A stretch of DNA of 64,000 bases. Origin: Oscillospiraceae bacterium (GTDB lineage Bacteria > Bacillota > Clostridia > Oscillospirales > Ruminococcaceae). Position 1 is the first letter of the stretch, and the number at the start of each line of letters is the position of its first letter. Of the stretch, positions 1 to 64,000 are shown piece after piece. Below the pieces are notes generated by a model, which saw nothing but the letters and a program-made list of their open reading frames with translations, did no database searches and was not told the DNA's origin. The stretch is taken from assembly GCA_017439985.1 (NCBI GenBank), contig JAFSIC010000062.1:1-64000 (forward strand), given 5' to 3'. The position numbers and the translations under genes are program-made.

Positions 1-1
1 T

Positions 2-634
2 ATCGGGGCTACCGGTTCCGGTAAAAGTACCATCATCAACCTGCTCATGCGTCTGTACGACAACGATGAGGGTTCGATCCGCATCGGTGGACGCAGGGTG
101 TCTTCCATTCCGGACGAAGAGCTGCATCAGAAGTTTGGTCTGGTCTTCCAGAACGACGTACTCTTCGCCGATACCATTGCGGAAAATATCTCCTTTGGAC
201 GCAATCTTTCCGAAGAAGAAATTGAAAAAGCCGCAACTCACGCGCAGGCGATGGAATTCATCAACAGCCTGCCTGAGCGTTTCCAGCACATGCTGACTTC
301 CAAGGGTACCAACCTGTCCGGTGGTCAGAAACAGCGTGTTCTGCTGTCCCGTGCTTTAGCGGGAAATCCGGAAATTTTGATTCTGGACGACAGTTCCAGT
401 GCGCTGGACTATAAGACCGATGCACAGCTTCGTCAGGCTTTGAAAGAAAATTATGCAGAAACAACGACCATCATCATTGCACAGCGAATCAGCTCTATTT
501 ATCACTGCGACAAGATTCTCGTTTTGGAGGAAGGCCGCGCCATAGGTTACGGCACTCACGAGGAATTGATCCGCAGCTGCAAGGTATATCAGGAAATCAG
601 CCAGTCTCAGATGGGAGGTGCGATCAATGGCTAA
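2..634 (+). CDS. ABC exporter subunit, ATP-binding end (5' truncated by window edge)
   Basis: This is the C-terminal nucleotide-binding domain of a fused permease-ATPase exporter; the membrane domain lies outside the window. The frame is open from base 2 and begins inside the Walker A motif (GATGSGKST). A canonical signature (NLSGGQ) follows, then a Walker B that ends in DD instead of DE (LILDDSSSALD), so the usual catalytic glutamate is missing. The stop overlaps the start of the next exporter gene by 8 bp, which indicates translational coupling. A degenerate site in this partner combined with a normal one in the next gene is typical of heterodimeric exporters such as TM287/TM288 or BmrC/BmrD. 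The substrate cannot be told from the sequence; drug or lipid export is the usual role. Confidence 0.93.
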   Translation: MGATGSGKSTIINLLMRLYDNDEGSIRIGGRRVSSIPDEELHQKFGLVFQNDVLFADTIAENISFGRNLSEEEIEKAATHAQAMEFINSLPERFQHMLTSKGTNLSGGQKQRVLLSRALAGNPEILILDDSSSALDYKTDAQLRQALKENYAETTTIIIAQRISSIYHCDKILVLEEGRAIGYGTHEELIRSCKVYQEISQSQMGGAING

Positions 635-2402
635 AGGTCCAAGAGGAATGTCCACTGAAAAACCAAGAGACCGTAAAAAGGTTCTGCTTCGCCTGTGGAA
701 GTATCTCTATGCTCATAAATGGCTGCTTCTGTTGGCTTTGGTTCTCACTGTAACCAGTAACGTTCTGGCTCTGATCGGTCCGACGCTCTCCGGTTGGGCT
801 ATCGACTCCATCGGCACAGAGCCGGGCGCTGTCAACTTCGAGCGCGTATTCTTCTACTGCGGCTTGATGATCGCATTCTATGTTGTATCTTCCGCTTTGT
901 CCTATATTCTTTCCGTACTGATGATCCACTTCAGCCAGAAGATCGTCTATCAGATGCGTCAGGATGTGTTCAATAAACTGAGCATCCTGCCGGTCAAATA
1001 CTTTGATAACCATCAGACCGGTGATATCGTCAGCCGTATCTCCTACGACATCGACACCATCAACGCGTCTCTTTCCACTGACCTGCTGCAAATTGCAACC
1101 AGTGTCATCACCGTTGTGGGTTCCTTTATTATGATGCTGCGCATCTCCCCACGACTGATCATCATCTTCCTCTTTACCATTCCTGCTTCCGTTATCTTCA
1201 CGAAATACAAAACCAAGCAGGTGCGTCCGCTGTTCAGCAAGCGTTCCCGCGCGCTGGGTGCCATGAACGGCTACGTGGAAGAAATCATTTCCGGTCAGAA
1301 GACCACCAAATCCTATCATCAGGAAGAAACCATGATCGCTCGCTTCGACCAGAAAAACGAAGACGCCTGTGATGCCTACTATCGTGCCGACTACTTCGGC
1401 AGTATGACCGGTCCGGTTGTCAACTTTATCAACAACCTGTCTCTGGCCCTTGTCAGCATGTTCGGTGCACTGCTCTTCCTCTTTGGCAATCTGACCTTGG
1501 GTAATCTGTCCTCCTTCGTGCTGTATTCCCGTAAGTTCTCCGGCCCGATCAATGAAGTGGCCAATATCATCGCGGACCTGCAGTCTGCCATGTCTGCGGC
1601 TGAGCGTGTGTTCCTGCTCATCGATGAGAATCCGGAACCGGAAGATGCTCCTGATGCGGAAGAACTGATCGACCCTCAGGGTCATGTTGTGATCCGGAAT
1701 CTTCGCTTCGGCTACGATCCGGAGAAACCGATCATCCACGATCTGTCCCTGGAAGCAAAACCGGGCTCTCTGGTCGCCATTGTTGGTCCGACTGGTGCCG
1801 GCAAAACCACCATCATCAACCTGCTCATGCGTTTCTATGATCCGCAGGGCGGCAGTATCACCATCGACGGTCACGACTCCATGAAGCTGACCCGAAAGAG
1901 CCTGCGAAAAGCCTATTCCATGGTTCTGCAGGATACCTGGCTCTTCCATGGCACGATCGCGGAAAATATCTCCTACGGTCGTCCCGATGCCACCATGGAG
2001 GAAATCGTGGAGGCTGCCAAAGCAGCTCATGTTCATCACTTCATTGAGCGTCTGCCGAAAGGCTATGACACCGTCCTCAACGAAGACGGCGTCAATATCT
2101 CGCAGGGTCAGAAACAGCTGCTGACCATCGCCCGTGCTATGCTGATGAACTCTCATATGCTGATTCTGGACGAGGCGACTTCCAACGTTGATACCCGCAC
2201 TGAGATTCAGATTCAAGCCGCCATGCGTGAACTGATGAAGAATAAAACCTGCTTTGTCATTGCTCACCGCCTGTCCACCATTCAGCACGCCGATACCATT
2301 CTGGTCGTGCAGAAGGGTGACATCGTGGAACAGGGCAAACATGATGAACTGCTTGCAAAAGGCGGCGTTTACGCCGGTCTGTACAATTCCCAGTTCCAGT
2401 AA
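627..2402 (+). CDS. ABC exporter subunit, fused permease and ATPase (heterodimer partner)
   Basis: A 591-residue half-transporter of the multidrug/lipid exporter family. Residues 1 to about 340 are the six-helix membrane domain and the rest is the ATPase. Walker A (GPTGAGKTT) is near residue 386, a deviant signature (NISQGQ in place of LSGGQ) near 489, and a complete Walker B with catalytic Glu (LILDEA) near 511. The deviant signature would face the degenerate Walker B of the upstream partner, leaving one consensus and one degenerate ATP site in the heterodimer. The ATG at 627 is preferred to the in-frame GTG at 618 because GGGAGG at 613-618 sits 8 bases before it. A strong terminator follows. 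Confidence 0.94.
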   Translation: MAKGPRGMSTEKPRDRKKVLLRLWKYLYAHKWLLLLALVLTVTSNVLALIGPTLSGWAIDSIGTEPGAVNFERVFFYCGLMIAFYVVSSALSYILSVLMIHFSQKIVYQMRQDVFNKLSILPVKYFDNHQTGDIVSRISYDIDTINASLSTDLLQIATSVITVVGSFIMMLRISPRLIIIFLFTIPASVIFTKYKTKQVRPLFSKRSRALGAMNGYVEEIISGQKTTKSYHQEETMIARFDQKNEDACDAYYRADYFGSMTGPVVNFINNLSLALVSMFGALLFLFGNLTLGNLSSFVLYSRKFSGPINEVANIIADLQSAMSAAERVFLLIDENPEPEDAPDAEELIDPQGHVVIRNLRFGYDPEKPIIHDLSLEAKPGSLVAIVGPTGAGKTTIINLLMRFYDPQGGSITIDGHDSMKLTRKSLRKAYSMVLQDTWLFHGTIAENISYGRPDATMEEIVEAAKAAHVHHFIERLPKGYDTVLNEDGVNISQGQKQLLTIARAMLMNSHMLILDEATSNVDTRTEIQIQAAMRELMKNKTCFVIAHRLSTIQHADTILVVQKGDIVEQGKHDELLAKGGVYAGLYNSQFQ

Positions 2403-2408
2403 TACAAA

Positions 2409-2437
2409 AATCCGCCTTTCGGGGCGGATTTTCTTTT
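2409..2437 (+). terminator. Intrinsic terminator of the ABC exporter operon
   Basis: An 8-bp stem (AATCCGCC / GGCGGATT) is followed by a T-rich tract, 6 bases after the exporter stop codon. Confidence 0.85.
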
Positions 2438-2476
2438 TCACCAAAGTTGTTTTACGTATTTTGTTGTAAATGGACA

Positions 2477-2505
2477 TGGAAAATCGATGCGATGCCCCGT
2501 ATACT
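2477..2505 (+). promoter_or_regulatory. Probable sigma-A promoter of the GH2 gene
   Basis: TGGAAA and TATACT are separated by 17 bases, about 30 bases before the GH2 start. The -35 element is weak. Confidence 0.45.
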
Positions 2506-2536
2506 TAAACTATATTCTATGATAGGAGTTGACTTT

Positions 2537-4234
2537 ATGTTCAGACCGGAATATCCCCGTCCGTCTTTTGTACGAGAAAAATGGCAGAATCTCAACGGCA
2601 GTTGGGATTTTGAAATTCTCAGCCAGCCGAAAAATATGCTGGACGAGACTTTGACTCAAAAAATCGAAGTGCCTTTCTGTCCCGAGAGCGTGCTCTCCGG
2701 CATAGGAAACACTGACTACATGAACCACCTTTGGTATCGCCGCAGCTTTGAGCTCAGTGAAATCAGCGGTCGTGTGCTGCTGCACTTTGGTGCCTGTGAC
2801 TTTGAGACCACAGTTTATGTCAATAAAAAGCAGGTCGGTAAGCATATCGGCGGTTATGCGAGCTTCCACTTCGACATTACCGATGCTCTGATCATCGGCG
2901 AAAACATCATCGATGTGGAGGTTTACGACGACACGACGGACATTTCCATACCAAGCGGTAAGCAGAGCATCCGCCCTGCAAGCTCCGGCTGTTTCTACAC
3001 CCGCACCACCGGTATCTGGCAGACGGTCTGGCTGGAATTCCTCTCTGACAACCACATCTCCGAGCACATCATTACTGCCGATGTGGACCATCAGTGGGTG
3101 CGCTTTGAGTTAAGAACAATTATATCTGGTAATATTACTGCAGAAATCTACTATAATAATGAAAAAATCTCCGAAAAATCGGCAGAAATCAGCGGAAATC
3201 AGGTCTGCTTTGATGTTCCTGTCGAGAATCCTGAACTTTGGGAACCGGGACATCCTGCCCTCTATGATATCGTTCTGACCCTGCGTCAGGGGGATGAAGT
3301 CGTGGACTCCGTCAAGACCTACTGCGGCTTCCGCAAGTACGAATTCCGCGACAAGGAACTGTATCTCAACGGCAAAGCGCTGTTCCTGCGTCAGGTTCTG
3401 GATCAGGGCTTCTACCCGGACGGTATCTATACCGCAAAAACCGTGGAGGACATTTACCACGATATCGATATGTCTATGGAGCTGGGCTTTAACGGTGCCC
3501 GCCCGCATGAAAAAGTTTTCGAGGAGCATTACTTCTGGTATGCTGATAAGGTTGGCTATATCGTTTGGGGTGAGTACCCGAACTGGGGCTGTACCTTTAC
3601 CGCAGACAATCCAAAAGGCGTGGAGAATTTCATCCGCGAGTGGAGCGAAGTCGTGAAACGTGACCGTAATCATCCTTCTATCATGGGCTGGTGTCCGCTG
3701 AATGAAGCATGGCACGGGGAACTGCAGCGCTGTGACGCCATCTCTCAGAAACGCCTGTATCATGTGACAAAAGCTCTCGACCCGGAGCGTATTGTCATCG
3801 GTTCCAGCGGCGGAGATATGTACATCACCGACATCTACGATGTTCACAACTATACCCGTGACATCGATTTCATCCATCGTATCCTCTCCGAAGGCTTCCT
3901 GCAGAATCCACCGGAACAGTGCGGTGACATCGATATGATGACCATTCCGCAGCTGATGGAATATCCGCTGTTCTTCTCTGAGTATGGCGGCGTTTCTTAC
4001 AGCAATGAAGCCGGCTGGGGATATCACTCCGCCGAATCGGAGGAAAGCTTTGTGGATGGCTACTGTGCCCGCACGGATGCTATGTTCCAGCATAAATGCA
4101 TCGGTTACTGTTACACCCAGTTGACCGACGTGGAGCAGGAACAGAACGGTCTGTACTACTACGACCGTCGCCGCAAACTTTCCGATGAGGGTACTCAGCG
4201 CATCATCAACTGCAATACTCAGCCGAAAAAATAG
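2537..4234 (+). CDS. Glycoside hydrolase family 2 enzyme (beta-galactosidase/glucuronidase-like)
   Basis: A 565-residue cytoplasmic glycosidase without a signal peptide. It starts with the sugar-binding jelly-roll domain (about 1-175), then an Ig-like GH2 domain (about 180-270) and the TIM barrel. The acid/base Glu is E390 in the LNEAW motif and the predicted nucleophile is E482 in SEYGG. The N-x-K-G motif that recognises glucuronic acid in classical beta-glucuronidases is not evident near the C-terminus, so a beta-galactosidase or related activity is more likely than glucuronidase. The start at 2537 is chosen because a TAGGAG site precedes it and homology begins there; an upstream in-frame start at 2447 lies in the preceding intergenic region. 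It is a single-gene unit with its own promoter and terminator. Confidence 0.88.
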   Translation: MFRPEYPRPSFVREKWQNLNGSWDFEILSQPKNMLDETLTQKIEVPFCPESVLSGIGNTDYMNHLWYRRSFELSEISGRVLLHFGACDFETTVYVNKKQVGKHIGGYASFHFDITDALIIGENIIDVEVYDDTTDISIPSGKQSIRPASSGCFYTRTTGIWQTVWLEFLSDNHISEHIITADVDHQWVRFELRTIISGNITAEIYYNNEKISEKSAEISGNQVCFDVPVENPELWEPGHPALYDIVLTLRQGDEVVDSVKTYCGFRKYEFRDKELYLNGKALFLRQVLDQGFYPDGIYTAKTVEDIYHDIDMSMELGFNGARPHEKVFEEHYFWYADKVGYIVWGEYPNWGCTFTADNPKGVENFIREWSEVVKRDRNHPSIMGWCPLNEAWHGELQRCDAISQKRLYHVTKALDPERIVIGSSGGDMYITDIYDVHNYTRDIDFIHRILSEGFLQNPPEQCGDIDMMTIPQLMEYPLFFSEYGGVSYSNEAGWGYHSAESEESFVDGYCARTDAMFQHKCIGYCYTQLTDVEQEQNGLYYYDRRRKLSDEGTQRIINCNTQPKK

Positions 4235-4290
4235 GAAAAACTATAAAGAAGCGGGAAATTTTGTCCCTTTTTTAGGATTGCTTTCGAGAT

Positions 4291-4333
4291 AAAAACAGCG
4301 GCGGACGCCATTGACGTCCGCCGCTGTTTTTTG
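4291..4333. terminator. Bidirectional terminator
   Basis: A 15-bp GC-rich stem flanked by A and T tracts lies between the convergent GH2 and flavodoxin genes. Confidence 0.85.
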
Positions 4334-4370
4334 TAAAAGGTGAGAACTTAGGAGTTATCAGGATTTCAAA

Positions 4371-4799
4371 TTAGAATGCTGCAAGCGCTTTACCGAATGC
4401 TTCACAGTCAGCAATTCCGGCAGCGTCAGGGGTCTCATGAACCATGAGTCCCTCGTTCAGGAGATTTGCACCGGCAGCTTTGCTGCGGTCAAACCAATCG
4501 CGCATCCACTGACCGTCACCCCAGCCGTAAGAGCCAAAGAGTGCACATTTTTTACCATTGAGGGAAGATTCCAGCTCAGTGAAGAATGGTTCAAATTCAT
4601 TTTCTTCCAGCACCTCGCCGCCCATTGCAGGACAGCCCAGTGCGAGAACATCGTACTCCAGAGCTTTCGCCGTGGTGATATCTGAAACGGTAAAAAGTTC
4701 AGCTTCTGCACCGGCAGATTTTGCACCTGCAAGAACAGCATTTGCCATTGCCTCGGTATTACCGGTTCCGGACCAGTAGATGATTGCGATATGATTCAT
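4371..4799 (-). CDS. Short-chain flavodoxin
   Basis: A 142-residue electron carrier that binds FMN. The phosphate-binding loop after the first strand (WSGTGNTEAMA) and the flavin-flanking loops (GCPAMGGEVLE near residue 57, GSYGWGDGQW near 90) are all present. It replaces ferredoxin in anaerobes short of iron. It follows the DUF3793 gene on the same strand with a 55-bp gap and a GGAGG ribosome-binding site, so the two probably form one operon under the palindrome-bearing promoter at 5454-5520. Confidence 0.92.
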   Translation of the reverse strand: MNHIAIIYWSGTGNTEAMANAVLAGAKSAGAEAELFTVSDITTAKALEYDVLALGCPAMGGEVLEENEFEPFFTELESSLNGKKCALFGSYGWGDGQWMRDWFDRSKAAGANLLNEGLMVHETPDAAGIADCEAFGKALAAF

Positions 4800-4854
4800 G
4801 ATTCAGTACCTCCAAAAGAAAATATATTTGTATGGAAAATAAATAAGGGCTTGT

Positions 4855-5433
4855 TTAAGCGGCACAGCAGATCGGATGGGTAAGAAGGGACTCAAAGCAG
4901 TATCCCTGATCCAGCATAGACAGCATACGGTTGCGGATGCTGTCAAATTGTCGGAAGCATTTTCTGCTGCGTTTGACACTGCAATAGACTTTCCAGTAAC
5001 CACAGAGTTTACAGCCTTCCCCCTGATATTTCTGGAAACAAATCACATCCGCGGCACGATAGCCAAGAAAGAGTCCAATTTCGTGAGGAAAAGAGCCGCT
5101 GTTTTTCAGGCGTTGAGAAAGATGATCAAGAAGCTCATCAAGATTGGCCTGTTCGTTATAGCCGTCTTTGGCCAGCAGTTTGCGGACAAAAGCGGAAGAG
5201 AGATAACGTTCCAGCATCTGAGGACGATAGATCAGAAGCATCCAGCGATGCTCGCATTGATCCAGAATTCGCAGAGCCAGACCATTTGCCTGTAGAAAAG
5301 GGGCATACTGTTCCAGCAGTTCCGGTGCATTGGGAACACTTTTACGGGAGAAACAAACCAGATTGGAAGGTTTCTTCGCAGAAAGAACAGGTGCACAGTG
5401 GAAGATGAGCTGGAATTCAAAACGCTGCTGCAT
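4855..5433 (-). CDS. DUF3793 family protein
   Basis: A 192-residue protein of unknown biochemical role. Family features visible here are the N-terminal HCAPVLS..KPSNL segment, a central FPHEIGLFLGY motif followed by D and Cys residues, and a C-terminal CGYWKVYC motif. From memory, DUF3793 genes in Clostridia often sit next to flavodoxin or ferrous-iron uptake genes, which fits the flavodoxin directly downstream. It is Cys-rich and has no signal peptide, so a cytoplasmic role in metal or redox homeostasis is plausible; that is inference. Confidence 0.85.
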   Translation of the reverse strand: MQQRFEFQLIFHCAPVLSAKKPSNLVCFSRKSVPNAPELLEQYAPFLQANGLALRILDQCEHRWMLLIYRPQMLERYLSSAFVRKLLAKDGYNEQANLDELLDHLSQRLKNSGSFPHEIGLFLGYRAADVICFQKYQGEGCKLCGYWKVYCSVKRSRKCFRQFDSIRNRMLSMLDQGYCFESLLTHPICCAA

Positions 5434-5453
5434 GAGAGCCTCCTTAGTAATAT

Positions 5454-5491
5454 GTTTTCAGAAAGTTATCGTTGACTAACTTTCTGAAAAC
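5454..5491. promoter_or_regulatory. 15-bp perfect inverted repeat, candidate operator or leader hairpin
   Basis: Arms 5454-5468 and 5477-5491 (GTTTTCAGAAAGTTA and its complement) are perfect, with an 8-base centre. They begin one base past the -10 box of the DUF3793 promoter and cover the expected transcription start, 20 bases before the start codon. Repressor operator or mRNA hairpin are both possible. Confidence 0.7.
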
Positions 5492-5520
5492 AGAATACCA
5501 CAGCAAAAATAGAAAGTCAA
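5492..5520 (-). promoter_or_regulatory. Sigma-A promoter of DUF3793-flavodoxin operon
   Basis: On the minus strand TTGACT and TATTCT are 17 bases apart, directly upstream of the palindrome. Confidence 0.7.
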
Positions 5521-5528
5521 TAGCCTTG

Positions 5529-5546
5529 AGTTAATTTAAGCTAACT
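5529..5546. promoter_or_regulatory. Second operator-like inverted repeat
   Basis: AGTTA-N8-TAACT, rich in TTAA, lies just upstream of the -35 box. Its TTAG/TTAA content loosely recalls metal-dependent DtxR-family boxes. Confidence 0.35.
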
Positions 5547-5591
5547 TTTTTATTTGTTTTCTTTTTGTTCATAAAAAATGAATTTGAGTAT

Positions 5592-5625
5592 AAAAAAGCT
5601 CCTGCCCAAAAGGACAGGAGCTTTT
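5592..5625 (-). terminator. Terminator of the pduL gene
   Basis: An 11-bp stem (AAAAGCTCCTG / CAGGAGCTTTT) followed on the minus strand by a T-run, 21 bases past the pduL stop. Confidence 0.85.
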
Positions 5626-5645
5626 GCATCTGTTAAGTACGAAAA

Positions 5646-6218
5646 CTATTTGATGATTTCGCCGTAAACAACGCCAGCGCAGCCAGCTGCATTGGATTCG
5701 TCGGTGTCGATGTGCATAGCTTTAGCATAGCTGTCGCTTACACGAACAACAACGTCGCCGAAGGTCAGTTTTCTGCCTTCGCAGTCCATTTTAACGTCTA
5801 CGATCTGGTTGTCAACGAGACCCAGTTCAGCAGCGTCAGCAGTAGTCATGTGGATGTGACGTTTTGCAACGATAACGCCTTCAGCCAGTTCAACTTCGCC
5901 GCAAGGACCTACCAGTTTGCAAGCGCCGGAACCAGCGATTTCGCCGGACTGACGAACTGGAGCGCTGATACCGATGGAACGAGCATCAGAAGCGGAAAGT
6001 TCGATCTGAGTTTCTTTTCTGAAAGGACCAAGGATGGAAACGCCAGCCAGCTCTTTTTTAGGGCCAACAACGGTTACTCTCTCAGCGCAAGCGTACTGAC
6101 CAGGCTGGGACAGGTCTTTTTTCTTGGTGAGTTCAGCGCCAGCGCCGAACAGGATTTCGAAATGCTCTTTGGTTACGTGCAGATGACGTGCAGAAGTTTC
6201 AACTAATACTTTGTTCAT
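5646..6218 (-). CDS. pduL: PduL-type phosphate acyltransferase
   Basis: A 190-residue enzyme that interconverts acyl-CoA and acyl phosphate (acetyl or propanoyl), feeding acetate kinase for ATP formation. Both halves of the PduL fold are present, with the zinc-binding motifs ARHLHV (about residue 10) and KRHIHM (about residue 120). There is no microcompartment encapsulation peptide at the N-terminus and no shell-protein genes nearby, so it most likely acts as a free cytoplasmic phosphotransacetylase. It is a single-gene unit with its own promoter and terminator. Confidence 0.9.
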   Translation of the reverse strand: MNKVLVETSARHLHVTKEHFEILFGAGAELTKKKDLSQPGQYACAERVTVVGPKKELAGVSILGPFRKETQIELSASDARSIGISAPVRQSGEIAGSGACKLVGPCGEVELAEGVIVAKRHIHMTTADAAELGLVDNQIVDVKMDCEGRKLTFGDVVVRVSDSYAKAMHIDTDESNAAGCAGVVYGEIIK

Positions 6219-6244
6219 GGGAATCTTCCTTTCACTTTCTCATT

Positions 6245-6264
6245 TTGTTCTTGGGTTAGAACAA
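6245..6264. promoter_or_regulatory. Inverted repeat in the pduL leader
   Basis: TTGTTCT-N6-AGAACAA lies between the promoter and ribosome-binding site of pduL, and a further TTTTGTTC copy follows at about 6265-6272. It resembles a repressor operator. Spacing differs from the Rex consensus. Confidence 0.45.
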
Positions 6265-6279
6265 TTTTGTTCCACTATT

Positions 6280-6308
6280 ATGATAGTATAAAGAGCCAGA
6301 TTTTTCAA
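6280..6308 (-). promoter_or_regulatory. Sigma-A promoter of pduL
   Basis: Minus-strand TTGAAA and TATCAT with a 17-base spacer. Confidence 0.6.
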
Positions 6309-6399
6309 TACCTTATGGCAAATTTACAAATTTAATTCCCTTTGGAATCGGTTTGTGTTACAATAAGACAAGAACATTGTCACGGAAAGGACGAGATCC

Positions 6400-7008
6400 A
6401 TGAGTATGAATTATGAGGAGCTGCGCTCCCTTTGCTTACATTGTCAGAAATGCAAATTGGCGGAAACCCGAACAAACGTTGTATTTGGTGTGGGTGACCC
6501 CAATGCCAAAGTTATGTTCATCGGGGAAGGCCCCGGCGAAAACGAGGATCTGCAGGGAGAACCCTTTGTAGGTCGCGGCGGACAGCTGCTGGATAAATTC
6601 CTTGCGGCAGTGGATCTGGACCGTAAAAAGAATATTTATATCGGTAACATGGTCAAATGCCGCCCGCCGAAGAATCGCGATCCGGAACCGGGTGAGGTTG
6701 CGGAGTGCATTGGCTATCTGAATAAACAAATCGAACTGATCCAGCCGAAAATCATCGTTTGCCTGGGCCGAATCGCATCCTGCTATATGATCAACCCGAC
6801 CTTCAAAGTAACAAAGGAGCACGGTCAGTGGACGCAGAAAAACGGCATCTGGATGATGGGTACCTTCCATCCGGCTGCTCTGCTGCGAAATCCAAACAAC
6901 AAGCCGCTGTGCTTCGAGGATATGCTTTCTCTGCGGGATAAAATTATGGAGGTCTGCCCGGAGACTTATGCAGGCATTGAGCTGCTGGGTCTGCCGCAGA
7001 TGCCGTAA
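6400..7008 (+). CDS. Family 4 uracil-DNA glycosylase
   Basis: A 202-residue iron-sulfur uracil-DNA glycosylase that removes uracil from DNA. Two N-terminal cysteines (C15-x2-C18) plus later Cys residues in MVKCRPP and IIVCLG match the 4Fe-4S ligands of the thermophile-type family. The catalytic loop GEGPGENED and the C-terminal HPAALLR motif are intact. It has a GGAAAGGACGAG-type ribosome-binding region and stands alone between divergent pduL and a convergent membrane-protein gene. Confidence 0.93.
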   Translation: MSMNYEELRSLCLHCQKCKLAETRTNVVFGVGDPNAKVMFIGEGPGENEDLQGEPFVGRGGQLLDKFLAAVDLDRKKNIYIGNMVKCRPPKNRDPEPGEVAECIGYLNKQIELIQPKIIVCLGRIASCYMINPTFKVTKEHGQWTQKNGIWMMGTFHPAALLRNPNNKPLCFEDMLSLRDKIMEVCPETYAGIELLGLPQMP

Positions 7009-7017
7009 ATAAAAAGA

Positions 7018-7052
7018 AACAGCGAACATCGACAGATGTTCGCTGTTTTTTG
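7018..7052. terminator. Bidirectional terminator
   Basis: A perfect 13-bp stem with GACA loop and T-tract lies between convergent genes. Confidence 0.88.
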
Positions 7053-7054
7053 TC

Positions 7055-7864
7055 TTATTTTTCTTCTCCGGTGTGACAGCTCAGAGCCATCATCAGTGCG
7101 TGGAGACCCATGGAAGTGGTCAGAACCCATTCCATGGTGCTGAGGGTGGAAACATTCTGCATGGTCACCAGCTGGCTGATGCCGAGGATCAAGCCGCTGA
7201 ATGCACAGGCAAAACCGTAGGCGCAGACATATTTGACGCCTTTTTCTGCCTTGACGCCGCGGATGATGCGAGCCTGACCGATCATAGTCAGAGTGAAGAA
7301 GAGCAGAGTCAGCAGCCAAAGAACGCGGTCAGACATATCGGCGATCTGTGGATAAGCCATGAAGCGTTCCACAGTGTAGATCATGGTCCAGACAGCAGGG
7401 GTCAGCAGGAAGCCGGAGCGGCGCAGCATGTTTCCGCCGGTGATGGCGTAGGAAATCAGAGAGGCGCCGGCACTGAGACCGATCAGCAGACGAAGGAGCT
7501 GCAGTACAACGAGCAGAACATTGTCGGTGACATAGCCCATCGGGTCGCTCCAACGGAAGATCTCAGAAAGGAAATCAATGAAGCCCAGACCACTGTTCAG
7601 CAGGATCATCGTGCCGCAGAAAGCGGAAGCAAAGCTCAGCAGAGCCGGCTGATTTACGCGGAAAGCAGATGGTTTCATCACAAAGAGTCCGTAGCCCACG
7701 ATGATCAGCAGGGAAAGGATCAGCAGAGTGCTGTAGAAGGACAGGACAAAACCGCCGTGTACATAGAAGCCGGTGGTCGGGTCTATGTTGGTAAAAATCA
7801 AAAAGACGCGCAGCAACAGGCAGATGATGCCGCCTACGCCAAAGAAGAGTTTACTCCAGTTCAT
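7055..7864 (-). CDS. Multi-pass membrane protein, unrecognised
   Basis: A 269-residue integral membrane protein with about seven predicted hydrophobic helices separated by short loops and a charged patch (IRGVKAEKG) near residue 205. I do not recognise a family. The start follows an AGGAG site. It is monocistronic, with its promoter region back to back with spoIID. Function unknown; no transporter or enzyme motif is visible. Confidence 0.75.
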   Translation of the reverse strand: MNWSKLFFGVGGIICLLLRVFLIFTNIDPTTGFYVHGGFVLSFYSTLLILSLLIIVGYGLFVMKPSAFRVNQPALLSFASAFCGTMILLNSGLGFIDFLSEIFRWSDPMGYVTDNVLLVVLQLLRLLIGLSAGASLISYAITGGNMLRRSGFLLTPAVWTMIYTVERFMAYPQIADMSDRVLWLLTLLFFTLTMIGQARIIRGVKAEKGVKYVCAYGFACAFSGLILGISQLVTMQNVSTLSTMEWVLTTSMGLHALMMALSCHTGEEK

Positions 7865-7968
7865 AAAATATTCTCCTGTTCAATGATGTAGAAATTGGAT
7901 TACATTTAAGTATAACACGGATTTTTGGCTTTGTATAGTTCCTTTCGAGAGAATGCAGGAAAGAAACG

Positions 7969-7997
7969 GTATATTTTCCTTGGAAAAGTCATACATT
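7969..7997 (+). promoter_or_regulatory. Sigma-E-type promoter of spoIID
   Basis: GTATATT, 14 bases, then CATACATT. The -10 matches the B. subtilis mother-cell sigma-E consensus CATACANT exactly and the -35 matches KMATATT at six of seven positions. Confidence 0.7.
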
Positions 7998-8020
7998 GCT
8001 GATGACAGGAGGTGCAGCTT

Positions 8021-9055
8021 ATGCGCTTTTATGGGATATGCTTTTGTCTGCTGACGGTAGTATTGGCGGTTTTGCCGCTGCTTCCGAGTGGACTGGGCGA
8101 GGAACAGGCAGGAACAACAAAAGAAGAAACGCTGCTGGCTGTCGTTGATAATTCTGTGCTTCAGTCGGAAGAAAAGACGGACGTGCCGACGTTGTCGCAG
8201 TACCCAATGGGAAAAATTCAGCATTTTTCCATCCGAAACGCACAGACAGGAGCGTTGGAAACGGTTTCTGTGGAAGAGTTTGTGCTGGGGGCAGTCTGCA
8301 GTGAAATGCCGGCGACTTTCCATCCGGAAGCGCTGAAAGCGCAGGCGGTCAGTGCGCGAACATGGGCGGTTTACCAGCAACTGTGGCAGAAAGAGCATCC
8401 GTCTCAGGACTTGAACGGTGCGGATTTTCAGGCAGACCCGCATAACTGGAAGGGGTATGTGACAGAGGAGCAGGCAAAAGAGCGTTTTGGGGACAAGTTT
8501 GAGGAATATTGGTCTGTACTGTCGCAGGCTGTGGAGGAAACGAAGGGGCAGGTGCTTTGCAGTGACGGTGAGCCGATCGCAGCGGCCTATCATGCCATCA
8601 GTGCAGGAAAAACGGAGGCAGCGGAGTATGTTTGGGGTTCGGCGCTTTCCTATTTGCAGGCAGTGGACAGCCGCGGGGATGAATTGGCACCGGGCTTTGA
8701 GGAGACGCTGACTTTTACAGACAGTGAGCTGAAAACGATTTTTTCTGCTGTGAACTTTGATGATGATACGCCCTCATGGCTGGAAATCGTGGAGCGTTCG
8801 CCCTCGGGCTATGTGACGGAAATTCAGGTGGGTGATTTAAGCATGATGGGCTTGGACTTCCGCTCGGCATTGGGACTGCGTTCCAGCTGTTTTACCATTA
8901 CCCATGATGAAGCCGGTTTTCATATCACAACGAAGGGGTATGGGCATGGTGCAGGGCTGAGTCAGTACGGTGCGGACTTTATGGCGCGACAGGGCAGCAG
9001 CTATGCGGAGATTTTATCTCATTATTATCAGGGCACGGAGCTTTGTTCCTGGTGA
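8021..9055 (+). CDS. spoIID: Stage II sporulation protein D (peptidoglycan lytic enzyme)
   Basis: A 344-residue SpoIID/LytB-domain protein, essentially the length of B. subtilis SpoIID (343). An N-terminal hydrophobic segment anchors it in the membrane. The catalytic glutamate is expected in CSEMPATFHPEALKAQA, followed by the conserved AYHAISAGKTEAA segment and the C-terminal GYGHGAGLSQYGA motif. It is a lytic transglycosylase that thins septal peptidoglycan during forespore engulfment. The ATG at 8021 is preferred to the upstream GTG at 8012 because AGGAGG lies 8 bases before it. A sigma-E-like promoter immediately upstream supports mother-cell expression. Confidence 0.88.
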   Translation: MRFYGICFCLLTVVLAVLPLLPSGLGEEQAGTTKEETLLAVVDNSVLQSEEKTDVPTLSQYPMGKIQHFSIRNAQTGALETVSVEEFVLGAVCSEMPATFHPEALKAQAVSARTWAVYQQLWQKEHPSQDLNGADFQADPHNWKGYVTEEQAKERFGDKFEEYWSVLSQAVEETKGQVLCSDGEPIAAAYHAISAGKTEAAEYVWGSALSYLQAVDSRGDELAPGFEETLTFTDSELKTIFSAVNFDDDTPSWLEIVERSPSGYVTEIQVGDLSMMGLDFRSALGLRSSCFTITHDEAGFHITTKGYGHGAGLSQYGADFMARQGSSYAEILSHYYQGTELCSW

Positions 9056-9072
9056 AAAATATCGAAAATATA

Positions 9073-9100
9073 TTGACAAGAATCCGCCTTATGCTATAAT
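9073..9100 (+). promoter_or_regulatory. Promoter of the metal-resistance operon
   Basis: Consensus TTGACA and TATAAT with a 16-base spacer. Confidence 0.8.
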
Positions 9101-9109
9101 AAAATCAAG

Positions 9110-9133
9110 ATATATGAACATTTGCTCATATAT
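9110..9133. promoter_or_regulatory. ArsR/SmtB-type operator 1
   Basis: ATATATGA-N8-TCATATAT containing the core TGAACA...TGCTCA, just downstream of the -10 box. This is the typical binding-site form of SmtB/CzrA-family repressors. Confidence 0.7.
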
Positions 9134-9149
9134 TAGCGAAAGTTAGTAT

Positions 9150-9171
9150 GCCTTCCTGTGATCAGGAAGGC
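9150..9171 (+). other. Leader hairpin between the two operators
   Basis: GCCTTCCTG and CAGGAAGGC form a perfect 9-bp stem with a four-base loop in the untranslated leader. No T-tract follows, so it is not an ordinary terminator. Confidence 0.55.
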
Positions 9172-9188
9172 TATTCATTGAACAACGC

Positions 9189-9206
9189 ATGAACGATTGC
9201 TCAAAT
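9189..9206. promoter_or_regulatory. ArsR/SmtB-type operator 2
   Basis: ATGAACGATTGCTCAAAT repeats the core of operator 1 and overlaps the region just before the ribosome-binding site of the repressor gene. Confidence 0.55.
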
Positions 9207-9223
9207 GTTTGGAGGTATTGCCG

Positions 9224-9613
9224 ATGACAGAACAGAAAATCCCACTGCAGGATGGCGATGTGGTTTGCGAAGAGCACCATCATCACAGTGCTTTGGCCCT
9301 GGATCAAATGAAGGAGAGTATCCCTTCCATCGAGGAGCTGGAGCGTATTGCGGAGCTGTTCAAAGTTCTGGGCGACCCGACCCGTATGCAGATTCTGACT
9401 GCGCTGTTTGCCCAGACAGAACTGTGCGTCTGCGATATCAGCGACTTGCTGGGCATGAGTCAATCGGCCATTTCCCATCAGCTGCGCCTGCTGCGTACCA
9501 CCCATCTGGTGAAAAACCGCAGGGAAGGCAAGTCGATTTATTATTCTCTCGATGACACCCACGTTGCCACCATTATTGCACAAGGTTTGGAACATATTCG
9601 TCACAACGATTAA
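9224..9613 (+). CDS. ArsR/SmtB-family metal-sensing repressor
   Basis: A 129-residue winged-helix repressor that releases DNA on binding metal. It has an N-terminal EEHHHH cluster, an ELCVCD motif as in CadC (alpha-3 Cys site), the recognition helix SQSAISHQLRLLR, and the alpha-5 ligands D-x-H and H in DTHVATIIAQGLEHI as in SmtB/CzrA. Both known sensor sites are therefore present, which suggests Zn, Cd or Pb. GGAGG 8 bases upstream supports the ATG at 9224. It is followed by the P-type ATPase 20 bases later and probably represses its own operon through the operators at 9110 and 9189. Confidence 0.92.
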   Translation: MTEQKIPLQDGDVVCEEHHHHSALALDQMKESIPSIEELERIAELFKVLGDPTRMQILTALFAQTELCVCDISDLLGMSQSAISHQLRLLRTTHLVKNRREGKSIYYSLDDTHVATIIAQGLEHIRHND

Positions 9614-9633
9614 GCGTCAAAGGAGTAGACACG

Positions 9634-12174
9634 ATGAACAAAGAAAAACAGAGCAGCTGCTCCTGCGGCTGCGGACATGAGCATCACCACCATCACCATG
9701 AACATGAACATTGCTCCTGCGGCTGTGGACACGAGCATTATCACGAGCATAAACATGAACATAAACACGAGGGCGAGAGCTGCGGCTGTGCTATGTGCCA
9801 GCTGGAGAATCTGAGCAATCTGTCCGAGGGCTGCGAGGATGAAGGTTGCCACTGCCATGAGCATCACCACCATCACCATGAACATGAGCATTGCTCCTGC
9901 GGCTGCGGACATGAGCATCACCATGAGCACAAGCATGAACATAAACACGAGGGTGAGAGCTGTGGCTGTGCCATGTGTCAGTTGGAGAATCTGAGCAATC
10001 TGTCCGAGGACTGCGAGGAAGAAGATTGCCACTGCCATGAACATCATCACGAGCACAAACATGAACATAAGCACGAGGGTGAAAGCTGCGGCTGTGCCAT
10101 GTGTCAGTTGGAGAATCTAAGCAATCTGTCCGAGGACTGCGAGGAAGAAGACTGCCACTGCCATGAGTATCACCACCATGAGCATGAACATTGCTCCTGC
10201 GGCTGCGGACACGAGCATCATCACGAGCACAAGCATGAACATAAGCACGAGGGTGAAAGCTGCGGCTGTGCCATGTGTCAGCTGGAGAATGTAAAAGTCT
10301 CCGAAGAACCGGTGAAAGAGGCTCCTGTGCAGACCAAGGCAAGCAAAGGCTTTGCTCTTCCGGAATTCTCCATGCCGATCATGGCGGTAATCGCGGTGGT
10401 CGCTGTTGTTCTCAGTGTGATTCCGGGTCTTTCTCTGCTGAAAGGTCTGTTTTACCTGATTCCAACTCTGCTTTGGGGAAAACTTCTCTTCACCCGCGGC
10501 TGGAAAGCCTTGAAACGCAAACAGCTGGACGAGCATGTGCTGACTTCTATCGCAGTCATCGCAGCCTTCCTCATTGGTGAATACTTTGAAGCACTGATGG
10601 TCGTGATCCTCTTTGCGATTGGTGACTGGCTGGAAGTGAAAGCCGTTCAGCGCAGCCGCAAAGACATTGCTGCGGTTGTGAATATCCGTCCACAGCGTGC
10701 CAATCTGATCCTTCCAAACGGTGAAGTACAGAATATCCTGTCCAAGAAACTTCGTATTGGCGATAAGATTCAGGTAAAAGTCGGCGAGCGTGTACCGGTT
10801 GACTGCGTGATTCTGGAAGGACAGTCCACCATGGACCGTTCCGCCATTACCGGTGAATCTGTTGCTGTTGGCGTACAGGCCGGTGACCGCGTTCTTTCCG
10901 GTGAAGTAAATCTCTCCGGTGTACTGACCTGCCGCTGTGAAACCACCTATGATAACTCTACTGCAAGCAAAATCATTCAGCTGGTGGAGGAATCCTCCGC
11001 GCAGAAAGGCGAAACCGAGAAATTCATCACCCGTTTTGCAAAATACTACACTCCAGCTGTCCTTGTGCTGGCGATTCTGACCATCATTGTTCCACCACTG
11101 CTGGGTTTGGGCTCCTTCCGTATGTGGCTGAGCAGAGCGCTGGTCTTCCTGGTGGCTTCCTGCCCATGTGCGCTGGTCATCTCTGTGCCTCTGGCCTTCT
11201 TCTCCGGCGTGGGCGCTATGTCCAAACAGGGCGTTTTGCTGAAGGGTACTAAATTTATCGAACCTCTTGCCAATGCAAAAATCATTGTCTGCGACAAAAC
11301 CGGCACCATCACCACCGGTGAACTTCAGGTTTCCAAAGTGGAACAGTTCAGCGAAGCTTATGATATGCGCGCAGTGACCGCTTTGGCGGAACAGTACAGC
11401 AGCCATCCGGTTGCACAGGCGATTTGCCGCGCCTTCGGAAAAGGCGATGAGACTGCTGAGGTCAAAGAAGTGAAAGAATTTGCCGGCAAGGGCGTTTCCC
11501 TGCTGATGAACGGCAAACAGGTTCTCTGTGGTTCCGCACGTCTGATGAGTGAGCACGGAATCTCCATGGAGGCTGTGCCGGAGGCAAATGTTTACACCGC
11601 GGTTGACGGTGAACTGCTGGGCTGCGTGATGCTGTCCGATGTTCCGCGAAGCGACGCAGCGGAAACCATGAAGCAGCTGAAAGCTCTGGGCGTGGAACGC
11701 AGCGTGATGCTGACCGGCGACAGTGCGATTTCTGCTTCTGTTGTAGCAGAACAGGTGGGTGTTGACTATGTACACAGCGGTCTGCTGCCGCAGGACAAGT
11801 CCCGCCTGATGAAAGAACTGAAACAGAACGGCAAAACCACTGTTTTTGTGGGCGACGGCATCAACGATGCACCGGTTCTGGCTGCAGCGGACATTGGCTT
11901 TGCAATGGGTCTGGGCACTGACGCTGCCATTGAGTCTGCCGACGCAGTCCTCATGTCCGACAACTTGTCTGCCCTGCCGAAAGTAATGAAAACCGCAAGA
12001 CAGACTGTTTCCATCGTGAAAGCGAACATTCTGTTCATTTTGGTATCCAAAGCGGCCGTTCTCTTGCTGGGCCTCTTGGGCATTGCACCGATGTGGCTGG
12101 CAGTCGTTGCCGACGTTGGCGTGTCCATCCTCTGCGTTCTCAACGCTGTCCGTATCCTTAATGTGAAAAATTAA
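9634..12174 (+). CDS. Zn/Cd/Pb P1B-type ATPase with extended His/Cys-rich N-terminus
   Basis: An 846-residue metal-exporting P-type ATPase. Residues 1 to about 225 are a low-complexity region of four repeats of His/Glu clusters, CSCGCGHEH and ESCGCAMCQLENL blocks, replacing the usual GMTCxxC metal-binding domain. The ATPase core follows, with the metal site C510-P-C512 in SCPCALVIS, the ITGES actuator motif, phosphorylated D554 in DKTGT, the SSHP motif typical of P1B pumps and GDGINDAP. The CPC motif and repressor type point to Zn, Cd or Pb export. It is co-transcribed with the ArsR gene. Confidence 0.94.
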   Translation: MNKEKQSSCSCGCGHEHHHHHHEHEHCSCGCGHEHYHEHKHEHKHEGESCGCAMCQLENLSNLSEGCEDEGCHCHEHHHHHHEHEHCSCGCGHEHHHEHKHEHKHEGESCGCAMCQLENLSNLSEDCEEEDCHCHEHHHEHKHEHKHEGESCGCAMCQLENLSNLSEDCEEEDCHCHEYHHHEHEHCSCGCGHEHHHEHKHEHKHEGESCGCAMCQLENVKVSEEPVKEAPVQTKASKGFALPEFSMPIMAVIAVVAVVLSVIPGLSLLKGLFYLIPTLLWGKLLFTRGWKALKRKQLDEHVLTSIAVIAAFLIGEYFEALMVVILFAIGDWLEVKAVQRSRKDIAAVVNIRPQRANLILPNGEVQNILSKKLRIGDKIQVKVGERVPVDCVILEGQSTMDRSAITGESVAVGVQAGDRVLSGEVNLSGVLTCRCETTYDNSTASKIIQLVEESSAQKGETEKFITRFAKYYTPAVLVLAILTIIVPPLLGLGSFRMWLSRALVFLVASCPCALVISVPLAFFSGVGAMSKQGVLLKGTKFIEPLANAKIIVCDKTGTITTGELQVSKVEQFSEAYDMRAVTALAEQYSSHPVAQAICRAFGKGDETAEVKEVKEFAGKGVSLLMNGKQVLCGSARLMSEHGISMEAVPEANVYTAVDGELLGCVMLSDVPRSDAAETMKQLKALGVERSVMLTGDSAISASVVAEQVGVDYVHSGLLPQDKSRLMKELKQNGKTTVFVGDGINDAPVLAAADIGFAMGLGTDAAIESADAVLMSDNLSALPKVMKTARQTVSIVKANILFILVSKAAVLLLGLLGIAPMWLAVVADVGVSILCVLNAVRILNVKN
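9655..10290 (+). repeat. In-frame coding tandem repeats (His/Cys-rich)
   Basis: Four imperfect copies of a unit of roughly 130-190 bp encode His/Glu/Lys runs followed by GESCGCAMCQLEN. The third copy lacks the CSCGCG block. High nucleotide identity among copies indicates recent expansion and likely copy-number variation. Confidence 0.85.
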
Positions 12175-12179
12175 CGAAG

Positions 12180-12216
12180 AACAGCCCGCTGATTGATCAA
12201 ATCAGTGGGCTGTTTG
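12180..12216 (+). terminator. Terminator after the metal ATPase
   Basis: ACAGCCCGCTGATT pairs with AATCAGTGGGCTGT; a short T-run follows. Confidence 0.7.
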
Positions 12217-12272
12217 GATGTTCTTGAACATAATGCACAGAAAGATAATATCTTATTTATGGAAGTTTCTGT

Positions 12273-12301
12273 TTGTGTTCTTGACGAAAATGTTTTATAA
12301 T
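12273..12301 (+). promoter_or_regulatory. Promoter of the 130-residue protein gene
   Basis: TTGTGT and consensus TATAAT with a 17-base spacer. Confidence 0.6.
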
Positions 12302-12347
12302 AGTCTTAAGAATTGGACTTTTGTTTTATTGAAAGGAAGATATACCC

Positions 12348-12740
12348 ATGGCAGAAGAAAAAAGAGAAATTAAATTCGCTGCGACTGCGATGACCCCAGA
12401 AGCAAGAGCGATTGCTGAAGAAAAACAGAAAACCATGACTTGGGTTTGCTACGATACCGTACAGAAAAAAGAAATGGTTTATGACTACAGACGTCTGGTA
12501 TGGCTGATGGACAGACGTGACCGTCAGGTTGACCTGCACCTGAAAACCCCTGTAACCGACGACGTTGGTTACCTGACCTGGGACGTTGAGCACTGGAGCT
12601 GCACCGGCCCAAGAAAATACATCCGTACCTACGATCTGGAAGGCCGTGTACTGCGTGACTACACCATGCACAACAACTACGACCTGAAAAACGAATTCCA
12701 TCCGGAAGACGACAACGTAGACCACATCACTATTTCCTAA
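12348..12740 (+). CDS. Small soluble protein, unrecognised
   Basis: A 130-residue protein with no signal peptide or membrane helix. It is rich in charged residues and in Trp and Tyr (WVCYD, WLMDRRDRQ, WDVEHW), with an acidic C-terminus. Codon use is as biased as in the highly expressed transporter and metabolic genes here, and it has a strong -10 box, a GAAAGGAAG ribosome-binding site and its own terminator, so abundant expression is likely. I cannot assign a family or function. Confidence 0.8.
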   Translation: MAEEKREIKFAATAMTPEARAIAEEKQKTMTWVCYDTVQKKEMVYDYRRLVWLMDRRDRQVDLHLKTPVTDDVGYLTWDVEHWSCTGPRKYIRTYDLEGRVLRDYTMHNNYDLKNEFHPEDDNVDHITIS

Positions 12741-12752
12741 TAATGATGCAAC

Positions 12753-12785
12753 AAAGCCCCGCTCATTCGAGCGGGGCTTTTCTTT
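12753..12785. terminator. Bidirectional terminator
   Basis: A 12-bp stem AAAGCCCCGCTC with ATTC loop between convergent genes. Confidence 0.88.
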
Positions 12786-14140
12786 TACGCTTTTTTCAGT
12801 TTGGTTTTCTGCCAACGGCCGGTGCCGTAGAGGATCTGACCGGCAGCACAGCAGCAGAGATTGGAGAGCACCATAGACCACCAGATACCGGTTGGACCAA
12901 AGCCCAGCATACGGAACAGGTAGATCATCGGGATGCGGCAGCCCCACAGACGGAATACTGCCAGAACCAGTGTGCTGCGGGTGTGACCGGAACCGTTGAA
13001 TACACCGCTGAGGATGCCATACCAACCCATGAAGAAGGCGGTGGCAACGGAATAGAAGGTGTATTCGGTAGCGAGAGTCAGCAGTTCCTGACTGGCATCC
13101 TTAACGAACAGTGGGACGATGTGCGGACCGATGAGCCAACCAAAGATAGTAATCACTGCGGAAATGGCAGTACAGAGCTTCATGCCCTCCTTGAAGCAGT
13201 TCTTTGCGTGTTCCACATCGCCGGCACCGAGGCTCTGTCCGATAAAGGCGGACAGTGCGCCACCGATAGCGTTGACTGGGATGTAGAACAGGTTGGCGAT
13301 GCGGCTGCCAAGACCGTAAGCGGACATGGCAACAGCGCCATAATAGATGATCGCTTTGTTCATCAATACGAATCCAAACGCAGTGAAGAACTGACCAACA
13401 GAGGCCGGAATGGTGACGGTCATGATCTCTTTGAAGGATTCCATAGTCAGTGGGAACTTGCGGAAGGCGATGGTGGTCATGCCGTGAAGGTCGTTTTTAT
13501 ACAGGCGATAAATAACGTATGGAACCAGCAGGAATTTGGACAGGGAGGTTGCCAGTGCCGCACCCAGAACGCCCAGATCCAAACCGAAAATGAAAATCGG
13601 GTCGAGGATGATATTCAGCACAGCAGATACAGAGTTGACAAAGACACCGCTTTTACTGTCGCCGTTCGCCTGATGAATGGCGTGGAACAGGGACAGCAGG
13701 AACATACCGATAAAGTCAAAGGCAATACCCTGTAAATAAGCGCGGCTGTCCTTTAGGATATCCGCAGGACAATCCAGCCATGCGAGAATAGGGTCTGTAA
13801 AGAGGAGCAGAGCCGCATTCATGATGATGGCGGTCAGAGAAGACAACAGAACCAGATGGGTTGCGGTTTTGTTGGCTTTTTCTCGGTTACCTGCACCAAT
13901 GGACTGGGAAATCAAAGCCAGAGCCGCAGCGTTCAAACCGGTGGTAAAAGCCACCGCACAGGAGGTGATCGGGCCGACCAGAGTAACAGCGCCCACCTGC
14001 AGTTCGCCGATACGACCAACGAAGAAGGTATCCACCACAGAATACAGAGAGTTGATCAGGTTCAGGAACATCAGCGGAAGGGCCATTTGGATCATATTTT
14101 TCTTGATATTTTTATCCAATAGATTTGCATGTGCAGCCAT
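12785..14140 (-). CDS. MATE-family multidrug/sodium antiporter
   Basis: A 451-residue, twelve-helix exporter of the MATE (NorM/DinF) family, with the family-typical N-terminal segment (PLMFLNLINSLYSVVDTFFVGRIG) and a repeated half at about residue 235. It exports organic cations or metabolites in exchange for Na+ or H+. The start at 14140 is chosen because the family's N-terminal region begins there and GAGAGG precedes it; the longer frame adds an unconserved stretch. It is monocistronic and diverges from the sipL operon. Confidence 0.9.
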   Translation of the reverse strand: MAAHANLLDKNIKKNMIQMALPLMFLNLINSLYSVVDTFFVGRIGELQVGAVTLVGPITSCAVAFTTGLNAAALALISQSIGAGNREKANKTATHLVLLSSLTAIIMNAALLLFTDPILAWLDCPADILKDSRAYLQGIAFDFIGMFLLSLFHAIHQANGDSKSGVFVNSVSAVLNIILDPIFIFGLDLGVLGAALATSLSKFLLVPYVIYRLYKNDLHGMTTIAFRKFPLTMESFKEIMTVTIPASVGQFFTAFGFVLMNKAIIYYGAVAMSAYGLGSRIANLFYIPVNAIGGALSAFIGQSLGAGDVEHAKNCFKEGMKLCTAISAVITIFGWLIGPHIVPLFVKDASQELLTLATEYTFYSVATAFFMGWYGILSGVFNGSGHTRSTLVLAVFRLWGCRIPMIYLFRMLGFGPTGIWWSMVLSNLCCCAAGQILYGTGRWQKTKLKKA

Positions 14141-14217
14141 ACAGGCATCGCCTCTCTTTCTCACTGTCCATTGTAGCACTTTCACAGAAAAATACAATAA
14201 CAGGATTTTGAAGAAGA

Positions 14218-14246
14218 GCATATCATATCCAGCTTTTTCATATAGA
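14218..14246 (+). promoter_or_regulatory. Sigma-E-type promoter of sipL-spoIVA
   Basis: GCATATC, 14 bases, CATATAGA. This resembles the sigma-E consensus with the same 14-base spacing as the spoIID promoter, and it is the expected regulator of spoIVA. Confidence 0.6.
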
Positions 14247-14287
14247 TGGGACGGAAGCTATTCGATGAAACAGGAGGAGAGAAGACT

Positions 14288-15823
14288 ATGGAACTGCAGA
14301 TCCAAAAACAAAATCTCTGCATCAACGACCTTGTTTTTGACAGTCAGGTGGAGCAGCCGGTGGAAGCAGATCTTCTGCTTCCCGATTACTGCCCGGATAT
14401 TCAGCGTATCTTACACTGTGACCTGTGCTGTCTCATCCACAGCACCAAAGCAGAACAACAGCGCCTCAGCATCGATGGGGAGCTGCGCTTGACGGTGCTT
14501 TATGTCAGCGACAGCGGTACCATCCGCGGTATTGATCAGAAACAGCCCTTTACTCGCCACTTGGACAGCAAAAATATGCTCAATCAGCCGTTGATCGAGG
14601 TGCTGCCCAAGGTGGATTATCTGAACTGCCGCGCAGTCAGCAGCCGCCGTCTGGAAATTCGCGGCGCGGTGACGCTGAAGGTGAAAGCCATCAACTGTGC
14701 CAAAGCCGAGCTATTGCAGGATTGCGAGGGTCAGGGTATTCAGCTGAAAAAGACAGCCTTTTCTGTGGATAGCTGTGTCAATGCGGCAGAAAGCACATTC
14801 ACCGTACGGGAGGAGCTGGATTTGGGAGCGCAGCAGCCTGTCGCGCAGATTTTATCCAGCCGTATGGAGGTACAGCTCAGTGACCACAAGGCGATCTCCG
14901 GAAAAATCATTGCCAAAGGGGAACTGAAACTGCAGCTGCTGTATCTGCCTCTGTCTGCTGATGAAAAAGAACTGCCGCAGGAACTGGAATACAGTTTGCC
15001 CTTCAGTCAGATCATCCCTGCCGAGGGTGCTGACGATAGCGAGAATTGCTGTCTGTCGCTGTCCCTGGCAGCTTGGGATGTTCAGCCGAAGCCGGACGTG
15101 GATGGAGAGCTGAAAGTGCTGGCAGTGGAGGCGCAGCTGCGTGCGCAGGTATTGCTCCATCAGGCGCAGGAGTTCAGCGTGGTGCAGGACTGTTACAGCA
15201 CGCTCTATCCTCTGAGCCGCGAAGAAAAACAGCTGTCTTTCCTGAATTTTGTCCGCTGTGTGCAGGAGACCCATCGGATTCGAGAGCCGCTTTCCGCAGC
15301 GAAAAACGTGCAGAGTATTCTGTCAGCTTGGGCAAGAGTGAGAGAAGTACAGTGCCGACAGGATGAGGATGAAATTCAAATCAACGGTACCCTTTCTCTG
15401 ATGGCCCTTGTTGTGGATACGGAGGGTCAGCCGCAGTTCTATGAGGAACAGGTGCGTTTGGAGCACAATCTTCCTATTACAAAAGGAAAGAATCTGCTCT
15501 TTGGCCTCAGCCTTCAGCCGATCAGCGTGGAGGCGAGTCTGAACAACACGGCCCAGCCGGAACTGCGCTGTCAGCTGCAGCTGAGCGGAACGCTCTACTC
15601 CGTGGAACGGCAAAGCGGTATCAGCAAGATCCGCGTGGAGGAGGGAACTCTTCGCGACAGCGATGAACACTGCGCCCTCTGTATTTATTATGCAGACCCC
15701 GGTGAAAGTGTGTGGAACATCGCAAAACAGTATCACAGTGACCTGGCAGCGGTCATGGAGGAAAACGGACTGGATCAAGACATTCTTCCACAGCGGACGA
15801 TGCTTCTGATCCCTCTGTGCTAA
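14288..15823 (+). CDS. sipL: SipL-like spore coat morphogenetic protein (DUF3794 repeats, LysM)
   Basis: A 511-residue protein with three DUF3794 (SPOCS) segments over about residues 25-430 and a C-terminal LysM domain (about 463-508; YADPGESVWNIAKQYHSD). This is the architecture of C. difficile SipL, which binds SpoIVA and anchors the coat to the forespore surface. Its gene lies directly upstream of spoIVA (14-bp gap), consistent with that partnership. AGGAGG ten bases upstream supports the ATG at 14288. Transcription from the sigma-E-like promoter at 14218 would place both proteins in the mother cell. Confidence 0.88.
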   Translation: MELQIQKQNLCINDLVFDSQVEQPVEADLLLPDYCPDIQRILHCDLCCLIHSTKAEQQRLSIDGELRLTVLYVSDSGTIRGIDQKQPFTRHLDSKNMLNQPLIEVLPKVDYLNCRAVSSRRLEIRGAVTLKVKAINCAKAELLQDCEGQGIQLKKTAFSVDSCVNAAESTFTVREELDLGAQQPVAQILSSRMEVQLSDHKAISGKIIAKGELKLQLLYLPLSADEKELPQELEYSLPFSQIIPAEGADDSENCCLSLSLAAWDVQPKPDVDGELKVLAVEAQLRAQVLLHQAQEFSVVQDCYSTLYPLSREEKQLSFLNFVRCVQETHRIREPLSAAKNVQSILSAWARVREVQCRQDEDEIQINGTLSLMALVVDTEGQPQFYEEQVRLEHNLPITKGKNLLFGLSLQPISVEASLNNTAQPELRCQLQLSGTLYSVERQSGISKIRVEEGTLRDSDEHCALCIYYADPGESVWNIAKQYHSDLAAVMEENGLDQDILPQRTMLLIPLC

Positions 15824-15837
15824 GGAAGGAGAGCGTT

Positions 15838-17043
15838 ATGGAAGGAAGGATCTATCGGGATATGGCTCAGCGAACGGAGGGCGATATCTACATTGGTGTC
15901 GTTGGTCCCGTTCGCAGCGGCAAATCCAGTTTTATCAAACGATTTATGGAGACGGCGGTTCTGCCTCGCATGGAAAATGATTTTCGGAGAGATCGGGCCA
16001 TTGATGAGCTACCTCAGTCTGCAGCGGGAAAAACCATCATGACCACGGAACCGAAATTTATCCCCGAAGAAGCAGTGCGTCTGGACATGGAGGACGGCGC
16101 GCGGATGAACGTTCGTCTGATCGACTGTGTGGGTTATATCGTGCCCAGTTCTCTGGGCTACATTGAAAATGACCAGCCGCGCATGGTGCGGACTCCGTGG
16201 TTTGAAGAAGCCATTCCCTTTAACATGGCGGCGGAGCTGGGCACACAGAAAGTGATTCGGGAACATTCCACTATCGGGCTGGTCATCACCACGGATGGCA
16301 GCATCAGCGACATTCCCCGCGAAGAATATGAGGAAGCAGAACAGCGGGTCATTGAGGAACTGCAGGAGCTGGAGAAGCCCTTTGTTGTACTGTTGAACTG
16401 CCGCGAGCCTGAGAGCAAAACAGCTCAGGAGTTAGCAAAGCGTCTGCAGGAGAAGTATCTGGTGCCGGTTCTGCCAATCAACTGTCTGGACCTCAGCGAA
16501 GAGGAGATTCGGGAGATTCTGGCACAGGTGCTGTCCGAATTTCCTATCAAGGAGATCTGTATTGATCTTCCGCGTTGGATCGTGGTGCTGCCAAACGATC
16601 ACTGGCTGAAGCGTGCGGTTTTCCAGTGTATTACCGAGGTTTCACAGTCGATTCAACGGCTGAATCATGTGCGGGAACAGCTGAAAGAGCTGGAGAACTG
16701 CCCACAGATCAAGCAAATCAGCGTGGATTCCGTGGATCTGGGCAATGGCAGCGTCAAGCTGACGGTCAGTGTGGAACCAAAGCTGTTTTATCAGGTACTG
16801 GGTGAAAGTACGGGTCTTCACATCAGCAACGAGGAAGAACTGATCCCTTGTATGGTGGAACTTGCAAAAATCCGTCGGGACTATGAGAAAATCAAGGGTG
16901 CGATGGAGGAAGTGCAGGCCACCGGTTATGGCATTGTTATGCCATCTTTGGAGGAACTGCGCTTGGAAGAACCGGAGATCGTCAAACAAGGCGGACGCTA
17001 TGGCGTAAGACTGAAAGCTTCTGCGCCGTCGATACATATATGA
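15838..17043 (+). CDS. spoIVA: SpoIVA, 5' part (codons 1-400) interrupted by an intervening element
   Basis: The N-terminal four-fifths of the coat-basement ATPase SpoIVA. Walker A is GPVRSGKSS (about residue 22), the conserved GKTIMTTEPKF segment follows, then RLIDCVGY as Walker B. The protein matches the family up to ASAPSIH at residue 400 and then ends after one extra Ile at a stop codon inside the element, giving a 401-residue truncated product. The missing C-terminus, needed for SpoIVA assembly and forespore targeting, is encoded at 32572-32848. Joining bases 15838-17036 to 32572-32848 gives 1476 nt, 491 residues, in frame. GGAAGGAGAG precedes the ATG. In this arrangement the cell cannot make complete SpoIVA. 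Confidence 0.93.
   Translation: MEGRIYRDMAQRTEGDIYIGVVGPVRSGKSSFIKRFMETAVLPRMENDFRRDRAIDELPQSAAGKTIMTTEPKFIPEEAVRLDMEDGARMNVRLIDCVGYIVPSSLGYIENDQPRMVRTPWFEEAIPFNMAAELGTQKVIREHSTIGLVITTDGSISDIPREEYEEAEQRVIEELQELEKPFVVLLNCREPESKTAQELAKRLQEKYLVPVLPINCLDLSEEEIREILAQVLSEFPIKEICIDLPRWIVVLPNDHWLKRAVFQCITEVSQSIQRLNHVREQLKELENCPQIKQISVDSVDLGNGSVKLTVSVEPKLFYQVLGESTGLHISNEEELIPCMVELAKIRRDYEKIKGAMEEVQATGYGIVMPSLEELRLEEPEIVKQGGRYGVRLKASAPSIHI
17032..17036. other. attL crossover core
   Basis: ATACA within spoIVA codons 399-400. The same five bases occur at 32567-32571. Exchange here restores SIHMMRAD, the conserved SpoIVA sequence. Confidence 0.75.
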
Positions 17044-17129
17044 GGTATCAAAAAGAAGTTTCAAATTTGCAAGGTGCTCTGACAGCGTGAAGCCAACATA
17101 CGATTTTACCTATAGGGTAGAGCCTTATA

Positions 17130-17157
17130 TTGAACTTCTCGCTATCTAATGTACTAT
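17130..17157 (+). promoter_or_regulatory. Candidate promoter of the element's repA operon
   Basis: TTGAAC and TACTAT with a 16-base spacer. Confidence 0.4.
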
Positions 17158-17209
17158 ATGCGTTGCAATCGATCAATATGACAGGGAATGGGACAGATGG
17201 AGGTCACTT

Positions 17210-18094
17210 ATGAATCAACTGTCTCATAACAATTATTACTATGGCAAAGAAGCAGAACAGTACACGTTTTATCGAATTCCAAAGGCACTGTTTACAGATG
17301 AAAAATATCGAGGATTATCTTCTGATGCAAAGCTTCTTTACAGCATGATGCTGGATCGTATGGGTCTTTCCGTCCAGAATCATTGGTTCGATAAAGAGAA
17401 TCGAGCCTATATTTATTTCACCCAAAGAGAGGTTCAGGAAGTGTTGGACTGTGGTCATAACAAAGCGAATACTCTCTTCGCAGATTTGGAACGAGTTGGT
17501 CTCGTCGAGCGCAAGAGACAGGGTCTTGGACGACCGGACATGATCTTCGTGCTGAAGTTTTCAACAAGTGAGAAGAAAGAAGGAAATCCAAAAAACCTCA
17601 ATGAGGAGTTCAATTATCCTAAAAAGAAACATCAGTCTCTCCCAAAAGAGGAAGGAAATAATACTGAGAAGAATAAGACTGAGTATAACGATAACAATCC
17701 ATCAATCAATGAACTGATGGATGAGGATGAGATGGATGGGTTGTGTGAATTACTTCACAGGAATATTGACTACGAAATCCTGAGAAAAAAGTCGGGCGCG
17801 GACGCAGAAATGGTCGATGAAATTGTTAACCTGTTGGAAGATGTTCTGCGTTCTCGAAGGGAAGAGGTTCGTATAGGTTCTGCAGTCTATCCTAAAGAAG
17901 TGGTGAAAAACCGAATTCTGAAACTGAACAGTGAACATATTCTGTATGTTATCGACTCGCTTAAAAATACCAGAACAGAAATCGGAAATATTTATTCATA
18001 CTTGTTAACGTCTTTGTACAACGCTCCGACGACGATGGATTGCTTTTGGGCAACACAACTCTGTCGAGACAAGAAAAAGGTGAAAAATGCGTAG
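17210..18094 (+). CDS. RepA_N-type replication initiator
   Basis: A 294-residue protein with the N-terminal winged-helix domain of plasmid and ICE initiators (about residues 15-125: FYRIPKALF, LSSDAKLLYSMMLDRMGLS, YFTQREVQEVLDCGHNKA, LGRPDMIFV). A charged linker and an unassigned C-terminal part follow. Such proteins open an origin for theta replication; this suggests the excised circle could replicate, at least transiently. GGAGG 6 bases upstream of the ATG. Its stop overlaps the next start by 8 bp, and it begins a five-gene operon running to 21353. Confidence 0.82.
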   Translation: MNQLSHNNYYYGKEAEQYTFYRIPKALFTDEKYRGLSSDAKLLYSMMLDRMGLSVQNHWFDKENRAYIYFTQREVQEVLDCGHNKANTLFADLERVGLVERKRQGLGRPDMIFVLKFSTSEKKEGNPKNLNEEFNYPKKKHQSLPKEEGNNTEKNKTEYNDNNPSINELMDEDEMDGLCELLHRNIDYEILRKKSGADAEMVDEIVNLLEDVLRSRREEVRIGSAVYPKEVVKNRILKLNSEHILYVIDSLKNTRTEIGNIYSYLLTSLYNAPTTMDCFWATQLCRDKKKVKNA

Positions 18095-19259
18095 AAAGTT
18101 TTATACCGAGCCACGACAACATCGCATCTATGCCCTCATTGATAGGGAGTTGAAAGTAGCCTTTGTGGGCAAGAGCTACGCGCGGGATTTGTCCTCATTG
18201 TATTCAAAGCATGTTAACGGCCGCAGCTATCACACCGCTGACTACTTTGGCAAAGAGCCGCCGAAAGTCAAGCCTGAGTTGTTGATTCTGGAGGAGGTAC
18301 ACTGTACAGGAGCGGTGGCATACAAACACGTCGTGGCATGGTCATTATATCTGGAGGAGCATGGCTTTCTGATGCTGACTCAGACTGGCACCATGCTCTA
18401 CAGTGAACAATTGCTGCCGGAGACACAGGAAATCTACGACAGTATTTCACAGCAAGCAATCGAGGAAGTAATGCAGAGGACTGCTTCTTTGACACGGAAT
18501 CCCCAAAAAGAAAAAGTTGTGCGCCAGAAAGTGCAGAAAGTATCAAAACCGAAGCTATCCATTCGCGTGGACAAACAGGATAAGGACATATTCATGGAGC
18601 TGAAACGAGGCATGGGTGTGACACAGAGGGAGGTGTTCCACTTGCTGTTGGATGGAGTTGTTTTTGATCATGAAGGAAACTATATTCCGCTGATTCGTCG
18701 CCAGAAAAATCAGATTCAGGATCTGGAACAAGAGGTTCAGAATCTGAAAAATCAGCTGGCCGAGGAGCGTATGAGTAAGAAACACGATGGCCGTATCCGA
18801 GAGATCCTTAATCATGCCAAGACAGTGACAGGAAAGTATGTACAGATGCTGATGCAGGATGTGTATTATCTGGATGATGCTTTACGTCCCGTACGAAAGC
18901 CGCGCAACAATATCCATGACTTCCCGTACCCAATCGAAGACGGACATGCAGTCATTCAGCTGGAAGAGATTATTTACGGCAGCAGTACAGGGATGGTTTT
19001 CGTTCTCGGTTGGACGGAGGATGAAAAACCCATCAAACTACGGCACTACGGCAAGCGGGAATTTTTGGGGTCTGATCCACGTGTGAGTAGCTATGCTGTG
19101 CGGGGAACATGGTGGCAGGTCCACTACCGTATTAATAAGGACGGCGCGGCTGACCTGATGGCTGCTCTGCCGCTTCCACCGAAGGCAGAACAAGCGCCCG
19201 AAAAGACAAGAACAGCGTTGGATATAGCGATCAACGAGATCGAACGACAAAAGGAGTAG
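18087..19259 (+). CDS. Coiled-coil protein, unrecognised (GIY-YIG-like N-terminus?)
   Basis: A 390-residue protein. The first ~110 residues carry IYALI...VAFVGKS...LYSKHVNG, which loosely recalls a GIY-YIG nuclease domain, but catalytic residues cannot be confirmed. Residues about 175-250 resemble a ribbon-helix-helix-like segment (LSIRVDKQDKDIFMEL) followed by a coiled coil (QDLEQEVQNLKNQLAEE). The C-terminal third (WTEDEKPIKLRHYGKREFLGSD) is unassigned. Overlap with repA suggests a role in element maintenance. Function unknown. Confidence 0.72.
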   Translation: MRRKFYTEPRQHRIYALIDRELKVAFVGKSYARDLSSLYSKHVNGRSYHTADYFGKEPPKVKPELLILEEVHCTGAVAYKHVVAWSLYLEEHGFLMLTQTGTMLYSEQLLPETQEIYDSISQQAIEEVMQRTASLTRNPQKEKVVRQKVQKVSKPKLSIRVDKQDKDIFMELKRGMGVTQREVFHLLLDGVVFDHEGNYIPLIRRQKNQIQDLEQEVQNLKNQLAEERMSKKHDGRIREILNHAKTVTGKYVQMLMQDVYYLDDALRPVRKPRNNIHDFPYPIEDGHAVIQLEEIIYGSSTGMVFVLGWTEDEKPIKLRHYGKREFLGSDPRVSSYAVRGTWWQVHYRINKDGAADLMAALPLPPKAEQAPEKTRTALDIAINEIERQKE

Positions 19260-19263
19260 AACC

Positions 19264-19566
19264 GTGAGTAAACTGGAAACACCGGAAAGAATTAGTTTTT
19301 GGGCCAAGCAAAGAGTCGAGTACTTATTGGATGTAGAACCACAGCTGTATGCAGAATTGGCTAAAAGCGGCAAGCTGATGGAACATCTTCACGATACTGA
19401 GGAGAAAGCGCAGGCTTGTTATCAGAAAGAAGTTCAGAAACTGTATCGACTCATGGAGCTTGACCCGAAATGGGACTGCATGTCGGAGGAAGAAAAAGAA
19501 CTGCGCCGCTGCTATGCCACAGAAGCGGCAAGGGATATTGTCTGCAACGACTGGATCTGGGTGTAG
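19264..19566 (+). CDS. TnpV-like small protein
   Basis: A 100-residue acidic helical protein starting at GTG, with AAGGAG a few bases upstream. The segment WAKQRVEYLLDVEPQLYAELAKSGKL and the C-terminal AARDIVCNDWIW resemble TnpV proteins carried by many mobile elements of gut Firmicutes. TnpV's biochemical role is not established. It lies in the repA operon. Confidence 0.65.
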   Translation: MSKLETPERISFWAKQRVEYLLDVEPQLYAELAKSGKLMEHLHDTEEKAQACYQKEVQKLYRLMELDPKWDCMSEEEKELRRCYATEAARDIVCNDWIWV

Positions 19567-19576
19567 GGGGGATACG

Positions 19577-20992
19577 ATGCGCTGTTTATCCACAGAAGAA
19601 ATCATCGAACGTGCCCAAAAGAAAATCATTCCACTGGATAGTCAAGAGAAGACAGTGCAGAACATTGCCGCTCTGCTGAGTCTGCATCTGAAACGACTGA
19701 ATGCCTTGGAAGAAGGAGTCGACACAGACTTTCTGCCTTGCTTATCTGAACTCATCATCGCACCCACAGGTTCGGGTAAGACGTACCTCATCAGCAAACT
19801 TGCGGAGGCGGCAGGACTGCCTTTTTACAGTATCGACTGCTCCATGCTGACTCTCAGCGGCTACAAGGGGGTCAACCTCAGTGAGGCATTTCGTTCTCTG
19901 AAAGCCAACTGCACGAGGCCGAGAGAATTTCATCGTTCTGTCATTCTCTTTGACGAGTTTGACAAATGCTCCTACCGAAGCGGAGAAAATGGCAATGTGC
20001 AGCCCAACTTTCTGAAACTGCTGGAGGGCGAGGGCCTGAGCTGTGACGAGAAAATCATCGATACATCGGAGATGCTCTTTCTCTTTGCAGGAGCATTTCA
20101 GGGCCTGGATGAACTGGTGGATCAGCGTTGTCAGAAGAAAAGCATCGGCTTTGCAGCGGAGAGTGAGGAAGAGAAAAAGTCCGCGCCATCCATGGAGGAT
20201 GTGCAGGCATACGGCTTCAGTAGGGAATTGCTCGGTCGAATCGGCTCTTTGCATTGTATTCCAAGAATGGAGATTGAGGATTATATGCGATTGCTGATTG
20301 ATGGAAAGGCGTCGATTGCAGAGAAGTTCGGCTCATTGTTTACAGCGCAAGGAGTGAAATTCTTTGTGGATGAGGAAGCCTGTCTGCATCTTTGTGAGCA
20401 GGCTATGCAGCGAAATATGGGTGCTCGTGCTATGGAAGCAGTCATCAAAGAAAAGGTTCTGCAGGCAGTGAAGGAAATCGACAGCAACACGAGTATCGTG
20501 GAGGCAGTTCTGACCATGAAAGATGGAGAAGCGGTCTTTCGCTATACATACGGTGAGAGGGAGTTTTCTTCTTTGGGCGAAGTGGATGCACCAGATCTGG
20601 AGCCGCCCATGACCGTCTATCTGCGCACAGAAAAGGGCATCAACGACCTCTGCGCCAAGTGGTCGGATTTTGCGGAGGAAGGCAGTGAGGAGATTTGCTA
20701 CTACTTTCTGCAGGTGATCCTGCGATATCTTGTTCTGGAAACCAATTGGAGTGACAGAACCTTGCATTCTGTAGAATCACTTGCCGAACAAACCAAGTGT
20801 CAGAATGTCGAAGGTCTGAAGACGACCTTTGATATTTTGATGGAGGATATTCTGCCTAAGGCAGAGAATAGCAGGGAACACAGTGTTCTGCTGCACTATT
20901 ATTACCTCTACAAGGCGCTGGAAGATACCAATACAAAAGCGATTCTGTGTCAGATGGTCAAGCAAATTAAGTCAAAAAGCAACATTAGGTAG
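19577..20992 (+). CDS. ClpX-like AAA+ ATPase
   Basis: A 471-residue ATPase. Walker A is IIAPTGSGKTYL (about residue 60), Walker B SVILFDEFDKC (about 120), and the sensor and arginine-finger region includes FSRELLGRIGSLHCIP, as in ClpX (substituting for PEFIGRLP). A C-terminal AAA lid domain ends near residue 310, followed by a helical extension of about 160 residues not found in ClpX. There is no N-terminal zinc domain and no evident ClpP-binding loop, so it is more likely a remodelling factor for the element than a protease subunit. GGGGGG before ATG 19577. Confidence 0.82.
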   Translation: MRCLSTEEIIERAQKKIIPLDSQEKTVQNIAALLSLHLKRLNALEEGVDTDFLPCLSELIIAPTGSGKTYLISKLAEAAGLPFYSIDCSMLTLSGYKGVNLSEAFRSLKANCTRPREFHRSVILFDEFDKCSYRSGENGNVQPNFLKLLEGEGLSCDEKIIDTSEMLFLFAGAFQGLDELVDQRCQKKSIGFAAESEEEKKSAPSMEDVQAYGFSRELLGRIGSLHCIPRMEIEDYMRLLIDGKASIAEKFGSLFTAQGVKFFVDEEACLHLCEQAMQRNMGARAMEAVIKEKVLQAVKEIDSNTSIVEAVLTMKDGEAVFRYTYGEREFSSLGEVDAPDLEPPMTVYLRTEKGINDLCAKWSDFAEEGSEEICYYFLQVILRYLVLETNWSDRTLHSVESLAEQTKCQNVEGLKTTFDILMEDILPKAENSREHSVLLHYYYLYKALEDTNTKAILCQMVKQIKSKSNIR

Positions 20993-21002
20993 GAAGATGA
21001 GC

Positions 21003-21353
21003 ATGACAAAAATTGTTTTTACGGAAGCATTGGACGAGTGGACAGAAGCAAGACCGATCTCAATCACGGTACACGAACAATATTGGGAATTTGCAGAGTT
21101 CCATCTGAATTACCTTCGGAATGAAAAACCGGAACTGATGAATACGCTGCTGCTCTGCGGAGAGATGGGGGCTTATTTGAATCTGTTGGGAAAGCTGAAT
21201 GCAACGCTTAAGGATTTTTATTTGGAAGAATATAAACTCGCCTATGGTGAAGTCAGAGAGGACGGTGTTTGGGTCGATGAAGTATTCATACCTGCTATTG
21301 AGGAAAGTGCAGAGGAGGCAGCGGATATCTGCTTCTTCTATGAGGACAAATAA
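21003..21353 (+). CDS. Small acidic protein, possibly TnpV-related
   Basis: A 116-residue acidic protein. The stretch EFHLNYLRNEKPELMNTLLLCGEMGAYL has the same spacing of HL, YL, hydrophobic and small residues as the conserved TnpV core, so it may be a diverged relative of the protein at 19264; this is a weak match by eye. ATG 21003 (six bases after AGGAAG) is preferred to ATG 20997. It is the last gene of the repA operon. Confidence 0.65.
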   Translation: MTKIVFTEALDEWTEARPISITVHEQYWEFAEFHLNYLRNEKPELMNTLLLCGEMGAYLNLLGKLNATLKDFYLEEYKLAYGEVREDGVWVDEVFIPAIEESAEEAADICFFYEDK

Positions 21354-21407
21354 GTAGGGAAGTTGAAAAACGTCTGCCGCCCATCAGAAATTTTACAAAC
21401 AAAATCG

Positions 21408-21436
21408 TGGAAACTCCTGTTGGAACATGCTATAAT
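21408..21436 (+). promoter_or_regulatory. Candidate promoter of the surface-protein gene
   Basis: TGGAAA and consensus TATAAT with a 17-base spacer. Confidence 0.45.
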
Positions 21437-21456
21437 TATTTCGTATAAATTATCGC

Positions 21457-21472
21457 AGAAGGGTACCCTTCT
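21457..21472. promoter_or_regulatory. 16-bp perfect palindrome, candidate operator
   Basis: AGAAGGGTACCCTTCT lies shortly after the predicted transcription start of the GLUG surface-protein gene. Confidence 0.45.
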
Positions 21473-21525
21473 ATGCTGTTGCATAACAACATAATGCCCT
21501 TTCCATCCTAAAGGAGGAATGTGAA

Positions 21526-24500
21526 ATGAAATGGAAGAAAGCATTGAGTATGTTTCTCTCCGCGGTCATGGTGCTGAACAGTTTCCCGCTGTCGGTATTC
21601 GCCCAGGAACAGGAATGCACTCATCACGAACATAATCAAGACTGCGGCTACGTGGAAGCAGTGGCGGAAAGCCCTTGCACCCATGAACACAGCGAGGACT
21701 GCTATAGATCCGTGACCAACTGCATCCATGAACATGTGGATTGCGGATATGTTGCGGCAGTGGCAGAAGTGAGCTGCGGCTGTGTGCCTGCCGAGGACGG
21801 CACACTGACCCATAGCGAAGGCTGCGGCTATGTTGCTGCGCAGGCAGAGGTTTTATGCGACCACCAATGCAGCACGGAAAGCGGCTGCGTGACCGAGGAA
21901 GAAAACTGCCAGCACGTCCATGACGAACTCTGCGGCTACAAGGCAGCTGTGGAAGGCAGTGCTTGCAACTTTGATGCTGAAAACTGCCCAGACTGTTTGG
22001 CAGGAGAAATCACCGAGCCTGCCCCGGTCTGTACCTGTGCCGAGCATTGCACCGCTGAGAACTTCAACGAATACTGCGAAGTCTGCAGCTTAGATTATAC
22101 CCAGTGCGGCGGCACCGAGCGGGCTGTGGGATATGACACAGGCTGGACGATTGAGGATAGCATTCTGAAAGTCACCGGCACCCTCACTGCACTGCCCGTA
22201 GTGGAATACAGTGACATTGAGGTGAAAGAAGGCGGAAACCTGAACCTTGGTGCAGCTAAGGTTACCTGTTATGTGAATAACTCTGGTACAATCAGCAGCG
22301 GTACTTTCGATGAAATCGTGGATAACTCTGGTACAATCAGCAGTGGTACTTTCGATAGAATCGTGCGTAACTCTGGTACAATCAGCGGCGGTACTTTCAT
22401 GAGTAACGTGGTTAACGCTGGTACAATCAGCAGCGGTACTTTCGATAAAATCGTGCATAACTCCGGTACAATCAGCGGCGGTACTTTCTCATCGAAGGTA
22501 TATAATGACTATGGTACCATCAGCAATGCCAAATTTGAGACGGGAGCAAGCCTTGAATTGAGCAGCAAGGCCCCCGAAAGAGTCATCCACTGCGTCAACG
22601 GTGAGGACGTTGCCCTGACCTATAACGCCGCTCTATCTGCGGCTCTTGGCGAAGCGGCTGCATGGTATCAGGGTAGTACTAAGGTAACAGACGGCACAGT
22701 GCCACTCAACTACACCAGATATGTGGGTGAATACACAATCACCTCTGATACCACCTACGGCAAAGTCAACGTTCCCGCAAACGCAAAATACGGCCATAAG
22801 GTTACAATCGCGACGGCTCCCGACGATGGTTATTTGCTGAAGGAACTGACCGTTAAGCAGGGTGATACCAAAGTGGAGGTTGCTGACAATGCCTTCACCA
22901 TGCCCGCAGGTAATGTTACCATCAGCGCAACCTTTACCCTTTGTGCCCACGTCGGCACCACCGATTCCTACGTCAACGGCTTCTGTCCATACGGCTGCTA
23001 TGAGCCTGCAACCCAGAACGGGGATGTCTACGAAATCTCCAACGCCGGCCAGCTGTACTGGTTTGTACAGCAGATCAACTCCGGCAACAACACAATCAAC
23101 GGCAAGTTGACCGCAAATATCGTGGTTAACAAAGGCACCATGACTGCTGAATCCACCGATGCCCGTGCATGGACACTGATCGGATATTATAATAGCAACA
23201 CGGATAATGTACAATACAACGGCACTTTCGACGGTGCCGGTCACACCATCAGCGGTCTGTACTTCAATAACAGTAGGACCAACTGTGTCGGCCTGTTTGG
23301 CAGGAACGGCGGCACCGTGAAGAATGTGGGAGTTATCAACTCTTACTTCAGAGGCGGCACCAATGTCGGCGGCGTGGTGGGCTCTAACAATGGTACCGTG
23401 GAAAACTGCTATAACAGCAGTACCGTCACCGGCTACGACCATGTCGGCGGTGTGGCGGGCAGCAGCAATAGCAGCAAAGCTACCGTCCGGAACTGCTACA
23501 ATACCGGCACTGTCAGCAACACCGACGTCGACATCGACGGCAGCAGGGCTGTCGGCGGCGTGGTGGGCTCTAACGAGGGTTCTACCGTCCGGAACTGCTA
23601 CAATGTCGGCAGCGTCATCATCAGCGACAAATCCATCGAGTTTGTAAATGTCGGCGGCGTGGTGGGCGGTGGCTTGGGAAGAATAACGAACTGCTACTAT
23701 CTTGATACCACTGTACCCAGCGGCGTCAATGGTGAGGATAAGGCTGGTCATGTAGAAGCCAAAACCGCTGAGCAGTTTGCGAGTGGTGAGGTGGCTTATC
23801 TGCTGAACGGCGATCAGAGCAGCATCGTATTCAAGCAGACCATTGATACAGATACGGTTCCAAAATTCACCGGCGACACCGTTTACTACGGCTACACCTT
23901 CTGCGGCGATGACGAGAAGATTTACACCAACAGTTCCTCTGTCTACGACAACAAGCCGGAACACACCCTGACCTACTCCGCAAGCGGCAATGTTATCACT
24001 GTTGCCTGCTCCGCAAACTGCGGTTACACCGGTACCGCTACCATCAGTGCAACCGGAAAGACCTATGACGGATCTCCTGTGGCAGCAACCGTAACCGCAA
24101 ACGGCAAGCTGGAAGGTAATACCATTCCGATCGTTTACGCAGTGAAGGACGGCGAAGCACTGAACGAAGCACCTGTGGAAGTAGGCACTTACACTGCTTC
24201 CATTACCGTGGGTGAGGGTGAGAATGCCGCAACCGCAAGCGTGGAGTTTACCATCACAGCGAGACCTGTCGTGGAAACTCCGTCCTATGATGATTCCGAT
24301 GACGAGGAAGATGTAGAAGAATCCAAAGAGGAGACAATCAAAGTTCCTGTCTCCGGCGATAAGGTTTCCACAAAGACCGAAGCGACGGTCAGCGGCTCAA
24401 CTGCAACAGTCGAAGTTCCATCTGAGAAGAAACTGGAACAGATCCTGGACAATCCAACCGATATTGGTTCCGTTGAGATTGACCTGAGCGGCTTGAATGA

Positions 24501-25047
24501 TAACGTTGAGAAAGTCAACCTGCCTCTGGAACTGATCGAAAAAGTGGCAGAAGAAGCTGCGAAACCGAACAGTAAGCTGGATTCTCTGGAAGTAAAACTT
24601 CCAAGCGGCTCTGTGCTTCTGGATGCGAAAACCCTGCAAACCATCACAGAGGAAGCAGAATGCAACATGATCCGTCTGGTTCTGGATAAAGTGGGCGAAA
24701 AACGCCTCAATGAGAAGCAGAAGGATGCTCTGAAAGGCAAGACTGTTTACGGCGGCTATGAGGCTTACCTCTACTGCGTGAAAGGTCAGAAGCGCATCTC
24801 TGACTTCGAGGGCGGCGAAGCGACCCTGAGCGTACCATTCAAAGTTCCTGCAGGAAAGTCTGCGGAAAACTTCTCTGTCTGGTACATCAGTGACAGCGGC
24901 AATCTGACCCGTCTGCCAACTTGGTTTGACGGCAAGAATATCTGCTGGTCCGTTGGCCACTTCTCTGATTTTGTGATCCTTTACAATGCAAATGCTACTG
25001 TGAAGGTCAATCCAAATACTGGCACGGGAGAACACTTCTTTTCGTGA
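21526..25047 (+). CDS. Large secreted surface protein with Cys/His clusters and GLUG repeats
   Basis: An 1173-residue secreted protein with a clear signal peptide (about residues 1-27, ending SVFAQ). Residues about 30-195 contain repeated C-x-HEH...CGY clusters that may bind metal or form disulfides. A 15-residue repeat [14 protein letters not shown] follows (five copies, about 252-326), then a segment with an [10 protein letters not shown] motif, three GLUG repeats ([16 protein letters not shown], about 600-720), an MBG-like domain and a conserved C-terminal domain ending [11 protein letters not shown]. The end NPNTG resembles a sortase-type site, but no hydrophobic anchor follows: the protein stops 7 residues later. 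It is probably an adhesin-like protein, released rather than anchored if the end is real. Confidence 0.85.
22279..22503 (+). repeat. Five in-frame 45-bp repeats
   Basis: Each 45-bp unit encodes NSGTISxGTFxxxVx. High DNA identity between units suggests recent expansion. Confidence 0.85.
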
Positions 25048-25153
25048 GATAATTTGTGATGTAAAAATTGGAGTTATCTCAAAGAAAATGCTTTACAATC
25101 TTCAGGGGGGAGAGTATGATAAAAGAAAAACAGAAGGAAAAGGAGGAAGAGAT

Positions 25154-26917
25154 ATGAAAAGAATACTGTGTCTGTTGTTGGTGCTTTGCATGCTGTTTGG
25201 TATGGGTGTCAATGCGTATGCGATGCAGATTTTTGTGAAAACTCTGACTGGGAAAACGATCACGCTTGAAGTTGAGCCAAACGACAGCATTGATGATATT
25301 AAGGCGAAGATTCAGGAAAAAGAGGGCGTTCCTCCCGATCAGCAACGTTTGATTTTTGCTGGAAAACAACTGGAAGAAGGAAAAACACTGTCTGACTACA
25401 ATATTCAGAAAGAGAGCACCCTGCATCTGGTATTGAGAGTTCGTGGGAATACATTTGAGTACACAGTTACAGATAGTGAAATATGCGTAGCGACCATTAC
25501 AAAAGTAAATGGAACAATTGGTGAGGCATTGGTTATTCCGGATAAAATTGACGGTTATTCTGTTATTGCGTTTGAAAAAGATGCTTTATCAAACTGCGAC
25601 GTTTTGAAGTATGTGAAGCTGGAAGGCTTGAATAGTCAAAACCTCAAACAAATAGCCAACGACGCATTTGTTTTTACCGGTGCAGAGAATCTTGAAGTTG
25701 TTTATTTGAATACAGAGGTAACGGACAGTGTTAAAGATAAAATTAAAGTAAACTCTGACGTGAAGATCCTCCAATATGTTTCTCTTTCGGACAAATCCAT
25801 CGATGCCTCTATAGCACAAAGCAACGGTACAGTGACTATTGAGTTTGAGAATATTATTCCTGATGGTTATGCCGGATATGGGTATAAAGTTGTCCGCACT
25901 CCTGCTGATACCAATTCGAATATCAATGAGGAGGAAATCTTTGACAGTAATGCAGATGATAAAACTCACTTTGATATTTCGAATGGTACCGTAACCTTTA
26001 CGGATACCTCTGGAGTAGCCGGAAAGCAATACACTTATACGATCACAGCGTACGATCCATTTGGCGGGCAGAGTCAGACTGTTACTTGTGAAATTACCAT
26101 CGAGAGCAATTCCGGCAATGACACTACTGGCGGTAACACCAACTCCGGTGGGGAAGGTACCACCATTCAGCAGCCGTCTACTTCTATTCCGATAGACACT
26201 ACTACCGATGATTCCTGGTACGAAGCAGAGGGAGAAGATAACCATACCTCTTCCTCCGACATGTCCGAAATCATCGAAGAAACCTCCAAAAACGACACTG
26301 ACATCACCATTGACGATGTAAACGAAGATACCACCATCTCCAAAAAAGCGATGGAAAAAGCGATTGAAGAAGAACTGGACATCGAATTCAAAGGAGATGA
26401 CTACACTCTGATTCTGAAAGCGGAAGATGCAGACTTCGTCGGCTTCAAAGGCAACTTCAACCCTTACATCGATACCGATGCAGGTCTGAGCACTACCATG
26501 AAATCCGAGCTGAAGAAAAATGATACCGACCCGACTTATGTTCAGGTTGTAAAAACTAAATTCAGCGGTAAGCTACCTGGTAAGATGGTATTGGAAGTTC
26601 TTCTCGATAAAGAGCTTCGCGGCAGCGAGGTTTATTTCTACTACTGGAATGCTGAGCTGAAACAGTATGAGCTGATCCCTCATACTGTAAAAGGCAACAA
26701 GCTCATCGTTTCTCTGTCTCACTTCTCCACCTACATCATCACCAACGAGCCAATCGTAGGTGCTGTTGTTGTGGAACAGGGTGCGGCAGTAACTGCTCCT
26801 GTTGTTTCTGTTGACAAAGCAAATCCGGAAACCGGCGCAAATGATTTCGTGGGTGTAGCAATGGCTCTGGCAGTTGTATCCTCTATCGGTGCAGTAGTGC
26901 TGAATAAACGCAAATAA
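25154..26917 (+). CDS. Secreted surface protein with an N-terminal ubiquitin domain
   Basis: A 587-residue secreted protein. Residues 1-23 are a signal peptide ending AYA; cleavage there would leave Met24 as the first residue, which is Met1 of a complete ubiquitin domain (24-98 plus Asn99). Next come a BspA-like leucine-rich segment (about 100-195), a fibronectin-type-III-like domain (about 205-320), a Ser/Thr/acidic linker (about 325-400), and a conserved domain (about 405-545) similar in style to the C-terminus of the upstream surface protein. NPETG at 557-561, a hydrophobic stretch and a basic tail (LNKRK) form a sortase-type cell-wall anchor. AGGAGG 7 bases upstream supports ATG 25154. 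The protein should display ubiquitin on the cell surface; its target is unknown. Confidence 0.93.
25223..25450 (+). other. Ubiquitin domain coding segment
   Basis: Encodes 76 residues aligned without gaps to human ubiquitin. By eye there are 11 differences (positions 20, 22, 24, 25, 26, 32, 36, 52, 54, 73, 76), mostly conservative, so about 86% identity. K6, K11, K27, K29, K33, K48 and K63 are kept, as is the L8-I44-H68-V70 patch. The C-terminal Gly-Gly is Gly-Asn and the chain continues, so it is not a normal conjugation tail. Codons match the bacterial neighbours and there is no intron. Confidence 0.95.
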
Positions 26918-26926
26918 CATGTAAAG

Positions 26927-26955
26927 GGAAGGCTCACTTGGAGCCTTCCTTTTTG
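26927..26955 (+). terminator. Terminator of the ubiquitin-protein gene
   Basis: GGAAGGCTC / GAGCCTTCC stem with a five-T tract. Confidence 0.88.
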
Positions 26956-27191
26956 TGATGTGCAAGTACAACAGCCATTTCTTCGAGTCGCAGACGATTG
27001 AGCGCAGCTCAACTCACAAATTCTTTGAATTTGTGAGGGTGGGGTCATAGGGGCTTGCCCTTGAAGTGGCTGAACCGAAAAGTTCAGCCAGTGCTTGCTA
27101 TAACAAAGAAAATGGGGGACAAGAGCTGTTGCGGTTCTTTTTCTCAACGGACATCCATATAAATGGAGCAAAGACATCAAAGAGATGAGGT
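26956..27191. other. Structured non-coding stretch with two perfect hairpins
   Basis: No convincing gene. It holds an 11-bp perfect hairpin at 27013-27037 (CTCACAAATTC, TTT loop) and a 9-bp perfect hairpin at 27067-27090 (TGGCTGAAC, CGAAAA loop), with GC-rich sequence between them. It could be a small RNA, a replication or transfer site, or an insertion relic. Confidence 0.5.
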
Positions 27192-27335
27192 ATGTTCGTG
27201 CAGAAGAAAGAGTTTGCTGTTAAAGATCCAGAATTGCTGCGGGAAGTAATGCTTCTTATCAACAAAAGGCTACGTGAGAGGAACTGTATTTCAGAAGAAA
27301 TGTACCATAAAACAAATGAAATACTGATGGCATGA
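27192..27335 (+). CDS. 47-residue helical protein (mobile-element small protein)
   Basis: Begins MFVQKKEFAVKDPELL and ends NEILMA. The pattern EL.RE.M..IN.RL.E...IS.EMY is shared with the 55-residue protein at 28892-29059, so both belong to one family of short helical proteins; similar ORFs occur, from memory, beside serine recombinases in Firmicute elements. GATGAGG lies just before the ATG and a terminator directly after. A recombination directionality factor or regulator is conceivable but unproven. Confidence 0.65.
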   Translation: MFVQKKEFAVKDPELLREVMLLINKRLRERNCISEEMYHKTNEILMA

Positions 27336-27336
27336 A

Positions 27337-27364
27337 AAATCCCACCGAAAGGTGGGATTTTTTG
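27337..27364 (+). terminator. Element terminator, copy 1
   Basis: AAATCCCACC-GAAA-GGTGGGATTT followed by T-run; nearly the same hairpin recurs at 28792 and 30810. Confidence 0.9.
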
Positions 27365-27411
27365 ATAAAAGAGTCGATAAATGCAGAATTTTTGTATTTG
27401 ATTGCAAAAAC

Positions 27412-27440
27412 TTGATTCTTATAAAAGTTTATGCTATGAT
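27412..27440 (+). promoter_or_regulatory. Promoter of the DUF4143 ATPase
   Basis: TTGATT and TATGAT with a 17-base spacer, 21 bases before the start codon. Confidence 0.6.
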
Positions 27441-27461
27441 TTTACATAAGGGGGGATATTG

Positions 27462-28784
27462 ATGATCAATACCCATAAACTGAAGAAGAGGGATTTGTAT
27501 CTGAAAAAAATCATTGCTTTTAAGGATACAGAGCCTGTCAAAGTGGTTACCGGTATTCGCCGTTGCGGTAAATCCAGTTTACTGAAACTGATGGTCGAAC
27601 ACTTAAAAGAAAGCGGTATCAATGACGAGCAAATCATTGAGATGAACTTTGAATCCCACGATTTCAAGAAAATGACAGCTGATGATTTCTATCATTATGT
27701 GAAAGCAAGAGTGATTCCGCAGAAGAGAATGTATCTTTTCTTTGATGAGTTGCAGCGAATCAAAAATTGGGAAGACACTGTCAATTCCTTCCGCGTGGAT
27801 TTTGATTGTGATATCTATATTACCGGTTCCAATGCATATCTGTTGTCCTCGGAGTATGCAACCTATCTGTCCGGACGATGCGTAGAGATCAAAATGCAGC
27901 CTCTGTCCTTCAAGGAGTTTCTCTATTTCCATGATTTTGAGATCAGAGAAAGTAAAAGTGCATTGGGTGGAACGAGGATGCAAATTGTGGATCAATCCGG
28001 TGAACACTATGAACTCCGCGAAGTATTCGATGCCTATATGCGTTTCGGCGGTATGCCGGGTATTGCGGATGTGGGACTAGATCAGGAAAAGGCAATGGTG
28101 CTGTTGGATGGTATTTATTCCACAGTTATCGTTCGAGATATTCTTGAGAGGGAAAAACGCCGTGGTCAAAGACAAATAACGGATCCGATCTTGCTGCGAA
28201 AAATCGTTCTGTTTCTTGCTGATAATATCGGCAGCAGTGTTTCCGTGTCATCCATCGGAAACACGCTCGTGAGTGAAGGTTTGTTGGAAGACGGTAAACG
28301 AAAGGGAGCTCCGAGCGCTCATACAGTACAGGCCTATGTCAACGCTTTGTTGGAATCTTACTTCTATTATGATATTAAACGTTTTGATATCAAGGGCAGG
28401 GAGTATCTGAGGACCCTGGGAAAATACTATATTGTCGATATTGGTCTGCGAAATTATCTTCTTGGTTTTAGAGATCGTGACAGAGGTCATGCCATCGAAA
28501 ATGTGGTATATTTCGAGTTGCTGCGTAGAGGCTACGACGTAGCAATCGGAAAAGTCGATAATGCAGAAGTCGATTTTATTGCGACGAAAGCGACAGAAAA
28601 AATATATGTACAGGTAACAGAATCGATGATCAGCGAAGATGTCCGTCGTCGCGAATTGGCACCGCTGCAGAAAATCAATGATAATTATGAGAAAATTGTT
28701 TTGTCACTTGAGCCGGGTCTTGATGCGTCATATGAAGGTATCAAATCGCTCAATCTGATTCAGTGGCTGTTGAACGAAGCATAG
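27462..28784 (+). CDS. AAA_14/DUF4143 family ATPase
   Basis: A 440-residue protein with an N-terminal ATPase domain: Walker A VVTGIRRCGKSSLL (about residue 30), Walker B YLFFDELQRI (about 90), ITGSNAYLLS as sensor, then the DUF4143 domain from about residue 205 ending in a restriction-endonuclease-like fold (ENVVYFELLRRGYDV, NAEVDFIA, YVQVTESM). The D-x-D/E-V-D-F spacing suggests a PD-(D/E)XK-type core. The family is widespread in gut bacteria; its role is unknown. ATG 27462 follows GGGGGG. It has its own promoter and terminator. Confidence 0.9.
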   Translation: MINTHKLKKRDLYLKKIIAFKDTEPVKVVTGIRRCGKSSLLKLMVEHLKESGINDEQIIEMNFESHDFKKMTADDFYHYVKARVIPQKRMYLFFDELQRIKNWEDTVNSFRVDFDCDIYITGSNAYLLSSEYATYLSGRCVEIKMQPLSFKEFLYFHDFEIRESKSALGGTRMQIVDQSGEHYELREVFDAYMRFGGMPGIADVGLDQEKAMVLLDGIYSTVIVRDILEREKRRGQRQITDPILLRKIVLFLADNIGSSVSVSSIGNTLVSEGLLEDGKRKGAPSAHTVQAYVNALLESYFYYDIKRFDIKGREYLRTLGKYYIVDIGLRNYLLGFRDRDRGHAIENVVYFELLRRGYDVAIGKVDNAEVDFIATKATEKIYVQVTESMISEDVRRRELAPLQKINDNYEKIVLSLEPGLDASYEGIKSLNLIQWLLNEA

Positions 28785-28791
28785 AGCAGCA

Positions 28792-28835
28792 TTTAGAACA
28801 AAAATCCCACCGAAAGGTGGGATTTTTGTTCTAAA
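28792..28835. terminator. Element terminator, copy 2 (20-bp perfect stem)
   Basis: The shared AAATCCCACC-GAAA-GGTGGGATTT hairpin extended to a perfect 20-bp stem (TTTAGAACAA... ), between convergent genes. Confidence 0.9.
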
Positions 28836-28891
28836 GAGAGGGAAAACGCGGTGTGTTATATCCAGTTTATATTAGTGTTAAATGATTACAA

Positions 28892-29059
28892 TTATAAGTT
28901 ATCAAGTTTCATAGTAAGAAATCGCTCTTTGGCAACGCGATAGATTTCATGTGTGAGCTGTCCTTCCTCATATAACCTTTGATTTAAGTTGAGCATAATT
29001 TCCCGTGCCAGTTCGCTCCGGTTTTCAGTTGGGAGAGTATATTGTTTATGATTTTTCAT
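28892..29059 (-). CDS. 55-residue helical protein, related to the 47-residue protein
   Basis: The only minus-strand gene of the element. It begins MKNHKQYTLPTENRSEL and has REIMLNLNQRLYEEGQLTHEIY, the same pattern as the small protein at 27192. AAAGGGG precedes its ATG by 7 bases. Lying opposed to the rest of the element, it could be a regulator such as a directionality factor; this is inference. Confidence 0.65.
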   Translation of the reverse strand: MKNHKQYTLPTENRSELAREIMLNLNQRLYEEGQLTHEIYRVAKERFLTMKLDNL

Positions 29060-29194
29060 AGTATCGCCCCTTTCGCTGCTTCCATTATAATTCTTGAAAA
29101 AATATGGAGCAAGGGTGAATGTCCCAAGTTTTGGACAAATGGAGCTTGCCGAAAGGAGGATCTTTTGATAAGATATTAGTGAGGTGAAGACTTG

Positions 29195-29821
29195 ATGAAT
29201 GAGGAAATGAAGAAAAACGAAGAATTGATTCTTGAAAAAATTGACGAGTTAAAAGATTGTATTTGGGGCTTAAATCAGGATATTCATGAGAGTTTTTATG
29301 ACTATAGTTCAAAAAACGGATATCAATATAATGAGGAAAAAGCTACTGTATTGATTCAATCCATATTGAAGAATTGTGATAAAGATAAACAGTTGTTTTG
29401 TGAAGTGATGCCTGTATTTTTAGAGCTCACATTGAAGTTTTTATTTATTGCTTGTAACACGGATGACTGGATTTACTCCAGTTTTGTAAAACTGAGTGAA
29501 ACCGTGACCAACGGAGGTTTGGGTAGACAAAGTACGTGGGATATCTTAATCGGTGATGAGGAAGAAAATCTAAAACGTGTTTTTGGTGAAGTAATCAATG
29601 AAAAATGCCAATATCTCAGTAAAATTATTGCATCAGAGGATTTATCTGACTTTCCAATGTATGTGAAAGAAGCAATCAAAAAGCATCTTAGTGATAATGG
29701 TTTGAATTACCTTTGTAGTGATTCTGCGACAGGCGAGATTCTGCATGCACTGGAAACTCTTCAAAATGATCTCTATTGGAATAATAGATTCCGTATTGAA
29801 TCAAGAGGGCATCAAAAATGA
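29195..29821 (+). CDS. Unrecognised helical protein, first of a coupled pair
   Basis: A 208-residue, acidic, AT-rich gene product with no signal peptide or membrane helix, and a predicted helical N-terminus (LILEKIDELKDCIWGL). GAGGTG 8 bases upstream supports ATG 29195. Its TGA overlaps the ATG of the next gene by 4 bp, so the two are translationally coupled and probably work together. Lower GC than the chromosome suggests transfer. No family recognised. Confidence 0.75.
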   Translation: MNEEMKKNEELILEKIDELKDCIWGLNQDIHESFYDYSSKNGYQYNEEKATVLIQSILKNCDKDKQLFCEVMPVFLELTLKFLFIACNTDDWIYSSFVKLSETVTNGGLGRQSTWDILIGDEEENLKRVFGEVINEKCQYLSKIIASEDLSDFPMYVKEAIKKHLSDNGLNYLCSDSATGEILHALETLQNDLYWNNRFRIESRGHQK

Positions 29822-30747
29822 TGCCAAATGAGAAAAATAAGAAGCAACCAAAGCTTAATTTGGAATATAATGCGAATTTTCAGAAGTTTATTTTTGATAA
29901 GCTGGGGAATGACGAAGAAGAGGGAAGAATTCTTCGCAGGGTGAAGGCTTTTACAGAAGATGATATGAAAGCTCGCTTTGATGGAAGAACGAGACGATGG
30001 CTTTTGAAAGAGTTGAACCGATGGAAACAACTTGTGCATAAGGGAGGAACGCACGAAATTAAAGCTACTTTGCAAAATCTTCAAATGCTCTGCAATGCAA
30101 GCGACGCAACACCGAATCAGGTTCTTTTATCTAAGATTCCTCCTCAGGATAAAAAAGTAGTAACTTTGTTGTCTTTGGATGCATTACAACAGCTGGAAGA
30201 TACAATTCGTATTACCAAATTTCAAAATCAGTTCAAAAAATATATCCCTGTTTTTTATAACGAGAGAGCCATGTATTCCGGTGTTTTGCTTGTTATTGGC
30301 GAAAGAATAGCTGAGGATATGAATGTGATATTCCAATTTCGACATTACTATTTTAACGGGCAAGAATCATCGGTTCTTTCATCGATGTCCGGTCGGATTA
30401 TGCCTGCTGCTTATAGTGATAGTAAAAAATATAATATAACACACCTGGAAAAGAATAAGTTTAGCGGCTATATGAGTTTACAGGATTTTTACGAGGAGAA
30501 TCGTGTGAAAGCTATGAACTACCTGAAACAAGAGAATGACGAGATCCGAAGTTTCTATCAGATGTTTCCGGAATGGACAGCAAAGCAAAAAGAGGCAGGA
30601 GAAAATCTCCTGTACTGGATTGAACCTACTGGCGAATCCATGTTGCCTTTGAATGCACAAGAAGTCAAAGCGTTTAAAAAAACAGGAAGTTTTCTGGATT
30701 TCAAAACACAAAATGCAGAGACCGCTGCACGAAAAAAATCAAAATAG
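29818..30747 (+). CDS. Unrecognised basic protein, second of a coupled pair
   Basis: A 309-residue protein with a Lys-rich N-terminus and C-terminus, no membrane segment, and no motif I recognise. It is coupled to the 208-residue gene by a 4-bp overlap and has AGAGGG 8 bases upstream. The pair has a shared terminator at 30810. Two coupled unknown genes beside a recombinase are typical of cargo such as defence or toxin-antitoxin modules, but nothing in the sequence proves this. Confidence 0.75.
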   Translation: MMPNEKNKKQPKLNLEYNANFQKFIFDKLGNDEEEGRILRRVKAFTEDDMKARFDGRTRRWLLKELNRWKQLVHKGGTHEIKATLQNLQMLCNASDATPNQVLLSKIPPQDKKVVTLLSLDALQQLEDTIRITKFQNQFKKYIPVFYNERAMYSGVLLVIGERIAEDMNVIFQFRHYYFNGQESSVLSSMSGRIMPAAYSDSKKYNITHLEKNKFSGYMSLQDFYEENRVKAMNYLKQENDEIRSFYQMFPEWTAKQKEAGENLLYWIEPTGESMLPLNAQEVKAFKKTGSFLDFKTQNAETAARKKSK

Positions 30748-30809
30748 AAGGATGTTTTGTCCTCCTATCTTTTCTCAGTGTAAGGTAAACAGAACTTTTA
30801 ATATATTAG

Positions 30810-30840
30810 AAAATCCCACCGTAAGGTGGGATTTTTATTT
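30810..30840 (+). terminator. Element terminator, copy 3
   Basis: AAAATCCCACC-GTAA-GGTGGGATTTTT; one loop base differs from copies 1 and 2. Confidence 0.9.
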
Positions 30841-30858
30841 TTCTCATCCTAAAAACTA

Positions 30859-30887
30859 TTTACTTCTAAAATAAAATATGGTAATAT
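30859..30887 (+). promoter_or_regulatory. Candidate promoter of the recombinase
   Basis: TTTACT and TAATAT with a 17-base spacer. It is sigma-A-like and weak; no sigma-E or sigma-K match was found here. Confidence 0.45.
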
Positions 30888-30920
30888 GAAATCAAAGAAG
30901 TAAATGAGAGGAGTTCTGTA

Positions 30921-32576
30921 ATGGATTTATTGATGATTCACGATGCAATTCAAAATGGTAAAACGATCTTTGATCTTAAACTTCGTGTAACCTATTATGC
31001 GCGAGTATCAACCGGGAAAGATGCACAGCTTCATTCGCTCAAAGGACAGGTTGATTATTATACGGATTATATCAACAAAAATCCAAATTGGACCTTCGTG
31101 CCGGGATACGTGGACGAAGGAATCAGTGGAACGAGTATTAAAAAAAGAGAGAATTTCCTCAAGATGATGGACGATGCAAAGCTGGGTAAATTTGATCTTA
31201 TTGTGACCAGAGAAATCTCGCGCTTTTCCCGAGATACCATTGATAGTCTCCTGTGTTCCAAGCAACTTTTATCCAATGGGGTCGGTGTTTTCTTTGAAAA
31301 CGATAATCTTAATACGCTGACGCCGGATGCAGAATTCCGTTTGACAATTATGGCGAGTCTGGCTAAGGAAGAAGTACGAAAAACATCCAAGCGAGTGAAA
31401 AGTGGATTGGATCATTCCAGAAACTCCGGAAAGGTGCTGGGCAATGCGAGTATCCTCGGATATGATAAGTGTGATGGTAAATTAACAGTCAACGAAGAAC
31501 AGGCATCAATTGTAAAAATGATTTTTGAGCAGTATGCAACAGAAAATAAAGGACTGAGAGCGATCAGTACTTGGTTGGCGGAAAATGGTTATCAGAATAC
31601 AAAGGGAAAGCCATATTCTACCTCGACACTGAAAAATATTATTCAGAACATAAAATATAAAGGTTATTACTGCGGCAACAAGACGACCAAATTGGCTCAT
31701 GATATGGATGTTGTCATGCACATCCCGAAAGAAGAGTGGATTGTTTATAAGGATGAAAGCGGTGAAGTTGTCCCTGCTATCGTTTCAGAAGAGCTGTGGG
31801 ATAGGGCAAATGAAATCCTCGCGAATCGCAGTAGAAAAATGTCTGCAGAGGATAAAACCAGTTATCAAAATAAATATGCCTACTCCGGAAAAATTATCTG
31901 TACTGAACATGGTTCCGCTTACCATCGCAGTGCTTACAACTATAAAGGCAAGAGCAAAGAAGTTTGGCAGTGCAAAGAATACGTTGCCCATGGTAAAAAA
32001 GGCTGTACTATGCCGGTTATTTACACGGCGGAACTGAATGAAATCATGCGGCAAATCTTTGATATGATCGTTCAAGATAAAGATAAAATCATTGAGAAGA
32101 TGGTGGAGGTCTACAAAAGTATCAGTGCAAAATCGATGATTCAGTCCGATATTGCAAAGCTGGAAGTTGAAATTGGAGTGCTGGAAAAAAGGCAAGATTC
32201 TCTTCTGGATTTGTATGGTGACGGAACACTCACCAGAAAAAACTTTGAGAAGAAAAATAATGAGTGCAATGTCAAGATCGAAGAGCTGGAAAAGAAAATC
32301 GAGGACTTGAAGGAACAGCAGATCAAGAATGACAAGCTGAATGAGTCGATGGAAACGCTCCGTTCCATCATCACAAAAGAACTGAACTTTGAAGACGGCA
32401 TGGACAACATGTTGGTCGATAAGTTTGTTGATCGTATCGAAGTCTTCAAGACAGACAAAGAAAAAGAAATCAAGTTAAAAGTGTATGTAAAACCATTAGA
32501 AAACAAAATGCTCCCATTCCATATCAAACGAAATCGAGGCAAAGAAGCTTCTGTTTGCTGCGAACAATACACATGA
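30921..32576 (+). CDS. Large serine recombinase of the spoIVA element
   Basis: A 551-residue large serine recombinase. The resolvase domain carries the nucleophile Ser30 in YARVST and the arginine-rich EISRFSRDTID motif. A recombinase domain (about 185-300; LGYDKCDGKLTVNEEQ, ISTWLAENGYQNTKG) is followed by a zinc ribbon (IICTEHGSAYHR ... WQCKEYVAHGKKGC) and a coiled coil (about 400-480; EELEKKIEDLKEQ). These features match integrases that recombine short att sites and need a directionality factor for excision. AGAGGAG precedes the ATG by 7 bases. The right att core (32567-32571) lies in its last two codons, so excision to a circle would replace Thr551 by a new 37-residue tail ending at a stop at 17147. 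Confidence 0.95.
   Translation: MDLLMIHDAIQNGKTIFDLKLRVTYYARVSTGKDAQLHSLKGQVDYYTDYINKNPNWTFVPGYVDEGISGTSIKKRENFLKMMDDAKLGKFDLIVTREISRFSRDTIDSLLCSKQLLSNGVGVFFENDNLNTLTPDAEFRLTIMASLAKEEVRKTSKRVKSGLDHSRNSGKVLGNASILGYDKCDGKLTVNEEQASIVKMIFEQYATENKGLRAISTWLAENGYQNTKGKPYSTSTLKNIIQNIKYKGYYCGNKTTKLAHDMDVVMHIPKEEWIVYKDESGEVVPAIVSEELWDRANEILANRSRKMSAEDKTSYQNKYAYSGKIICTEHGSAYHRSAYNYKGKSKEVWQCKEYVAHGKKGCTMPVIYTAELNEIMRQIFDMIVQDKDKIIEKMVEVYKSISAKSMIQSDIAKLEVEIGVLEKRQDSLLDLYGDGTLTRKNFEKKNNECNVKIEELEKKIEDLKEQQIKNDKLNESMETLRSIITKELNFEDGMDNMLVDKFVDRIEVFKTDKEKEIKLKVYVKPLENKMLPFHIKRNRGKEASVCCEQYT
32567..32571. other. attR crossover core
   Basis: ATACA, identical to 17032-17036, positioned at the junction between recombinase and the spoIVA 3' part. 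Confidence 0.75.
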
Positions 32577-32848
32577 TGCGTGCCGATATTACTACGGAGG
32601 TTTCGCCCATTGTCGGCAGCGAAAAGCAGTCTGAGGAGCTGGTGAAATATCTGCTCCATGAATTTGAGGAAGATCCGGTAAAGATCTGGGACTCCAACAT
32701 CTTTGGAAAATCGCTGCACGAATTAGTCAACGAAGGTTTGCACAACAAGCTTTACCGTATGCCCGCCGATGCGCGTCTGCGCCTGCAGGAAACCATCGAG
32801 CGTATCATCAACGAGGGCTGTAACGGATTGATTTGCATTATTTTATAA
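32572..32848 (+). pseudogene. spoIVA: SpoIVA, 3' part (codons 401-491)
   Basis: The displaced C-terminal 91 residues of SpoIVA, starting MMRADITTEVSPIVG and ending with IINEGCNGLICIIL, typical of the SpoIVA C-terminus. The open frame extends upstream into the recombinase gene but has no proper ribosome-binding site or SpoIVA-like sequence there, so it should not be expressed on its own. It becomes functional only when the element is removed. All conserved C-terminal positions appear intact and there is no frameshift, so it is under selection or only recently separated. Its own terminator follows. Confidence 0.93.
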
Positions 32849-32852
32849 CGAA

Positions 32853-32884
32853 AAAGCTCCCACTGTTCGGTGGGAGCTTTCTTT
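32853..32884 (+). terminator. Terminator of spoIVA
   Basis: AAAGCTCCCAC / GTGGGAGCTTT stem with T-run directly after the spoIVA stop. Confidence 0.88.
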
Positions 32885-32899
32885 GTTTACTATATTGTT

Positions 32900-33778
32900 T
32901 TACCGACGGGAAACATCGTCCAACTGCTCGTGGAGCCATGTGGTGTAGAGGGCTTTTTCTTCCTCCGGGAGGGAGCTGGAAGCAACACGATCCAGATGGC
33001 GATTGATGGTCACCAGACAGCAGCGGATGATACGCTGATACAGGTCGGGCCATGGGCTGTCCTCAAAGAAGTAGAGATTTGCCATGAGTGCCTCGATCAT
33101 ATTCAGTTTCTTTGGATTCCAAGGCGCACGGGCGATGCTGTCCGGACGGGCATAATAATAGTAGAGTACGGCATCGGTATGAGCCACAGCCTCGCACTGG
33201 AACAGTAGCTTATAGGTGGTGAACAGATCCTCCCAGTGTTTACCCACAGGATAACGGATCTCGTTGAACAGATCGCGATGATAGAGGAAACGCCACGCGT
33301 AACTGTCTACATCATAATCGTTGTTTTTGGATTTATAATCGTCCACAGGGGAAAGGGCGCGTACACTGAAATCATCGGAGTGGATCTCCGTGCTGTCCAC
33401 TTCGAAGCGCTGCCAACCACAGCTGGCGATCGGAAGCTTCAAATCCATGGCGCCGTGGTACATGGTTTCCAGAAATTTAGGATGAACCCAGTCGTCACTG
33501 TCGATGAAAGCCAACCACTGACTGTCGCTGTGTTCAAAGACCCAGTCGATGCCGCTGTTGCGTGCAGCAGAGAGTCCCTGATTTTCCTGATGAAGGACAC
33601 GAACGCGAGGATCCTTGCGGGCATATTCCTCGCAGATAACAGGGCAGTTGTCAGGGCTGCCGTCGTTGACCAGCAGCAGTTCAAAGTCGCTGAAGGTTTG
33701 CGCTAAAATACTGTCCACACAGCGGGGAAGGAAGGCTTCTACTTTATATACGGGAACGATAACGCTGATGCTTGGCAT
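32900..33778 (-). CDS. Family 2 glycosyltransferase
   Basis: A 292-residue GT-A enzyme that transfers a sugar from a nucleotide donor. It begins ISVIVPVYKVE, has DGSPDN for nucleotide binding and the metal-binding DxD in FIDSDDWV (about residue 97). The C-terminal half resembles capsule and wall polysaccharide transferases. ATG 33778 is chosen because AGGAG lies before it. It is a single gene with a long leader carrying a hairpin; substrate unknown. Confidence 0.9.
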   Translation of the reverse strand: MPSISVIVPVYKVEAFLPRCVDSILAQTFSDFELLLVNDGSPDNCPVICEEYARKDPRVRVLHQENQGLSAARNSGIDWVFEHSDSQWLAFIDSDDWVHPKFLETMYHGAMDLKLPIASCGWQRFEVDSTEIHSDDFSVRALSPVDDYKSKNNDYDVDSYAWRFLYHRDLFNEIRYPVGKHWEDLFTTYKLLFQCEAVAHTDAVLYYYYARPDSIARAPWNPKKLNMIEALMANLYFFEDSPWPDLYQRIIRCCLVTINRHLDRVASSSLPEEEKALYTTWLHEQLDDVSRR

Positions 33779-33820
33779 GATACGAACTCCTAAAAACAAA
33801 ATCAAAAAGAAAATACCAAA

Positions 33821-33850
33821 GAACCTCCGGTCTGACCAACCGGAAGGTTC
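33821..33850 (-). promoter_or_regulatory. Terminator-like hairpin in the glycosyltransferase leader
   Basis: GAACC-CCGGT arms with one bulge, followed on the minus strand by a T-rich tract, between promoter and start codon. It could be an attenuator. Confidence 0.5.
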
Positions 33851-33888
33851 TTTTGCTTTGGGGATAGAAAGGGTATTTGGTTGCTTTT

Positions 33889-33917
33889 ATTATACTCCTC
33901 CGCGATAGGAAGAACAA
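33889..33917 (-). promoter_or_regulatory. Promoter of the glycosyltransferase
   Basis: Minus-strand TTGTTC and consensus TATAAT with a 17-base spacer. Confidence 0.65.
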
Positions 33918-34180
33918 ATTGATAATTACTATCTGTTTGTAGATTTGGATAGAGGAAATATTTATTAAAAATTCGGAAAATACAAGGCAAAGTTCTGAGC
34001 AGTTTATAGAATTTTTTTGATAAGCTTTGCGTTGCTATTGATAAAGAAAATGAAATTCAATAAGTAAAAGTTACTAAAATCAAGCTGATCGGCAAATATA
34101 ATAAGATAAAGTTATTATATTTATCAATCTGGGATAAAAATATCGAAAAATAGTAAAACTTTGGTGATTTCATCAGATTA
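33918..34180. other. AT-rich intergenic region upstream of dppA
   Basis: No gene seen. It contains the 16-mer AATATTTATTAAAAAT, also present upstream of the orphan lipoprotein gene at 40200, and a partial CodY-like box at about 33968-33982 (11 of 15 positions). Confidence 0.4.
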
Positions 34181-34210
34181 TTGACAGGTTATTTTGTAGG
34201 ATGTTATAAT
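34181..34210 (+). promoter_or_regulatory. Promoter of the dpp operon
   Basis: Consensus TTGACA and TATAAT with an 18-base spacer. Confidence 0.75.
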
Positions 34211-34286
34211 ATTTCCGATAATTTTATCACAGGGAAGCGGTGGATCTCCCACTGCCCCAATCTATTCTGAAAGAAGGTAAATACAC

Positions 34287-35924
34287 ATGAAACACGGTAA
34301 ATTCTCTCGTGTTCTGGCTCTGGCTCTGGCAGCTGCTATGATGCTGTCTGCTTGCGGCAGCAGCACCCCTGCAGAAACCCCTGCTGCTCCATCCACCCCA
34401 AGCACCGAAACCACCACTCCTGCAGCTCCGGCTACCCCAGCTGCTCCTGCTGCACCGGAAGCAGTTGAGTACAAAACTGAGCTGAATATCGCAATGAACG
34501 CAAACCCACCATCTCTGGACGTTCCTGCTGTTAACTCCAACATCGTTGGCGGTATCGGTATGCACATCTTCGAGCCTCTGTTCTCTCTGAACGCTGAAAG
34601 CCAGCCAACCGCAGTTCTGGCTGATTCTTACACCGTTTCCGAAGACGGCAAAGTTTACACCATCAAAATCCGTCAGGGCGTTAAATTCCACAACGGTCAG
34701 GAAATGGTAGCCGACGACGTTGTTGCTTCCATGACCCGTTGGCTGGAGAAATCCGGTAAAGCTGCTCCACTGCTGGGCGGTTCTACCTTTGAAAAAGTGG
34801 ATGATTACACCATCACCATGACCATGCCTGAAGCATACTCCGATGCGCTGAACGTACTGGCTGGCAACATCCAGTGGGCAGCTATCATGCCAAAATCCGT
34901 AATTGACGCTGCTACTGAAGAAGGCATCGGCGAATACATCGGTACCGGTCCATACAAACTGGCTGAATGGAAACAGGACCAGTATGTACATCTGACCAAA
35001 TATGAAGACTACCAGCAGCCTGTTGGTGAATCCTCCGGCTTCACCGGCGAAAAACTGGCAGCTACCGAAAATCTGTACTTCCGCGTTGTTACCGACGCTA
35101 CCACCCGTATTGCAGGTGTTCAGACCGGTCAGTACGACGTAGCAGAAGGTATCCCAGCTGACCAGTACTCCATTCTGGCTGGCGACAGCAACGTAGCTCT
35201 GAGCACCAAAACCGCAGGTACTCTGAACCTGTTCTTCAACACCACCGTTGGCGTTATGGCGAACGAAGGCATCCGTGATGCAATCATGATGGCTCTGAAC
35301 TGCGACGAAATCTCTCTGGGCGCTTACGGCGAACCAGCTCTCTACGTTGTAAATCCAGGCTGGTGCAACCCAGCTGACTCTCAGTGGGGTTCTACCGCTG
35401 GTGAAGCAGTTTACAACAAAGGCGACAAAGAAGGCGCAAAAGCTGCTGCTGAAGCTGCAGGCTACAAAGGCGAAGAAATCGTTCTGGTAACCACTCCTGA
35501 CTACCCAGAAATGTACAATGCTACTCTGGTTGTTACTCAGCAGCTGATCGAAGCAGGCTTCAACGCAACCATCATGGAATCTGACTTCGCTACCTTCATG
35601 GAACGCAGAGCAGATCCAAACCAGTTCTCCCTGTTCATCACTTCCAACAGCTACAACCTGTCTCCTGTACAGCTGTCCGTTCTGGGCTCCTCTTGGGCAG
35701 GTCTGAATGCTCCGGAAGTTCAGGAAGGCATCCAGAACATCCGTATGGCTGCTTCTGCATCCGAATCCAGAGCTGCTTGGGAAAGCCTGCAGGAATTCCT
35801 GTATGAATACGGCGCAGCTTGCGTACTGGGTCACTACAGCGGTGTAATTGCTGCTGATGCTGACGTAGAAGGCTTCGACTACTTCAACTTCCCAGTATAC
35901 TGGAATGCAAAAGTTCCGGCATAA
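34287..35924 (+). CDS. dppA: Peptide ABC transporter substrate-binding lipoprotein
   Basis: A 545-residue lipoprotein of the SBP_bac_5 (OppA/DppA) family. The signal ends in the lipobox LSAC (Cys at about residue 23), followed by an Ala/Pro/Thr-rich linker (about 25-55). The family body runs from about 60 (LNIAMNANPPSLDVPA) to the end, with the typical FHNGQEMVADDVVASM motif. It captures oligopeptides, or possibly nickel or another small ligand, outside the membrane. AAGAAGG-type ribosome-binding site. It leads a five-gene operon; a hairpin after it likely gives extra SBP relative to the permease genes. Codon bias suggests high expression. Confidence 0.92.
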   Translation: MKHGKFSRVLALALAAAMMLSACGSSTPAETPAAPSTPSTETTTPAAPATPAAPAAPEAVEYKTELNIAMNANPPSLDVPAVNSNIVGGIGMHIFEPLFSLNAESQPTAVLADSYTVSEDGKVYTIKIRQGVKFHNGQEMVADDVVASMTRWLEKSGKAAPLLGGSTFEKVDDYTITMTMPEAYSDALNVLAGNIQWAAIMPKSVIDAATEEGIGEYIGTGPYKLAEWKQDQYVHLTKYEDYQQPVGESSGFTGEKLAATENLYFRVVTDATTRIAGVQTGQYDVAEGIPADQYSILAGDSNVALSTKTAGTLNLFFNTTVGVMANEGIRDAIMMALNCDEISLGAYGEPALYVVNPGWCNPADSQWGSTAGEAVYNKGDKEGAKAAAEAAGYKGEEIVLVTTPDYPEMYNATLVVTQQLIEAGFNATIMESDFATFMERRADPNQFSLFITSNSYNLSPVQLSVLGSSWAGLNAPEVQEGIQNIRMAASASESRAAWESLQEFLYEYGAACVLGHYSGVIAADADVEGFDYFNFPVYWNAKVPA

Positions 35925-35964
35925 TCTGCGGGAATAATCTGCAAATATAATCCGTGACTTCAGG

Positions 35965-36002
35965 TGCCGGAGGTGCAGCGCACCTCCGGCATCTTGTTTT
36001 AT
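35965..36002 (+). terminator. Intra-operon hairpin after dppA
   Basis: A 12-bp perfect stem (TGCCGGAGGTGC) with three-base loop and a moderate T-tract. Partial termination or mRNA protection would raise dppA output. Confidence 0.75.
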
Positions 36003-36043
36003 CCATGATACCAACAGAATTTTTGACGAGAAGGGGAAGATAA

Positions 36044-36994
36044 ATGTTATCTTACATCCTGAAACGAATTTTTTCTTTGCTTCCGACTCTGTTCATCGTA
36101 TCCATCGTGGTCTTTCTCGTTGTTTACATGATTCCGGGCGGACCGGCAACTGCGATCCTCGGTATGGAAGCCACCGCTGAAGAACTGGCAGCTCTCAATG
36201 CGGAGCTGGGCTTTGACCGTCCGTTCCTCGTACAGTATGCCGACTGGTTCGGCGGCGTGTTCCAGGGCGACTGGGGACAATCCTACTTCCTGGATATGTC
36301 GGTCCTTGATGCCATCGGCGAATACTTCTGGCCGACCTTCAGCCTTGCAATTTATGCAGAGCTGATCTCCCTGCTGCTGTCTGTTCCTCTGGGCATTCTG
36401 GCAGCATACAAGCGCGGAACTCTGGTGGATACCGCTACCGTTTCCGTGTCCCTGCTGGGTATTGCCCTGCCGGGCTTCCTGCTCTCCATGTTCCTGATGC
36501 TCTTCTTCGGCGTGACCCTTAAATGGCTGCCGGTTGCAGGCTATGTGGAACTGAGCAAAGGCTTCTTTGAACACGTTCGCTACCTGACTCTGCCGGCTCT
36601 GTCTCTGGGTCTGGTACAGGCAGCTTACATCACCCGTATGACCCGTTCTTCCATGCTGGATGTGCTCTACATGAACTACATCCGCACCGCAAGAGCAAAA
36701 GGTCTGAAAGAAGCTGCTGTGGTATTTGTTTACGGCCTGAAAAACGCAGCTCCAACCGTGCTGACCGTTATCGGTCAGTCCTTCGGTTCTCTGGTGACCG
36801 GTACCATCGTTACCGAAAGCATTTTCAATATTCCGGGTCTTGGTATGCTCACCATGAGTGCCATCACACGCCGTGACGTCTTTGTGATTCAGGGCGTTGT
36901 TCTGTTCGTAACACTGATCTATGTGCTGGTAAATCTGCTTGTCGACATTCTCTACGGCTTTGTTGACCCACGAATCCAGCTGGGACGTAAATAA
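36044..36994 (+). CDS. dppB: Peptide ABC transporter permease (DppB type)
   Basis: A 316-residue inner-membrane permease with six helices. The N-terminal TM and large loop with GGPATAILG and the coupling EAA loop (ARAKGLKEAAVVFVYGLKNA, about 225-245) are typical of DppB/OppB. AAGGGGAAG precedes the ATG. It forms the membrane channel together with DppC. Confidence 0.93.
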   Translation: MLSYILKRIFSLLPTLFIVSIVVFLVVYMIPGGPATAILGMEATAEELAALNAELGFDRPFLVQYADWFGGVFQGDWGQSYFLDMSVLDAIGEYFWPTFSLAIYAELISLLLSVPLGILAAYKRGTLVDTATVSVSLLGIALPGFLLSMFLMLFFGVTLKWLPVAGYVELSKGFFEHVRYLTLPALSLGLVQAAYITRMTRSSMLDVLYMNYIRTARAKGLKEAAVVFVYGLKNAAPTVLTVIGQSFGSLVTGTIVTESIFNIPGLGMLTMSAITRRDVFVIQGVVLFVTLIYVLVNLLVDILYGFVDPRIQLGRK

Positions 36995-37009
36995 GAAGGA
37001 GGGAAAGCT

Positions 37010-37903
37010 ATGTCAAAACAGAATACAAATGTTTCTCAGGCAAGCGCAGCCATCCTTCAGGAACAGAAACAGATCCGCCGTGAACAGTTCTTCTCCAATC
37101 CGGGCATGGTAGTCGGTCTGATCATCTTTGCACTGATCGTCCTTTCTGCAATTTTCATCCCGATGTTCAACGGAGTGGACCCAAACAAGATGGACGTTAT
37201 CAACCGTCTGAAACCGCCGAGTCTGGAACACCTCATGGGTACTGACGAGTTCGGCCGTGACCTGCTGACCCGTGTTCTCTACGGCGCACGTTCCTCTCTG
37301 GGCGTGGGCTGTTCCGTTGCTCTGCTGTCCTGCCTCTTTGGCACCATCATCGGCATCTATGCCAGCTACTTCAAGGTTCTCGATATGGTCCTGATGCGTA
37401 TCTGTGAGGGTCTCACTGCGATCCCGGGCGTTCTGCTGGCTATCGCACTGATGGCAGCACTGGGCGCAAGCAACACCAATGTTATCATCGCGCTGACCAT
37501 CGTTTATACTCCAAGCGTTGCCCGCGTCGTGCGTTCTTCTGCGTTGGTGACCAAAGGTCAGACCTTCGTTGAGGCTGCAAAAGTGCAGGGCGCAAGCTCC
37601 GGCCGCATCCTCTGGAAGCTGATCCTGCCAAACGTCATCTCTCCGCTGACCGTACAGGCTTCCTATATCTTCGCACAGGCGATCATTTCCGAGGCTTCCC
37701 TGAGCTTCCTGGGCGCAGGTATCCCTGCACCGGCAGCCAGCTGGGGCAATATCCTGCAGGCCAGCAAATCGGTTCTGCAGAAAGCACCATGGACCGTGAT
37801 CTTCCCGGGCGCAGCGGTAATTCTTTGCGTGCTGAGTCTGAACCTTCTGGGTGACGGTCTCCGCGACTATCTTGATCCTCGTACAGCAGGGAGGAAGAAA
37901 TAA
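37010..37903 (+). CDS. dppC: Peptide ABC transporter permease (DppC type)
   Basis: A 297-residue permease of the DppC/OppC family, with N-terminal cytoplasmic tail, the LMGTDEFGRDLLTRVLYGAR motif (about 75-95), and the EAA loop (EAAKVQGASSGRILWKLILPN). The AGGAGGG site lies 8 bases before ATG; the gene starts 15 bases after dppB and ends directly before dppD. Confidence 0.93.
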   Translation: MSKQNTNVSQASAAILQEQKQIRREQFFSNPGMVVGLIIFALIVLSAIFIPMFNGVDPNKMDVINRLKPPSLEHLMGTDEFGRDLLTRVLYGARSSLGVGCSVALLSCLFGTIIGIYASYFKVLDMVLMRICEGLTAIPGVLLAIALMAALGASNTNVIIALTIVYTPSVARVVRSSALVTKGQTFVEAAKVQGASSGRILWKLILPNVISPLTVQASYIFAQAIISEASLSFLGAGIPAPAASWGNILQASKSVLQKAPWTVIFPGAAVILCVLSLNLLGDGLRDYLDPRTAGRKK

Positions 37904-38905
37904 ATGAAAAACGAACTGTTTAATCAAGAACCTTTGCTGCAGATCAAGGATCTGAAAGTAAAATTCCCGGGCAGAAAGAAAATGCTCACCGCGGTGGATA
38001 ATATCAATCTGTCCATCCGTCCCGGTGAGATCGTAGGCGTTGTTGGTGAATCCGGTTCCGGCAAGAGCGTTATGTCCCAGTCTATTCTGCGTCTGCGTGA
38101 ATACGATTCCGCTGTAAAATATGAAGGCGAGATCCTCTTTGAGGGCAAGGATATTCTGAAACTGTCCCAGAAAGAAATGCGCGATCTGCGCGGCAACCGT
38201 ATTGCAGTCATTTTCCAGGATCCAATGACCTCCCTCAGCCCGGTACATACCGTTGAAAAACAGCTGACAGAGGTGCTGGTGCTCCATAAAAACATGAACA
38301 AGCAGCAGGCGAAAGACCGTGCCAAGGAAATGCTCTCTCTGGTTGGTATCGCCAATCCGGACAACTGTCTGAAGAAATATCCTTTCGAGCTGTCCGGTGG
38401 TATGCAGCAGCGCGTCATGATCGCAATGGCCCTGTCCTGCGAGCCGGCTCTGCTGATTGCCGATGAACCGACCACTGCGCTGGACGTGACCATTCAGGAG
38501 CAGATCCTCGATCTGATCGCTGAGCTGAATCGAAAGCTGGGCATGTCCGTGCTCTTCATCACCCACGACCTCGGCGCGATGGCACAGCTTTGCCACAGTG
38601 TTCGTGTCATGTATCTGGGCAATCTGGTGGAAGAAGCAGAAACCGAAGAGCTCTTCTCCAACCCGCTGCATCCTTATACCAAGGGTCTGCTGGACTGTAT
38701 TCCGCGTCTGGATTCTGAGCGCGGCAAAGCGCTGAACACCATTGAAGGTGTGGTTCCGCCGCTGTCCAATATACCGGAAGGCTGCCATTTCTGCACCCGC
38801 TGTCCTTATGCCAACGACAAGTGCAGAACACAGAATCCACCATCCGTGGAAGCTGCTCCAAATCATAAAGTGAAATGCTGGAAATTTGTAAAGGAGGAAA
38901 AATAA
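37904..38905 (+). CDS. dppD: Peptide ABC transporter ATPase (DppD type)
   Basis: A 333-residue ATPase. Walker A is GESGSGKSV (about residue 47), signature LSGGMQQR (about 165), Walker B LLIADEPTTALD (about 185) and H-loop ITHD. The C-terminal oligopeptide/dipeptide domain carries the FCTRCPYA cysteine motif. The start follows the dppC stop immediately, indicating coupling. Confidence 0.94.
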   Translation: MKNELFNQEPLLQIKDLKVKFPGRKKMLTAVDNINLSIRPGEIVGVVGESGSGKSVMSQSILRLREYDSAVKYEGEILFEGKDILKLSQKEMRDLRGNRIAVIFQDPMTSLSPVHTVEKQLTEVLVLHKNMNKQQAKDRAKEMLSLVGIANPDNCLKKYPFELSGGMQQRVMIAMALSCEPALLIADEPTTALDVTIQEQILDLIAELNRKLGMSVLFITHDLGAMAQLCHSVRVMYLGNLVEEAETEELFSNPLHPYTKGLLDCIPRLDSERGKALNTIEGVVPPLSNIPEGCHFCTRCPYANDKCRTQNPPSVEAAPNHKVKCWKFVKEEK

Positions 38906-38906
38906 A

Positions 38907-39875
38907 ATGAGAGAACCTCTTTTAGAAATCAAAAATCTCCAGAAAAAATATCCGATTTATGGCCCTCTGGGCAAGCTGTTCCCGCCAAAGACCTATCATA
39001 AAGCGGTTTCCAACATGAATCTGAAGCTTTATGAAGGGGAGACCTACGGTCTGGTAGGCGAATCCGGCTGCGGCAAATCCACCACCGGTCGCTCCATTCT
39101 GGGTCTGGTTCAGCCTGACTCCGGTGAGATCCTCTACAAAGGCAAAGATCTGACCAAGCTCAGCGATGCGGAGTTCCGCCCACTGCGCCGCGATCTGCAG
39201 ATGGTGTTCCAGGATACCCTCTCTTCTCTGAATCCACGTCAGAGAATCGGTCAGCTGCTGGAAGAACCGATGATCATTCAGGGCATGGGCGACGCCAATG
39301 AACGCCGTCAGAAAGTTCTGGATATTCTGAAAATGGTTGGTCTGGCAGAGGATCACTATTTCCGTTATCCGCACGAACTGTCCGGCGGTCAGGTGCAGCG
39401 TCTGGGTATTGCCCGCGCGCTGATCATCGATCCAAAGCTCATCGTCTGCGACGAGCCTGTTTCTGCGCTGGATGTATCCATTCAGTCCCAGATCCTCAAT
39501 ATGCTGACTTCCTTGCAGAAGGAAATGAACCTGAGCCTGCTGTTTATCTCCCATGATATCGGTGTCGTTCGCTACATTTCCAACCGCATCGGCGTTATGT
39601 ATCTGGGTTCTTTGGTGGAAGAAGCAGAGACCGACGAGCTCTTTGCCAACACCCTGCATCCTTACACTCAGGCGCTGTTTGCCTCCATTCCTGACTTCAA
39701 GAAAAAGGAGCGCAAGGTGTCCCTCAGCGGTGAACTGCCGGTTTATACCGATGAGTTCAAAGGCTGTGTGTTCCACACCCGCTGTCCGCACGCCTGCGAC
39801 AAGTGCCGCGAATGTGCACCGGAGCTGAAAGAAGTAATTCCGGGCCATAAAGTTGCCTGCCATCTGGTAAAATAA
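38907..39875 (+). CDS. dppF: Peptide ABC transporter ATPase (DppF type)
   Basis: A 322-residue ATPase partner of DppD. Walker A is GESGCGKST (about residue 52), signature LSGGQVQR, Walker B LIVCDEPVSALD and a C-terminal HTRCPHACDKC cysteine cluster. AAGGAGG lies inside the end of dppD. It is the last gene of the operon. Confidence 0.94.
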   Translation: MREPLLEIKNLQKKYPIYGPLGKLFPPKTYHKAVSNMNLKLYEGETYGLVGESGCGKSTTGRSILGLVQPDSGEILYKGKDLTKLSDAEFRPLRRDLQMVFQDTLSSLNPRQRIGQLLEEPMIIQGMGDANERRQKVLDILKMVGLAEDHYFRYPHELSGGQVQRLGIARALIIDPKLIVCDEPVSALDVSIQSQILNMLTSLQKEMNLSLLFISHDIGVVRYISNRIGVMYLGSLVEEAETDELFANTLHPYTQALFASIPDFKKKERKVSLSGELPVYTDEFKGCVFHTRCPHACDKCRECAPELKEVIPGHKVACHLVK

Positions 39876-39892
39876 ATGAGAGAAAAAAGCCT

Positions 39893-39912
39893 CCGAAAAG
39901 GGGGCTTTTTTT
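39893..39912 (+). terminator. Terminator of the dpp operon
   Basis: AAGCCTCC-GAAAA-GGGGGCTT with a T-run. Confidence 0.8.
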
Positions 39913-40185
39913 GTGCAGTTTTTTAATCTGAATTTGATATGGATATTCTTTACATAAATTCCGAACAAAGCGAAGTGTTTTTGTTGGAAAAATAAAACAT
40001 TTATCAGCTTAAGTTTGAAGTAAGAAGCTTTTGTTATAGTTGTACAAATGCAAACTTAATATTTATTAAAAATATCAATAAGTTTTGAGCTTTGCAACGA
40101 AAATAACAATTTCACTTTCGATTCCTTCTGTGTTAAAGTGAGCTTAAATAAAGGATCCTGATATTATTTGTAGGATCTTGTCAAT
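39913..40185. other. AT-rich intergenic region upstream of the orphan lipoprotein
   Basis: No gene seen. It shares AATATTTATTAAAAAT and AGCTTTGC with the region upstream of dppA. No consensus promoter pair is obvious. Confidence 0.4.
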
Positions 40186-40199
40186 AGGAGGAATATCCA

Positions 40200-42431
40200 A
40201 TGAGCAAACGCATTCTTGCTTTCCTGATGGCTGCTGCTATGACCCTGTCTATGGCTGCTTGCGGCAATCAGGCAGAAGCTGAAACCCCGGCAGCTCCTTC
40301 TGCACCTGCAGAGACCCCTGCTGCTCCAAGCACTCCTTCTGCTCCTGCTGAAACTCCGGCAGCTCCAGTGGAGAAAACCGTTGCTGAAATGACCAAAGAA
40401 GAACGCATTGAAGCAATGAAAAACGAGCCAATGTACGATGAAACCGTTGTTTACTGGTACGGCGGAGGCAACTGCACCTCTGCTCCATACATTGCACAGG
40501 CTCTGGGCATGTACGATGAGTACGGCATCAAAGCAGAAGTCCTCAGCGGCGCTGCAATCAAAGAATCTCTGGGTACCAACGCAGCTCAGATCGGTGTCAG
40601 CCACATCGCATCCCTGCTGGTTCCAATCACCAACGGCGTAAACTACAGCTTCGTAGCCGGAGCACATGTTGGCTGCCAGTCTCTGTTCGTTCTGGCAGAC
40701 AGCCCATACCAGACCACCGCTGACCTGATCGGCAAAAAAATCTCCGTACCAAACGGTATCGGTAACTCTTCTTACAACATCACCGCTCGTTGGCTGGATG
40801 CAGATGGCATCGACCCACTGAAAGATGTTGAAATGATCCAGGTTGAAACCGATGCTTGCATCGCTTCCATGGAATCCGGTGAGATCGCTGCTGTTTGTAC
40901 CGGCGATACCTGGGGCTACGACATGGTAAAAGAGGGCAAACTCCGTGTTATCCGTTCTCTGATCGACCCTGACTTCGTTGTAGAACCATGCTGCGTTGTT
41001 GCAATGAACAATGACTTTATCGAAGAAAACCCGGTTATGGCTACTGTTATGACCGAATGCATCAAAGACGCAAGTGTTTGGATGCGTGAAAATCCGGAAG
41101 AAGCAGTTCAGATGCTGCTGGATGTCAACCAGCTGTCCGGTTCCTTCGAGAAAAACCTGGAACTGTGGAACACTCTGCAGTTCGGTCTGTCTGACGAAGT
41201 GACCGGTGAAGCTCTGTCTCGCATCATTGACGACTACATCCGTCTCGGTCTGATTCCAGAAGGTACTACCAATAAAGAAGATATGCTGGCTGCTGCTTGG
41301 AACCCACTGGCTACCTACATGGATGACAGAATGAACGGCACTGCTGTTGCAGAAACCGAAGAAAAACCGGTTGATCTGACTGTTTCTGCTCTGACCGCAG
41401 AAGAAATCGAAGCAATGAAATCCGAGCCACAGTACGAAAAAGGCCTGACCTTCCTCTATGGTTCCGGTAACTGCACCTCTGCTCCATACATTGCTAAGAA
41501 ACTGGGTCTGTTCGACCAGTACGGCATCAAATCCGAACAGCTGAAAGGTGTTTCCACTCTGGAAGCTCTGGGCTCTAACCAGGCACAGGTAAACATCAAC
41601 CACATCGCTACCATGCTGGTACCTTGCACCAATGGTGTTAACTACACCTTCGTAGGCGGCGCGCACGTCGGCTGCCAGTCCCTGTTCGTTCTTGCAGACA
41701 GCCCATACTACACCACCGAAGACCTGAAAGGCAAAGCAATCTCTGCTCCAAACGGTATCGGTAACTCCTCTTACAACATCATGTCCCGTATGTTCGACCA
41801 TGACGGCATTAACCCACTGACTGACGTGGAAATCACCGTAGTTGACACCGATGCTTGCATCGTTGCAATGGAAAACGAAGAGATCGCAGGTCTGGTTACC
41901 TCTGACGTTTGGGCATACAACATGGTAAAAGAGGGTAAACTCCGCGTTATCCGTTCTCTGATGGACGAAGACTTCGCTCAGGAACCATGCTGCGTTATCG
42001 TTATGAACAACGATTTCATCAAAGAAAGCCCTAACATGGCAAAAGCTGTTACCGAATGCATCAAAATCGCTTCCGACTGGATGCGTCAGAATCCGGAGGA
42101 TGCGGTCCAGATGCTGATCGATGACAAACTGCTGCCTGATTCTATCTCCAAAGAAGAACATGTTCAGCTTTGGAAAACCCTGCAGTTCGGTCCAAGCGAT
42201 GCAATGGCTGAAGAAGCTCTGAAAACCATCATCGATGACTATATCCGTCTGGATCTGCTGACTGCTACCGACGATGCTGCAGAAGTTCTGGCAAAAGCTT
42301 GGAACCCACTGCTGCCGGAAGCTGACCTGGGCTACGATGTCAACAACTTCGATGGCTCCTGGTGGGACGGCATTGAAGACGAACCAGCAGCAGAAGCTGC
42401 TCCTGCAGTAGACACCATCTGGTGGGACTAA
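40200..42431 (+). CDS. Lipoprotein with two tandem NMT1-type substrate-binding domains
   Basis: A 743-residue secreted lipoprotein. The lipobox Cys is at about residue 21 (LSMAAC), followed by an Ala/Pro/Glu linker. Two homologous ABC-type binding domains follow, about residues 65-385 and 395-715. Each has (G/S)GNCTSAPYIA, GCQSLFVLADSPY, GIGNSSYNI and (V/Q)EPCCV at matching spacing, so the gene arose by internal duplication. The fold resembles NMT1/SsuA-like riboflavin, thiamine-precursor or sulfonate binders. No permease or ATPase gene adjoins it, so it must use a transporter encoded elsewhere. AGGAGG 8 bases upstream. High codon bias suggests strong expression. The ligand is unknown. Confidence 0.88.
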   Translation: MSKRILAFLMAAAMTLSMAACGNQAEAETPAAPSAPAETPAAPSTPSAPAETPAAPVEKTVAEMTKEERIEAMKNEPMYDETVVYWYGGGNCTSAPYIAQALGMYDEYGIKAEVLSGAAIKESLGTNAAQIGVSHIASLLVPITNGVNYSFVAGAHVGCQSLFVLADSPYQTTADLIGKKISVPNGIGNSSYNITARWLDADGIDPLKDVEMIQVETDACIASMESGEIAAVCTGDTWGYDMVKEGKLRVIRSLIDPDFVVEPCCVVAMNNDFIEENPVMATVMTECIKDASVWMRENPEEAVQMLLDVNQLSGSFEKNLELWNTLQFGLSDEVTGEALSRIIDDYIRLGLIPEGTTNKEDMLAAAWNPLATYMDDRMNGTAVAETEEKPVDLTVSALTAEEIEAMKSEPQYEKGLTFLYGSGNCTSAPYIAKKLGLFDQYGIKSEQLKGVSTLEALGSNQAQVNINHIATMLVPCTNGVNYTFVGGAHVGCQSLFVLADSPYYTTEDLKGKAISAPNGIGNSSYNIMSRMFDHDGINPLTDVEITVVDTDACIVAMENEEIAGLVTSDVWAYNMVKEGKLRVIRSLMDEDFAQEPCCVIVMNNDFIKESPNMAKAVTECIKIASDWMRQNPEDAVQMLIDDKLLPDSISKEEHVQLWKTLQFGPSDAMAEEALKTIIDDYIRLDLLTATDDAAEVLAKAWNPLLPEADLGYDVNNFDGSWWDGIEDEPAAEAAPAVDTIWWD

Positions 42432-42472
42432 TTTTCTGATTCAAATCTTTTCTCTCCTTATTCATAATTGAG

Positions 42473-42510
42473 AACACCCGGACGCTTGGTGGAGCGTTCG
42501 GGTGTTTTTC
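42473..42510 (+). terminator. Terminator of the tandem-domain lipoprotein gene
   Basis: A 14-bp stem AACACCCGGACGCT with one G-T pair and a T-tract. Confidence 0.88.
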
Positions 42511-42546
42511 TGCCCAAAACAGGAAATAATTTGTAAAAACCTGTGC

Positions 42547-42614
42547 TTAGACACTTGACAAAGACCTTAGACAAAGTTATAATGAAGACAAAGAAGAGTT
42601 AGTCGAATGTCTAA
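42547..42614. promoter_or_regulatory. Promoter with BlaI/MecI-type operators
   Basis: TTGACA (42555) and TATAAT (42578) with a 17-base spacer. TTAGACA occurs at 42547 and at 42568 inside the spacer, and the imperfect palindrome TTAGTCGAATGTCTAA at 42599 lies downstream. The repressor encoded next probably binds these to control the operon. Confidence 0.7.
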
Positions 42615-42638
42615 ACAAGACGAAAGGAGGAAAACAGA

Positions 42639-43031
42639 ATGAAGAAAGACATCGTACATCTGCCAAATTCGGAGCTGGAGCTGATGCTCATCATCTGGGA
42701 GGCGGAGGAGCCTGTGACCCGTGCGGACATCGAGGCGAAGCTGGAAGGCCATGATAACTGGGGCCCGACCACAGTGCTGAAGTTCCTGTCCCGTCTGGTG
42801 GAGAAGGGTTTCATCAACTGCGAGTCTCAGGGCTGGCGGCAGATGAATCGCTATTCCCCGATCATTAGTGAAGAAGAGTATTTGGCGTCGGAGAGCCGCT
42901 CCGTGCTGGGACGTTTTGTCGGCCGATCGGTGACAGGTATGGTGGCAAACCTCTACGAGAACCGGTCCATCGATGACAAGGAGCTGGATGAGCTGCAGGC
43001 CTTCATCGACGCAACGAGGAGGAAGAAGTAA
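42639..43031 (+). CDS. BlaI/MecI-family repressor
   Basis: A 130-residue winged-helix repressor. The N-terminal domain (LPNSELELMLIIWEAEEPVTRADIE...TTVLKFLSRLVEKGF) is typical of BlaI/MecI, and the C-terminal helices form the dimer. Such repressors are cleaved after a BlaR1-type sensor is activated. The last base of its stop is the first base of the following gene's ATG, so they are coupled. AAGGAGG precedes the ATG. Confidence 0.93.
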   Translation: MKKDIVHLPNSELELMLIIWEAEEPVTRADIEAKLEGHDNWGPTTVLKFLSRLVEKGFINCESQGWRQMNRYSPIISEEEYLASESRSVLGRFVGRSVTGMVANLYENRSIDDKELDELQAFIDATRRKK

Positions 43032-46000
43032 TGGAAAATATCTTATTGAATCTGCTGGAAGTTTCTTTAGGAGCTTCCGTTGTGATTATTTTGATGACAC
43101 TGGCGGCGCCGCTGGCAGGAAAGAAATTCTCCGCAAAATGGCGCTACTGGATCTGGATGCTGCTGGCTCTCCGTTTGCTGCTGCCTGTTGAGCTGTCGCT
43201 GGATATTCCGAGACCGCAGGTCAGCATCCCGGTACCGCAGCAGCTGACCGTGGAGCAGGATTTTGTTCCAAAAGCACAGGAAGAAAGCGGTCATTTAGAT
43301 GGCGTACCTGCCATTCCAACCCAGCCGGAAAGCGGCATCGTGGTCGAAACACAGCCAATCGCTCCGGTGATCGAGAGCGAAACCCACTGGACTCCAAGCG
43401 GACTGGAACTGCTGTTCATCGTCTGGGCAGTGGGCGCAGTCGGTTCTGCAGCGTGGCAGCTGGTGACCTATCTGCGCTGGAAACATGAGGGAAAAGTCTG
43501 GAATCGTCTGGTAGAGGACGGCGCTGTGCTGAATCTCTACTACGAGCTCTGCGCCGAGCAGGGAATCAGCAAATTCCCAACTCTGATGCAGAACAAACGC
43601 ATCCAAAGCCCAATGATGATGGGTCTGCTGGAACCGACCATTCTGCTGCCGCAGATGGATTACAGCGAAGAGGATTACGCCGTTGTCCTGACTCACGAGC
43701 TGAACCACTACAAACGCCACGACCTGTGGTACAAGCTGCTGCTTCTGGCGGCTCGCTGTGTACACTGGTTCAATCCGCTGGTATGGCTTATGCTGAGAGA
43801 GGCCGACAACGATCTGGAAATCACCTGCGACGAAGCAGTGGTAAAAAACCGCAGCAACGACGACAGAGCCTTCTATTGCGAGACCATCCTGCGCATCATG
43901 TGCCGGGGAAAAGGTCGCTACGCTGTTTTGTCCACCGGCTTTAACGGAGGCAAAAAGGTTCTGCAGCGCCGCTTTGAGGCGGTACTGAACGACAGAGCAA
44001 GCAAAGGCTTTGTTCTGGGCGCAGTGAGCATGGCTCTGCTGGTCTTCTTCAGCAGCTTCGTCAGCTGTGACGTGAAGGAGCAGGAGAAACCGACCGATGT
44101 GCCTGTTGTAAATGTGGAAGAAGAGATCAAATATAAGGCAATTCCTGAGAGACAAAGATATGTTGCAGAAAATATTCCGGAAGAAGTCAGAACAAGAATC
44201 GATACAGACTGTTATTTGAGGACAGATTTCTGGGAAGGCAAGGCGAGGAACTTCTTCCTTGCTGAGTTTGAACTAAGCGAAGAACTTCCATCCAAAGAGT
44301 TCGGTAAATTCTTTAACATGGTAGCCGGCGACCAGCAGTTCTATTATGCCGGTGGTTGGAAAATCAACAGCAATTACCAGACTTGTGCTGTGCCGGGCAA
44401 CGATATTTGGGCTGTTGTTCGTTCTCATCTGCCTGACAGTACTGTTCTTAACTGTGAATTGACGGAAGCTTTCAATGAAAGCGGCGAAACTGATGGTCCA
44501 TATTATGCGGCTGTTGATGTTTATCACTTTGAAGGTAAAACTCCAAGCTACCCTTCCAAAGCCACCGAGGTCATCAGCTCTGTGAAAGAGGGCGACATCA
44601 TCACTGTTGAGCTGGCGGCTTACGACATGGACAAATACTACGCCGACCCACAGGTAAAAGAAGTCATCGAGACCTATCGCTTCTCCGTGCGGGTTGCGAA
44701 AGACAGCTGGTTCCTGCTGGAGGCGGATTTGAGCGAGACGAAAACTCCGTCTGCTGAAGTCGAGTCCGAAGCCGCAGTACCAAATGTACCAACAGTGACA
44801 CAACCTGTCATTGTTTCATCCGAATATCGCGGAGGGCCTTTCACCAAGGCCTTCCGTGGCTTGGATGTTCATGCGACCGAGAAGTACGAGACTCTCAATT
44901 TCTACACCACGGATGAAAAGGCGATCAAAACACTGCTTTCCGCCTTGGATTGGGAAAACAAAGTGTCGGCACCTCAGAAAAAAGAGCTGTGTACCGATGA
45001 TATCGACGTGAGCGGACACTTTGTTCGACTCATCACCGACAACATGGAACAGCTCTACATTTTCAAAGACCACGATCAGGCGCTGTACCGCACTATAGCG
45101 GGTGAATGTACCTATTACGATGTGGACGACGGTCTGTATGAGCGCATCTTCGGGCTGGTAGAGGAGGTTCACAGCTGGAAGCTGAATCCTGTGACCGATT
45201 CCCGTGCGGAGCCTTTCGATGAAAATTACACGACGCTGGACATTTACGCTCCGGGACTGCAGCCGAAGAAATACAGCCTGACCATCCGCACCTTCTGCGA
45301 GATGCTCATCGACGACCTGAACTGGGAAGAAACCGCAGTTCGTGATGAGAACATCAGCGAAGCGATGATCGATAAGCTGAAACCATCCGACCCATACGCT
45401 CTGCGTATCAGCACCAACACCGGACGCCATCTGTACATTTACGAAGATCACCCATACGGCGTGTACTACACCGGTCACGGCAACGAGCACTACTACAAGC
45501 TGCCGGAGAACACTTATCTGAAAATCCAACAGTTGCTGGAAGTTTATTGGAATTACCGCGATATTGACGCTCCGCTGGATGAGTTCCCGTTCCAGCGTGA
45601 CTTCACACAGGTGAGAGTCAGCCTGCACAACAATGCTGTCAATGAAGAGCCGGAGGCAGTGGCTCTGAATGAGCAGGACAGCTTCCGCATGATGGCGGGC
45701 ATCCCGACCGGTTATTTCAAGCGCGCAGAGCGCAAGGAAGAGCTGACTCTGGACAAGGGCGAATTTGTTCTCATCGAGAATTTTGACGGACAGAAGCTGG
45801 CGATTTACAACGGCAAATCTCAGGCGAAGCACTGGACTGCCGACGGTAAAGTGGCTTACTATGAAATGGGTGCGGACTATTACGACATTGCCAAGGCAGT
45901 GGCAAATCGTCTGGCGGGTATGATCAATCCGACAACGTCCATTGGTGACATCAAACTGATTCCGAAACAAGATAGCTGGCCTTATCAGACGGAGCTGATT

Positions 46001-46825
46001 TACTTTACTTTGGAAAACAACAGTGATTTAACACTGTACGATGATGTATTCAAGCTGGAAAAGCTTGAGAACGGAAAGTGGGTGACTGTAACCCGCCCAG
46101 ATTTGGATCAGAAAGTCAATCCGGATATCGGTGTTGTTTATGAACCGCATAGTAGTAATCTGATTACTGTAAATCTGCCATACGAGTTTGGTGAGTTAGA
46201 ACCGGGCAGTTACCGTCTGACCATGACTTCCATCGAAACCAATCCAAGCGCGGAGTTCTGTCTGGAAGACCGAGCCAACCCTGAAACCGCCAAACCGGTC
46301 ATCTACCTCTACCCGGAGGAGACCATGGACGTATCCATCAAACTGGACTACAACGGTCAGCTGACCACCACCTATCCTGCCTACAACAATGGCTGGACAG
46401 TGACCGCTCAGCCGAACGGCACCATCACCAGCGGCGGCAGAGAGTACTATTGTCTCTTCTGGGAGGGCAATTCCGCGGTGGATTATGATTTGTCCAGCGG
46501 ATTTGTGGTGAAAGGCAGCGAGACCGAGGCTTTTCTGGAGAAATCTCTGAAACAGCTGGGTCTCACCGACAAGGAAGCCAACGAGTTCATCATTTACTGG
46601 CTGCCGAAAATGGAAAATAACCCGTACAATCTGATTTCCTTCCAGCAGGAAGTGTACACGGACAATGCCGTTCTGACCATCGAACCGCAGCCTGACAGTC
46701 TGCTGCGTGTGTTCATGGCTTGGAAAGGGCTCGATGAGCCAATCAGCGTTCCTGCACAGCAGCTGCCGAGCTTTGAGCGCAGCGGCTTCACGGTTGTGGA
46801 GTGGGGCGGAAGCCAGATGAAATAA
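43031..46825 (+). CDS. BlaR1-like M56 metalloprotease with a very large extracytoplasmic sensor
   Basis: A 1264-residue membrane sensor-protease. The N-terminal third has the BlaR1/MecR1 helices and the zinc-protease motif H222-E-L-N-H226, with downstream EADNDLEITCDEAV supplying the third ligand. A TM helix near residue 335 ends in VSCD. Instead of a penicillin-binding domain, about 900 residues follow outside the cell, containing at least two related segments (FTKAFRGLDVHATEKYETLNFYT and FDENYTTLDIYAPG, each followed by YIFxDH-type motifs), an Ig-like part and a conserved C-terminal domain (KPVIYLYPEETMDV to the end). The signal sensed is unknown; the pair probably controls its own promoter and unlinked genes. 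Confidence 0.88.
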   Translation: MENILLNLLEVSLGASVVIILMTLAAPLAGKKFSAKWRYWIWMLLALRLLLPVELSLDIPRPQVSIPVPQQLTVEQDFVPKAQEESGHLDGVPAIPTQPESGIVVETQPIAPVIESETHWTPSGLELLFIVWAVGAVGSAAWQLVTYLRWKHEGKVWNRLVEDGAVLNLYYELCAEQGISKFPTLMQNKRIQSPMMMGLLEPTILLPQMDYSEEDYAVVLTHELNHYKRHDLWYKLLLLAARCVHWFNPLVWLMLREADNDLEITCDEAVVKNRSNDDRAFYCETILRIMCRGKGRYAVLSTGFNGGKKVLQRRFEAVLNDRASKGFVLGAVSMALLVFFSSFVSCDVKEQEKPTDVPVVNVEEEIKYKAIPERQRYVAENIPEEVRTRIDTDCYLRTDFWEGKARNFFLAEFELSEELPSKEFGKFFNMVAGDQQFYYAGGWKINSNYQTCAVPGNDIWAVVRSHLPDSTVLNCELTEAFNESGETDGPYYAAVDVYHFEGKTPSYPSKATEVISSVKEGDIITVELAAYDMDKYYADPQVKEVIETYRFSVRVAKDSWFLLEADLSETKTPSAEVESEAAVPNVPTVTQPVIVSSEYRGGPFTKAFRGLDVHATEKYETLNFYTTDEKAIKTLLSALDWENKVSAPQKKELCTDDIDVSGHFVRLITDNMEQLYIFKDHDQALYRTIAGECTYYDVDDGLYERIFGLVEEVHSWKLNPVTDSRAEPFDENYTTLDIYAPGLQPKKYSLTIRTFCEMLIDDLNWEETAVRDENISEAMIDKLKPSDPYALRISTNTGRHLYIYEDHPYGVYYTGHGNEHYYKLPENTYLKIQQLLEVYWNYRDIDAPLDEFPFQRDFTQVRVSLHNNAVNEEPEAVALNEQDSFRMMAGIPTGYFKRAERKEELTLDKGEFVLIENFDGQKLAIYNGKSQAKHWTADGKVAYYEMGADYYDIAKAVANRLAGMINPTTSIGDIKLIPKQDSWPYQTELIYFTLENNSDLTLYDDVFKLEKLENGKWVTVTRPDLDQKVNPDIGVVYEPHSSNLITVNLPYEFGELEPGSYRLTMTSIETNPSAEFCLEDRANPETAKPVIYLYPEETMDVSIKLDYNGQLTTTYPAYNNGWTVTAQPNGTITSGGREYYCLFWEGNSAVDYDLSSGFVVKGSETEAFLEKSLKQLGLTDKEANEFIIYWLPKMENNPYNLISFQQEVYTDNAVLTIEPQPDSLLRVFMAWKGLDEPISVPAQQLPSFERSGFTVVEWGGSQMK

Positions 46826-46838
46826 GAAAAACAAAAAG

Positions 46839-46866
46839 AACCCCACCTCGGAAGAGGTGGGGTTTG
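46839..46866. terminator. Bidirectional terminator
   Basis: AACCCCACCTC-GGAA-GAGGTGGGGTT between convergent genes. Confidence 0.85.
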
Positions 46867-46873
46867 CTATATC

Positions 46874-47386
46874 TTAGAGGAATTTCACGGTTTCGTCCAG
46901 TGGTTTTCTCAGTTCGGCGTGGCGTTCCGGGGAAGCAGGCTCGCAGTCTGCGTAGCCTACAGCCAGCAGGTTCACAGGGACGATGTTTTCCGGCAGGTCG
47001 AAGGCTTCACGGAGCACTTCTTCCTTGAACCAGCAGATCCAAAGAGTGCCGAGACCCAGTTCCGTTGCCTGCAGCATCATGTGGTCGGTGACGATGGAAG
47101 CATCGATCTGGTAGGAGTTCATGCCGTCGTATTTGCGTTTCCAAGCAGTTTCTTTGTCAGCGCAAACAACCAGCAGGACAGGAGCATCGTAGAAACGGGC
47201 AGCATCTTTGGCTTTTTCCAGCGCTTCTTTGGACTGGAGCACCAGCACCTTCTGAGGCTGTGCGTTAGTAGCGGTCGGCGCGATGCGGCCAGCCTCCAGA
47301 ATTTTCTGCAGCTTTTCAGCTTCAACAGGAGTATCTTTGTACTTGCGGACAGAGTAGCGGGCTTTTGCCATAGAGAGGAAATCCAT
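46874..47386 (-). CDS. Nitroreductase family protein
   Basis: A 170-residue FMN-dependent oxidoreductase of the nitroreductase family. The phosphate-binding SVRKYKD (about residue 12), the RIAPTATNAQP loop (about 35) and the LGLGTLWICWF motif (about 110) are present. It reduces nitro compounds or quinones with NAD(P)H; the natural substrate is unknown. The start at 47386 is chosen because homology begins with MDFLSMAKARYS and AAAGG precedes it. Confidence 0.92.
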   Translation of the reverse strand: MDFLSMAKARYSVRKYKDTPVEAEKLQKILEAGRIAPTATNAQPQKVLVLQSKEALEKAKDAARFYDAPVLLVVCADKETAWKRKYDGMNSYQIDASIVTDHMMLQATELGLGTLWICWFKEEVLREAFDLPENIVPVNLLAVGYADCEPASPERHAELRKPLDETVKFL

Positions 47387-47417
47387 AGGGTCACGACCTT
47401 TCTTTTTTCTTATTCTA

Positions 47418-47446
47418 AGTATAGCACGGAAGCGCGGTACACGCAA
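47418..47446 (-). promoter_or_regulatory. Promoter of the nitroreductase
   Basis: Minus-strand TTGCGT and TATACT with a 17-base spacer. Confidence 0.6.
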
Positions 47447-47501
47447 TATTCTGCTCTTTGCCCAAAAGCTTTTGGCATAATGCTGATTTTTCTGCCAAAA
47501 C

Positions 47502-47530
47502 TTGCACATGGGAAAAAAATCCGTTATAAT
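47502..47530 (+). promoter_or_regulatory. Promoter of glgP
   Basis: TTGCAC and consensus TATAAT with a 17-base spacer. Confidence 0.7.
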
Positions 47531-47630
47531 CTAAGATGGACTGAGTATAAGCTAAACAAGCTTGGAAACGATTCCGAATGTTTTGGTTAAGTACAAACGA
47601 TAATATATACGAACGAAGGAGATACAGTTT

Positions 47631-50027
47631 ATGGATCATAACGTAAGCCGCGAACAGTTTGAAGAATTGCTGTCCACTGAGCTTGCTTCCATGGGTCGTA
47701 CCACAAAAAATGCGACCAATGACGAGTTCTATCATGCGACTGCAGCCATCATGCGCCGCATTATGAAAGAAAAACGCGCACACTTCCGCGCAGACTATCA
47801 GGCAAGAGGCCGCAAACAGGTCTACTATATGTGTATGGAATTCCTGCTGGGCCGTTCCCTGAAGAACTCCATCTACAACCTGAAAATGCAGGATGTAGTC
47901 GGCGATGTTCTGAACAAATTCAACGTGAAAATGGAAAACCTCTTTGAGCTGGAACCGGACGCAGGTCTGGGTAACGGCGGTCTGGGTCGTCTGGCAGCCT
48001 GCTTCATGGACGCTCTGGCTACTCAGGAATATCCTGCAATGGGCTACTCCATTCTCTATGAATATGGTATCTTCAAACAGAAGATTATCGACGGCTGGCA
48101 GTCCGAGCAGCCTGATAACTGGCTCCCGGGCGGCAAAGTATGGCTGGAAGAAATTCCTGACCACGCTGTTGATATCCACTTCGGCGGTCACATCGAAGAA
48201 TATTGGGACTACGGCTACCATCATGTTCAGCATAAGGACTACACCGTTGTAAAAGCGGTTCCTTATGACATCATGATCTCCGGTTACGACACCAAAGGTG
48301 TCAGCGTGCTCCGTCTGTGGACCGCGAAGAGCCCATCCTTCGATATGGAATCCTTCAACCGCGGTGACTACGCAAATGCTCTCGGCGGCAACACCTCCGC
48401 TGAGGTCATCTCCAAGATCCTCTATCCAAACGACAACCATCCACAGGGTAAAGCACTGCGTCTGAAACAGCAGTACTTCCTGACCTCCGCATCCATCCAT
48501 GATATCATCCGCCGTCATGTTACCACCTACGGCTCCATGGATAACTTTGCTGAGAAAAATGCGATCCATATCAACGATACCCATCCAACTCTGGCAATCC
48601 CTGAGCTGATGCGTATGCTGCTAGACGAATTCGATTACAGCTGGGATCAGGCTTGGAACATCGTGACCCGCACCTTCGCTTACACCAACCACACCGTTAT
48701 GAGTGAAGCGCTGGAATGCTGGAACGAGGATATGTTCCGTGCACTGCTGCCACGTATCTATCAGATCGTCAAAGAAATCGACAACCGCTGGAAACAGCAG
48801 CTGTATAAAGAAGCACATCTGGACGGCTACACCGTTTCCAGAATGGCTATCATCGAGAATCATACCATCCACATGGCAAACCTGTCTGTTGTTGGTTCCC
48901 ACAGCACCAACGGCGTTTCTGCGCTCCACAGCCAGATCCTGAAGGATGACGTTCTCCATGACTTCTATAAAGTGACCCCATACAAATTCAATAACGTAAC
49001 CAACGGTATTGCATCCCGCCGCTGGCTCTATCAATCCAACCCAAGACTGAATGACATGATCACCGAGCTCATCGGCCCTGACTTCATGAAAGATCAGGAG
49101 AAGATGGTCGACCTGCTGAAATTCCAGGATGACAAAGCAGTTCTGGAACGCTTTGCTGCCATCAAACGTGCAAACAAAGTGGACTTCGCTGAGTACATCA
49201 AGAAACACACCGGTCAGATCGTGAACCCGGATTCCATCTTCGACGTACAGGTAAAACGTCTCCATGAGTACAAACGTCAGCACTTGAATGCAATGCAGAT
49301 CCTGACCATGTACAACGAGATCAAGGCAAATCCAAACAAGGATTACCAGCCTGTTACCTTCATCTTCGGTGCAAAAGCGGCTCCTGGCTACTATCTGGCA
49401 AAACAGATCATCAAATTCATCTGTTCTCTGGGTCAGCAGATCCAGAACGATCCACAGGTTCGTGATATCCTGAATATCGTTTATCTGGAAGACTACCGTG
49501 TTACTCTGTCTGAGCTGCTGATGCCTGCTTCCGAAATCTCCGAGCAGATCTCTCTGGCAGGTACAGAAGCATCCGGTACCGGCAACATGAAGCTGATGCT
49601 CAACGGTGCTGTTACTCTGGGTACCTGGGACGGTGCAAACGTTGAAATCGGCGAACACGTTGGCGACGACAACATCTTCGTCTTCGGTATGGATACTCCG
49701 GAAGTAAACCGCGTAAAACAGACCGGTTACAATCCATTTGAAATCTACTCCAACCATGCTGAGCTGAATCAGGCCATCAATATGCTGACCAACGGTTCCA
49801 TCGCAGGCAACACCTTCGATCCGCTGGCAGACAGCCTGAAATTCCGCGACCCATACATGGTTCTGAAAGACTTCGATTCTTACAACCAGACCCGCCGCAA
49901 AGCCTTCGAGACCTACGGCGACCTGTACACCTGGCAGAAGATGGCCCTGAACAACACTGCTCAGGCAGGTTACTTCTGTGCAGACCGTTCCATCCGCGAA
50001 TACGCAAACAATATCTGGGGACTGTAA
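47631..50027 (+). CDS. glgP: Glycogen/maltodextrin phosphorylase
   Basis: A 798-residue GT35 phosphorylase that releases glucose-1-phosphate from alpha-1,4-glucans. The N-terminal YYMCMEFLLGRSL and GLGNGGLGRLAACF motifs and the pyridoxal-phosphate segment (EASGTGNMKLMLNGA, about residue 645) are intact. Length is near the family norm. AAGGAG upstream. It is paired with the GH13 enzyme just downstream (102-bp gap, with a terminator between), pointing to storage- or dietary-glucan breakdown. Confidence 0.95.
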   Translation: MDHNVSREQFEELLSTELASMGRTTKNATNDEFYHATAAIMRRIMKEKRAHFRADYQARGRKQVYYMCMEFLLGRSLKNSIYNLKMQDVVGDVLNKFNVKMENLFELEPDAGLGNGGLGRLAACFMDALATQEYPAMGYSILYEYGIFKQKIIDGWQSEQPDNWLPGGKVWLEEIPDHAVDIHFGGHIEEYWDYGYHHVQHKDYTVVKAVPYDIMISGYDTKGVSVLRLWTAKSPSFDMESFNRGDYANALGGNTSAEVISKILYPNDNHPQGKALRLKQQYFLTSASIHDIIRRHVTTYGSMDNFAEKNAIHINDTHPTLAIPELMRMLLDEFDYSWDQAWNIVTRTFAYTNHTVMSEALECWNEDMFRALLPRIYQIVKEIDNRWKQQLYKEAHLDGYTVSRMAIIENHTIHMANLSVVGSHSTNGVSALHSQILKDDVLHDFYKVTPYKFNNVTNGIASRRWLYQSNPRLNDMITELIGPDFMKDQEKMVDLLKFQDDKAVLERFAAIKRANKVDFAEYIKKHTGQIVNPDSIFDVQVKRLHEYKRQHLNAMQILTMYNEIKANPNKDYQPVTFIFGAKAAPGYYLAKQIIKFICSLGQQIQNDPQVRDILNIVYLEDYRVTLSELLMPASEISEQISLAGTEASGTGNMKLMLNGAVTLGTWDGANVEIGEHVGDDNIFVFGMDTPEVNRVKQTGYNPFEIYSNHAELNQAINMLTNGSIAGNTFDPLADSLKFRDPYMVLKDFDSYNQTRRKAFETYGDLYTWQKMALNNTAQAGYFCADRSIREYANNIWGL

Positions 50028-50040
50028 TTTCGATCCCGAC

Positions 50041-50077
50041 AAGGCGGGACAGTCAATCGGCTGTTCCGCCTTTTTTC
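50041..50077 (+). terminator. Terminator after glgP
   Basis: AAGGCGGGACAG / CTGTTCCGCCTT stem (one G-T pair) with a six-T tract. Confidence 0.85.
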
Positions 50078-50128
50078 TGCAAATCCTGCAGAATTCCATG
50101 ATTCCAAACAGGAAAGGCGGTAACCTTT

Positions 50129-52075
50129 GTGGACACCTGTATTTTTGACAGCAAACTGACTCAGTATAAAGACCCTTTCGGCGCCTTACCCTCCGGTCAA
50201 TCTGTGACCTTCCGTGTCTATCTGCCAAAACGTATTGCTGCGGAGCGTGTGGATCTGGTCATCCATACCGATGATTCACCCGATGTGGACGTTCCGATGG
50301 AACTGGTCCGCTTTACTGCCGATGAAAACGTGTATCAGTGCGTCTTTTGTCCTGCAAGACCAAAGCTGTACTTCTATAACTTCCGTTTTGTGGATAACGG
50401 TGAACAGCACACCCTGACTCCTGATGACTACAAATGTGCGGAGATCGACGGCAGCGGCTCCAGCTGGCAGCTGACCGTTTACGACAAAGATACGAAAACT
50501 CCAAGCTGTCTGGGCGACGGTATTCTCTATCAGATCTTCCCGGACCGCTTCTATAACTCCGGTATTCCGAAGATGGGCGTGCCTGCGGACCGTGAGCTCC
50601 GCGATGACTGGGGCGAACTGCCTGTTTACCGCGAAAATTCAAAAGGTGTCTTCACCTGCAACGACTACTTCGGCGGCGACCTGAAGGGCATTGAGAAAAA
50701 GCTGGACTATCTGGAAGAACTGGGCGTCAGCTGTATCTACCTGAACCCGATTTTCGAGGCTCATGCCAACCACCGTTATAATGTTGCCGACTACATGAAG
50801 ATCGACCCGCTGCTGGGCACGGAGCAGGATTTCACCGATCTGTGCGAAGCTGCAAAAAAACGCGGAATGTCTGTCATCATTGACGGCGTGTTCAATCATA
50901 CCGGCAGTGACAGTATCTACTTCAATAAAGAAGGCCGCTACGGTGAAAATACCGGTGCTTACCGCGACCCAAACAGCCCGTACTATCCTTGGTATCAGTT
51001 CAAAAATTATCCGGATGACTATGAAAGCTGGTGGGGCTTCAAGACACTGCCGAATGTCAACGAGGACAATAAGGAGTTTCTTGACTTCATCTGCCGTGAC
51101 GAGGATTCCGTTATCCATCACTGGATGAAAGCCGGCGCTTCCGGTTTCCGTCTGGACGTAGCGGATGAGCTGCCGGATATTATTCTTGACGAAATCAACC
51201 GCGCCATCAAGAGCCACGGCGATGATAAGGTCATCATCGGCGAGGTTTGGGAGGACGCGACCAATAAAATCGCATACAGCCGCCGCAGACGCTATCTGCT
51301 GGGCGGACAGCTGGACAGCGTTATGAACTATCCGTTCCGCAGCTGCGTACTGGATTATGTTCGTGACGGCAAGGGCAGACAGTTCCTGACAACGGTGAAC
51401 AGCATCGTGGAGAACTACCCGATGCCGGCACTGAACTGCGCCATGAACCCTCTGTCCACCCACGACACCGAGCGTGCGCTGACGGTTCTGGCCTGCGAGC
51501 CATCCAATGGCCGCGACCGCATCTGGCAGGCGGACAACCACTATCTCCACGCCGATGCGTACTGGCAGGGTATCAATTCTCTGAAGCTGGCTGCGACTCT
51601 GCAGTACTTCCTGCCGGGTATTCCGAGCCTGTACTACGGCGACGAGGCCGGTCTTTCCGGTTACAGAGACCCGTTCAATCGCTGCTGCTACCCTTGGGGC
51701 TATGAAAATGCAGAGCTGGTCGAATGGTTCAAGAAGCTGGGTCAGCTGCGCAAACAGGCAAAATTCCTGAAAGATTGCCAGTTTACTCCGCTTTGCGTCA
51801 ATGACAACATCTGCTCTTATATTCGCCATCTGGATGAGGAGCATCAGCTGCTGGTTGCCATCAACCGCAGTTATGAGTCTCATTATCTGCCGACCCCGAA
51901 GGCCTTCAAGAATGTACGGCCTGTCACCCTCTGTGGCAGCTACAATGACAACGGTCAGCTGGAACATCACAGCGCCGTGGTCTTCCTCATCAACAAAGAT
52001 GCGGAGAAGGCAAGCGCGAAAATCGCAGAATCTCCGAAAGCTGTTCCTGTGAAAGCCCCAAAAAGCGAAAAATAA
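50129..52075 (+). CDS. GH13 alpha-amylase family enzyme (neopullulanase/maltodextrinase-like)
   Basis: A 648-residue intracellular alpha-glucan hydrolase starting at GTG. Residues about 1-125 form an N-terminal CBM34-like beta domain, as in cyclomaltodextrinases. The catalytic barrel has all conserved regions: DGVFNHTG (region I), GFRLDVADEL (II, nucleophile Asp), GEVWED (III, acid Glu) and LSTHDTERAL (IV). A beta C-terminal domain follows, then a Lys/Ala/Pro-rich tail of about 25 residues with no known function. Without a signal peptide it acts on internalised maltodextrins or glycogen, complementing GlgP. Confidence 0.92.
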   Translation: MDTCIFDSKLTQYKDPFGALPSGQSVTFRVYLPKRIAAERVDLVIHTDDSPDVDVPMELVRFTADENVYQCVFCPARPKLYFYNFRFVDNGEQHTLTPDDYKCAEIDGSGSSWQLTVYDKDTKTPSCLGDGILYQIFPDRFYNSGIPKMGVPADRELRDDWGELPVYRENSKGVFTCNDYFGGDLKGIEKKLDYLEELGVSCIYLNPIFEAHANHRYNVADYMKIDPLLGTEQDFTDLCEAAKKRGMSVIIDGVFNHTGSDSIYFNKEGRYGENTGAYRDPNSPYYPWYQFKNYPDDYESWWGFKTLPNVNEDNKEFLDFICRDEDSVIHHWMKAGASGFRLDVADELPDIILDEINRAIKSHGDDKVIIGEVWEDATNKIAYSRRRRYLLGGQLDSVMNYPFRSCVLDYVRDGKGRQFLTTVNSIVENYPMPALNCAMNPLSTHDTERALTVLACEPSNGRDRIWQADNHYLHADAYWQGINSLKLAATLQYFLPGIPSLYYGDEAGLSGYRDPFNRCCYPWGYENAELVEWFKKLGQLRKQAKFLKDCQFTPLCVNDNICSYIRHLDEEHQLLVAINRSYESHYLPTPKAFKNVRPVTLCGSYNDNGQLEHHSAVVFLINKDAEKASAKIAESPKAVPVKAPKSEK

Positions 52076-52082
52076 AGCATAA

Positions 52083-52113
52083 AAAATCCCTCTCCAAACG
52101 GAGAGGGATTTTT
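52083..52113. terminator. Bidirectional terminator
   Basis: AAATCCCTCTCC-AAAC-GGAGAGGGATTT between convergent genes. Confidence 0.88.
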
Positions 52114-52123
52114 GTTTGGTGTT

Positions 52124-53395
52124 TTAGTTTTTGACATTTGCCTGTTTGATGATTTCCGGTTTTGGAGAGATTTCGCCGGCTTTCATCAGAGAGATCTTGG
52201 TCATCAGAGGACCAAAGAGCTCATAGACCAGTACGGCAAAGAGAACGATGTTTCGGATCAGCTGTCCGTCATCTCCCATGGAAGCGGTTGCTTTCATGGA
52301 CATACCCAGAGCAACACCTGCCTGAGGCAGCAGGGTAATGCCCAGATATTTGCGGATGGTCGCGCTGCAGTGAGTAATGGTAGAACCCATGGTTGCGCCG
52401 AGGATCTTACCGGCGGAGCGGGCAGCGATATAAGCCAGACCAATACCGATAACGGCAATGTTGCTGAAGACAGACAGTTCCAAATCTGCGCCGCTGAGGA
52501 CGAAGAAGAGAACATAAAGCGGTGCGGTCCATTTGTTGGCACGACCCATCATGTCTTCGGAGAAGTTACAGATGTTGCAGAACACAGTACCCATCATCAT
52601 GCAAACCAGCAGAGAAGAGAAGCCGATGTGAACACCGCCGATGTCGAAGCTCATCATGGAGAGACCAACGGTAAGCAGAACAAAGGCAATGATAATGGAA
52701 AGACGTTTACTGTTGGAATCGAATACTTTTTCCATCAGGTTCAGAATGTAGCCGATGAGAGCGCCGAGGAGCAGGGATACCAGCACTTCCAGAACCGGTT
52801 CGACAAGAATGGAAGTCAGGCTGATGGTGCCGTGCATCAGTGCGCGGGCAATGCCGTAGGATACAGCGAAGACAATCAGACAGATCGCATCATCCAGCGC
52901 AACGATCGGCAGCAGGATGTCGGTCAGCGGACCTTTGGCTTTGTACTGTTTTACGACCATCAGGGTAGCGGCCGGTGCGGTTGCAGCAGCGATGGCACCC
53001 AATACAATGGCTGCAGGCAGGCTGAGCAGATCAGGCATCAGGAAATGCAGAGCGATCATAGCAGCATCAACCAGCAAAGCAGCAGTCAACGCTTCAAAGA
53101 AAGCGGTGACGGTAGCCTGACGACCGATGCGCTTCAGCTGGGAAAGACGGAATTCGTTACCGATATCAAAGGCGATGAAGCCGAGGGCAACGTCACAGAA
53201 AATCGAGTAATCCTTCACATTTTCAATGCTGTGGAAGCCAAGACCGAGAACACCGAGCTGACCGAGAACGTAAGGACCGATGAGAATACCGGCAACCAGG
53301 TAAGCGGTTACAGCAGGGAGCTGCAGTTTTTTGGCAACACGGGAAAGGAGCAGACCGCTGATAACGGCAATGCTCAGACAGAGGAGTTGTTCCAT
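52124..53395 (-). CDS. Kef/CPA2-type cation-proton antiporter
   Basis: A 423-residue membrane protein with about twelve helices, of the monovalent cation:proton antiporter-2 family. LPAVTAYLVAGILIGP is the typical second-helix motif, and conserved acidic residues occur in the ion-path segments (ALDDAICL). There is no C-terminal TrkA-N regulatory domain, unlike KefB/C. It probably exchanges Na+ or K+ for H+. Single gene with its own promoter. Confidence 0.9.
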   Translation of the reverse strand: MEQLLCLSIAVISGLLLSRVAKKLQLPAVTAYLVAGILIGPYVLGQLGVLGLGFHSIENVKDYSIFCDVALGFIAFDIGNEFRLSQLKRIGRQATVTAFFEALTAALLVDAAMIALHFLMPDLLSLPAAIVLGAIAAATAPAATLMVVKQYKAKGPLTDILLPIVALDDAICLIVFAVSYGIARALMHGTISLTSILVEPVLEVLVSLLLGALIGYILNLMEKVFDSNSKRLSIIIAFVLLTVGLSMMSFDIGGVHIGFSSLLVCMMMGTVFCNICNFSEDMMGRANKWTAPLYVLFFVLSGADLELSVFSNIAVIGIGLAYIAARSAGKILGATMGSTITHCSATIRKYLGITLLPQAGVALGMSMKATASMGDDGQLIRNIVLFAVLVYELFGPLMTKISLMKAGEISPKPEIIKQANVKN

Positions 53396-53448
53396 AAAGA
53401 TTCCTTCTTCTTATACAATTTATGACACTTATAAAAGGCCCGTGTGCA

Positions 53449-53477
53449 ATTATAGTCCTCTGATTTTTGAATTTCAA
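53449..53477 (-). promoter_or_regulatory. Promoter of the antiporter
   Basis: Minus-strand TTGAAA and consensus TATAAT with a 17-base spacer. Confidence 0.7.
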
Positions 53478-53550
53478 GAAATAAATTCAACAAATACTTT
53501 CAACTTTTCACATTCTCTTTCGATAAAAGAAAATAAACTGATAAAGAAAT

Positions 53551-53582
53551 AACCGAATCTGAGGAAATGCTCAAATTCGGTT
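53551..53582 (-). terminator. Terminator of the maf operon
   Basis: AACCGAAT-TGA... stem with ATTCGGTT, followed on the minus strand by a T-rich stretch. Confidence 0.75.
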
Positions 53583-53591
53583 AGTATGCTT

Positions 53592-54164
53592 TTATTTTGT
53601 TTTGGTGAAGTCGAAATATTTGCGGATTTTTCGTGCACAGAGTGCCACAGGGAAGCCCATTACATTGAAGTAATCGCCGTGGATTCCCTTGACGAGAAGG
53701 GAGCCCTTGCCCTGAATGCCGTAGCCGCCGGCTTTGTCGTAAGGTTCTTCCAGGGAAGCATACCACTGGATCTCCTCTTCGCTGAGTGGGTAGAATTCCA
53801 CCTCGGTCACGTCGTAGAAGCACTCGGTTTTGCCCTCCAAAGCCAGCGCCACACCGGTATAAACCTGATGACGGCGTCCGGACAGGGAGCGGATCATTTC
53901 CACGCAGTGGTCGTGGCTTTTTGGTTTGCCGAGGACCTGATCGTCCACGGCAACGATAGTATCGGAGCCGATGACCAAGTCCTGCGGATGCTGGGCAGCG
54001 ATTTCTTCGGCTTTGGCTTTGGCCAGAGCCATAACGGTTTCCGCCGGAGTAGCTCTCTCGGGAACGATTTCATCGCCCTTGGCAGGTTCTACGCTGAAAT
54101 CCGGATGGATCTGTTTCAGCAGCTCAATGCGGCGGGGGGATTTGGATGCTAAAATCAGTTTCAT
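53592..54164 (-). CDS. maf: Maf-like nucleotide pyrophosphatase
   Basis: A 190-residue dTTP/UTP pyrophosphatase that hydrolyses non-canonical nucleotides. It starts LILASKSPRRIELL, carries SDTIVAVDDQVLGKP and GYGIQGKGSLLVKGIHGDYFNVMGFP, the full family signature. GGAGGAAG precedes ATG 54164; a longer frame overlaps dut. It is the last gene of a four-gene nucleotide-repair operon. Confidence 0.94.
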   Translation of the reverse strand: MKLILASKSPRRIELLKQIHPDFSVEPAKGDEIVPERATPAETVMALAKAKAEEIAAQHPQDLVIGSDTIVAVDDQVLGKPKSHDHCVEMIRSLSGRRHQVYTGVALALEGKTECFYDVTEVEFYPLSEEEIQWYASLEEPYDKAGGYGIQGKGSLLVKGIHGDYFNVMGFPVALCARKIRKYFDFTKTK

Positions 54165-54180
54165 CGCAGCTTCCTCCACG

Positions 54181-54624
54181 CTAAGAGCGGCCGGTCGAAC
54201 CGAAGCCGCCGGCACCGCGTTCGGTGTCGGAAAGTTCTTCCACCTGAATGATTTCCGGCAGAGCGACCGGCATCAGCAGCAGCTGTGCCACACGGTCACC
54301 GGGATGAACGACGAAATCGGTATTGGAATTGTTGCGGAGAAAGACGCTGATCTCGCCGCGGTAGTCGGAGTCGATGACACCGATGCCGTTGCCCATGGAG
54401 ATGCCGTATTTATATGCCATGGAGCTGCGGGAGGCAATGATCGCCACATATTCGGCGCTCTCCATTTCAATGGCGATGCCGGTTGGCAGACGTACACCTT
54501 CGCCTGCGGGGATGATGAGATCTTCCTCGATGCAGGCGCGCAGATCATGTCCTGCGCTGCCGACGGTTTCACGCTTTGGCAGCTGTGCGCCCTCGCGAAC
54601 CAGTTTTACTTTTAAGATAGACAT
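54181..54624 (-). CDS. dut: dUTP diphosphatase
   Basis: A 147-residue trimeric dUTPase. The five conserved motifs are present: GSAGHDLRA, SRSSMAYKYG, GNGIGVIDSDYRGE, PGDRVAQLL and the C-terminal GAGGFGSTG loop. It lowers dUTP and provides dUMP. It lies between the acetyltransferase and maf genes with very short gaps. Confidence 0.96.
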   Translation of the reverse strand: MSILKVKLVREGAQLPKRETVGSAGHDLRACIEEDLIIPAGEGVRLPTGIAIEMESAEYVAIIASRSSMAYKYGISMGNGIGVIDSDYRGEISVFLRNNSNTDFVVHPGDRVAQLLLMPVALPEIIQVEELSDTERGAGGFGSTGRS

Positions 54625-54627
54625 AAT

Positions 54628-55155
54628 TTATCCCTCATTTATATTATTAGTCAGTTCATAGGATGGATGATACAGTCCGGTGGGTTCATAAAATTCCTCG
54701 CTGATGAAGTGAAAGCCCAGTTTCTCCAGCACACGGCGGGAAGCGATATTGTTCGGATTGTGACCGGCGAAAAGTTTTTCGATTTTCAGAGAGTCAAAGG
54801 CATAGCGAATGACCTGCAAAGCGGCTTCGATGGCGTAGCCTTGGTGCCAAAAGGCAGGGCGCAGATGGAAGCCCAATTCCAGACAGCCTTCATTGTGGGG
54901 ACGCAGACCGCAGCAGCCGATGAGCTCGCCGCATTCCTTGTGGAAGATGGGCCAGTACTGCAGCTGATGGTTCTGCTGATTCTGAATTTCCAGCGCGAGA
55001 CGGGCTTCGATTTCTTCATCGAGAAAATATTCGCGGGCGCAGATGTAGCGGGTCACCTGCGGGTCTCCCCAGAGAAGCCGTGCCAGCGGCAAGTCCTCGC
55101 TGTTCCAATGGGAAAAGATGATGCGTTGAGTTTCCATAAAAGAGAAGCGTTCCAT
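54628..55155 (-). CDS. GNAT-family N-acetyltransferase
   Basis: A 175-residue acetyltransferase of the RimJ/RimL type: ETQRIIFSHWNSEDLPLARLLWGDP N-terminus, and the acetyl-CoA loop LRPAFWHQGYAIEA with NIASRRVLEKLGF. ATG 55155, with GAGG before it, starts 2 bases after the stop of the YjbR gene. The substrate may be a ribosomal or other protein N-terminus; not determinable here. Confidence 0.9.
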   Translation of the reverse strand: MERFSFMETQRIIFSHWNSEDLPLARLLWGDPQVTRYICAREYFLDEEIEARLALEIQNQQNHQLQYWPIFHKECGELIGCCGLRPHNEGCLELGFHLRPAFWHQGYAIEAALQVIRYAFDSLKIEKLFAGHNPNNIASRRVLEKLGFHFISEEFYEPTGLYHPSYELTNNINEG

Positions 55156-55156
55156 C

Positions 55157-55525
55157 TTAAACCTCGATTCCAAGTTCAGCTCTTGTTTTCTTTGTCAGAG
55201 ATTTCGCCACCAGACGATAGGATTCTTCCATCATGTGCCGAATCACATCGGCGGGAACATCGCCATCCAGTTTTACCGAATTCCAGTGGACTTTGTTCAT
55301 GTAGTAGCCGGGGATGATGTCCGCATACTGCTGACGCAGCAGGTCGCCCTCCAGAGGTTCCAGCTTCAGAGTCAGATAAACCTCCTCGCCGCTGTCGCTG
55401 AGGCAGATGGCGGCAAACATCTTTCCGCCGATGAGCCAGCGGTGCCAGTTCCATTCAAACTTAAAATCTTTGACCGACGCCGGGAAAGCAGACAACTCTT
55501 CATAGATCCATGTGTTAGCTGTCAT
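55157..55525 (-). CDS. MmcQ/YjbR-family DNA-binding protein
   Basis: A 122-residue protein with the YjbR fold: WHRWLIGGKMFAAICL, LTLKLEPLEGDLLRQQY and the PGYYMNKVHWNSVKLDG motif. Family members have a double wing DNA-binding-like fold; the role is uncertain. First gene of the minus-strand operon YjbR-GNAT-dut-maf; AGGAGG upstream. Confidence 0.9.
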   Translation of the reverse strand: MTANTWIYEELSAFPASVKDFKFEWNWHRWLIGGKMFAAICLSDSGEEVYLTLKLEPLEGDLLRQQYADIIPGYYMNKVHWNSVKLDGDVPADVIRHMMEESYRLVAKSLTKKTRAELGIEV

Positions 55526-55658
55526 CGACTCACCTCCTGTATTGTATTATCTTATCATATTTTTACGGCAGGAACAACGAAAAGTGATGAAAAAAGAAGA
55601 AGGGAACGCACCGCATTTCACAAGAAATAAAAAGATGTGAAAAATTTGAAAAAAAGAT

Positions 55659-55687
55659 TTGAATATTCTGTCGCTTCGTGCTATCAT
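55659..55687 (+). promoter_or_regulatory. Promoter of the CD0519-like transporter
   Basis: TTGAAT and TATCAT with a 17-base spacer. Confidence 0.6.
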
Positions 55688-55724
55688 TGTTCCATAACAA
55701 TTATTTGTTTTTGGGAGGACTATT

Positions 55725-56924
55725 ATGGATAACGAAAATCGTGATCTTACTGCTGTTCATCCACAGATGAAAAAGGTTGTCAGCCTTGAAAGCTTTGTCT
55801 TCATCGGTCTGTTCATCGCCTTCTTCGGCTGGATCGGCAGCCAGATGGGCATTGTCAACATGCTCAACACCATGATGAATACAGCATTTGACCTGCTGAT
55901 CAACACCTGCTTCTACATTATGGCGATCGCTGTTCTGGCAGGCGCAATCGCAGCCCTCTTCACCGAGTTCGGTGTGGTTGCGATCATGAACAAGATCCTG
56001 TCTCCGCTGATGAAACCGGTTTACGGTCTTCCGGGCGCCAGCGTCATCGGTGTCTTTGCTACTTATCTCTCCGATAACCCTGCGATCCTGACTCTGGCCG
56101 ATGACCACGGCTTCAGACGTTACTTCAAAAAATATCAGCTGCCTGCACTGTGCAACATCGGTACCGCATTTGGTATGGGTCTGATCATCACCACCTTTAT
56201 GATGGGTATCCCTTCTCCAAGCGGCGAAAGCTTTGTGACCGCTGCCCTCATCGGTAACCTGGGTGCGATCATCGGTTCCGTTGTCAGCGTACGCATTATG
56301 CTGATGTTCACATCTAAATATTATGGTACCACCGAGTTCTGCGATGTTGACCACAGCATGACCGATGCTCAGGTCATGACCGACTACCGTATGGTTCGTC
56401 CGGGTTCCGCAGCAGGTCGTTTCATGAATGCCATGCTGGAAGGCGGCAAATCCGGTGTTGACATGGGTATGGCTGTTATCCCTGGCGTACTGATCATCTG
56501 TACTGTTGTTATGATGCTGACCAACGGCGCTTCCGCAGACGGCACCTTCACCGGCGCTGCTTACGAAGGCATCGGCTTCCTGCCAATGGTAGGCGAAAAA
56601 CTCGGCTTTATCCTGGAACCTCTCTTCGGCTTCACCAGCTCCAAAGGTATTGCAGTTCCTGTTACCGCTCTGGGTGCAGCAGGTGCAGCGATCGGTCTGA
56701 TCCCTGGTATGGTTGCGGATGGTCTGGCTACCGGCAACGATATCGCAGTCTTCACCGCAATGTGCATGTGCTGGTCCGGTTACCTGTCCACTCACGTTGC
56801 AATGATGGACTCCCTGAAATGTCCAGAAATGACCGGTAAAGCAATCATCAGCCACACCTTCGGCGGTCTGGTTGCAGGCTTCTCCGCTCACTGGATCTAT
56901 GTTCTGCTGTCCATGCTGGGCTAA
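55725..56924 (+). CDS. CD0519/CD1768-family nucleoside-recognition (Gate) membrane protein
   Basis: A 399-residue membrane protein with about nine to ten hydrophobic segments and nucleoside-recognition (Gate) domain features in two halves (VIGVFATYLSDNPAILTLADD and GVLIICTVVMMLTNGA). The family, annotated from C. difficile, is presumed to transport a small metabolite; the substrate is not known. GGGAGG upstream. Strong codon bias suggests high expression. Single gene. Confidence 0.85.
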   Translation: MDNENRDLTAVHPQMKKVVSLESFVFIGLFIAFFGWIGSQMGIVNMLNTMMNTAFDLLINTCFYIMAIAVLAGAIAALFTEFGVVAIMNKILSPLMKPVYGLPGASVIGVFATYLSDNPAILTLADDHGFRRYFKKYQLPALCNIGTAFGMGLIITTFMMGIPSPSGESFVTAALIGNLGAIIGSVVSVRIMLMFTSKYYGTTEFCDVDHSMTDAQVMTDYRMVRPGSAAGRFMNAMLEGGKSGVDMGMAVIPGVLIICTVVMMLTNGASADGTFTGAAYEGIGFLPMVGEKLGFILEPLFGFTSSKGIAVPVTALGAAGAAIGLIPGMVADGLATGNDIAVFTAMCMCWSGYLSTHVAMMDSLKCPEMTGKAIISHTFGGLVAGFSAHWIYVLLSMLG

Positions 56925-56944
56925 TCCTCTTCAATCTGTCTAAA

Positions 56945-56978
56945 AAATCCCGCGGAATCCCGCGGGATTTCTTTTTTT
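56945..56978 (+). terminator. Terminator
   Basis: AAATCCCGCG / CGCGGGATTT stem with a T-tract. Confidence 0.88.
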
Positions 56979-57011
56979 CGCAGAAAACTGCCCGGATTCA
57001 CAGTTTGTTTA

Positions 57012-57040
57012 TGGAAAAGAGCTTTCTTTTCTGCTACAAT
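57012..57040 (+). promoter_or_regulatory. Promoter of the DUF5685-dnaJ cluster
   Basis: TGGAAA and TACAAT with a 17-base spacer. Confidence 0.55.
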
Positions 57041-57073
57041 AAGAATATTATGAGATGGTAAGGTGGGAAAGAT

Positions 57074-57928
57074 ATGTTTGGTTACATCAAACCCTGTGCT
57101 CCCGAACTGAAAGTCAAGGAGCAGGAAGCATATCGCGCTGTCTACTGCGGGCTTTGCAAGGAGCTGGGCAGGAGCTATGGACAGCTGTCCCGCATGACTC
57201 TCAGCTATGATTTTGCCTTTCTCTCTGTTCTTGCCATGGGCGTGCGGGGCGATGCGGTGGAGTTCCGGCAGGAGCGCTGTATGGTGCATCCGCTGAAAAA
57301 ACGAAATATCTGCCAGTCCTGCGGCAGCTTGGAACTGTCGGCGGCCATGGCGATCATTTTGCTCTACCACAAGCTGCAGGATAACATAGCAGATGGCGAT
57401 GCCGCTGAGAAGGCAGCCTGCCTGTTGGCGTTGCCGGCGGCAAAAGCAGCCTACGATAAGGCGGCGGCAAAACTGCCTGCGTTGGCGAAACTGACGGAGG
57501 AGCAAATGGCGTCGCAGGCTGCGCTGGAGAAAGAACGCTGTTCTTCGGTTGACCGTGCGGCAGAACCGACAGCGAAGATTCTGGAGGCGCTGCTGGGCAG
57601 TTTGTCTGAGGACGAGACGCAGCAGCTGGTGCTGAAACGGATCGGCTATCTGCTGGGCCGCTGTATCTATCTCATGGACGCATTGGACGATCTGGAAGAG
57701 GATATCAAGAAGGATAATTACAATCCCTTCCGCTACTGTGAAGCGCAGGAGGGGGAATCGCCTCAGGAGCAGGCGGTATCCTCGCTGTATCTGACCATCG
57801 CGGAACTGATCCGCGCCTACGATTTGCTGGAGGTTCAATATTTCGAGGGCATTTTATCCAATGTCTTTGAGTTGGGGCTGAAGCAGAGCGTGGACCATAT
57901 CAAAGAGAAACGAATGAATACAAAATAA
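57074..57928 (+). CDS. DUF5685 family protein
   Basis: A 284-residue mainly helical protein. Conserved features are the N-terminal MFGYIKP, a CGLCKELG motif (about residue 27), CQSC near 80 and LGRCIYLMDALDDLEED, which recalls an all-helical polyprenyl-synthase-like fold. Cysteine pairs suggest a metal site. It is followed 27 bases later by a J-domain protein and then a membrane protein, forming an apparent three-gene operon. Function unknown. Confidence 0.85.
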   Translation: MFGYIKPCAPELKVKEQEAYRAVYCGLCKELGRSYGQLSRMTLSYDFAFLSVLAMGVRGDAVEFRQERCMVHPLKKRNICQSCGSLELSAAMAIILLYHKLQDNIADGDAAEKAACLLALPAAKAAYDKAAAKLPALAKLTEEQMASQAALEKERCSSVDRAAEPTAKILEALLGSLSEDETQQLVLKRIGYLLGRCIYLMDALDDLEEDIKKDNYNPFRYCEAQEGESPQEQAVSSLYLTIAELIRAYDLLEVQYFEGILSNVFELGLKQSVDHIKEKRMNTK

Positions 57929-57955
57929 TTCACATAAATTGAAGGAGACTGATGT

Positions 57956-58627
57956 ATGGATCCTTATAAAGTACTGGGTGTTGCACCGGATGCTACCGAT
58001 GAACAGGTCAAGGCTGCTTATCGCGATCTTGCCCGCAAATATCACCCGGATAATTATGCCAACAATCCTCTGGCTGATCTGGCTCAGGAAAAAATGAAGC
58101 AGATCAACGAGGCTTACGATACCATTACCAAACAGCGCAAAGCCTCTCAGAGCAGTGCGGGCAGCTATCAGCAGAGCTACGGCTCTCAGCGCAGCAGCTC
58201 CACCTATCAGTATGGTCAGAGCTACGGTCAGAGCGGACAGAGTTCTGCTCAGTTTGCGGATATCCGCCGTCTGATCATGCAGCGCCGCATCGTGGAGGCA
58301 GAAGAACTGCTGGACGGCGTGCCGGTGGCGGGGCGCAGTGCGGAATGGTACTTCCTCAAGGGCAATATCCTCTACAACAAAGGCTGGCTGGATGAGGCTT
58401 ATCGCTACTTCACCAAAGCCTGTCAGCTGGAACCGACCAATCGGGAATATCAGAATGCCATGCAGCAGATTGCTTGGCAGCGCGGCAGCGGACGCCCGAC
58501 CGGCTATGGCTACGGCGGTCATGTGACCCGCAGTGCCGGCATGGATGCCTGCGATGTGTTCAACACGCTCATCTGCGCGGACTGCTGCTGTGAGTGCATG
58601 GGCGGCGACCTGATCGGCTGCTGTTAA
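57956..58627 (+). CDS. J-domain (DnaJ-like) protein
   Basis: A 223-residue co-chaperone-like protein. The N-terminal J domain has H30-P-D32 for stimulating DnaK. A Ser/Gln/Tyr/Gly-rich linker (about 65-100) and two TPR-like helices (about 105-170) follow. The extreme C-terminus (ADCCCECMGGDLIGCC) is unusually rich in cysteine. It lacks the zinc fingers of true DnaJ, so it is a specialised J protein, perhaps serving its operon neighbours. Confidence 0.9.
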   Translation: MDPYKVLGVAPDATDEQVKAAYRDLARKYHPDNYANNPLADLAQEKMKQINEAYDTITKQRKASQSSAGSYQQSYGSQRSSSTYQYGQSYGQSGQSSAQFADIRRLIMQRRIVEAEELLDGVPVAGRSAEWYFLKGNILYNKGWLDEAYRYFTKACQLEPTNREYQNAMQQIAWQRGSGRPTGYGYGGHVTRSAGMDACDVFNTLICADCCCECMGGDLIGCC

Positions 58628-58652
58628 AATTTTGTAGGAGTATCGTAGAGTT

Positions 58653-59198
58653 ATGAAAGAAAGAAAAAGTACGCGGGTGGCGCTGGGCGGCATGGCTTCG
58701 GCGCTCTGTCTGCTGCTGATGTTTATGACGGGCTTGATCCCCTTCGGCACCTTTGCTCTGCCGGCTATGGCGGGTATTGTGCTCATCGTGGTCGTTGTGG
58801 AGATGGGACGTTCCACTGCGGCGCTGGTTTATGCGGCGGTGTCGCTGCTGTCCCTCTTCATGTGCCCCGACAAGGAAGCGGCCATGATGTTTATCGGCTT
58901 CTTCGGTTTCTATCCGGTCATCAAGGAACTGCTGGACCGCATCAGACCGAAAATCCTGCAGGGTCTCTGTAAATTCGCCGTGTTCAACGCCGCCATTCTG
59001 GCGAGCTATTGGGTCATCATCAACCTCTTTGGTTTGGATGACATCATGGAAGAAATGGGTGCCTTCGGCGACCTGACCCTCTTTGTGACCTGGCTCATGG
59101 GCTGCGGCGTGTTTATCATGTTTGATATTGCTCTGGGGCGCATCCACTGGGCGTATAAGCATGTTCTGCGCTATCGCTTCTTCCGAAAGACGAGGTAG
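58653..59198 (+). CDS. Small membrane protein, unrecognised
   Basis: A 181-residue protein with about five hydrophobic helices and basic ends. Its layout recalls ECF-type S components, but no signature is clear. It follows the J-domain gene by 25 bases and probably belongs to the DUF5685 operon. Confidence 0.75.
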   Translation: MKERKSTRVALGGMASALCLLLMFMTGLIPFGTFALPAMAGIVLIVVVVEMGRSTAALVYAAVSLLSLFMCPDKEAAMMFIGFFGFYPVIKELLDRIRPKILQGLCKFAVFNAAILASYWVIINLFGLDDIMEEMGAFGDLTLFVTWLMGCGVFIMFDIALGRIHWAYKHVLRYRFFRKTR

Positions 59199-59210
59199 CG
59201 ACAGCTTTCG

Positions 59211-59239
59211 TTGAATTTTTCCCCAATTTGGGTTATACT
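59211..59239 (+). promoter_or_regulatory. Promoter of the macrodomain gene with palindrome in spacer
   Basis: TTGAAT and TATACT with a 17-base spacer that contains CCCAATTTGGG, an 11-bp palindrome at 59222-59232 that could be an operator. Confidence 0.6.
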
Positions 59240-59265
59240 TAATCTTAGAAAAGGAGGAGATGCGT

Positions 59266-59781
59266 ATGAAACGCTTTGCGGTACAAATCGGCGATATTAC
59301 AAAATGTCAGGCGGACGCGCTGGTTCATCCGGTGACGGAACAGCTGGACAGCGCCGGTGTTGTCAGTGAAGAGATCTTCCGCGCGGCGGCTCCTTCTCTC
59401 CGTGAGGAACTGAAAGGAATTGCCTCCTGTCAGCCGGGTGCGGTCGTGGTGACCGATGCTCACGGTCTGGCAGTGAAAAAACTCTTCCACACTGTCAATC
59501 CAAAATGGCAGGGCGGTGACGCCGATGAAGAGCGTATCCTTGCGGACTGCTACAGAAACTGCCTGCAGAAAGCCGTGGAGCTGGGACTGAAAACTCTTGT
59601 CTTTCCGTCCATCAGCACAGGCGCGTATCATTTCCCGGTCAACCTGGCGGCCAATATTGCCGTGCGCACCATTCTGGACTTCCTCAAAACGGACAGCACA
59701 CTGGAATCCGTACAGCTGGTTTGCCTCGATGCACGTACTACTTTGGTTTATGATATGTGCGCGGCACAGTATCAGCGATAG
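59266..59781 (+). CDS. Macrodomain (ADP-ribose-binding) protein
   Basis: A 171-residue stand-alone macrodomain. Visible features are VQIGDITKCQADALVHPV at the start, GVVSEEIFRAA, and the phosphate-binding SISTGAYHFP loop. Such proteins bind or hydrolyse ADP-ribose derivatives. The usual Asn-Ala-Ala of active hydrolases (DAxVNAAN) reads DALVHPVTE, so the catalytic Asn is missing and binding without hydrolysis is possible. ATG 59266 is favoured over 59260 because AGGAGG lies 8 bases before it. Confidence 0.88.
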   Translation: MKRFAVQIGDITKCQADALVHPVTEQLDSAGVVSEEIFRAAAPSLREELKGIASCQPGAVVVTDAHGLAVKKLFHTVNPKWQGGDADEERILADCYRNCLQKAVELGLKTLVFPSISTGAYHFPVNLAANIAVRTILDFLKTDSTLESVQLVCLDARTTLVYDMCAAQYQR

Positions 59782-59794
59782 TGAATAAAATCCA

Positions 59795-59830
59795 ACCCCC
59801 TCGCCCATGCTTTGGGTGAGGGGGTCTTTT
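59795..59830 (+). terminator. Terminator hairpin overlapping the next ribosome-binding site
   Basis: ACCCCCTCGCCCA pairs with TGGGTGAGGGGGT, followed by CTTTTT. GAGGGGG in its right arm is also the only plausible ribosome-binding site of the transpeptidase gene at 59832. Confidence 0.75.
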
Positions 59831-59831
59831 T

Positions 59832-61430
59832 ATGCACAAACGTATCGTGTTCTTATATTGCGCCATGGTCACACTTGCCATGACGTTGATCCTGCGGGTC
59901 TGGCAGCTGTCTTTCAGCGAGGATTTGACGCAGGCGGCGACCAGTCAAAGCTCGTACAGCGTGGAAATTTGCCGCACAAGAGGGGCGATTTATGATTGCA
60001 ATGGACAGCGTATGACGGAAACCCAGTCCCATGTTGTAGCAGCCATCTCGCCCTCCGCAGAGGCCATGCAGACGGTAGCGGCCAATCTGAAGGGAAGCCA
60101 ACGCTCTGCGGTGCTGCAGCTGTTGCGGGAGGGGAAACCCTTTCTCTGCAATTTGGGCAGACAGCGGCTTTATGGCGAGGGGATCCGCTGCTTTGATGTG
60201 TATGAGCGCTATGGCTCAGAGCCGCTGGCGCCCCATCTCATCGGTTATCTGGATGGTTCCGGTATCGGTGTCAGCGGCTTGGAACAAGCCTTTGAGCAGG
60301 AGCTGAGAGCGGCCGGAGAGCAGGTCGTCTTGCGCTATGGTGTGGACATTCAGCAGAAGCCGCTGGAGTCCGTCACAGCAGAGCAAAGCGGTTCTGCGGA
60401 GCCACCGAAGGCGGGCTTGGTGCTGACTTTGGACAAGGATATCCAACAGCTCTGTCAGGTCATCGGCAGACAGATGCTGGACAAAGGAGCCATCGTGGTC
60501 ATGGATGTGGACAGCGGTCAGCTGAAAGCGGTGGTTTCCTTGCCGACCTTCGATCCCGATGACTTGACATCTGCTCTGAACGACGAGGAGAAACCTTTTT
60601 TCAACCGCGCTTTTGCGGCGTATAATGTGGGCTCCAGCTTCAAACTGGCGGTAGCAGCCGCAGCGTTGGAACAGGGGATCTCTCCGGATTTTTCCGTCAA
60701 CTGTGTGGGCGGCGTGGAGATCGCGGGACGGATGATTTATTGTCATCATCGGGCGGGTCACGGCGAGACCGATATGGAGCGAGCCTTGGAACAGTCCTGC
60801 AATCCATATTTTATTGCTTTGGGTCGGGAAATCGGCGATGCGAGCATTCTGACCATGGCAGAGCACATGGGCTTCGGGCGAGGCAGTGATTTTGCGGAAG
60901 GGTTGTCCGCTTCTGCGGGGAATCTGCCGAAGGCGGCGGCTTCTCCGCTGGAGCTGGCGAATCTTTCCTTCGGTCAGGGGGAGCTGCTGGCAACGCCGCT
61001 TCAAATTGCCGCCATGGTTTCCTCTATTGCCAACGGAGGCTATCAGGTGGAAGCGCAGCTGCTTCTTGGTTGGACGGAGGATGGCTCTGTTCCGCAGGCG
61101 GCGGAGCAGGCGAAGGAGCGTATTCTCTCAGAACGAACAGCAAAGCGGCTGCAACACGACATGATTCAAGTGGTGGAGGAGGGCAGCGGCACCAACGCAA
61201 AGCCTTCCGTGGGCGGCGCCGGAGGAAAGACCGCTTCGGCACAGACGGGACGCTATACGGAAGAGGAGGAGATCGTTCATGCTTGGTTTGCAGGCTTCTA
61301 TCCTGCCGACGAGCCTCGATATTCCATCGTCGTTCTGGCAGAGGGCATGGAATCCGGCGGAACCTATGCCGCACCTGTCTTTCGGCGCATCTGTGAGCAG
61401 ATCGCGGTGCTGGAGCAGGAGCGGCAATAA
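59832..61430 (+). CDS. Penicillin-binding transpeptidase (PBP2/SpoVD-like)
   Basis: A 532-residue class B penicillin-binding protein that cross-links peptidoglycan. One N-terminal membrane anchor (about 5-25) and a short dimerisation-type domain (RGAIYDCNGQRMT) precede the transpeptidase. The active-site motifs are S268-S-F-K271, S322-C-N324 and K466-T-A468. The third is KTA in place of the usual KTG. A short type without PASTA repeats. Expression would depend on read-through of the hairpin directly before it or on an unseen promoter. It could serve growth or sporulation; context does not decide. Confidence 0.9.
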   Translation: MHKRIVFLYCAMVTLAMTLILRVWQLSFSEDLTQAATSQSSYSVEICRTRGAIYDCNGQRMTETQSHVVAAISPSAEAMQTVAANLKGSQRSAVLQLLREGKPFLCNLGRQRLYGEGIRCFDVYERYGSEPLAPHLIGYLDGSGIGVSGLEQAFEQELRAAGEQVVLRYGVDIQQKPLESVTAEQSGSAEPPKAGLVLTLDKDIQQLCQVIGRQMLDKGAIVVMDVDSGQLKAVVSLPTFDPDDLTSALNDEEKPFFNRAFAAYNVGSSFKLAVAAAALEQGISPDFSVNCVGGVEIAGRMIYCHHRAGHGETDMERALEQSCNPYFIALGREIGDASILTMAEHMGFGRGSDFAEGLSASAGNLPKAAASPLELANLSFGQGELLATPLQIAAMVSSIANGGYQVEAQLLLGWTEDGSVPQAAEQAKERILSERTAKRLQHDMIQVVEEGSGTNAKPSVGGAGGKTASAQTGRYTEEEEIVHAWFAGFYPADEPRYSIVVLAEGMESGGTYAAPVFRRICEQIAVLEQERQ

Positions 61431-61466
61431 AAAAAGTCCCTCTCCGCGAGGGAGAGGGACCAAAGG
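61431..61466 (-). terminator. Terminator of the malic enzyme gene
   Basis: GTCCCTCTCC / GGAGAGGGAC stem; on the minus strand a seven-T tract follows. Confidence 0.88.
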
Positions 61467-61476
61467 TCGTTAACAA

Positions 61477-62709
61477 TTATTTGTTGGAACCAACCAGCTG
61501 ACGGGTGTGTTCAGCTACCATTTCTGGGGTGATGTCGGTTTTTCTTGCAACGCCGGTTTCGATTGCTACGCGAGCAACGTTAGCAGCAACTGCTGGAGCA
61601 ACGCGATCATCGAAGGTAGAAGGAATGATGTATTCTGGGTTCAGTTCTTCGTCGGAAACCAGAGAAGCGATTGCTTCAGCAGCAGCCATCTTCATTTCTT
61701 CGTTGATCTTTCTTGCGTGAACGTCCAGAGCGCCACGGAAGATACCAGGGAATGCCAGAACGTTGTTGATCTGGTTTGGATAGTCGGAACGACCGGTACC
61801 CATGATTGCTACGCCAGCTTCTTTAGCCAGTTCAGGTTTGATTTCTGGATTTGGGTTAGCCATAGCGAATACGATTGGGTTTGGTTTCATGGTTTTAACC
61901 ATTTCTGGGGTCAGAACGTCAGCAACGGAGCAGCCCAGGAACATGTCAGCGTCTTTAACAACGTCTGCCAGAGTGCCTTTGATCATGTTAGGGTTGGTGA
62001 TCTCAGCGATAGCAGCGGTAGAGGAACGCATGTTAGCGCGGCCTTTGTAAACAGCACCTTTGGAGTCGCACAGGGTGATGTCTTTAACGCCCAGAGCCAT
62101 GATCAGTTTGGAAACGGAGATAGCAGCAGCGCCGCAGCCGTTTACAGCAACTTTCAGGTCTTCAGCTTTTTTGCCCTGCAGTTTCAGTGCGTTGATGGTA
62201 GCAGCAGCACAAACGATAGCGGTACCGTGCTGGTCATCATGGAATACAGGGATGTCGCAGATTTCTTTCAGTTTTTCTTCGATGTAGAAGCAGTCTGGAG
62301 CACCGATGTCTTCCAGGTTAACGCCACCGAAGGTAGGCTCCATCAGTTTAACGGTTCTGATGATTTCTTCAGGATCTTTGGTGTTGAGGCAGATTGGGAA
62401 AGCGTCAACGCCGCCGAAGGATTTGAACAGGATGCCTTTACCTTCCATAACTGGAAGGCCAGCGCCTGCGCCGATATCACCGAGGCCCAGAACAGCAGTA
62501 CCGTTGGTAACTACTGCAACCAGGTTGCCTTTTGCGGTGTAGTCATAGATTTTGTCGTAGTCGTTGTGGATTTCCATGCAAGGTTCAGCAACGCCTGGGG
62601 AGTAAGCCAGGGAGAGGTCTTCTCTGGTTTTAACTGGTACTTTGCATTCGATGGAGATTTTACCCTGAGCGTCCTTATGGAGCTTCAGAGCCTGTTCTTT
62701 CAGAGTCAT
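61477..62709 (-). CDS. NAD(P)-dependent malic enzyme
   Basis: A 410-residue short bacterial malic enzyme that decarboxylates malate to pyruvate. The substrate domain has LSLAYSPGVAEPC (about residue 32), the metal-binding LEDIGAPDCF and FHDDQHGTA motifs, and the nucleotide-binding VAVNGCGAAAIS. No C-terminal phosphotransacetylase domain. AAGGAGG upstream. It is divergent from aspA; together they link aspartate, fumarate, malate and pyruvate. Extreme codon bias indicates high expression. Confidence 0.94.
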   Translation of the reverse strand: MTLKEQALKLHKDAQGKISIECKVPVKTREDLSLAYSPGVAEPCMEIHNDYDKIYDYTAKGNLVAVVTNGTAVLGLGDIGAGAGLPVMEGKGILFKSFGGVDAFPICLNTKDPEEIIRTVKLMEPTFGGVNLEDIGAPDCFYIEEKLKEICDIPVFHDDQHGTAIVCAAATINALKLQGKKAEDLKVAVNGCGAAAISVSKLIMALGVKDITLCDSKGAVYKGRANMRSSTAAIAEITNPNMIKGTLADVVKDADMFLGCSVADVLTPEMVKTMKPNPIVFAMANPNPEIKPELAKEAGVAIMGTGRSDYPNQINNVLAFPGIFRGALDVHARKINEEMKMAAAEAIASLVSDEELNPEYIIPSTFDDRVAPAVAANVARVAIETGVARKTDITPEMVAEHTRQLVGSNK

Positions 62710-62770
62710 GGTAAGCAGCCTCCTTGATTATTGTATAAACAGACACCGGCACAAAACCGGTCCTGTATTC

Positions 62771-62799
62771 ATTATATTGCAAAAACAGTGATAAATCAA
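62771..62799 (-). promoter_or_regulatory. Promoter of the malic enzyme gene
   Basis: Minus-strand TTGATT and consensus TATAAT with a 17-base spacer. Confidence 0.75.
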
Positions 62800-62841
62800 T
62801 GACAAAATACAATTTTTTGCAAGATAAATTTCATAAAGGGA

Positions 62842-62870
62842 TTGAATTTTAGAAATGGGATTGGTATAAT
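62842..62870 (+). promoter_or_regulatory. Promoter of aspA
   Basis: TTGAAT and consensus TATAAT with a 17-base spacer. Confidence 0.75.
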
Positions 62871-62941
62871 TATGTTGACGATGCAAGTATCGCGTCATTT
62901 TTGGACAAGTATCACAAATTTACGAAATGAGGTTGAGCATT

Positions 62942-64000
62942 ATGGCATACCGTATTGAAGCCGACTCCATCGGCACCAAAGAAGTACCAGTAGAAGCTTA
63001 CTATGGCGTACAGTCCATGAGAGGCACCGAAAACTTCCAGATCACCGGCCAGAAAATGCAGCCAGAATTCATCAATTCCATGGCTGAAATCAAAAAAGCT
63101 TGCGCTATCTGCAACCACATGGTTGGCGAAATGGATGAAAAAATCAAAGATGCTATCTGCCAGGCTTGCGACGAAATCGTAGAAGGCAAACTTCACGATC
63201 AGTTCCTCTGCGACCCAGTACAGGGTGGCGCAGGTACTACTGCAAACATGACCGCTAACGAAGTAATCGCTAACCGCGCTATCGAAATCCTCGGCGGCGA
63301 AAAAGGTGACTACTCCATCGTTCATCCTAACGACCATGTAAACAGAGCTCAGTCCACCAACGACGTATTCCCATCTGCAGCTAAAATGACCGCAGCTAAA
63401 CTGCTGAAAAAAGCTATCGCAGAAATGGTTCGTCTGGAAGCTGCTCTGGCTGTTAAAGAAGAAGAATTCCACGACGTTATCAAAATGGGCCGTACTCAGA
63501 TGCAGGACGCAGTTCCGATCCGTCTGGGTTCCGAATTCGGTGCATACAGAAGAGCTGTTAAACGCGACATCGACCGTCTGAACATCGCTCTCGAAGGTAT
63601 GTACGGCGTTAACATGGGTGGTACCGCTGTTGGTACTGCACTGAACGCAAATCCTAAATACGTAGAAGCTCTGGCTCCAGAACTGGCTAAAATCTCCGGT
63701 CTGCCACTGTTCAAAGCAGAATGCCTGATCGACGGTACCCAGAACCTGGATGCTTACGCATACGTATCCGCAGCTCTGAAAACCGCTGCTATCTCCCTGT
63801 CCAAAATGTCTAACGACTTCCGTCTGATGTCCTCCGGCCCACGCTGCGGCTTCCAGGAAATCAACCTGCCAGGCAAACAGAATGGTTCTTCCATCATGCC
63901 AGGTAAAGTAAACCCAGTTATCCCAGAAGTTGTTTCTCAGGCTGCATTCCTGATCATGGGTAACGACGTTACCATCACCATGGCTGCTGAAGCTGGCCAG
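62942..64000 (+). CDS. aspA: Aspartate ammonia-lyase (3' end beyond window)
   Basis: The first 353 residues of aspartase, which converts aspartate to fumarate and ammonia. The N-terminus is EADSIGTKEVPVEAYYGVQ, VNRAQSTNDVFPSA and GRTQMQDAVPI follow, and the superfamily signature GSSIMPGKVNP (about 315-325) contains the catalytic serine region. No stop before the window ends; about 120 further residues are expected. GAGGTTGAG precedes the ATG. It very likely feeds the malic enzyme route via fumarase or fuels fumarate respiration. Confidence 0.95.
   Translation, partial: MAYRIEADSIGTKEVPVEAYYGVQSMRGTENFQITGQKMQPEFINSMAEIKKACAICNHMVGEMDEKIKDAICQACDEIVEGKLHDQFLCDPVQGGAGTTANMTANEVIANRAIEILGGEKGDYSIVHPNDHVNRAQSTNDVFPSAAKMTAAKLLKKAIAEMVRLEAALAVKEEEFHDVIKMGRTQMQDAVPIRLGSEFGAYRRAVKRDIDRLNIALEGMYGVNMGGTAVGTALNANPKYVEALAPELAKISGLPLFKAECLIDGTQNLDAYAYVSAALKTAAISLSKMSNDFRLMSSGPRCGFQEINLPGKQNGSSIMPGKVNPVIPEVVSQAAFLIMGNDVTITMAAEAGQ

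Follow-up and report, generated by a model that had tools for sequence, protein, structure and literature searches.

Structure of the interrupted spoIVA gene

In the window, by which the whole analysed stretch of 64,000 nucleotides is meant, the sporulation gene spoIVA, which spore formers require for construction of the spore coat, is interrupted. A 15.5-kb element, whose right end carries a large serine recombinase gene, follows codon 400 (Table 1). This raises the question whether the gene is simply destroyed, or whether the element is an intervening element of the skin kind, which would be excised in the mother cell. The latter explanation is considered probable, judging from the sequence comparisons presented here.

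On the model TIGR02836 (492 positions), the N-part of spoIVA covers positions 6–402 and the C-part positions 402–492. Neither part contains an internal stop, and joined (1199 + 274 coding bases) they yield 491 codons. The joint reads ASAPSIHMMRADITTEVSPIVGSEKQ in frame, and the same stretch is unbroken in all four congeners compared (G145, G214, G268 and G038), in each of which spoIVA is one intact chain. The Pfam and TIGR02836 matches and the sequence at both junctions agree with the first-pass annotation, which had proposed this split with an in-frame joint at a shared ATACA, two halves free of frameshifts and a large serine recombinase at the right boundary; the empty site that it had suggested looking for in relatives is represented by the four congeners. 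A second full-length spoIVA, named there as an argument against a switch, was ruled out by a search of the MAG of the window (94% complete, 63 contigs), in which one further PF09547 match, below the family cut-off, occurred. Both parts are under purifying selection (dN/dS 0.06–0.12 and 0.02–0.03 with four relatives, dS being partly saturated). Thus, a sporulation gene is interrupted whose two parts are otherwise intact, as is characteristic of skin-like intervening elements.

The open frame of the N-part ends at position 17043, two codons beyond the core. This rules out that the element rebuilds the end of the gene, as tRNA-site integrases do. It also argues against the assumption that both parts function as separate polypeptides and are never rejoined, as do the lack of an own start codon of the C-part at the junction in frame with a leader and the intact chain in the congeners. 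Fused frames of recombinase and spoIVA with 624–628 amino acids, which arise in G150 (at site B) and G029 because the recombinase frame continues into the last spoIVA piece, would fit separate polypeptides, which we nevertheless regard as very improbable. The window comes from a draft MAG, and an assembly artefact or a chimeric contig has to be considered. The same split is found in isolate genomes, e.g. those of Ruminiclostridium papyrosolvens C7 and R. sufflavum DSM 19573, each with both spoIVA parts on one contig, and the half-sites match at both ends, which makes the probability of an artefact negligible.

Table 1. Features of the spoIVA locus and of the element within it (positions in the window)
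Feature	Position	Strand	Evidence and remarks
sipL-like gene (SPOCS domain + LysM)	14246..15823	+	PF12673 E 3e-32; immediately 5' of spoIVA
spoIVA N-part, codons 1-400, ATPase and middle domains	15838..17036	+	PF09547 E 1.7e-116, PF20438 E 2.1e-61
Left core ATACA	17032..17036	+	Central dinucleotide CA at 17035-17036
Intervening element, 15,535 bp	17037..32571	.	From the base after the left core through the right core
attP left arm	17037..17061	+	16/25 positions complementary to right arm
RepA_N / DUF6017 replication initiator	17210..18094	+	PF06970 E 2.6e-28, PF19481 E 6.5e-31
390-aa protein	18087..19259	+	No Pfam match
TnpV-like protein	19264..19566	+	PF14198 E 2.6e-9
AAA ATPase, ClpX-like	19460..20992	+	PF07724 E 5.5e-13; top NCBIfam match ClpX E 3.3e-41, below its cut-off
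1173-aa surface-like protein, InlB-B-type and GLUG repeats	21526..25047	+	PF18998 E 1.5e-11; weak CD1107-like match PF14283 E 3.4e-4, below cut-off
609-aa protein, near-eukaryotic ubiquitin domain (residues 46-121)	25088..26917	+	PF00240 E 9.2e-30
Small-protein family copy 1, 47 aa, candidate directionality factor	27192..27335	+	hmmsearch E 3.9e-17; model includes window rows
AAA_14 / DUF4143 ATPase	27459..28784	+	PF13173 E 4.8e-34
Small-protein family copy 2, 55 aa, candidate directionality factor	28892..29059	-	hmmsearch E 2.2e-17; model includes window rows
309-aa protein	29818..30747	+	No Pfam or PHROG match
Large serine recombinase, 551 aa	30921..32576	+	PF00239 E 4.1e-30, PF07508 E 2.7e-20, PF13408 E 4.8e-8; phrog_95 integrase E 6.3e-115
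attP right arm	32545..32569	+	Overlaps 3' end of recombinase gene
Right core ATACA	32567..32571	+	Central dinucleotide CA at 32570-32571
spoIVA C-part, final 91 codons and stop	32572..32848	+	PF20439 E 5.9e-38

Contents of the element and recombination sites

Like skin-like elements, the element carries its own site-specific recombinase, the gene of which terminates within the right junction. It does not appear to be a prophage, as Pfam assigned RepA_N, TnpV, AAA and surface proteins, and no structural protein, among ten element proteins. The ubiquitin domain of the 609-aa protein shares 65 of 76 residues with human ubiquitin, and a sortase-type tail (NPETG) was recognized by eye in the same protein.

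The position of the central dinucleotide CA in both cores leads to a predicted circle of 15,535 bp, and recombination of the att half-sites would restore the frame of spoIVA. Around the core, the attP site of the window is symmetric at 16 of 25 positions, whereas none of 2000 random pairings exceeded 14. Dyad symmetry beyond chance was found in nine of eleven attP sites (16–22 of 25, exceeding every random pairing); the cores of four of nine sites (window, L053, L105 and L140) were set by hand from the junctions. This symmetry and the recurrence in other genomes disfavour a chance direct repeat as the origin of ATACA. A search for the excised circle or the healed gene with the attP pattern (two mismatches allowed) gave no match in 396 genomes of the family, and none in viral contigs, a result that speaks against an excisable element.

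Occurrence in other genomes

Among the 80 closest recombinase loci in public genomes, 28 lie in spoIVA, 41 in sigK, two in sigG and nine elsewhere. The spoIVA alignment breaks at codons 399–405 in 27 of the 28 spoIVA loci; in the remaining one (L068) it continues into the recombinase, the junction being identical by eye. Eleven genomes were checked; in each of them an N-part and a C-part occurred once, and an intact spoIVA was lacking. In one genome, that of G150, two elements reside within a single spoIVA gene, between which some nine codons of the gene remain as a middle piece. That so many relatives are interrupted at the identical site suggests that cutting and rejoining of spoIVA is a widespread step in sporulation, as far as can be concluded from genome sequences. 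Two of the eleven genomes are from R. papyrosolvens and R. sufflavum, whose genus is characterized as spore-forming in PMC10701907.

In the recombinase tree, the enzyme of the window belongs to a clade of 32 rows (SH-aLRT 99), 27 of which are spoIVA loci, and a second clade of 46 rows (SH-aLRT 100) comprises 43 sigK loci. This tree was obtained by a fast search in which SH-aLRT was the sole support measure, and long branches, the one of the window among them, were flagged; it contains three identical pairs and omits L052, L105 and L114, which have no usable frame. None of the 37 viral contigs with related recombinases showed a spoIVA match, and one of them (L171) contains a match to the C-part of SigK. 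Phage records gave 398 matches with a best identity of 40.7%.

The cargo differs widely, from RepA_N and TnpV in the window to phage replication genes in a 119-kb element of Anaerovorax. Transporters and metabolic genes were noticed by eye in other elements. Such diverse cargo would be expected if spoIVA were a mere convenient attachment site, which plasmid-like elements or prophages enter and leave infrequently, free of developmental control, and spores arise from a few healed cells; moreover, according to PMC10083194, it is common for site-specific serine recombinases to target a single conserved gene. This is quite unlikely, because the related recombinase lineages have hardly any sites outside sporulation genes (spoIVA, sigK or sigG in 71 of the 80 loci) and sigma-E-like sites occur upstream of a small gene of the elements; the lack of healed or circular forms in the 396 genomes is a weak point against it.

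A small protein family and its putative promoters

This small gene encodes a protein family which is present in 23 of the 28 element regions and, by profile search, was not detected in the site-B elements and L081. Pfam gave no identity (best matches SHOCT_2, E 0.0064, and GvpG, E 0.0024, both below cut-off). In the DNA upstream of the small genes, the sigma-E motif exceeded all of 400 permuted motifs and the sigma-A motif did not, with a mild excess of sigma-K as well (z 3.2); upstream of the recombinase genes the pattern was reversed, i.e. sigma-A-like and not sigma-E-like. The motifs were B. subtilis consensus sequences, and in the positive control, the upstream DNA of spoIVA itself (n = 7), the signal was not significant (z 1.5). 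Both copies in the window lack a clear site (sigma-E score 11; shuffled mean 10.8). From its occurrence and upstream DNA, the family is a candidate recombination directionality factor.

Sporulation capacity and proposed mechanism

Spo0A, SigE and SigK were not detected in the MAG of the window, the genome is small (1.68 Mb), and the small-gene copies lack a clear sigma-E site. These observations would be in accordance with a plain knock-out, in which the element was inserted into the spoIVA gene of a lineage that had ceased to sporulate, so that this organism has merely a dead gene. However, the MAG contains sequences of SigG, SASP, SpoVAC/EB (two SpoVA-family genes) and SpoIIIAE. Contig C63 stops 317 bp after the neighbour gene, where spo0A would be expected, and a full SigE match is also lacking in the congener G214 (95% complete), so that absence from a MAG is weak evidence. 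In addition, both spoIVA parts are intact and conserved, and a knock-out leaves the recurrence at one codon in all eleven genomes unexplained. It is therefore unlikely.

For an element of the skin kind, the following course can be proposed. The recombinase would be made in growing cells, where it would only integrate or remain idle, presumably because excision needs a directionality factor. In the mother cell, this factor may reverse the recombinase, and the element would leave as a circle. Full-length SpoIVA would then be produced in time for the basement layer of the coat, and excision would add a gate at the DNA level ahead of coat assembly. The germ line in the forespore would retain the element, which could thereby be inherited via every spore at no cost to the cell. 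The developmental switch postulated in the first-pass annotation appears well supported for the class of elements by the 28 of 80 loci, the attP symmetry and the sigma-E- and sigma-A-like sites. For the organism of the window it is only plausible, since sequences of SigG and other sporulation proteins are present, but Spo0A, SigE and SigK were not detected.

spoIVA may be a major developmental recombination hub of the Clostridia, a reading we offer tentatively and rate slightly below even chances. Several recombinase lineages would have settled independently at two places ten codons apart. Where two elements share one spoIVA in tandem, as in some genomes, the three pieces would be joined only after two excisions. 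Where sigK is interrupted as well as spoIVA, as in other genomes, excision via a sigma-E-controlled factor would gate both the activation of sigma-K and the assembly of the coat basement. Related recombinases also occupy sigG. Excision from sigG, a forespore gene, would enter the germ line, and re-insertion or another explanation would be needed.

To our knowledge, the known elements of the skin kind affect regulators (sigK, gerE) or late-acting genes. The product of spoIVA forms the first coat layer and is made early under sigma-E; excision in the mother cell would consequently have to take place very early. The question can be tested directly, since the recurrence at one codon extends to many genera and includes cultivable isolates. 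From this recurrence, split sporulation genes would seem far commoner in gut Clostridia than the few printed cases indicate. Genome surveys may wrongly call such bacteria non-sporulating, because spoIVA or sigK looks broken.

Comparison with known intervening elements

The search of the open-access literature yielded no published spoIVA-intervening element, in agreement with the annotation, which knew of no described case. Among the closest systems is skin in sigK of B. subtilis, C. difficile and C. tetani, which likewise combines a large serine recombinase, symmetric att sites and in-frame restoration of a mother-cell sporulation gene. The sigK recombinases form the large, sister-like clade in the tree; the systems differ in the target gene and in their recombinases (40–55% identity), and excision from spoIVA is predicted. 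In C. difficile, the skin recombinase is constitutive and the directionality factor is restricted to the mother cell, as described in PMC5025042. The spoIVA class matches this logic with sigma-A-like sites before the recombinase and sigma-E-like sites before the small gene.

The gin element in gerE of B. cereus, as reported in PMC5595907, lacks phage structural genes like the element of the window; it differs in the target gene and in possessing three recombinases. SP-beta in spsM, vfbin in spoVFB and vrin in spoVR, according to PMC4191935 and PMC10747680, are also prophages or prophage-like elements in mother-cell genes, but these are other genes, in Bacilli, and none is spoIVA. The fdxN element of cyanobacteria is similar in that a serine recombinase, XisF, excises it from a gene that functions only in terminal cells. 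It concerns another lineage and another gene, and the recombinase of the window is not a member of the XisF family (E 1.3e-30, far below the cut-off of the model). Finally, yin in yabG of C. botulinum is a serine-recombinase element in a clostridial sporulation gene as well. According to PMC10747680, its circle and the healed yabG were seen by PCR, with excision at all time points, and it is reported there from one strain, whereas the spoIVA elements occur in many genera.

Split spoIVA and content of the element

Matches of both gene parts to TIGR02836 and Pfam bear out the spoIVA coordinates of the first-pass annotation, according to which a 15.5-kb skin-like element interrupts the gene, and the ATACA that it described as shared is present at the left and right junctions alike. 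A sipL-like gene (Pfam) lies immediately upstream. No further copy of spoIVA, which was named as evidence against this reading, was found in the MAG (1.68 Mb, 63 contigs, 94% complete). In four congeners spoIVA forms a single unbroken chain across the split point, so that the intact gene expected in related genomes does exist. Both parts are under purifying selection, with dN/dS values against these congeners of 0.06-0.12 (N-part) and 0.02-0.03 (C-part), and of 0.09 and 0.05 for the corresponding regions of the intact genes of genomes G145 and G038, dS being partly saturated.

Features of the split gene and its element in the window
Feature	Position	Remarks
spoIVA N-part, codons 1-400	15838-17036	TIGR02836 positions 6-402 of 492; Pfam ATPase and middle domains
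Surface-type protein, 609 aa	25088-26917	ubiquitin domain
Small-family gene, first copy	27192-27332	farther from recombinase than usual
Small-family gene, second copy	28895-29059	farther from recombinase than usual
spoIVA C-part, last 91 codons and stop	32572-32848	TIGR02836 positions 402-492 of 492; Pfam C-terminal domain

A 551-aa large serine recombinase is encoded at the right end of the element. In the right part of the element the G+C content drops to about 36% (surroundings about 50%). According to Pfam, the cargo comprises a RepA_N/DUF6017 replication initiator, a TnpV-like protein, a ClpX-like ATPase, a large repeat surface protein, a ubiquitin-domain protein, an AAA_14 ATPase and several proteins without a match; none of the element proteins matched phage structural genes. 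The ubiquitin domain shares 65 of 76 residues with human ubiquitin. Of 396 genomes from the family, 16 contain related ubiquitin stretches, among them that of the window, and a literature search yielded no published account of this surface protein.

Recurrence of the split

The SpoIVA ATPase domain was detected in 249 of 297 sampled genomes of the same family. Among the matches listed, at least four frames, those of the window, G029, G150 and G273, fall short of 470 aa, and all four are split genes. In G273 the sigK parts are split as well. The nearest relative of the window's recombinase in this sample (53% identity over the full length) is encoded on the contig bearing the short spoIVA of G150. 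This single gene (L053:2084-19526) harbors two recombinases in tandem elements: the N-part, whose last codon is that of the window's N-part, precedes element A, which is about 8.8 kb long; then come a middle piece, the two cores being 27 bp apart, element B, of about 7.2 kb, and the rest of spoIVA. G029 carries an element at this second place only, with the two spoIVA parts on separate contigs. Elements at the second place have a recombinase frame that continues into the last spoIVA piece (628 aa in G150, L053:17640-19526; 624 aa in G029, L058).

When 84,980 species genomes were scanned with an alignment of eight recombinases, tblastn located spoIVA parts in 28 of the best 80 loci and sigK parts in 41; two further loci (L144, L145) contained sigG parts, and nine, some of which stop at a contig edge, could be assigned to none of these genes. 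Among the carriers of a split spoIVA are isolates of Ruminiclostridium papyrosolvens, R. sufflavum, Pseudoflavonifractor capillosus, Flavonifractor and Anaerovorax, as well as MAGs that bear the labels Lachnospiraceae, Defluviitaleaceae and Bacilli. The break in the spoIVA alignment falls at codons 399-405 in 27 of these 28 loci; in the exception, L068, the alignment continues into the recombinase, and the junction is identical by eye. Each of the 11 genomes searched whole with an intact SpoIVA as query contained one N-part and one C-part (on a single contig in seven) and no full-length copy. The positions of the parts give approximate insert lengths of 3.5 kb for L083, 6.3 kb for R. papyrosolvens, 39 kb for R. 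sufflavum, 46 kb for Flavonifractor An10 and 119 kb for Anaerovorax, whose insert has phage replication genes close to the recombinase. At L078, L079 and L082 the recombinase is oriented opposite to spoIVA; at L078, by eye, TG takes the place of CA in the core next to the end of the recombinase.

In R. papyrosolvens (G297) and R. sufflavum (G299) sigK is likewise divided, with about 7 kb between its two pieces, and from their sequences both genes look split within one genome.

Some related recombinases adjoin other genes. In sigG, encoding the forespore sigma factor, they sever the last part of the DNA-binding region (L145:1422-11692; L144/L061 of genome G219); at L145 the left frame is not restored by the element. 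Excision from sigG would be inherited. Four of the nine unassigned loci possibly represent further split genes: L147 lies in a D-Ala-D-Ala carboxypeptidase (L147:239-2798; PF00768, E 2.1e-49), L088 next to a YtaF-like start (L088:10001-12000; PF02659, E 0.012, under the cut-off), and L085 and L089 next to a short protein that has no Pfam match.

Recombinase lineages and attachment sites

In a tree of 98 recombinases, obtained by a quick search and flagged for long branches, the window's among them, the window's recombinase belongs to a 32-member clade (27 spoIVA rows and five others; SH-aLRT 99), and 43 sigK rows fall within a 46-member clade (SH-aLRT 100). Counted on well supported branches, the spoIVA label must have changed at least three times; it is borne by the main clade, the second-place pair (G150 element B, G029) and a Bacilli pair (L140, L141).

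The attP sites were reconstructed with the core CA, or GA at the second place. Symmetry, out of 25 positions, amounted to 16 in the window, 15 in each G150 element, 20 in G029, 22 in R. papyrosolvens and 21, 20, 19, 20, 19 and 19 in six other sites. It exceeded all 2000 random pairings in nine of the 11 sites, the exceptions being those of G150 (random maxima 16 and 15). The attB sites lack symmetry (5-11 of 25). Since the Bacilli elements share the core with the others and differ in the arms, the sequences suggest that separate lineages converged on one spoIVA codon.

Candidate directionality factor and promoters

Comparison of small frames revealed one protein family, mostly of 46-61 aa, in 23 of 28 spoIVA element regions, the next commonest occurring in only five. 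It is a candidate for the directionality factor. Its gene is usually located 100-300 bp before the recombinase gene. The family profile also gave weaker matches next to the sigG and sigK recombinases and others in the set; it found no member in the second-place regions or at L081.

Promoter scoring used sigma-factor consensus motifs known from B. subtilis. Upstream of 28 distinct small-gene copies the sigma-E motif scored 11.54 (maximum of 400 permuted motifs 11.14; opposite strand 10.75) and the sigma-A motif showed no excess, 89 of 400 permuted motifs doing no worse. In the DNA preceding 23 distinct recombinase genes, sigma-A scored 10.00 (permuted maximum 9.17) and sigma-E showed no excess (342 of 400). 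A mild sigma-K excess was seen for both (z 3.2 small genes, z 2.3 recombinases). Sigma-E was at background score upstream of the window's own two small genes and not significant in the control DNA upstream of spoIVA (n=7).

Sporulation genes of the host and predicted excision

The MAG encodes SigG, SASP, SpoVAC and SpoVAEB, and by eye SpoIIAB-SigF. SpoIIIAE occurs as two overlapping pieces at contig starts (C2:6-527, C25:5-538), which points to an assembly branch or another split gene. Spo0A, SigE and SigK were not found in this 94% complete MAG of 63 contigs; a full SigE match was not found in the congener G214 either. The spo0A gene may sit in an assembly gap, because 317 bp separate a Hsp33-like gene (by eye), the neighbor of spo0A in G145, from the beginning of contig C63. 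A genus described as spore-forming includes R. papyrosolvens and R. sufflavum (PMC10701907).

The pattern fitting the attP of the window's own circle had no match in the MAG, the rest of the 396-genome sample or viral contigs. This is consistent with excision in sporulating cells only; idle elements would look equally so.

Comparison with known elements

A survey of serine-recombinase targets describes an enrichment of competence genes, and in the accessible portion of its text sporulation appears in a reference title only (PMC10083194). Elements described in print interrupt sigK (skin), spsM (SP-beta), spoVFB (vfbin), spoVR (vrin), gerE (gin) and yabG (yin) (PMC10747680, PMC5025042, PMC5595907, PMC4191935). 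The open-access literature, subscription papers being outside that scope, yielded no case of an interrupted spoIVA. Because spoIVA is absent from these printed elements, as far as the accessible parts of the sources go, and from the search results, the split represents a known kind of element, here one that has a new target, recurs widely and also takes an unusual form with two elements. The spoIVA elements resemble the skin of C. difficile, for which the same promoter pattern is reported for the pair of recombinase and directionality factor (PMC5025042).
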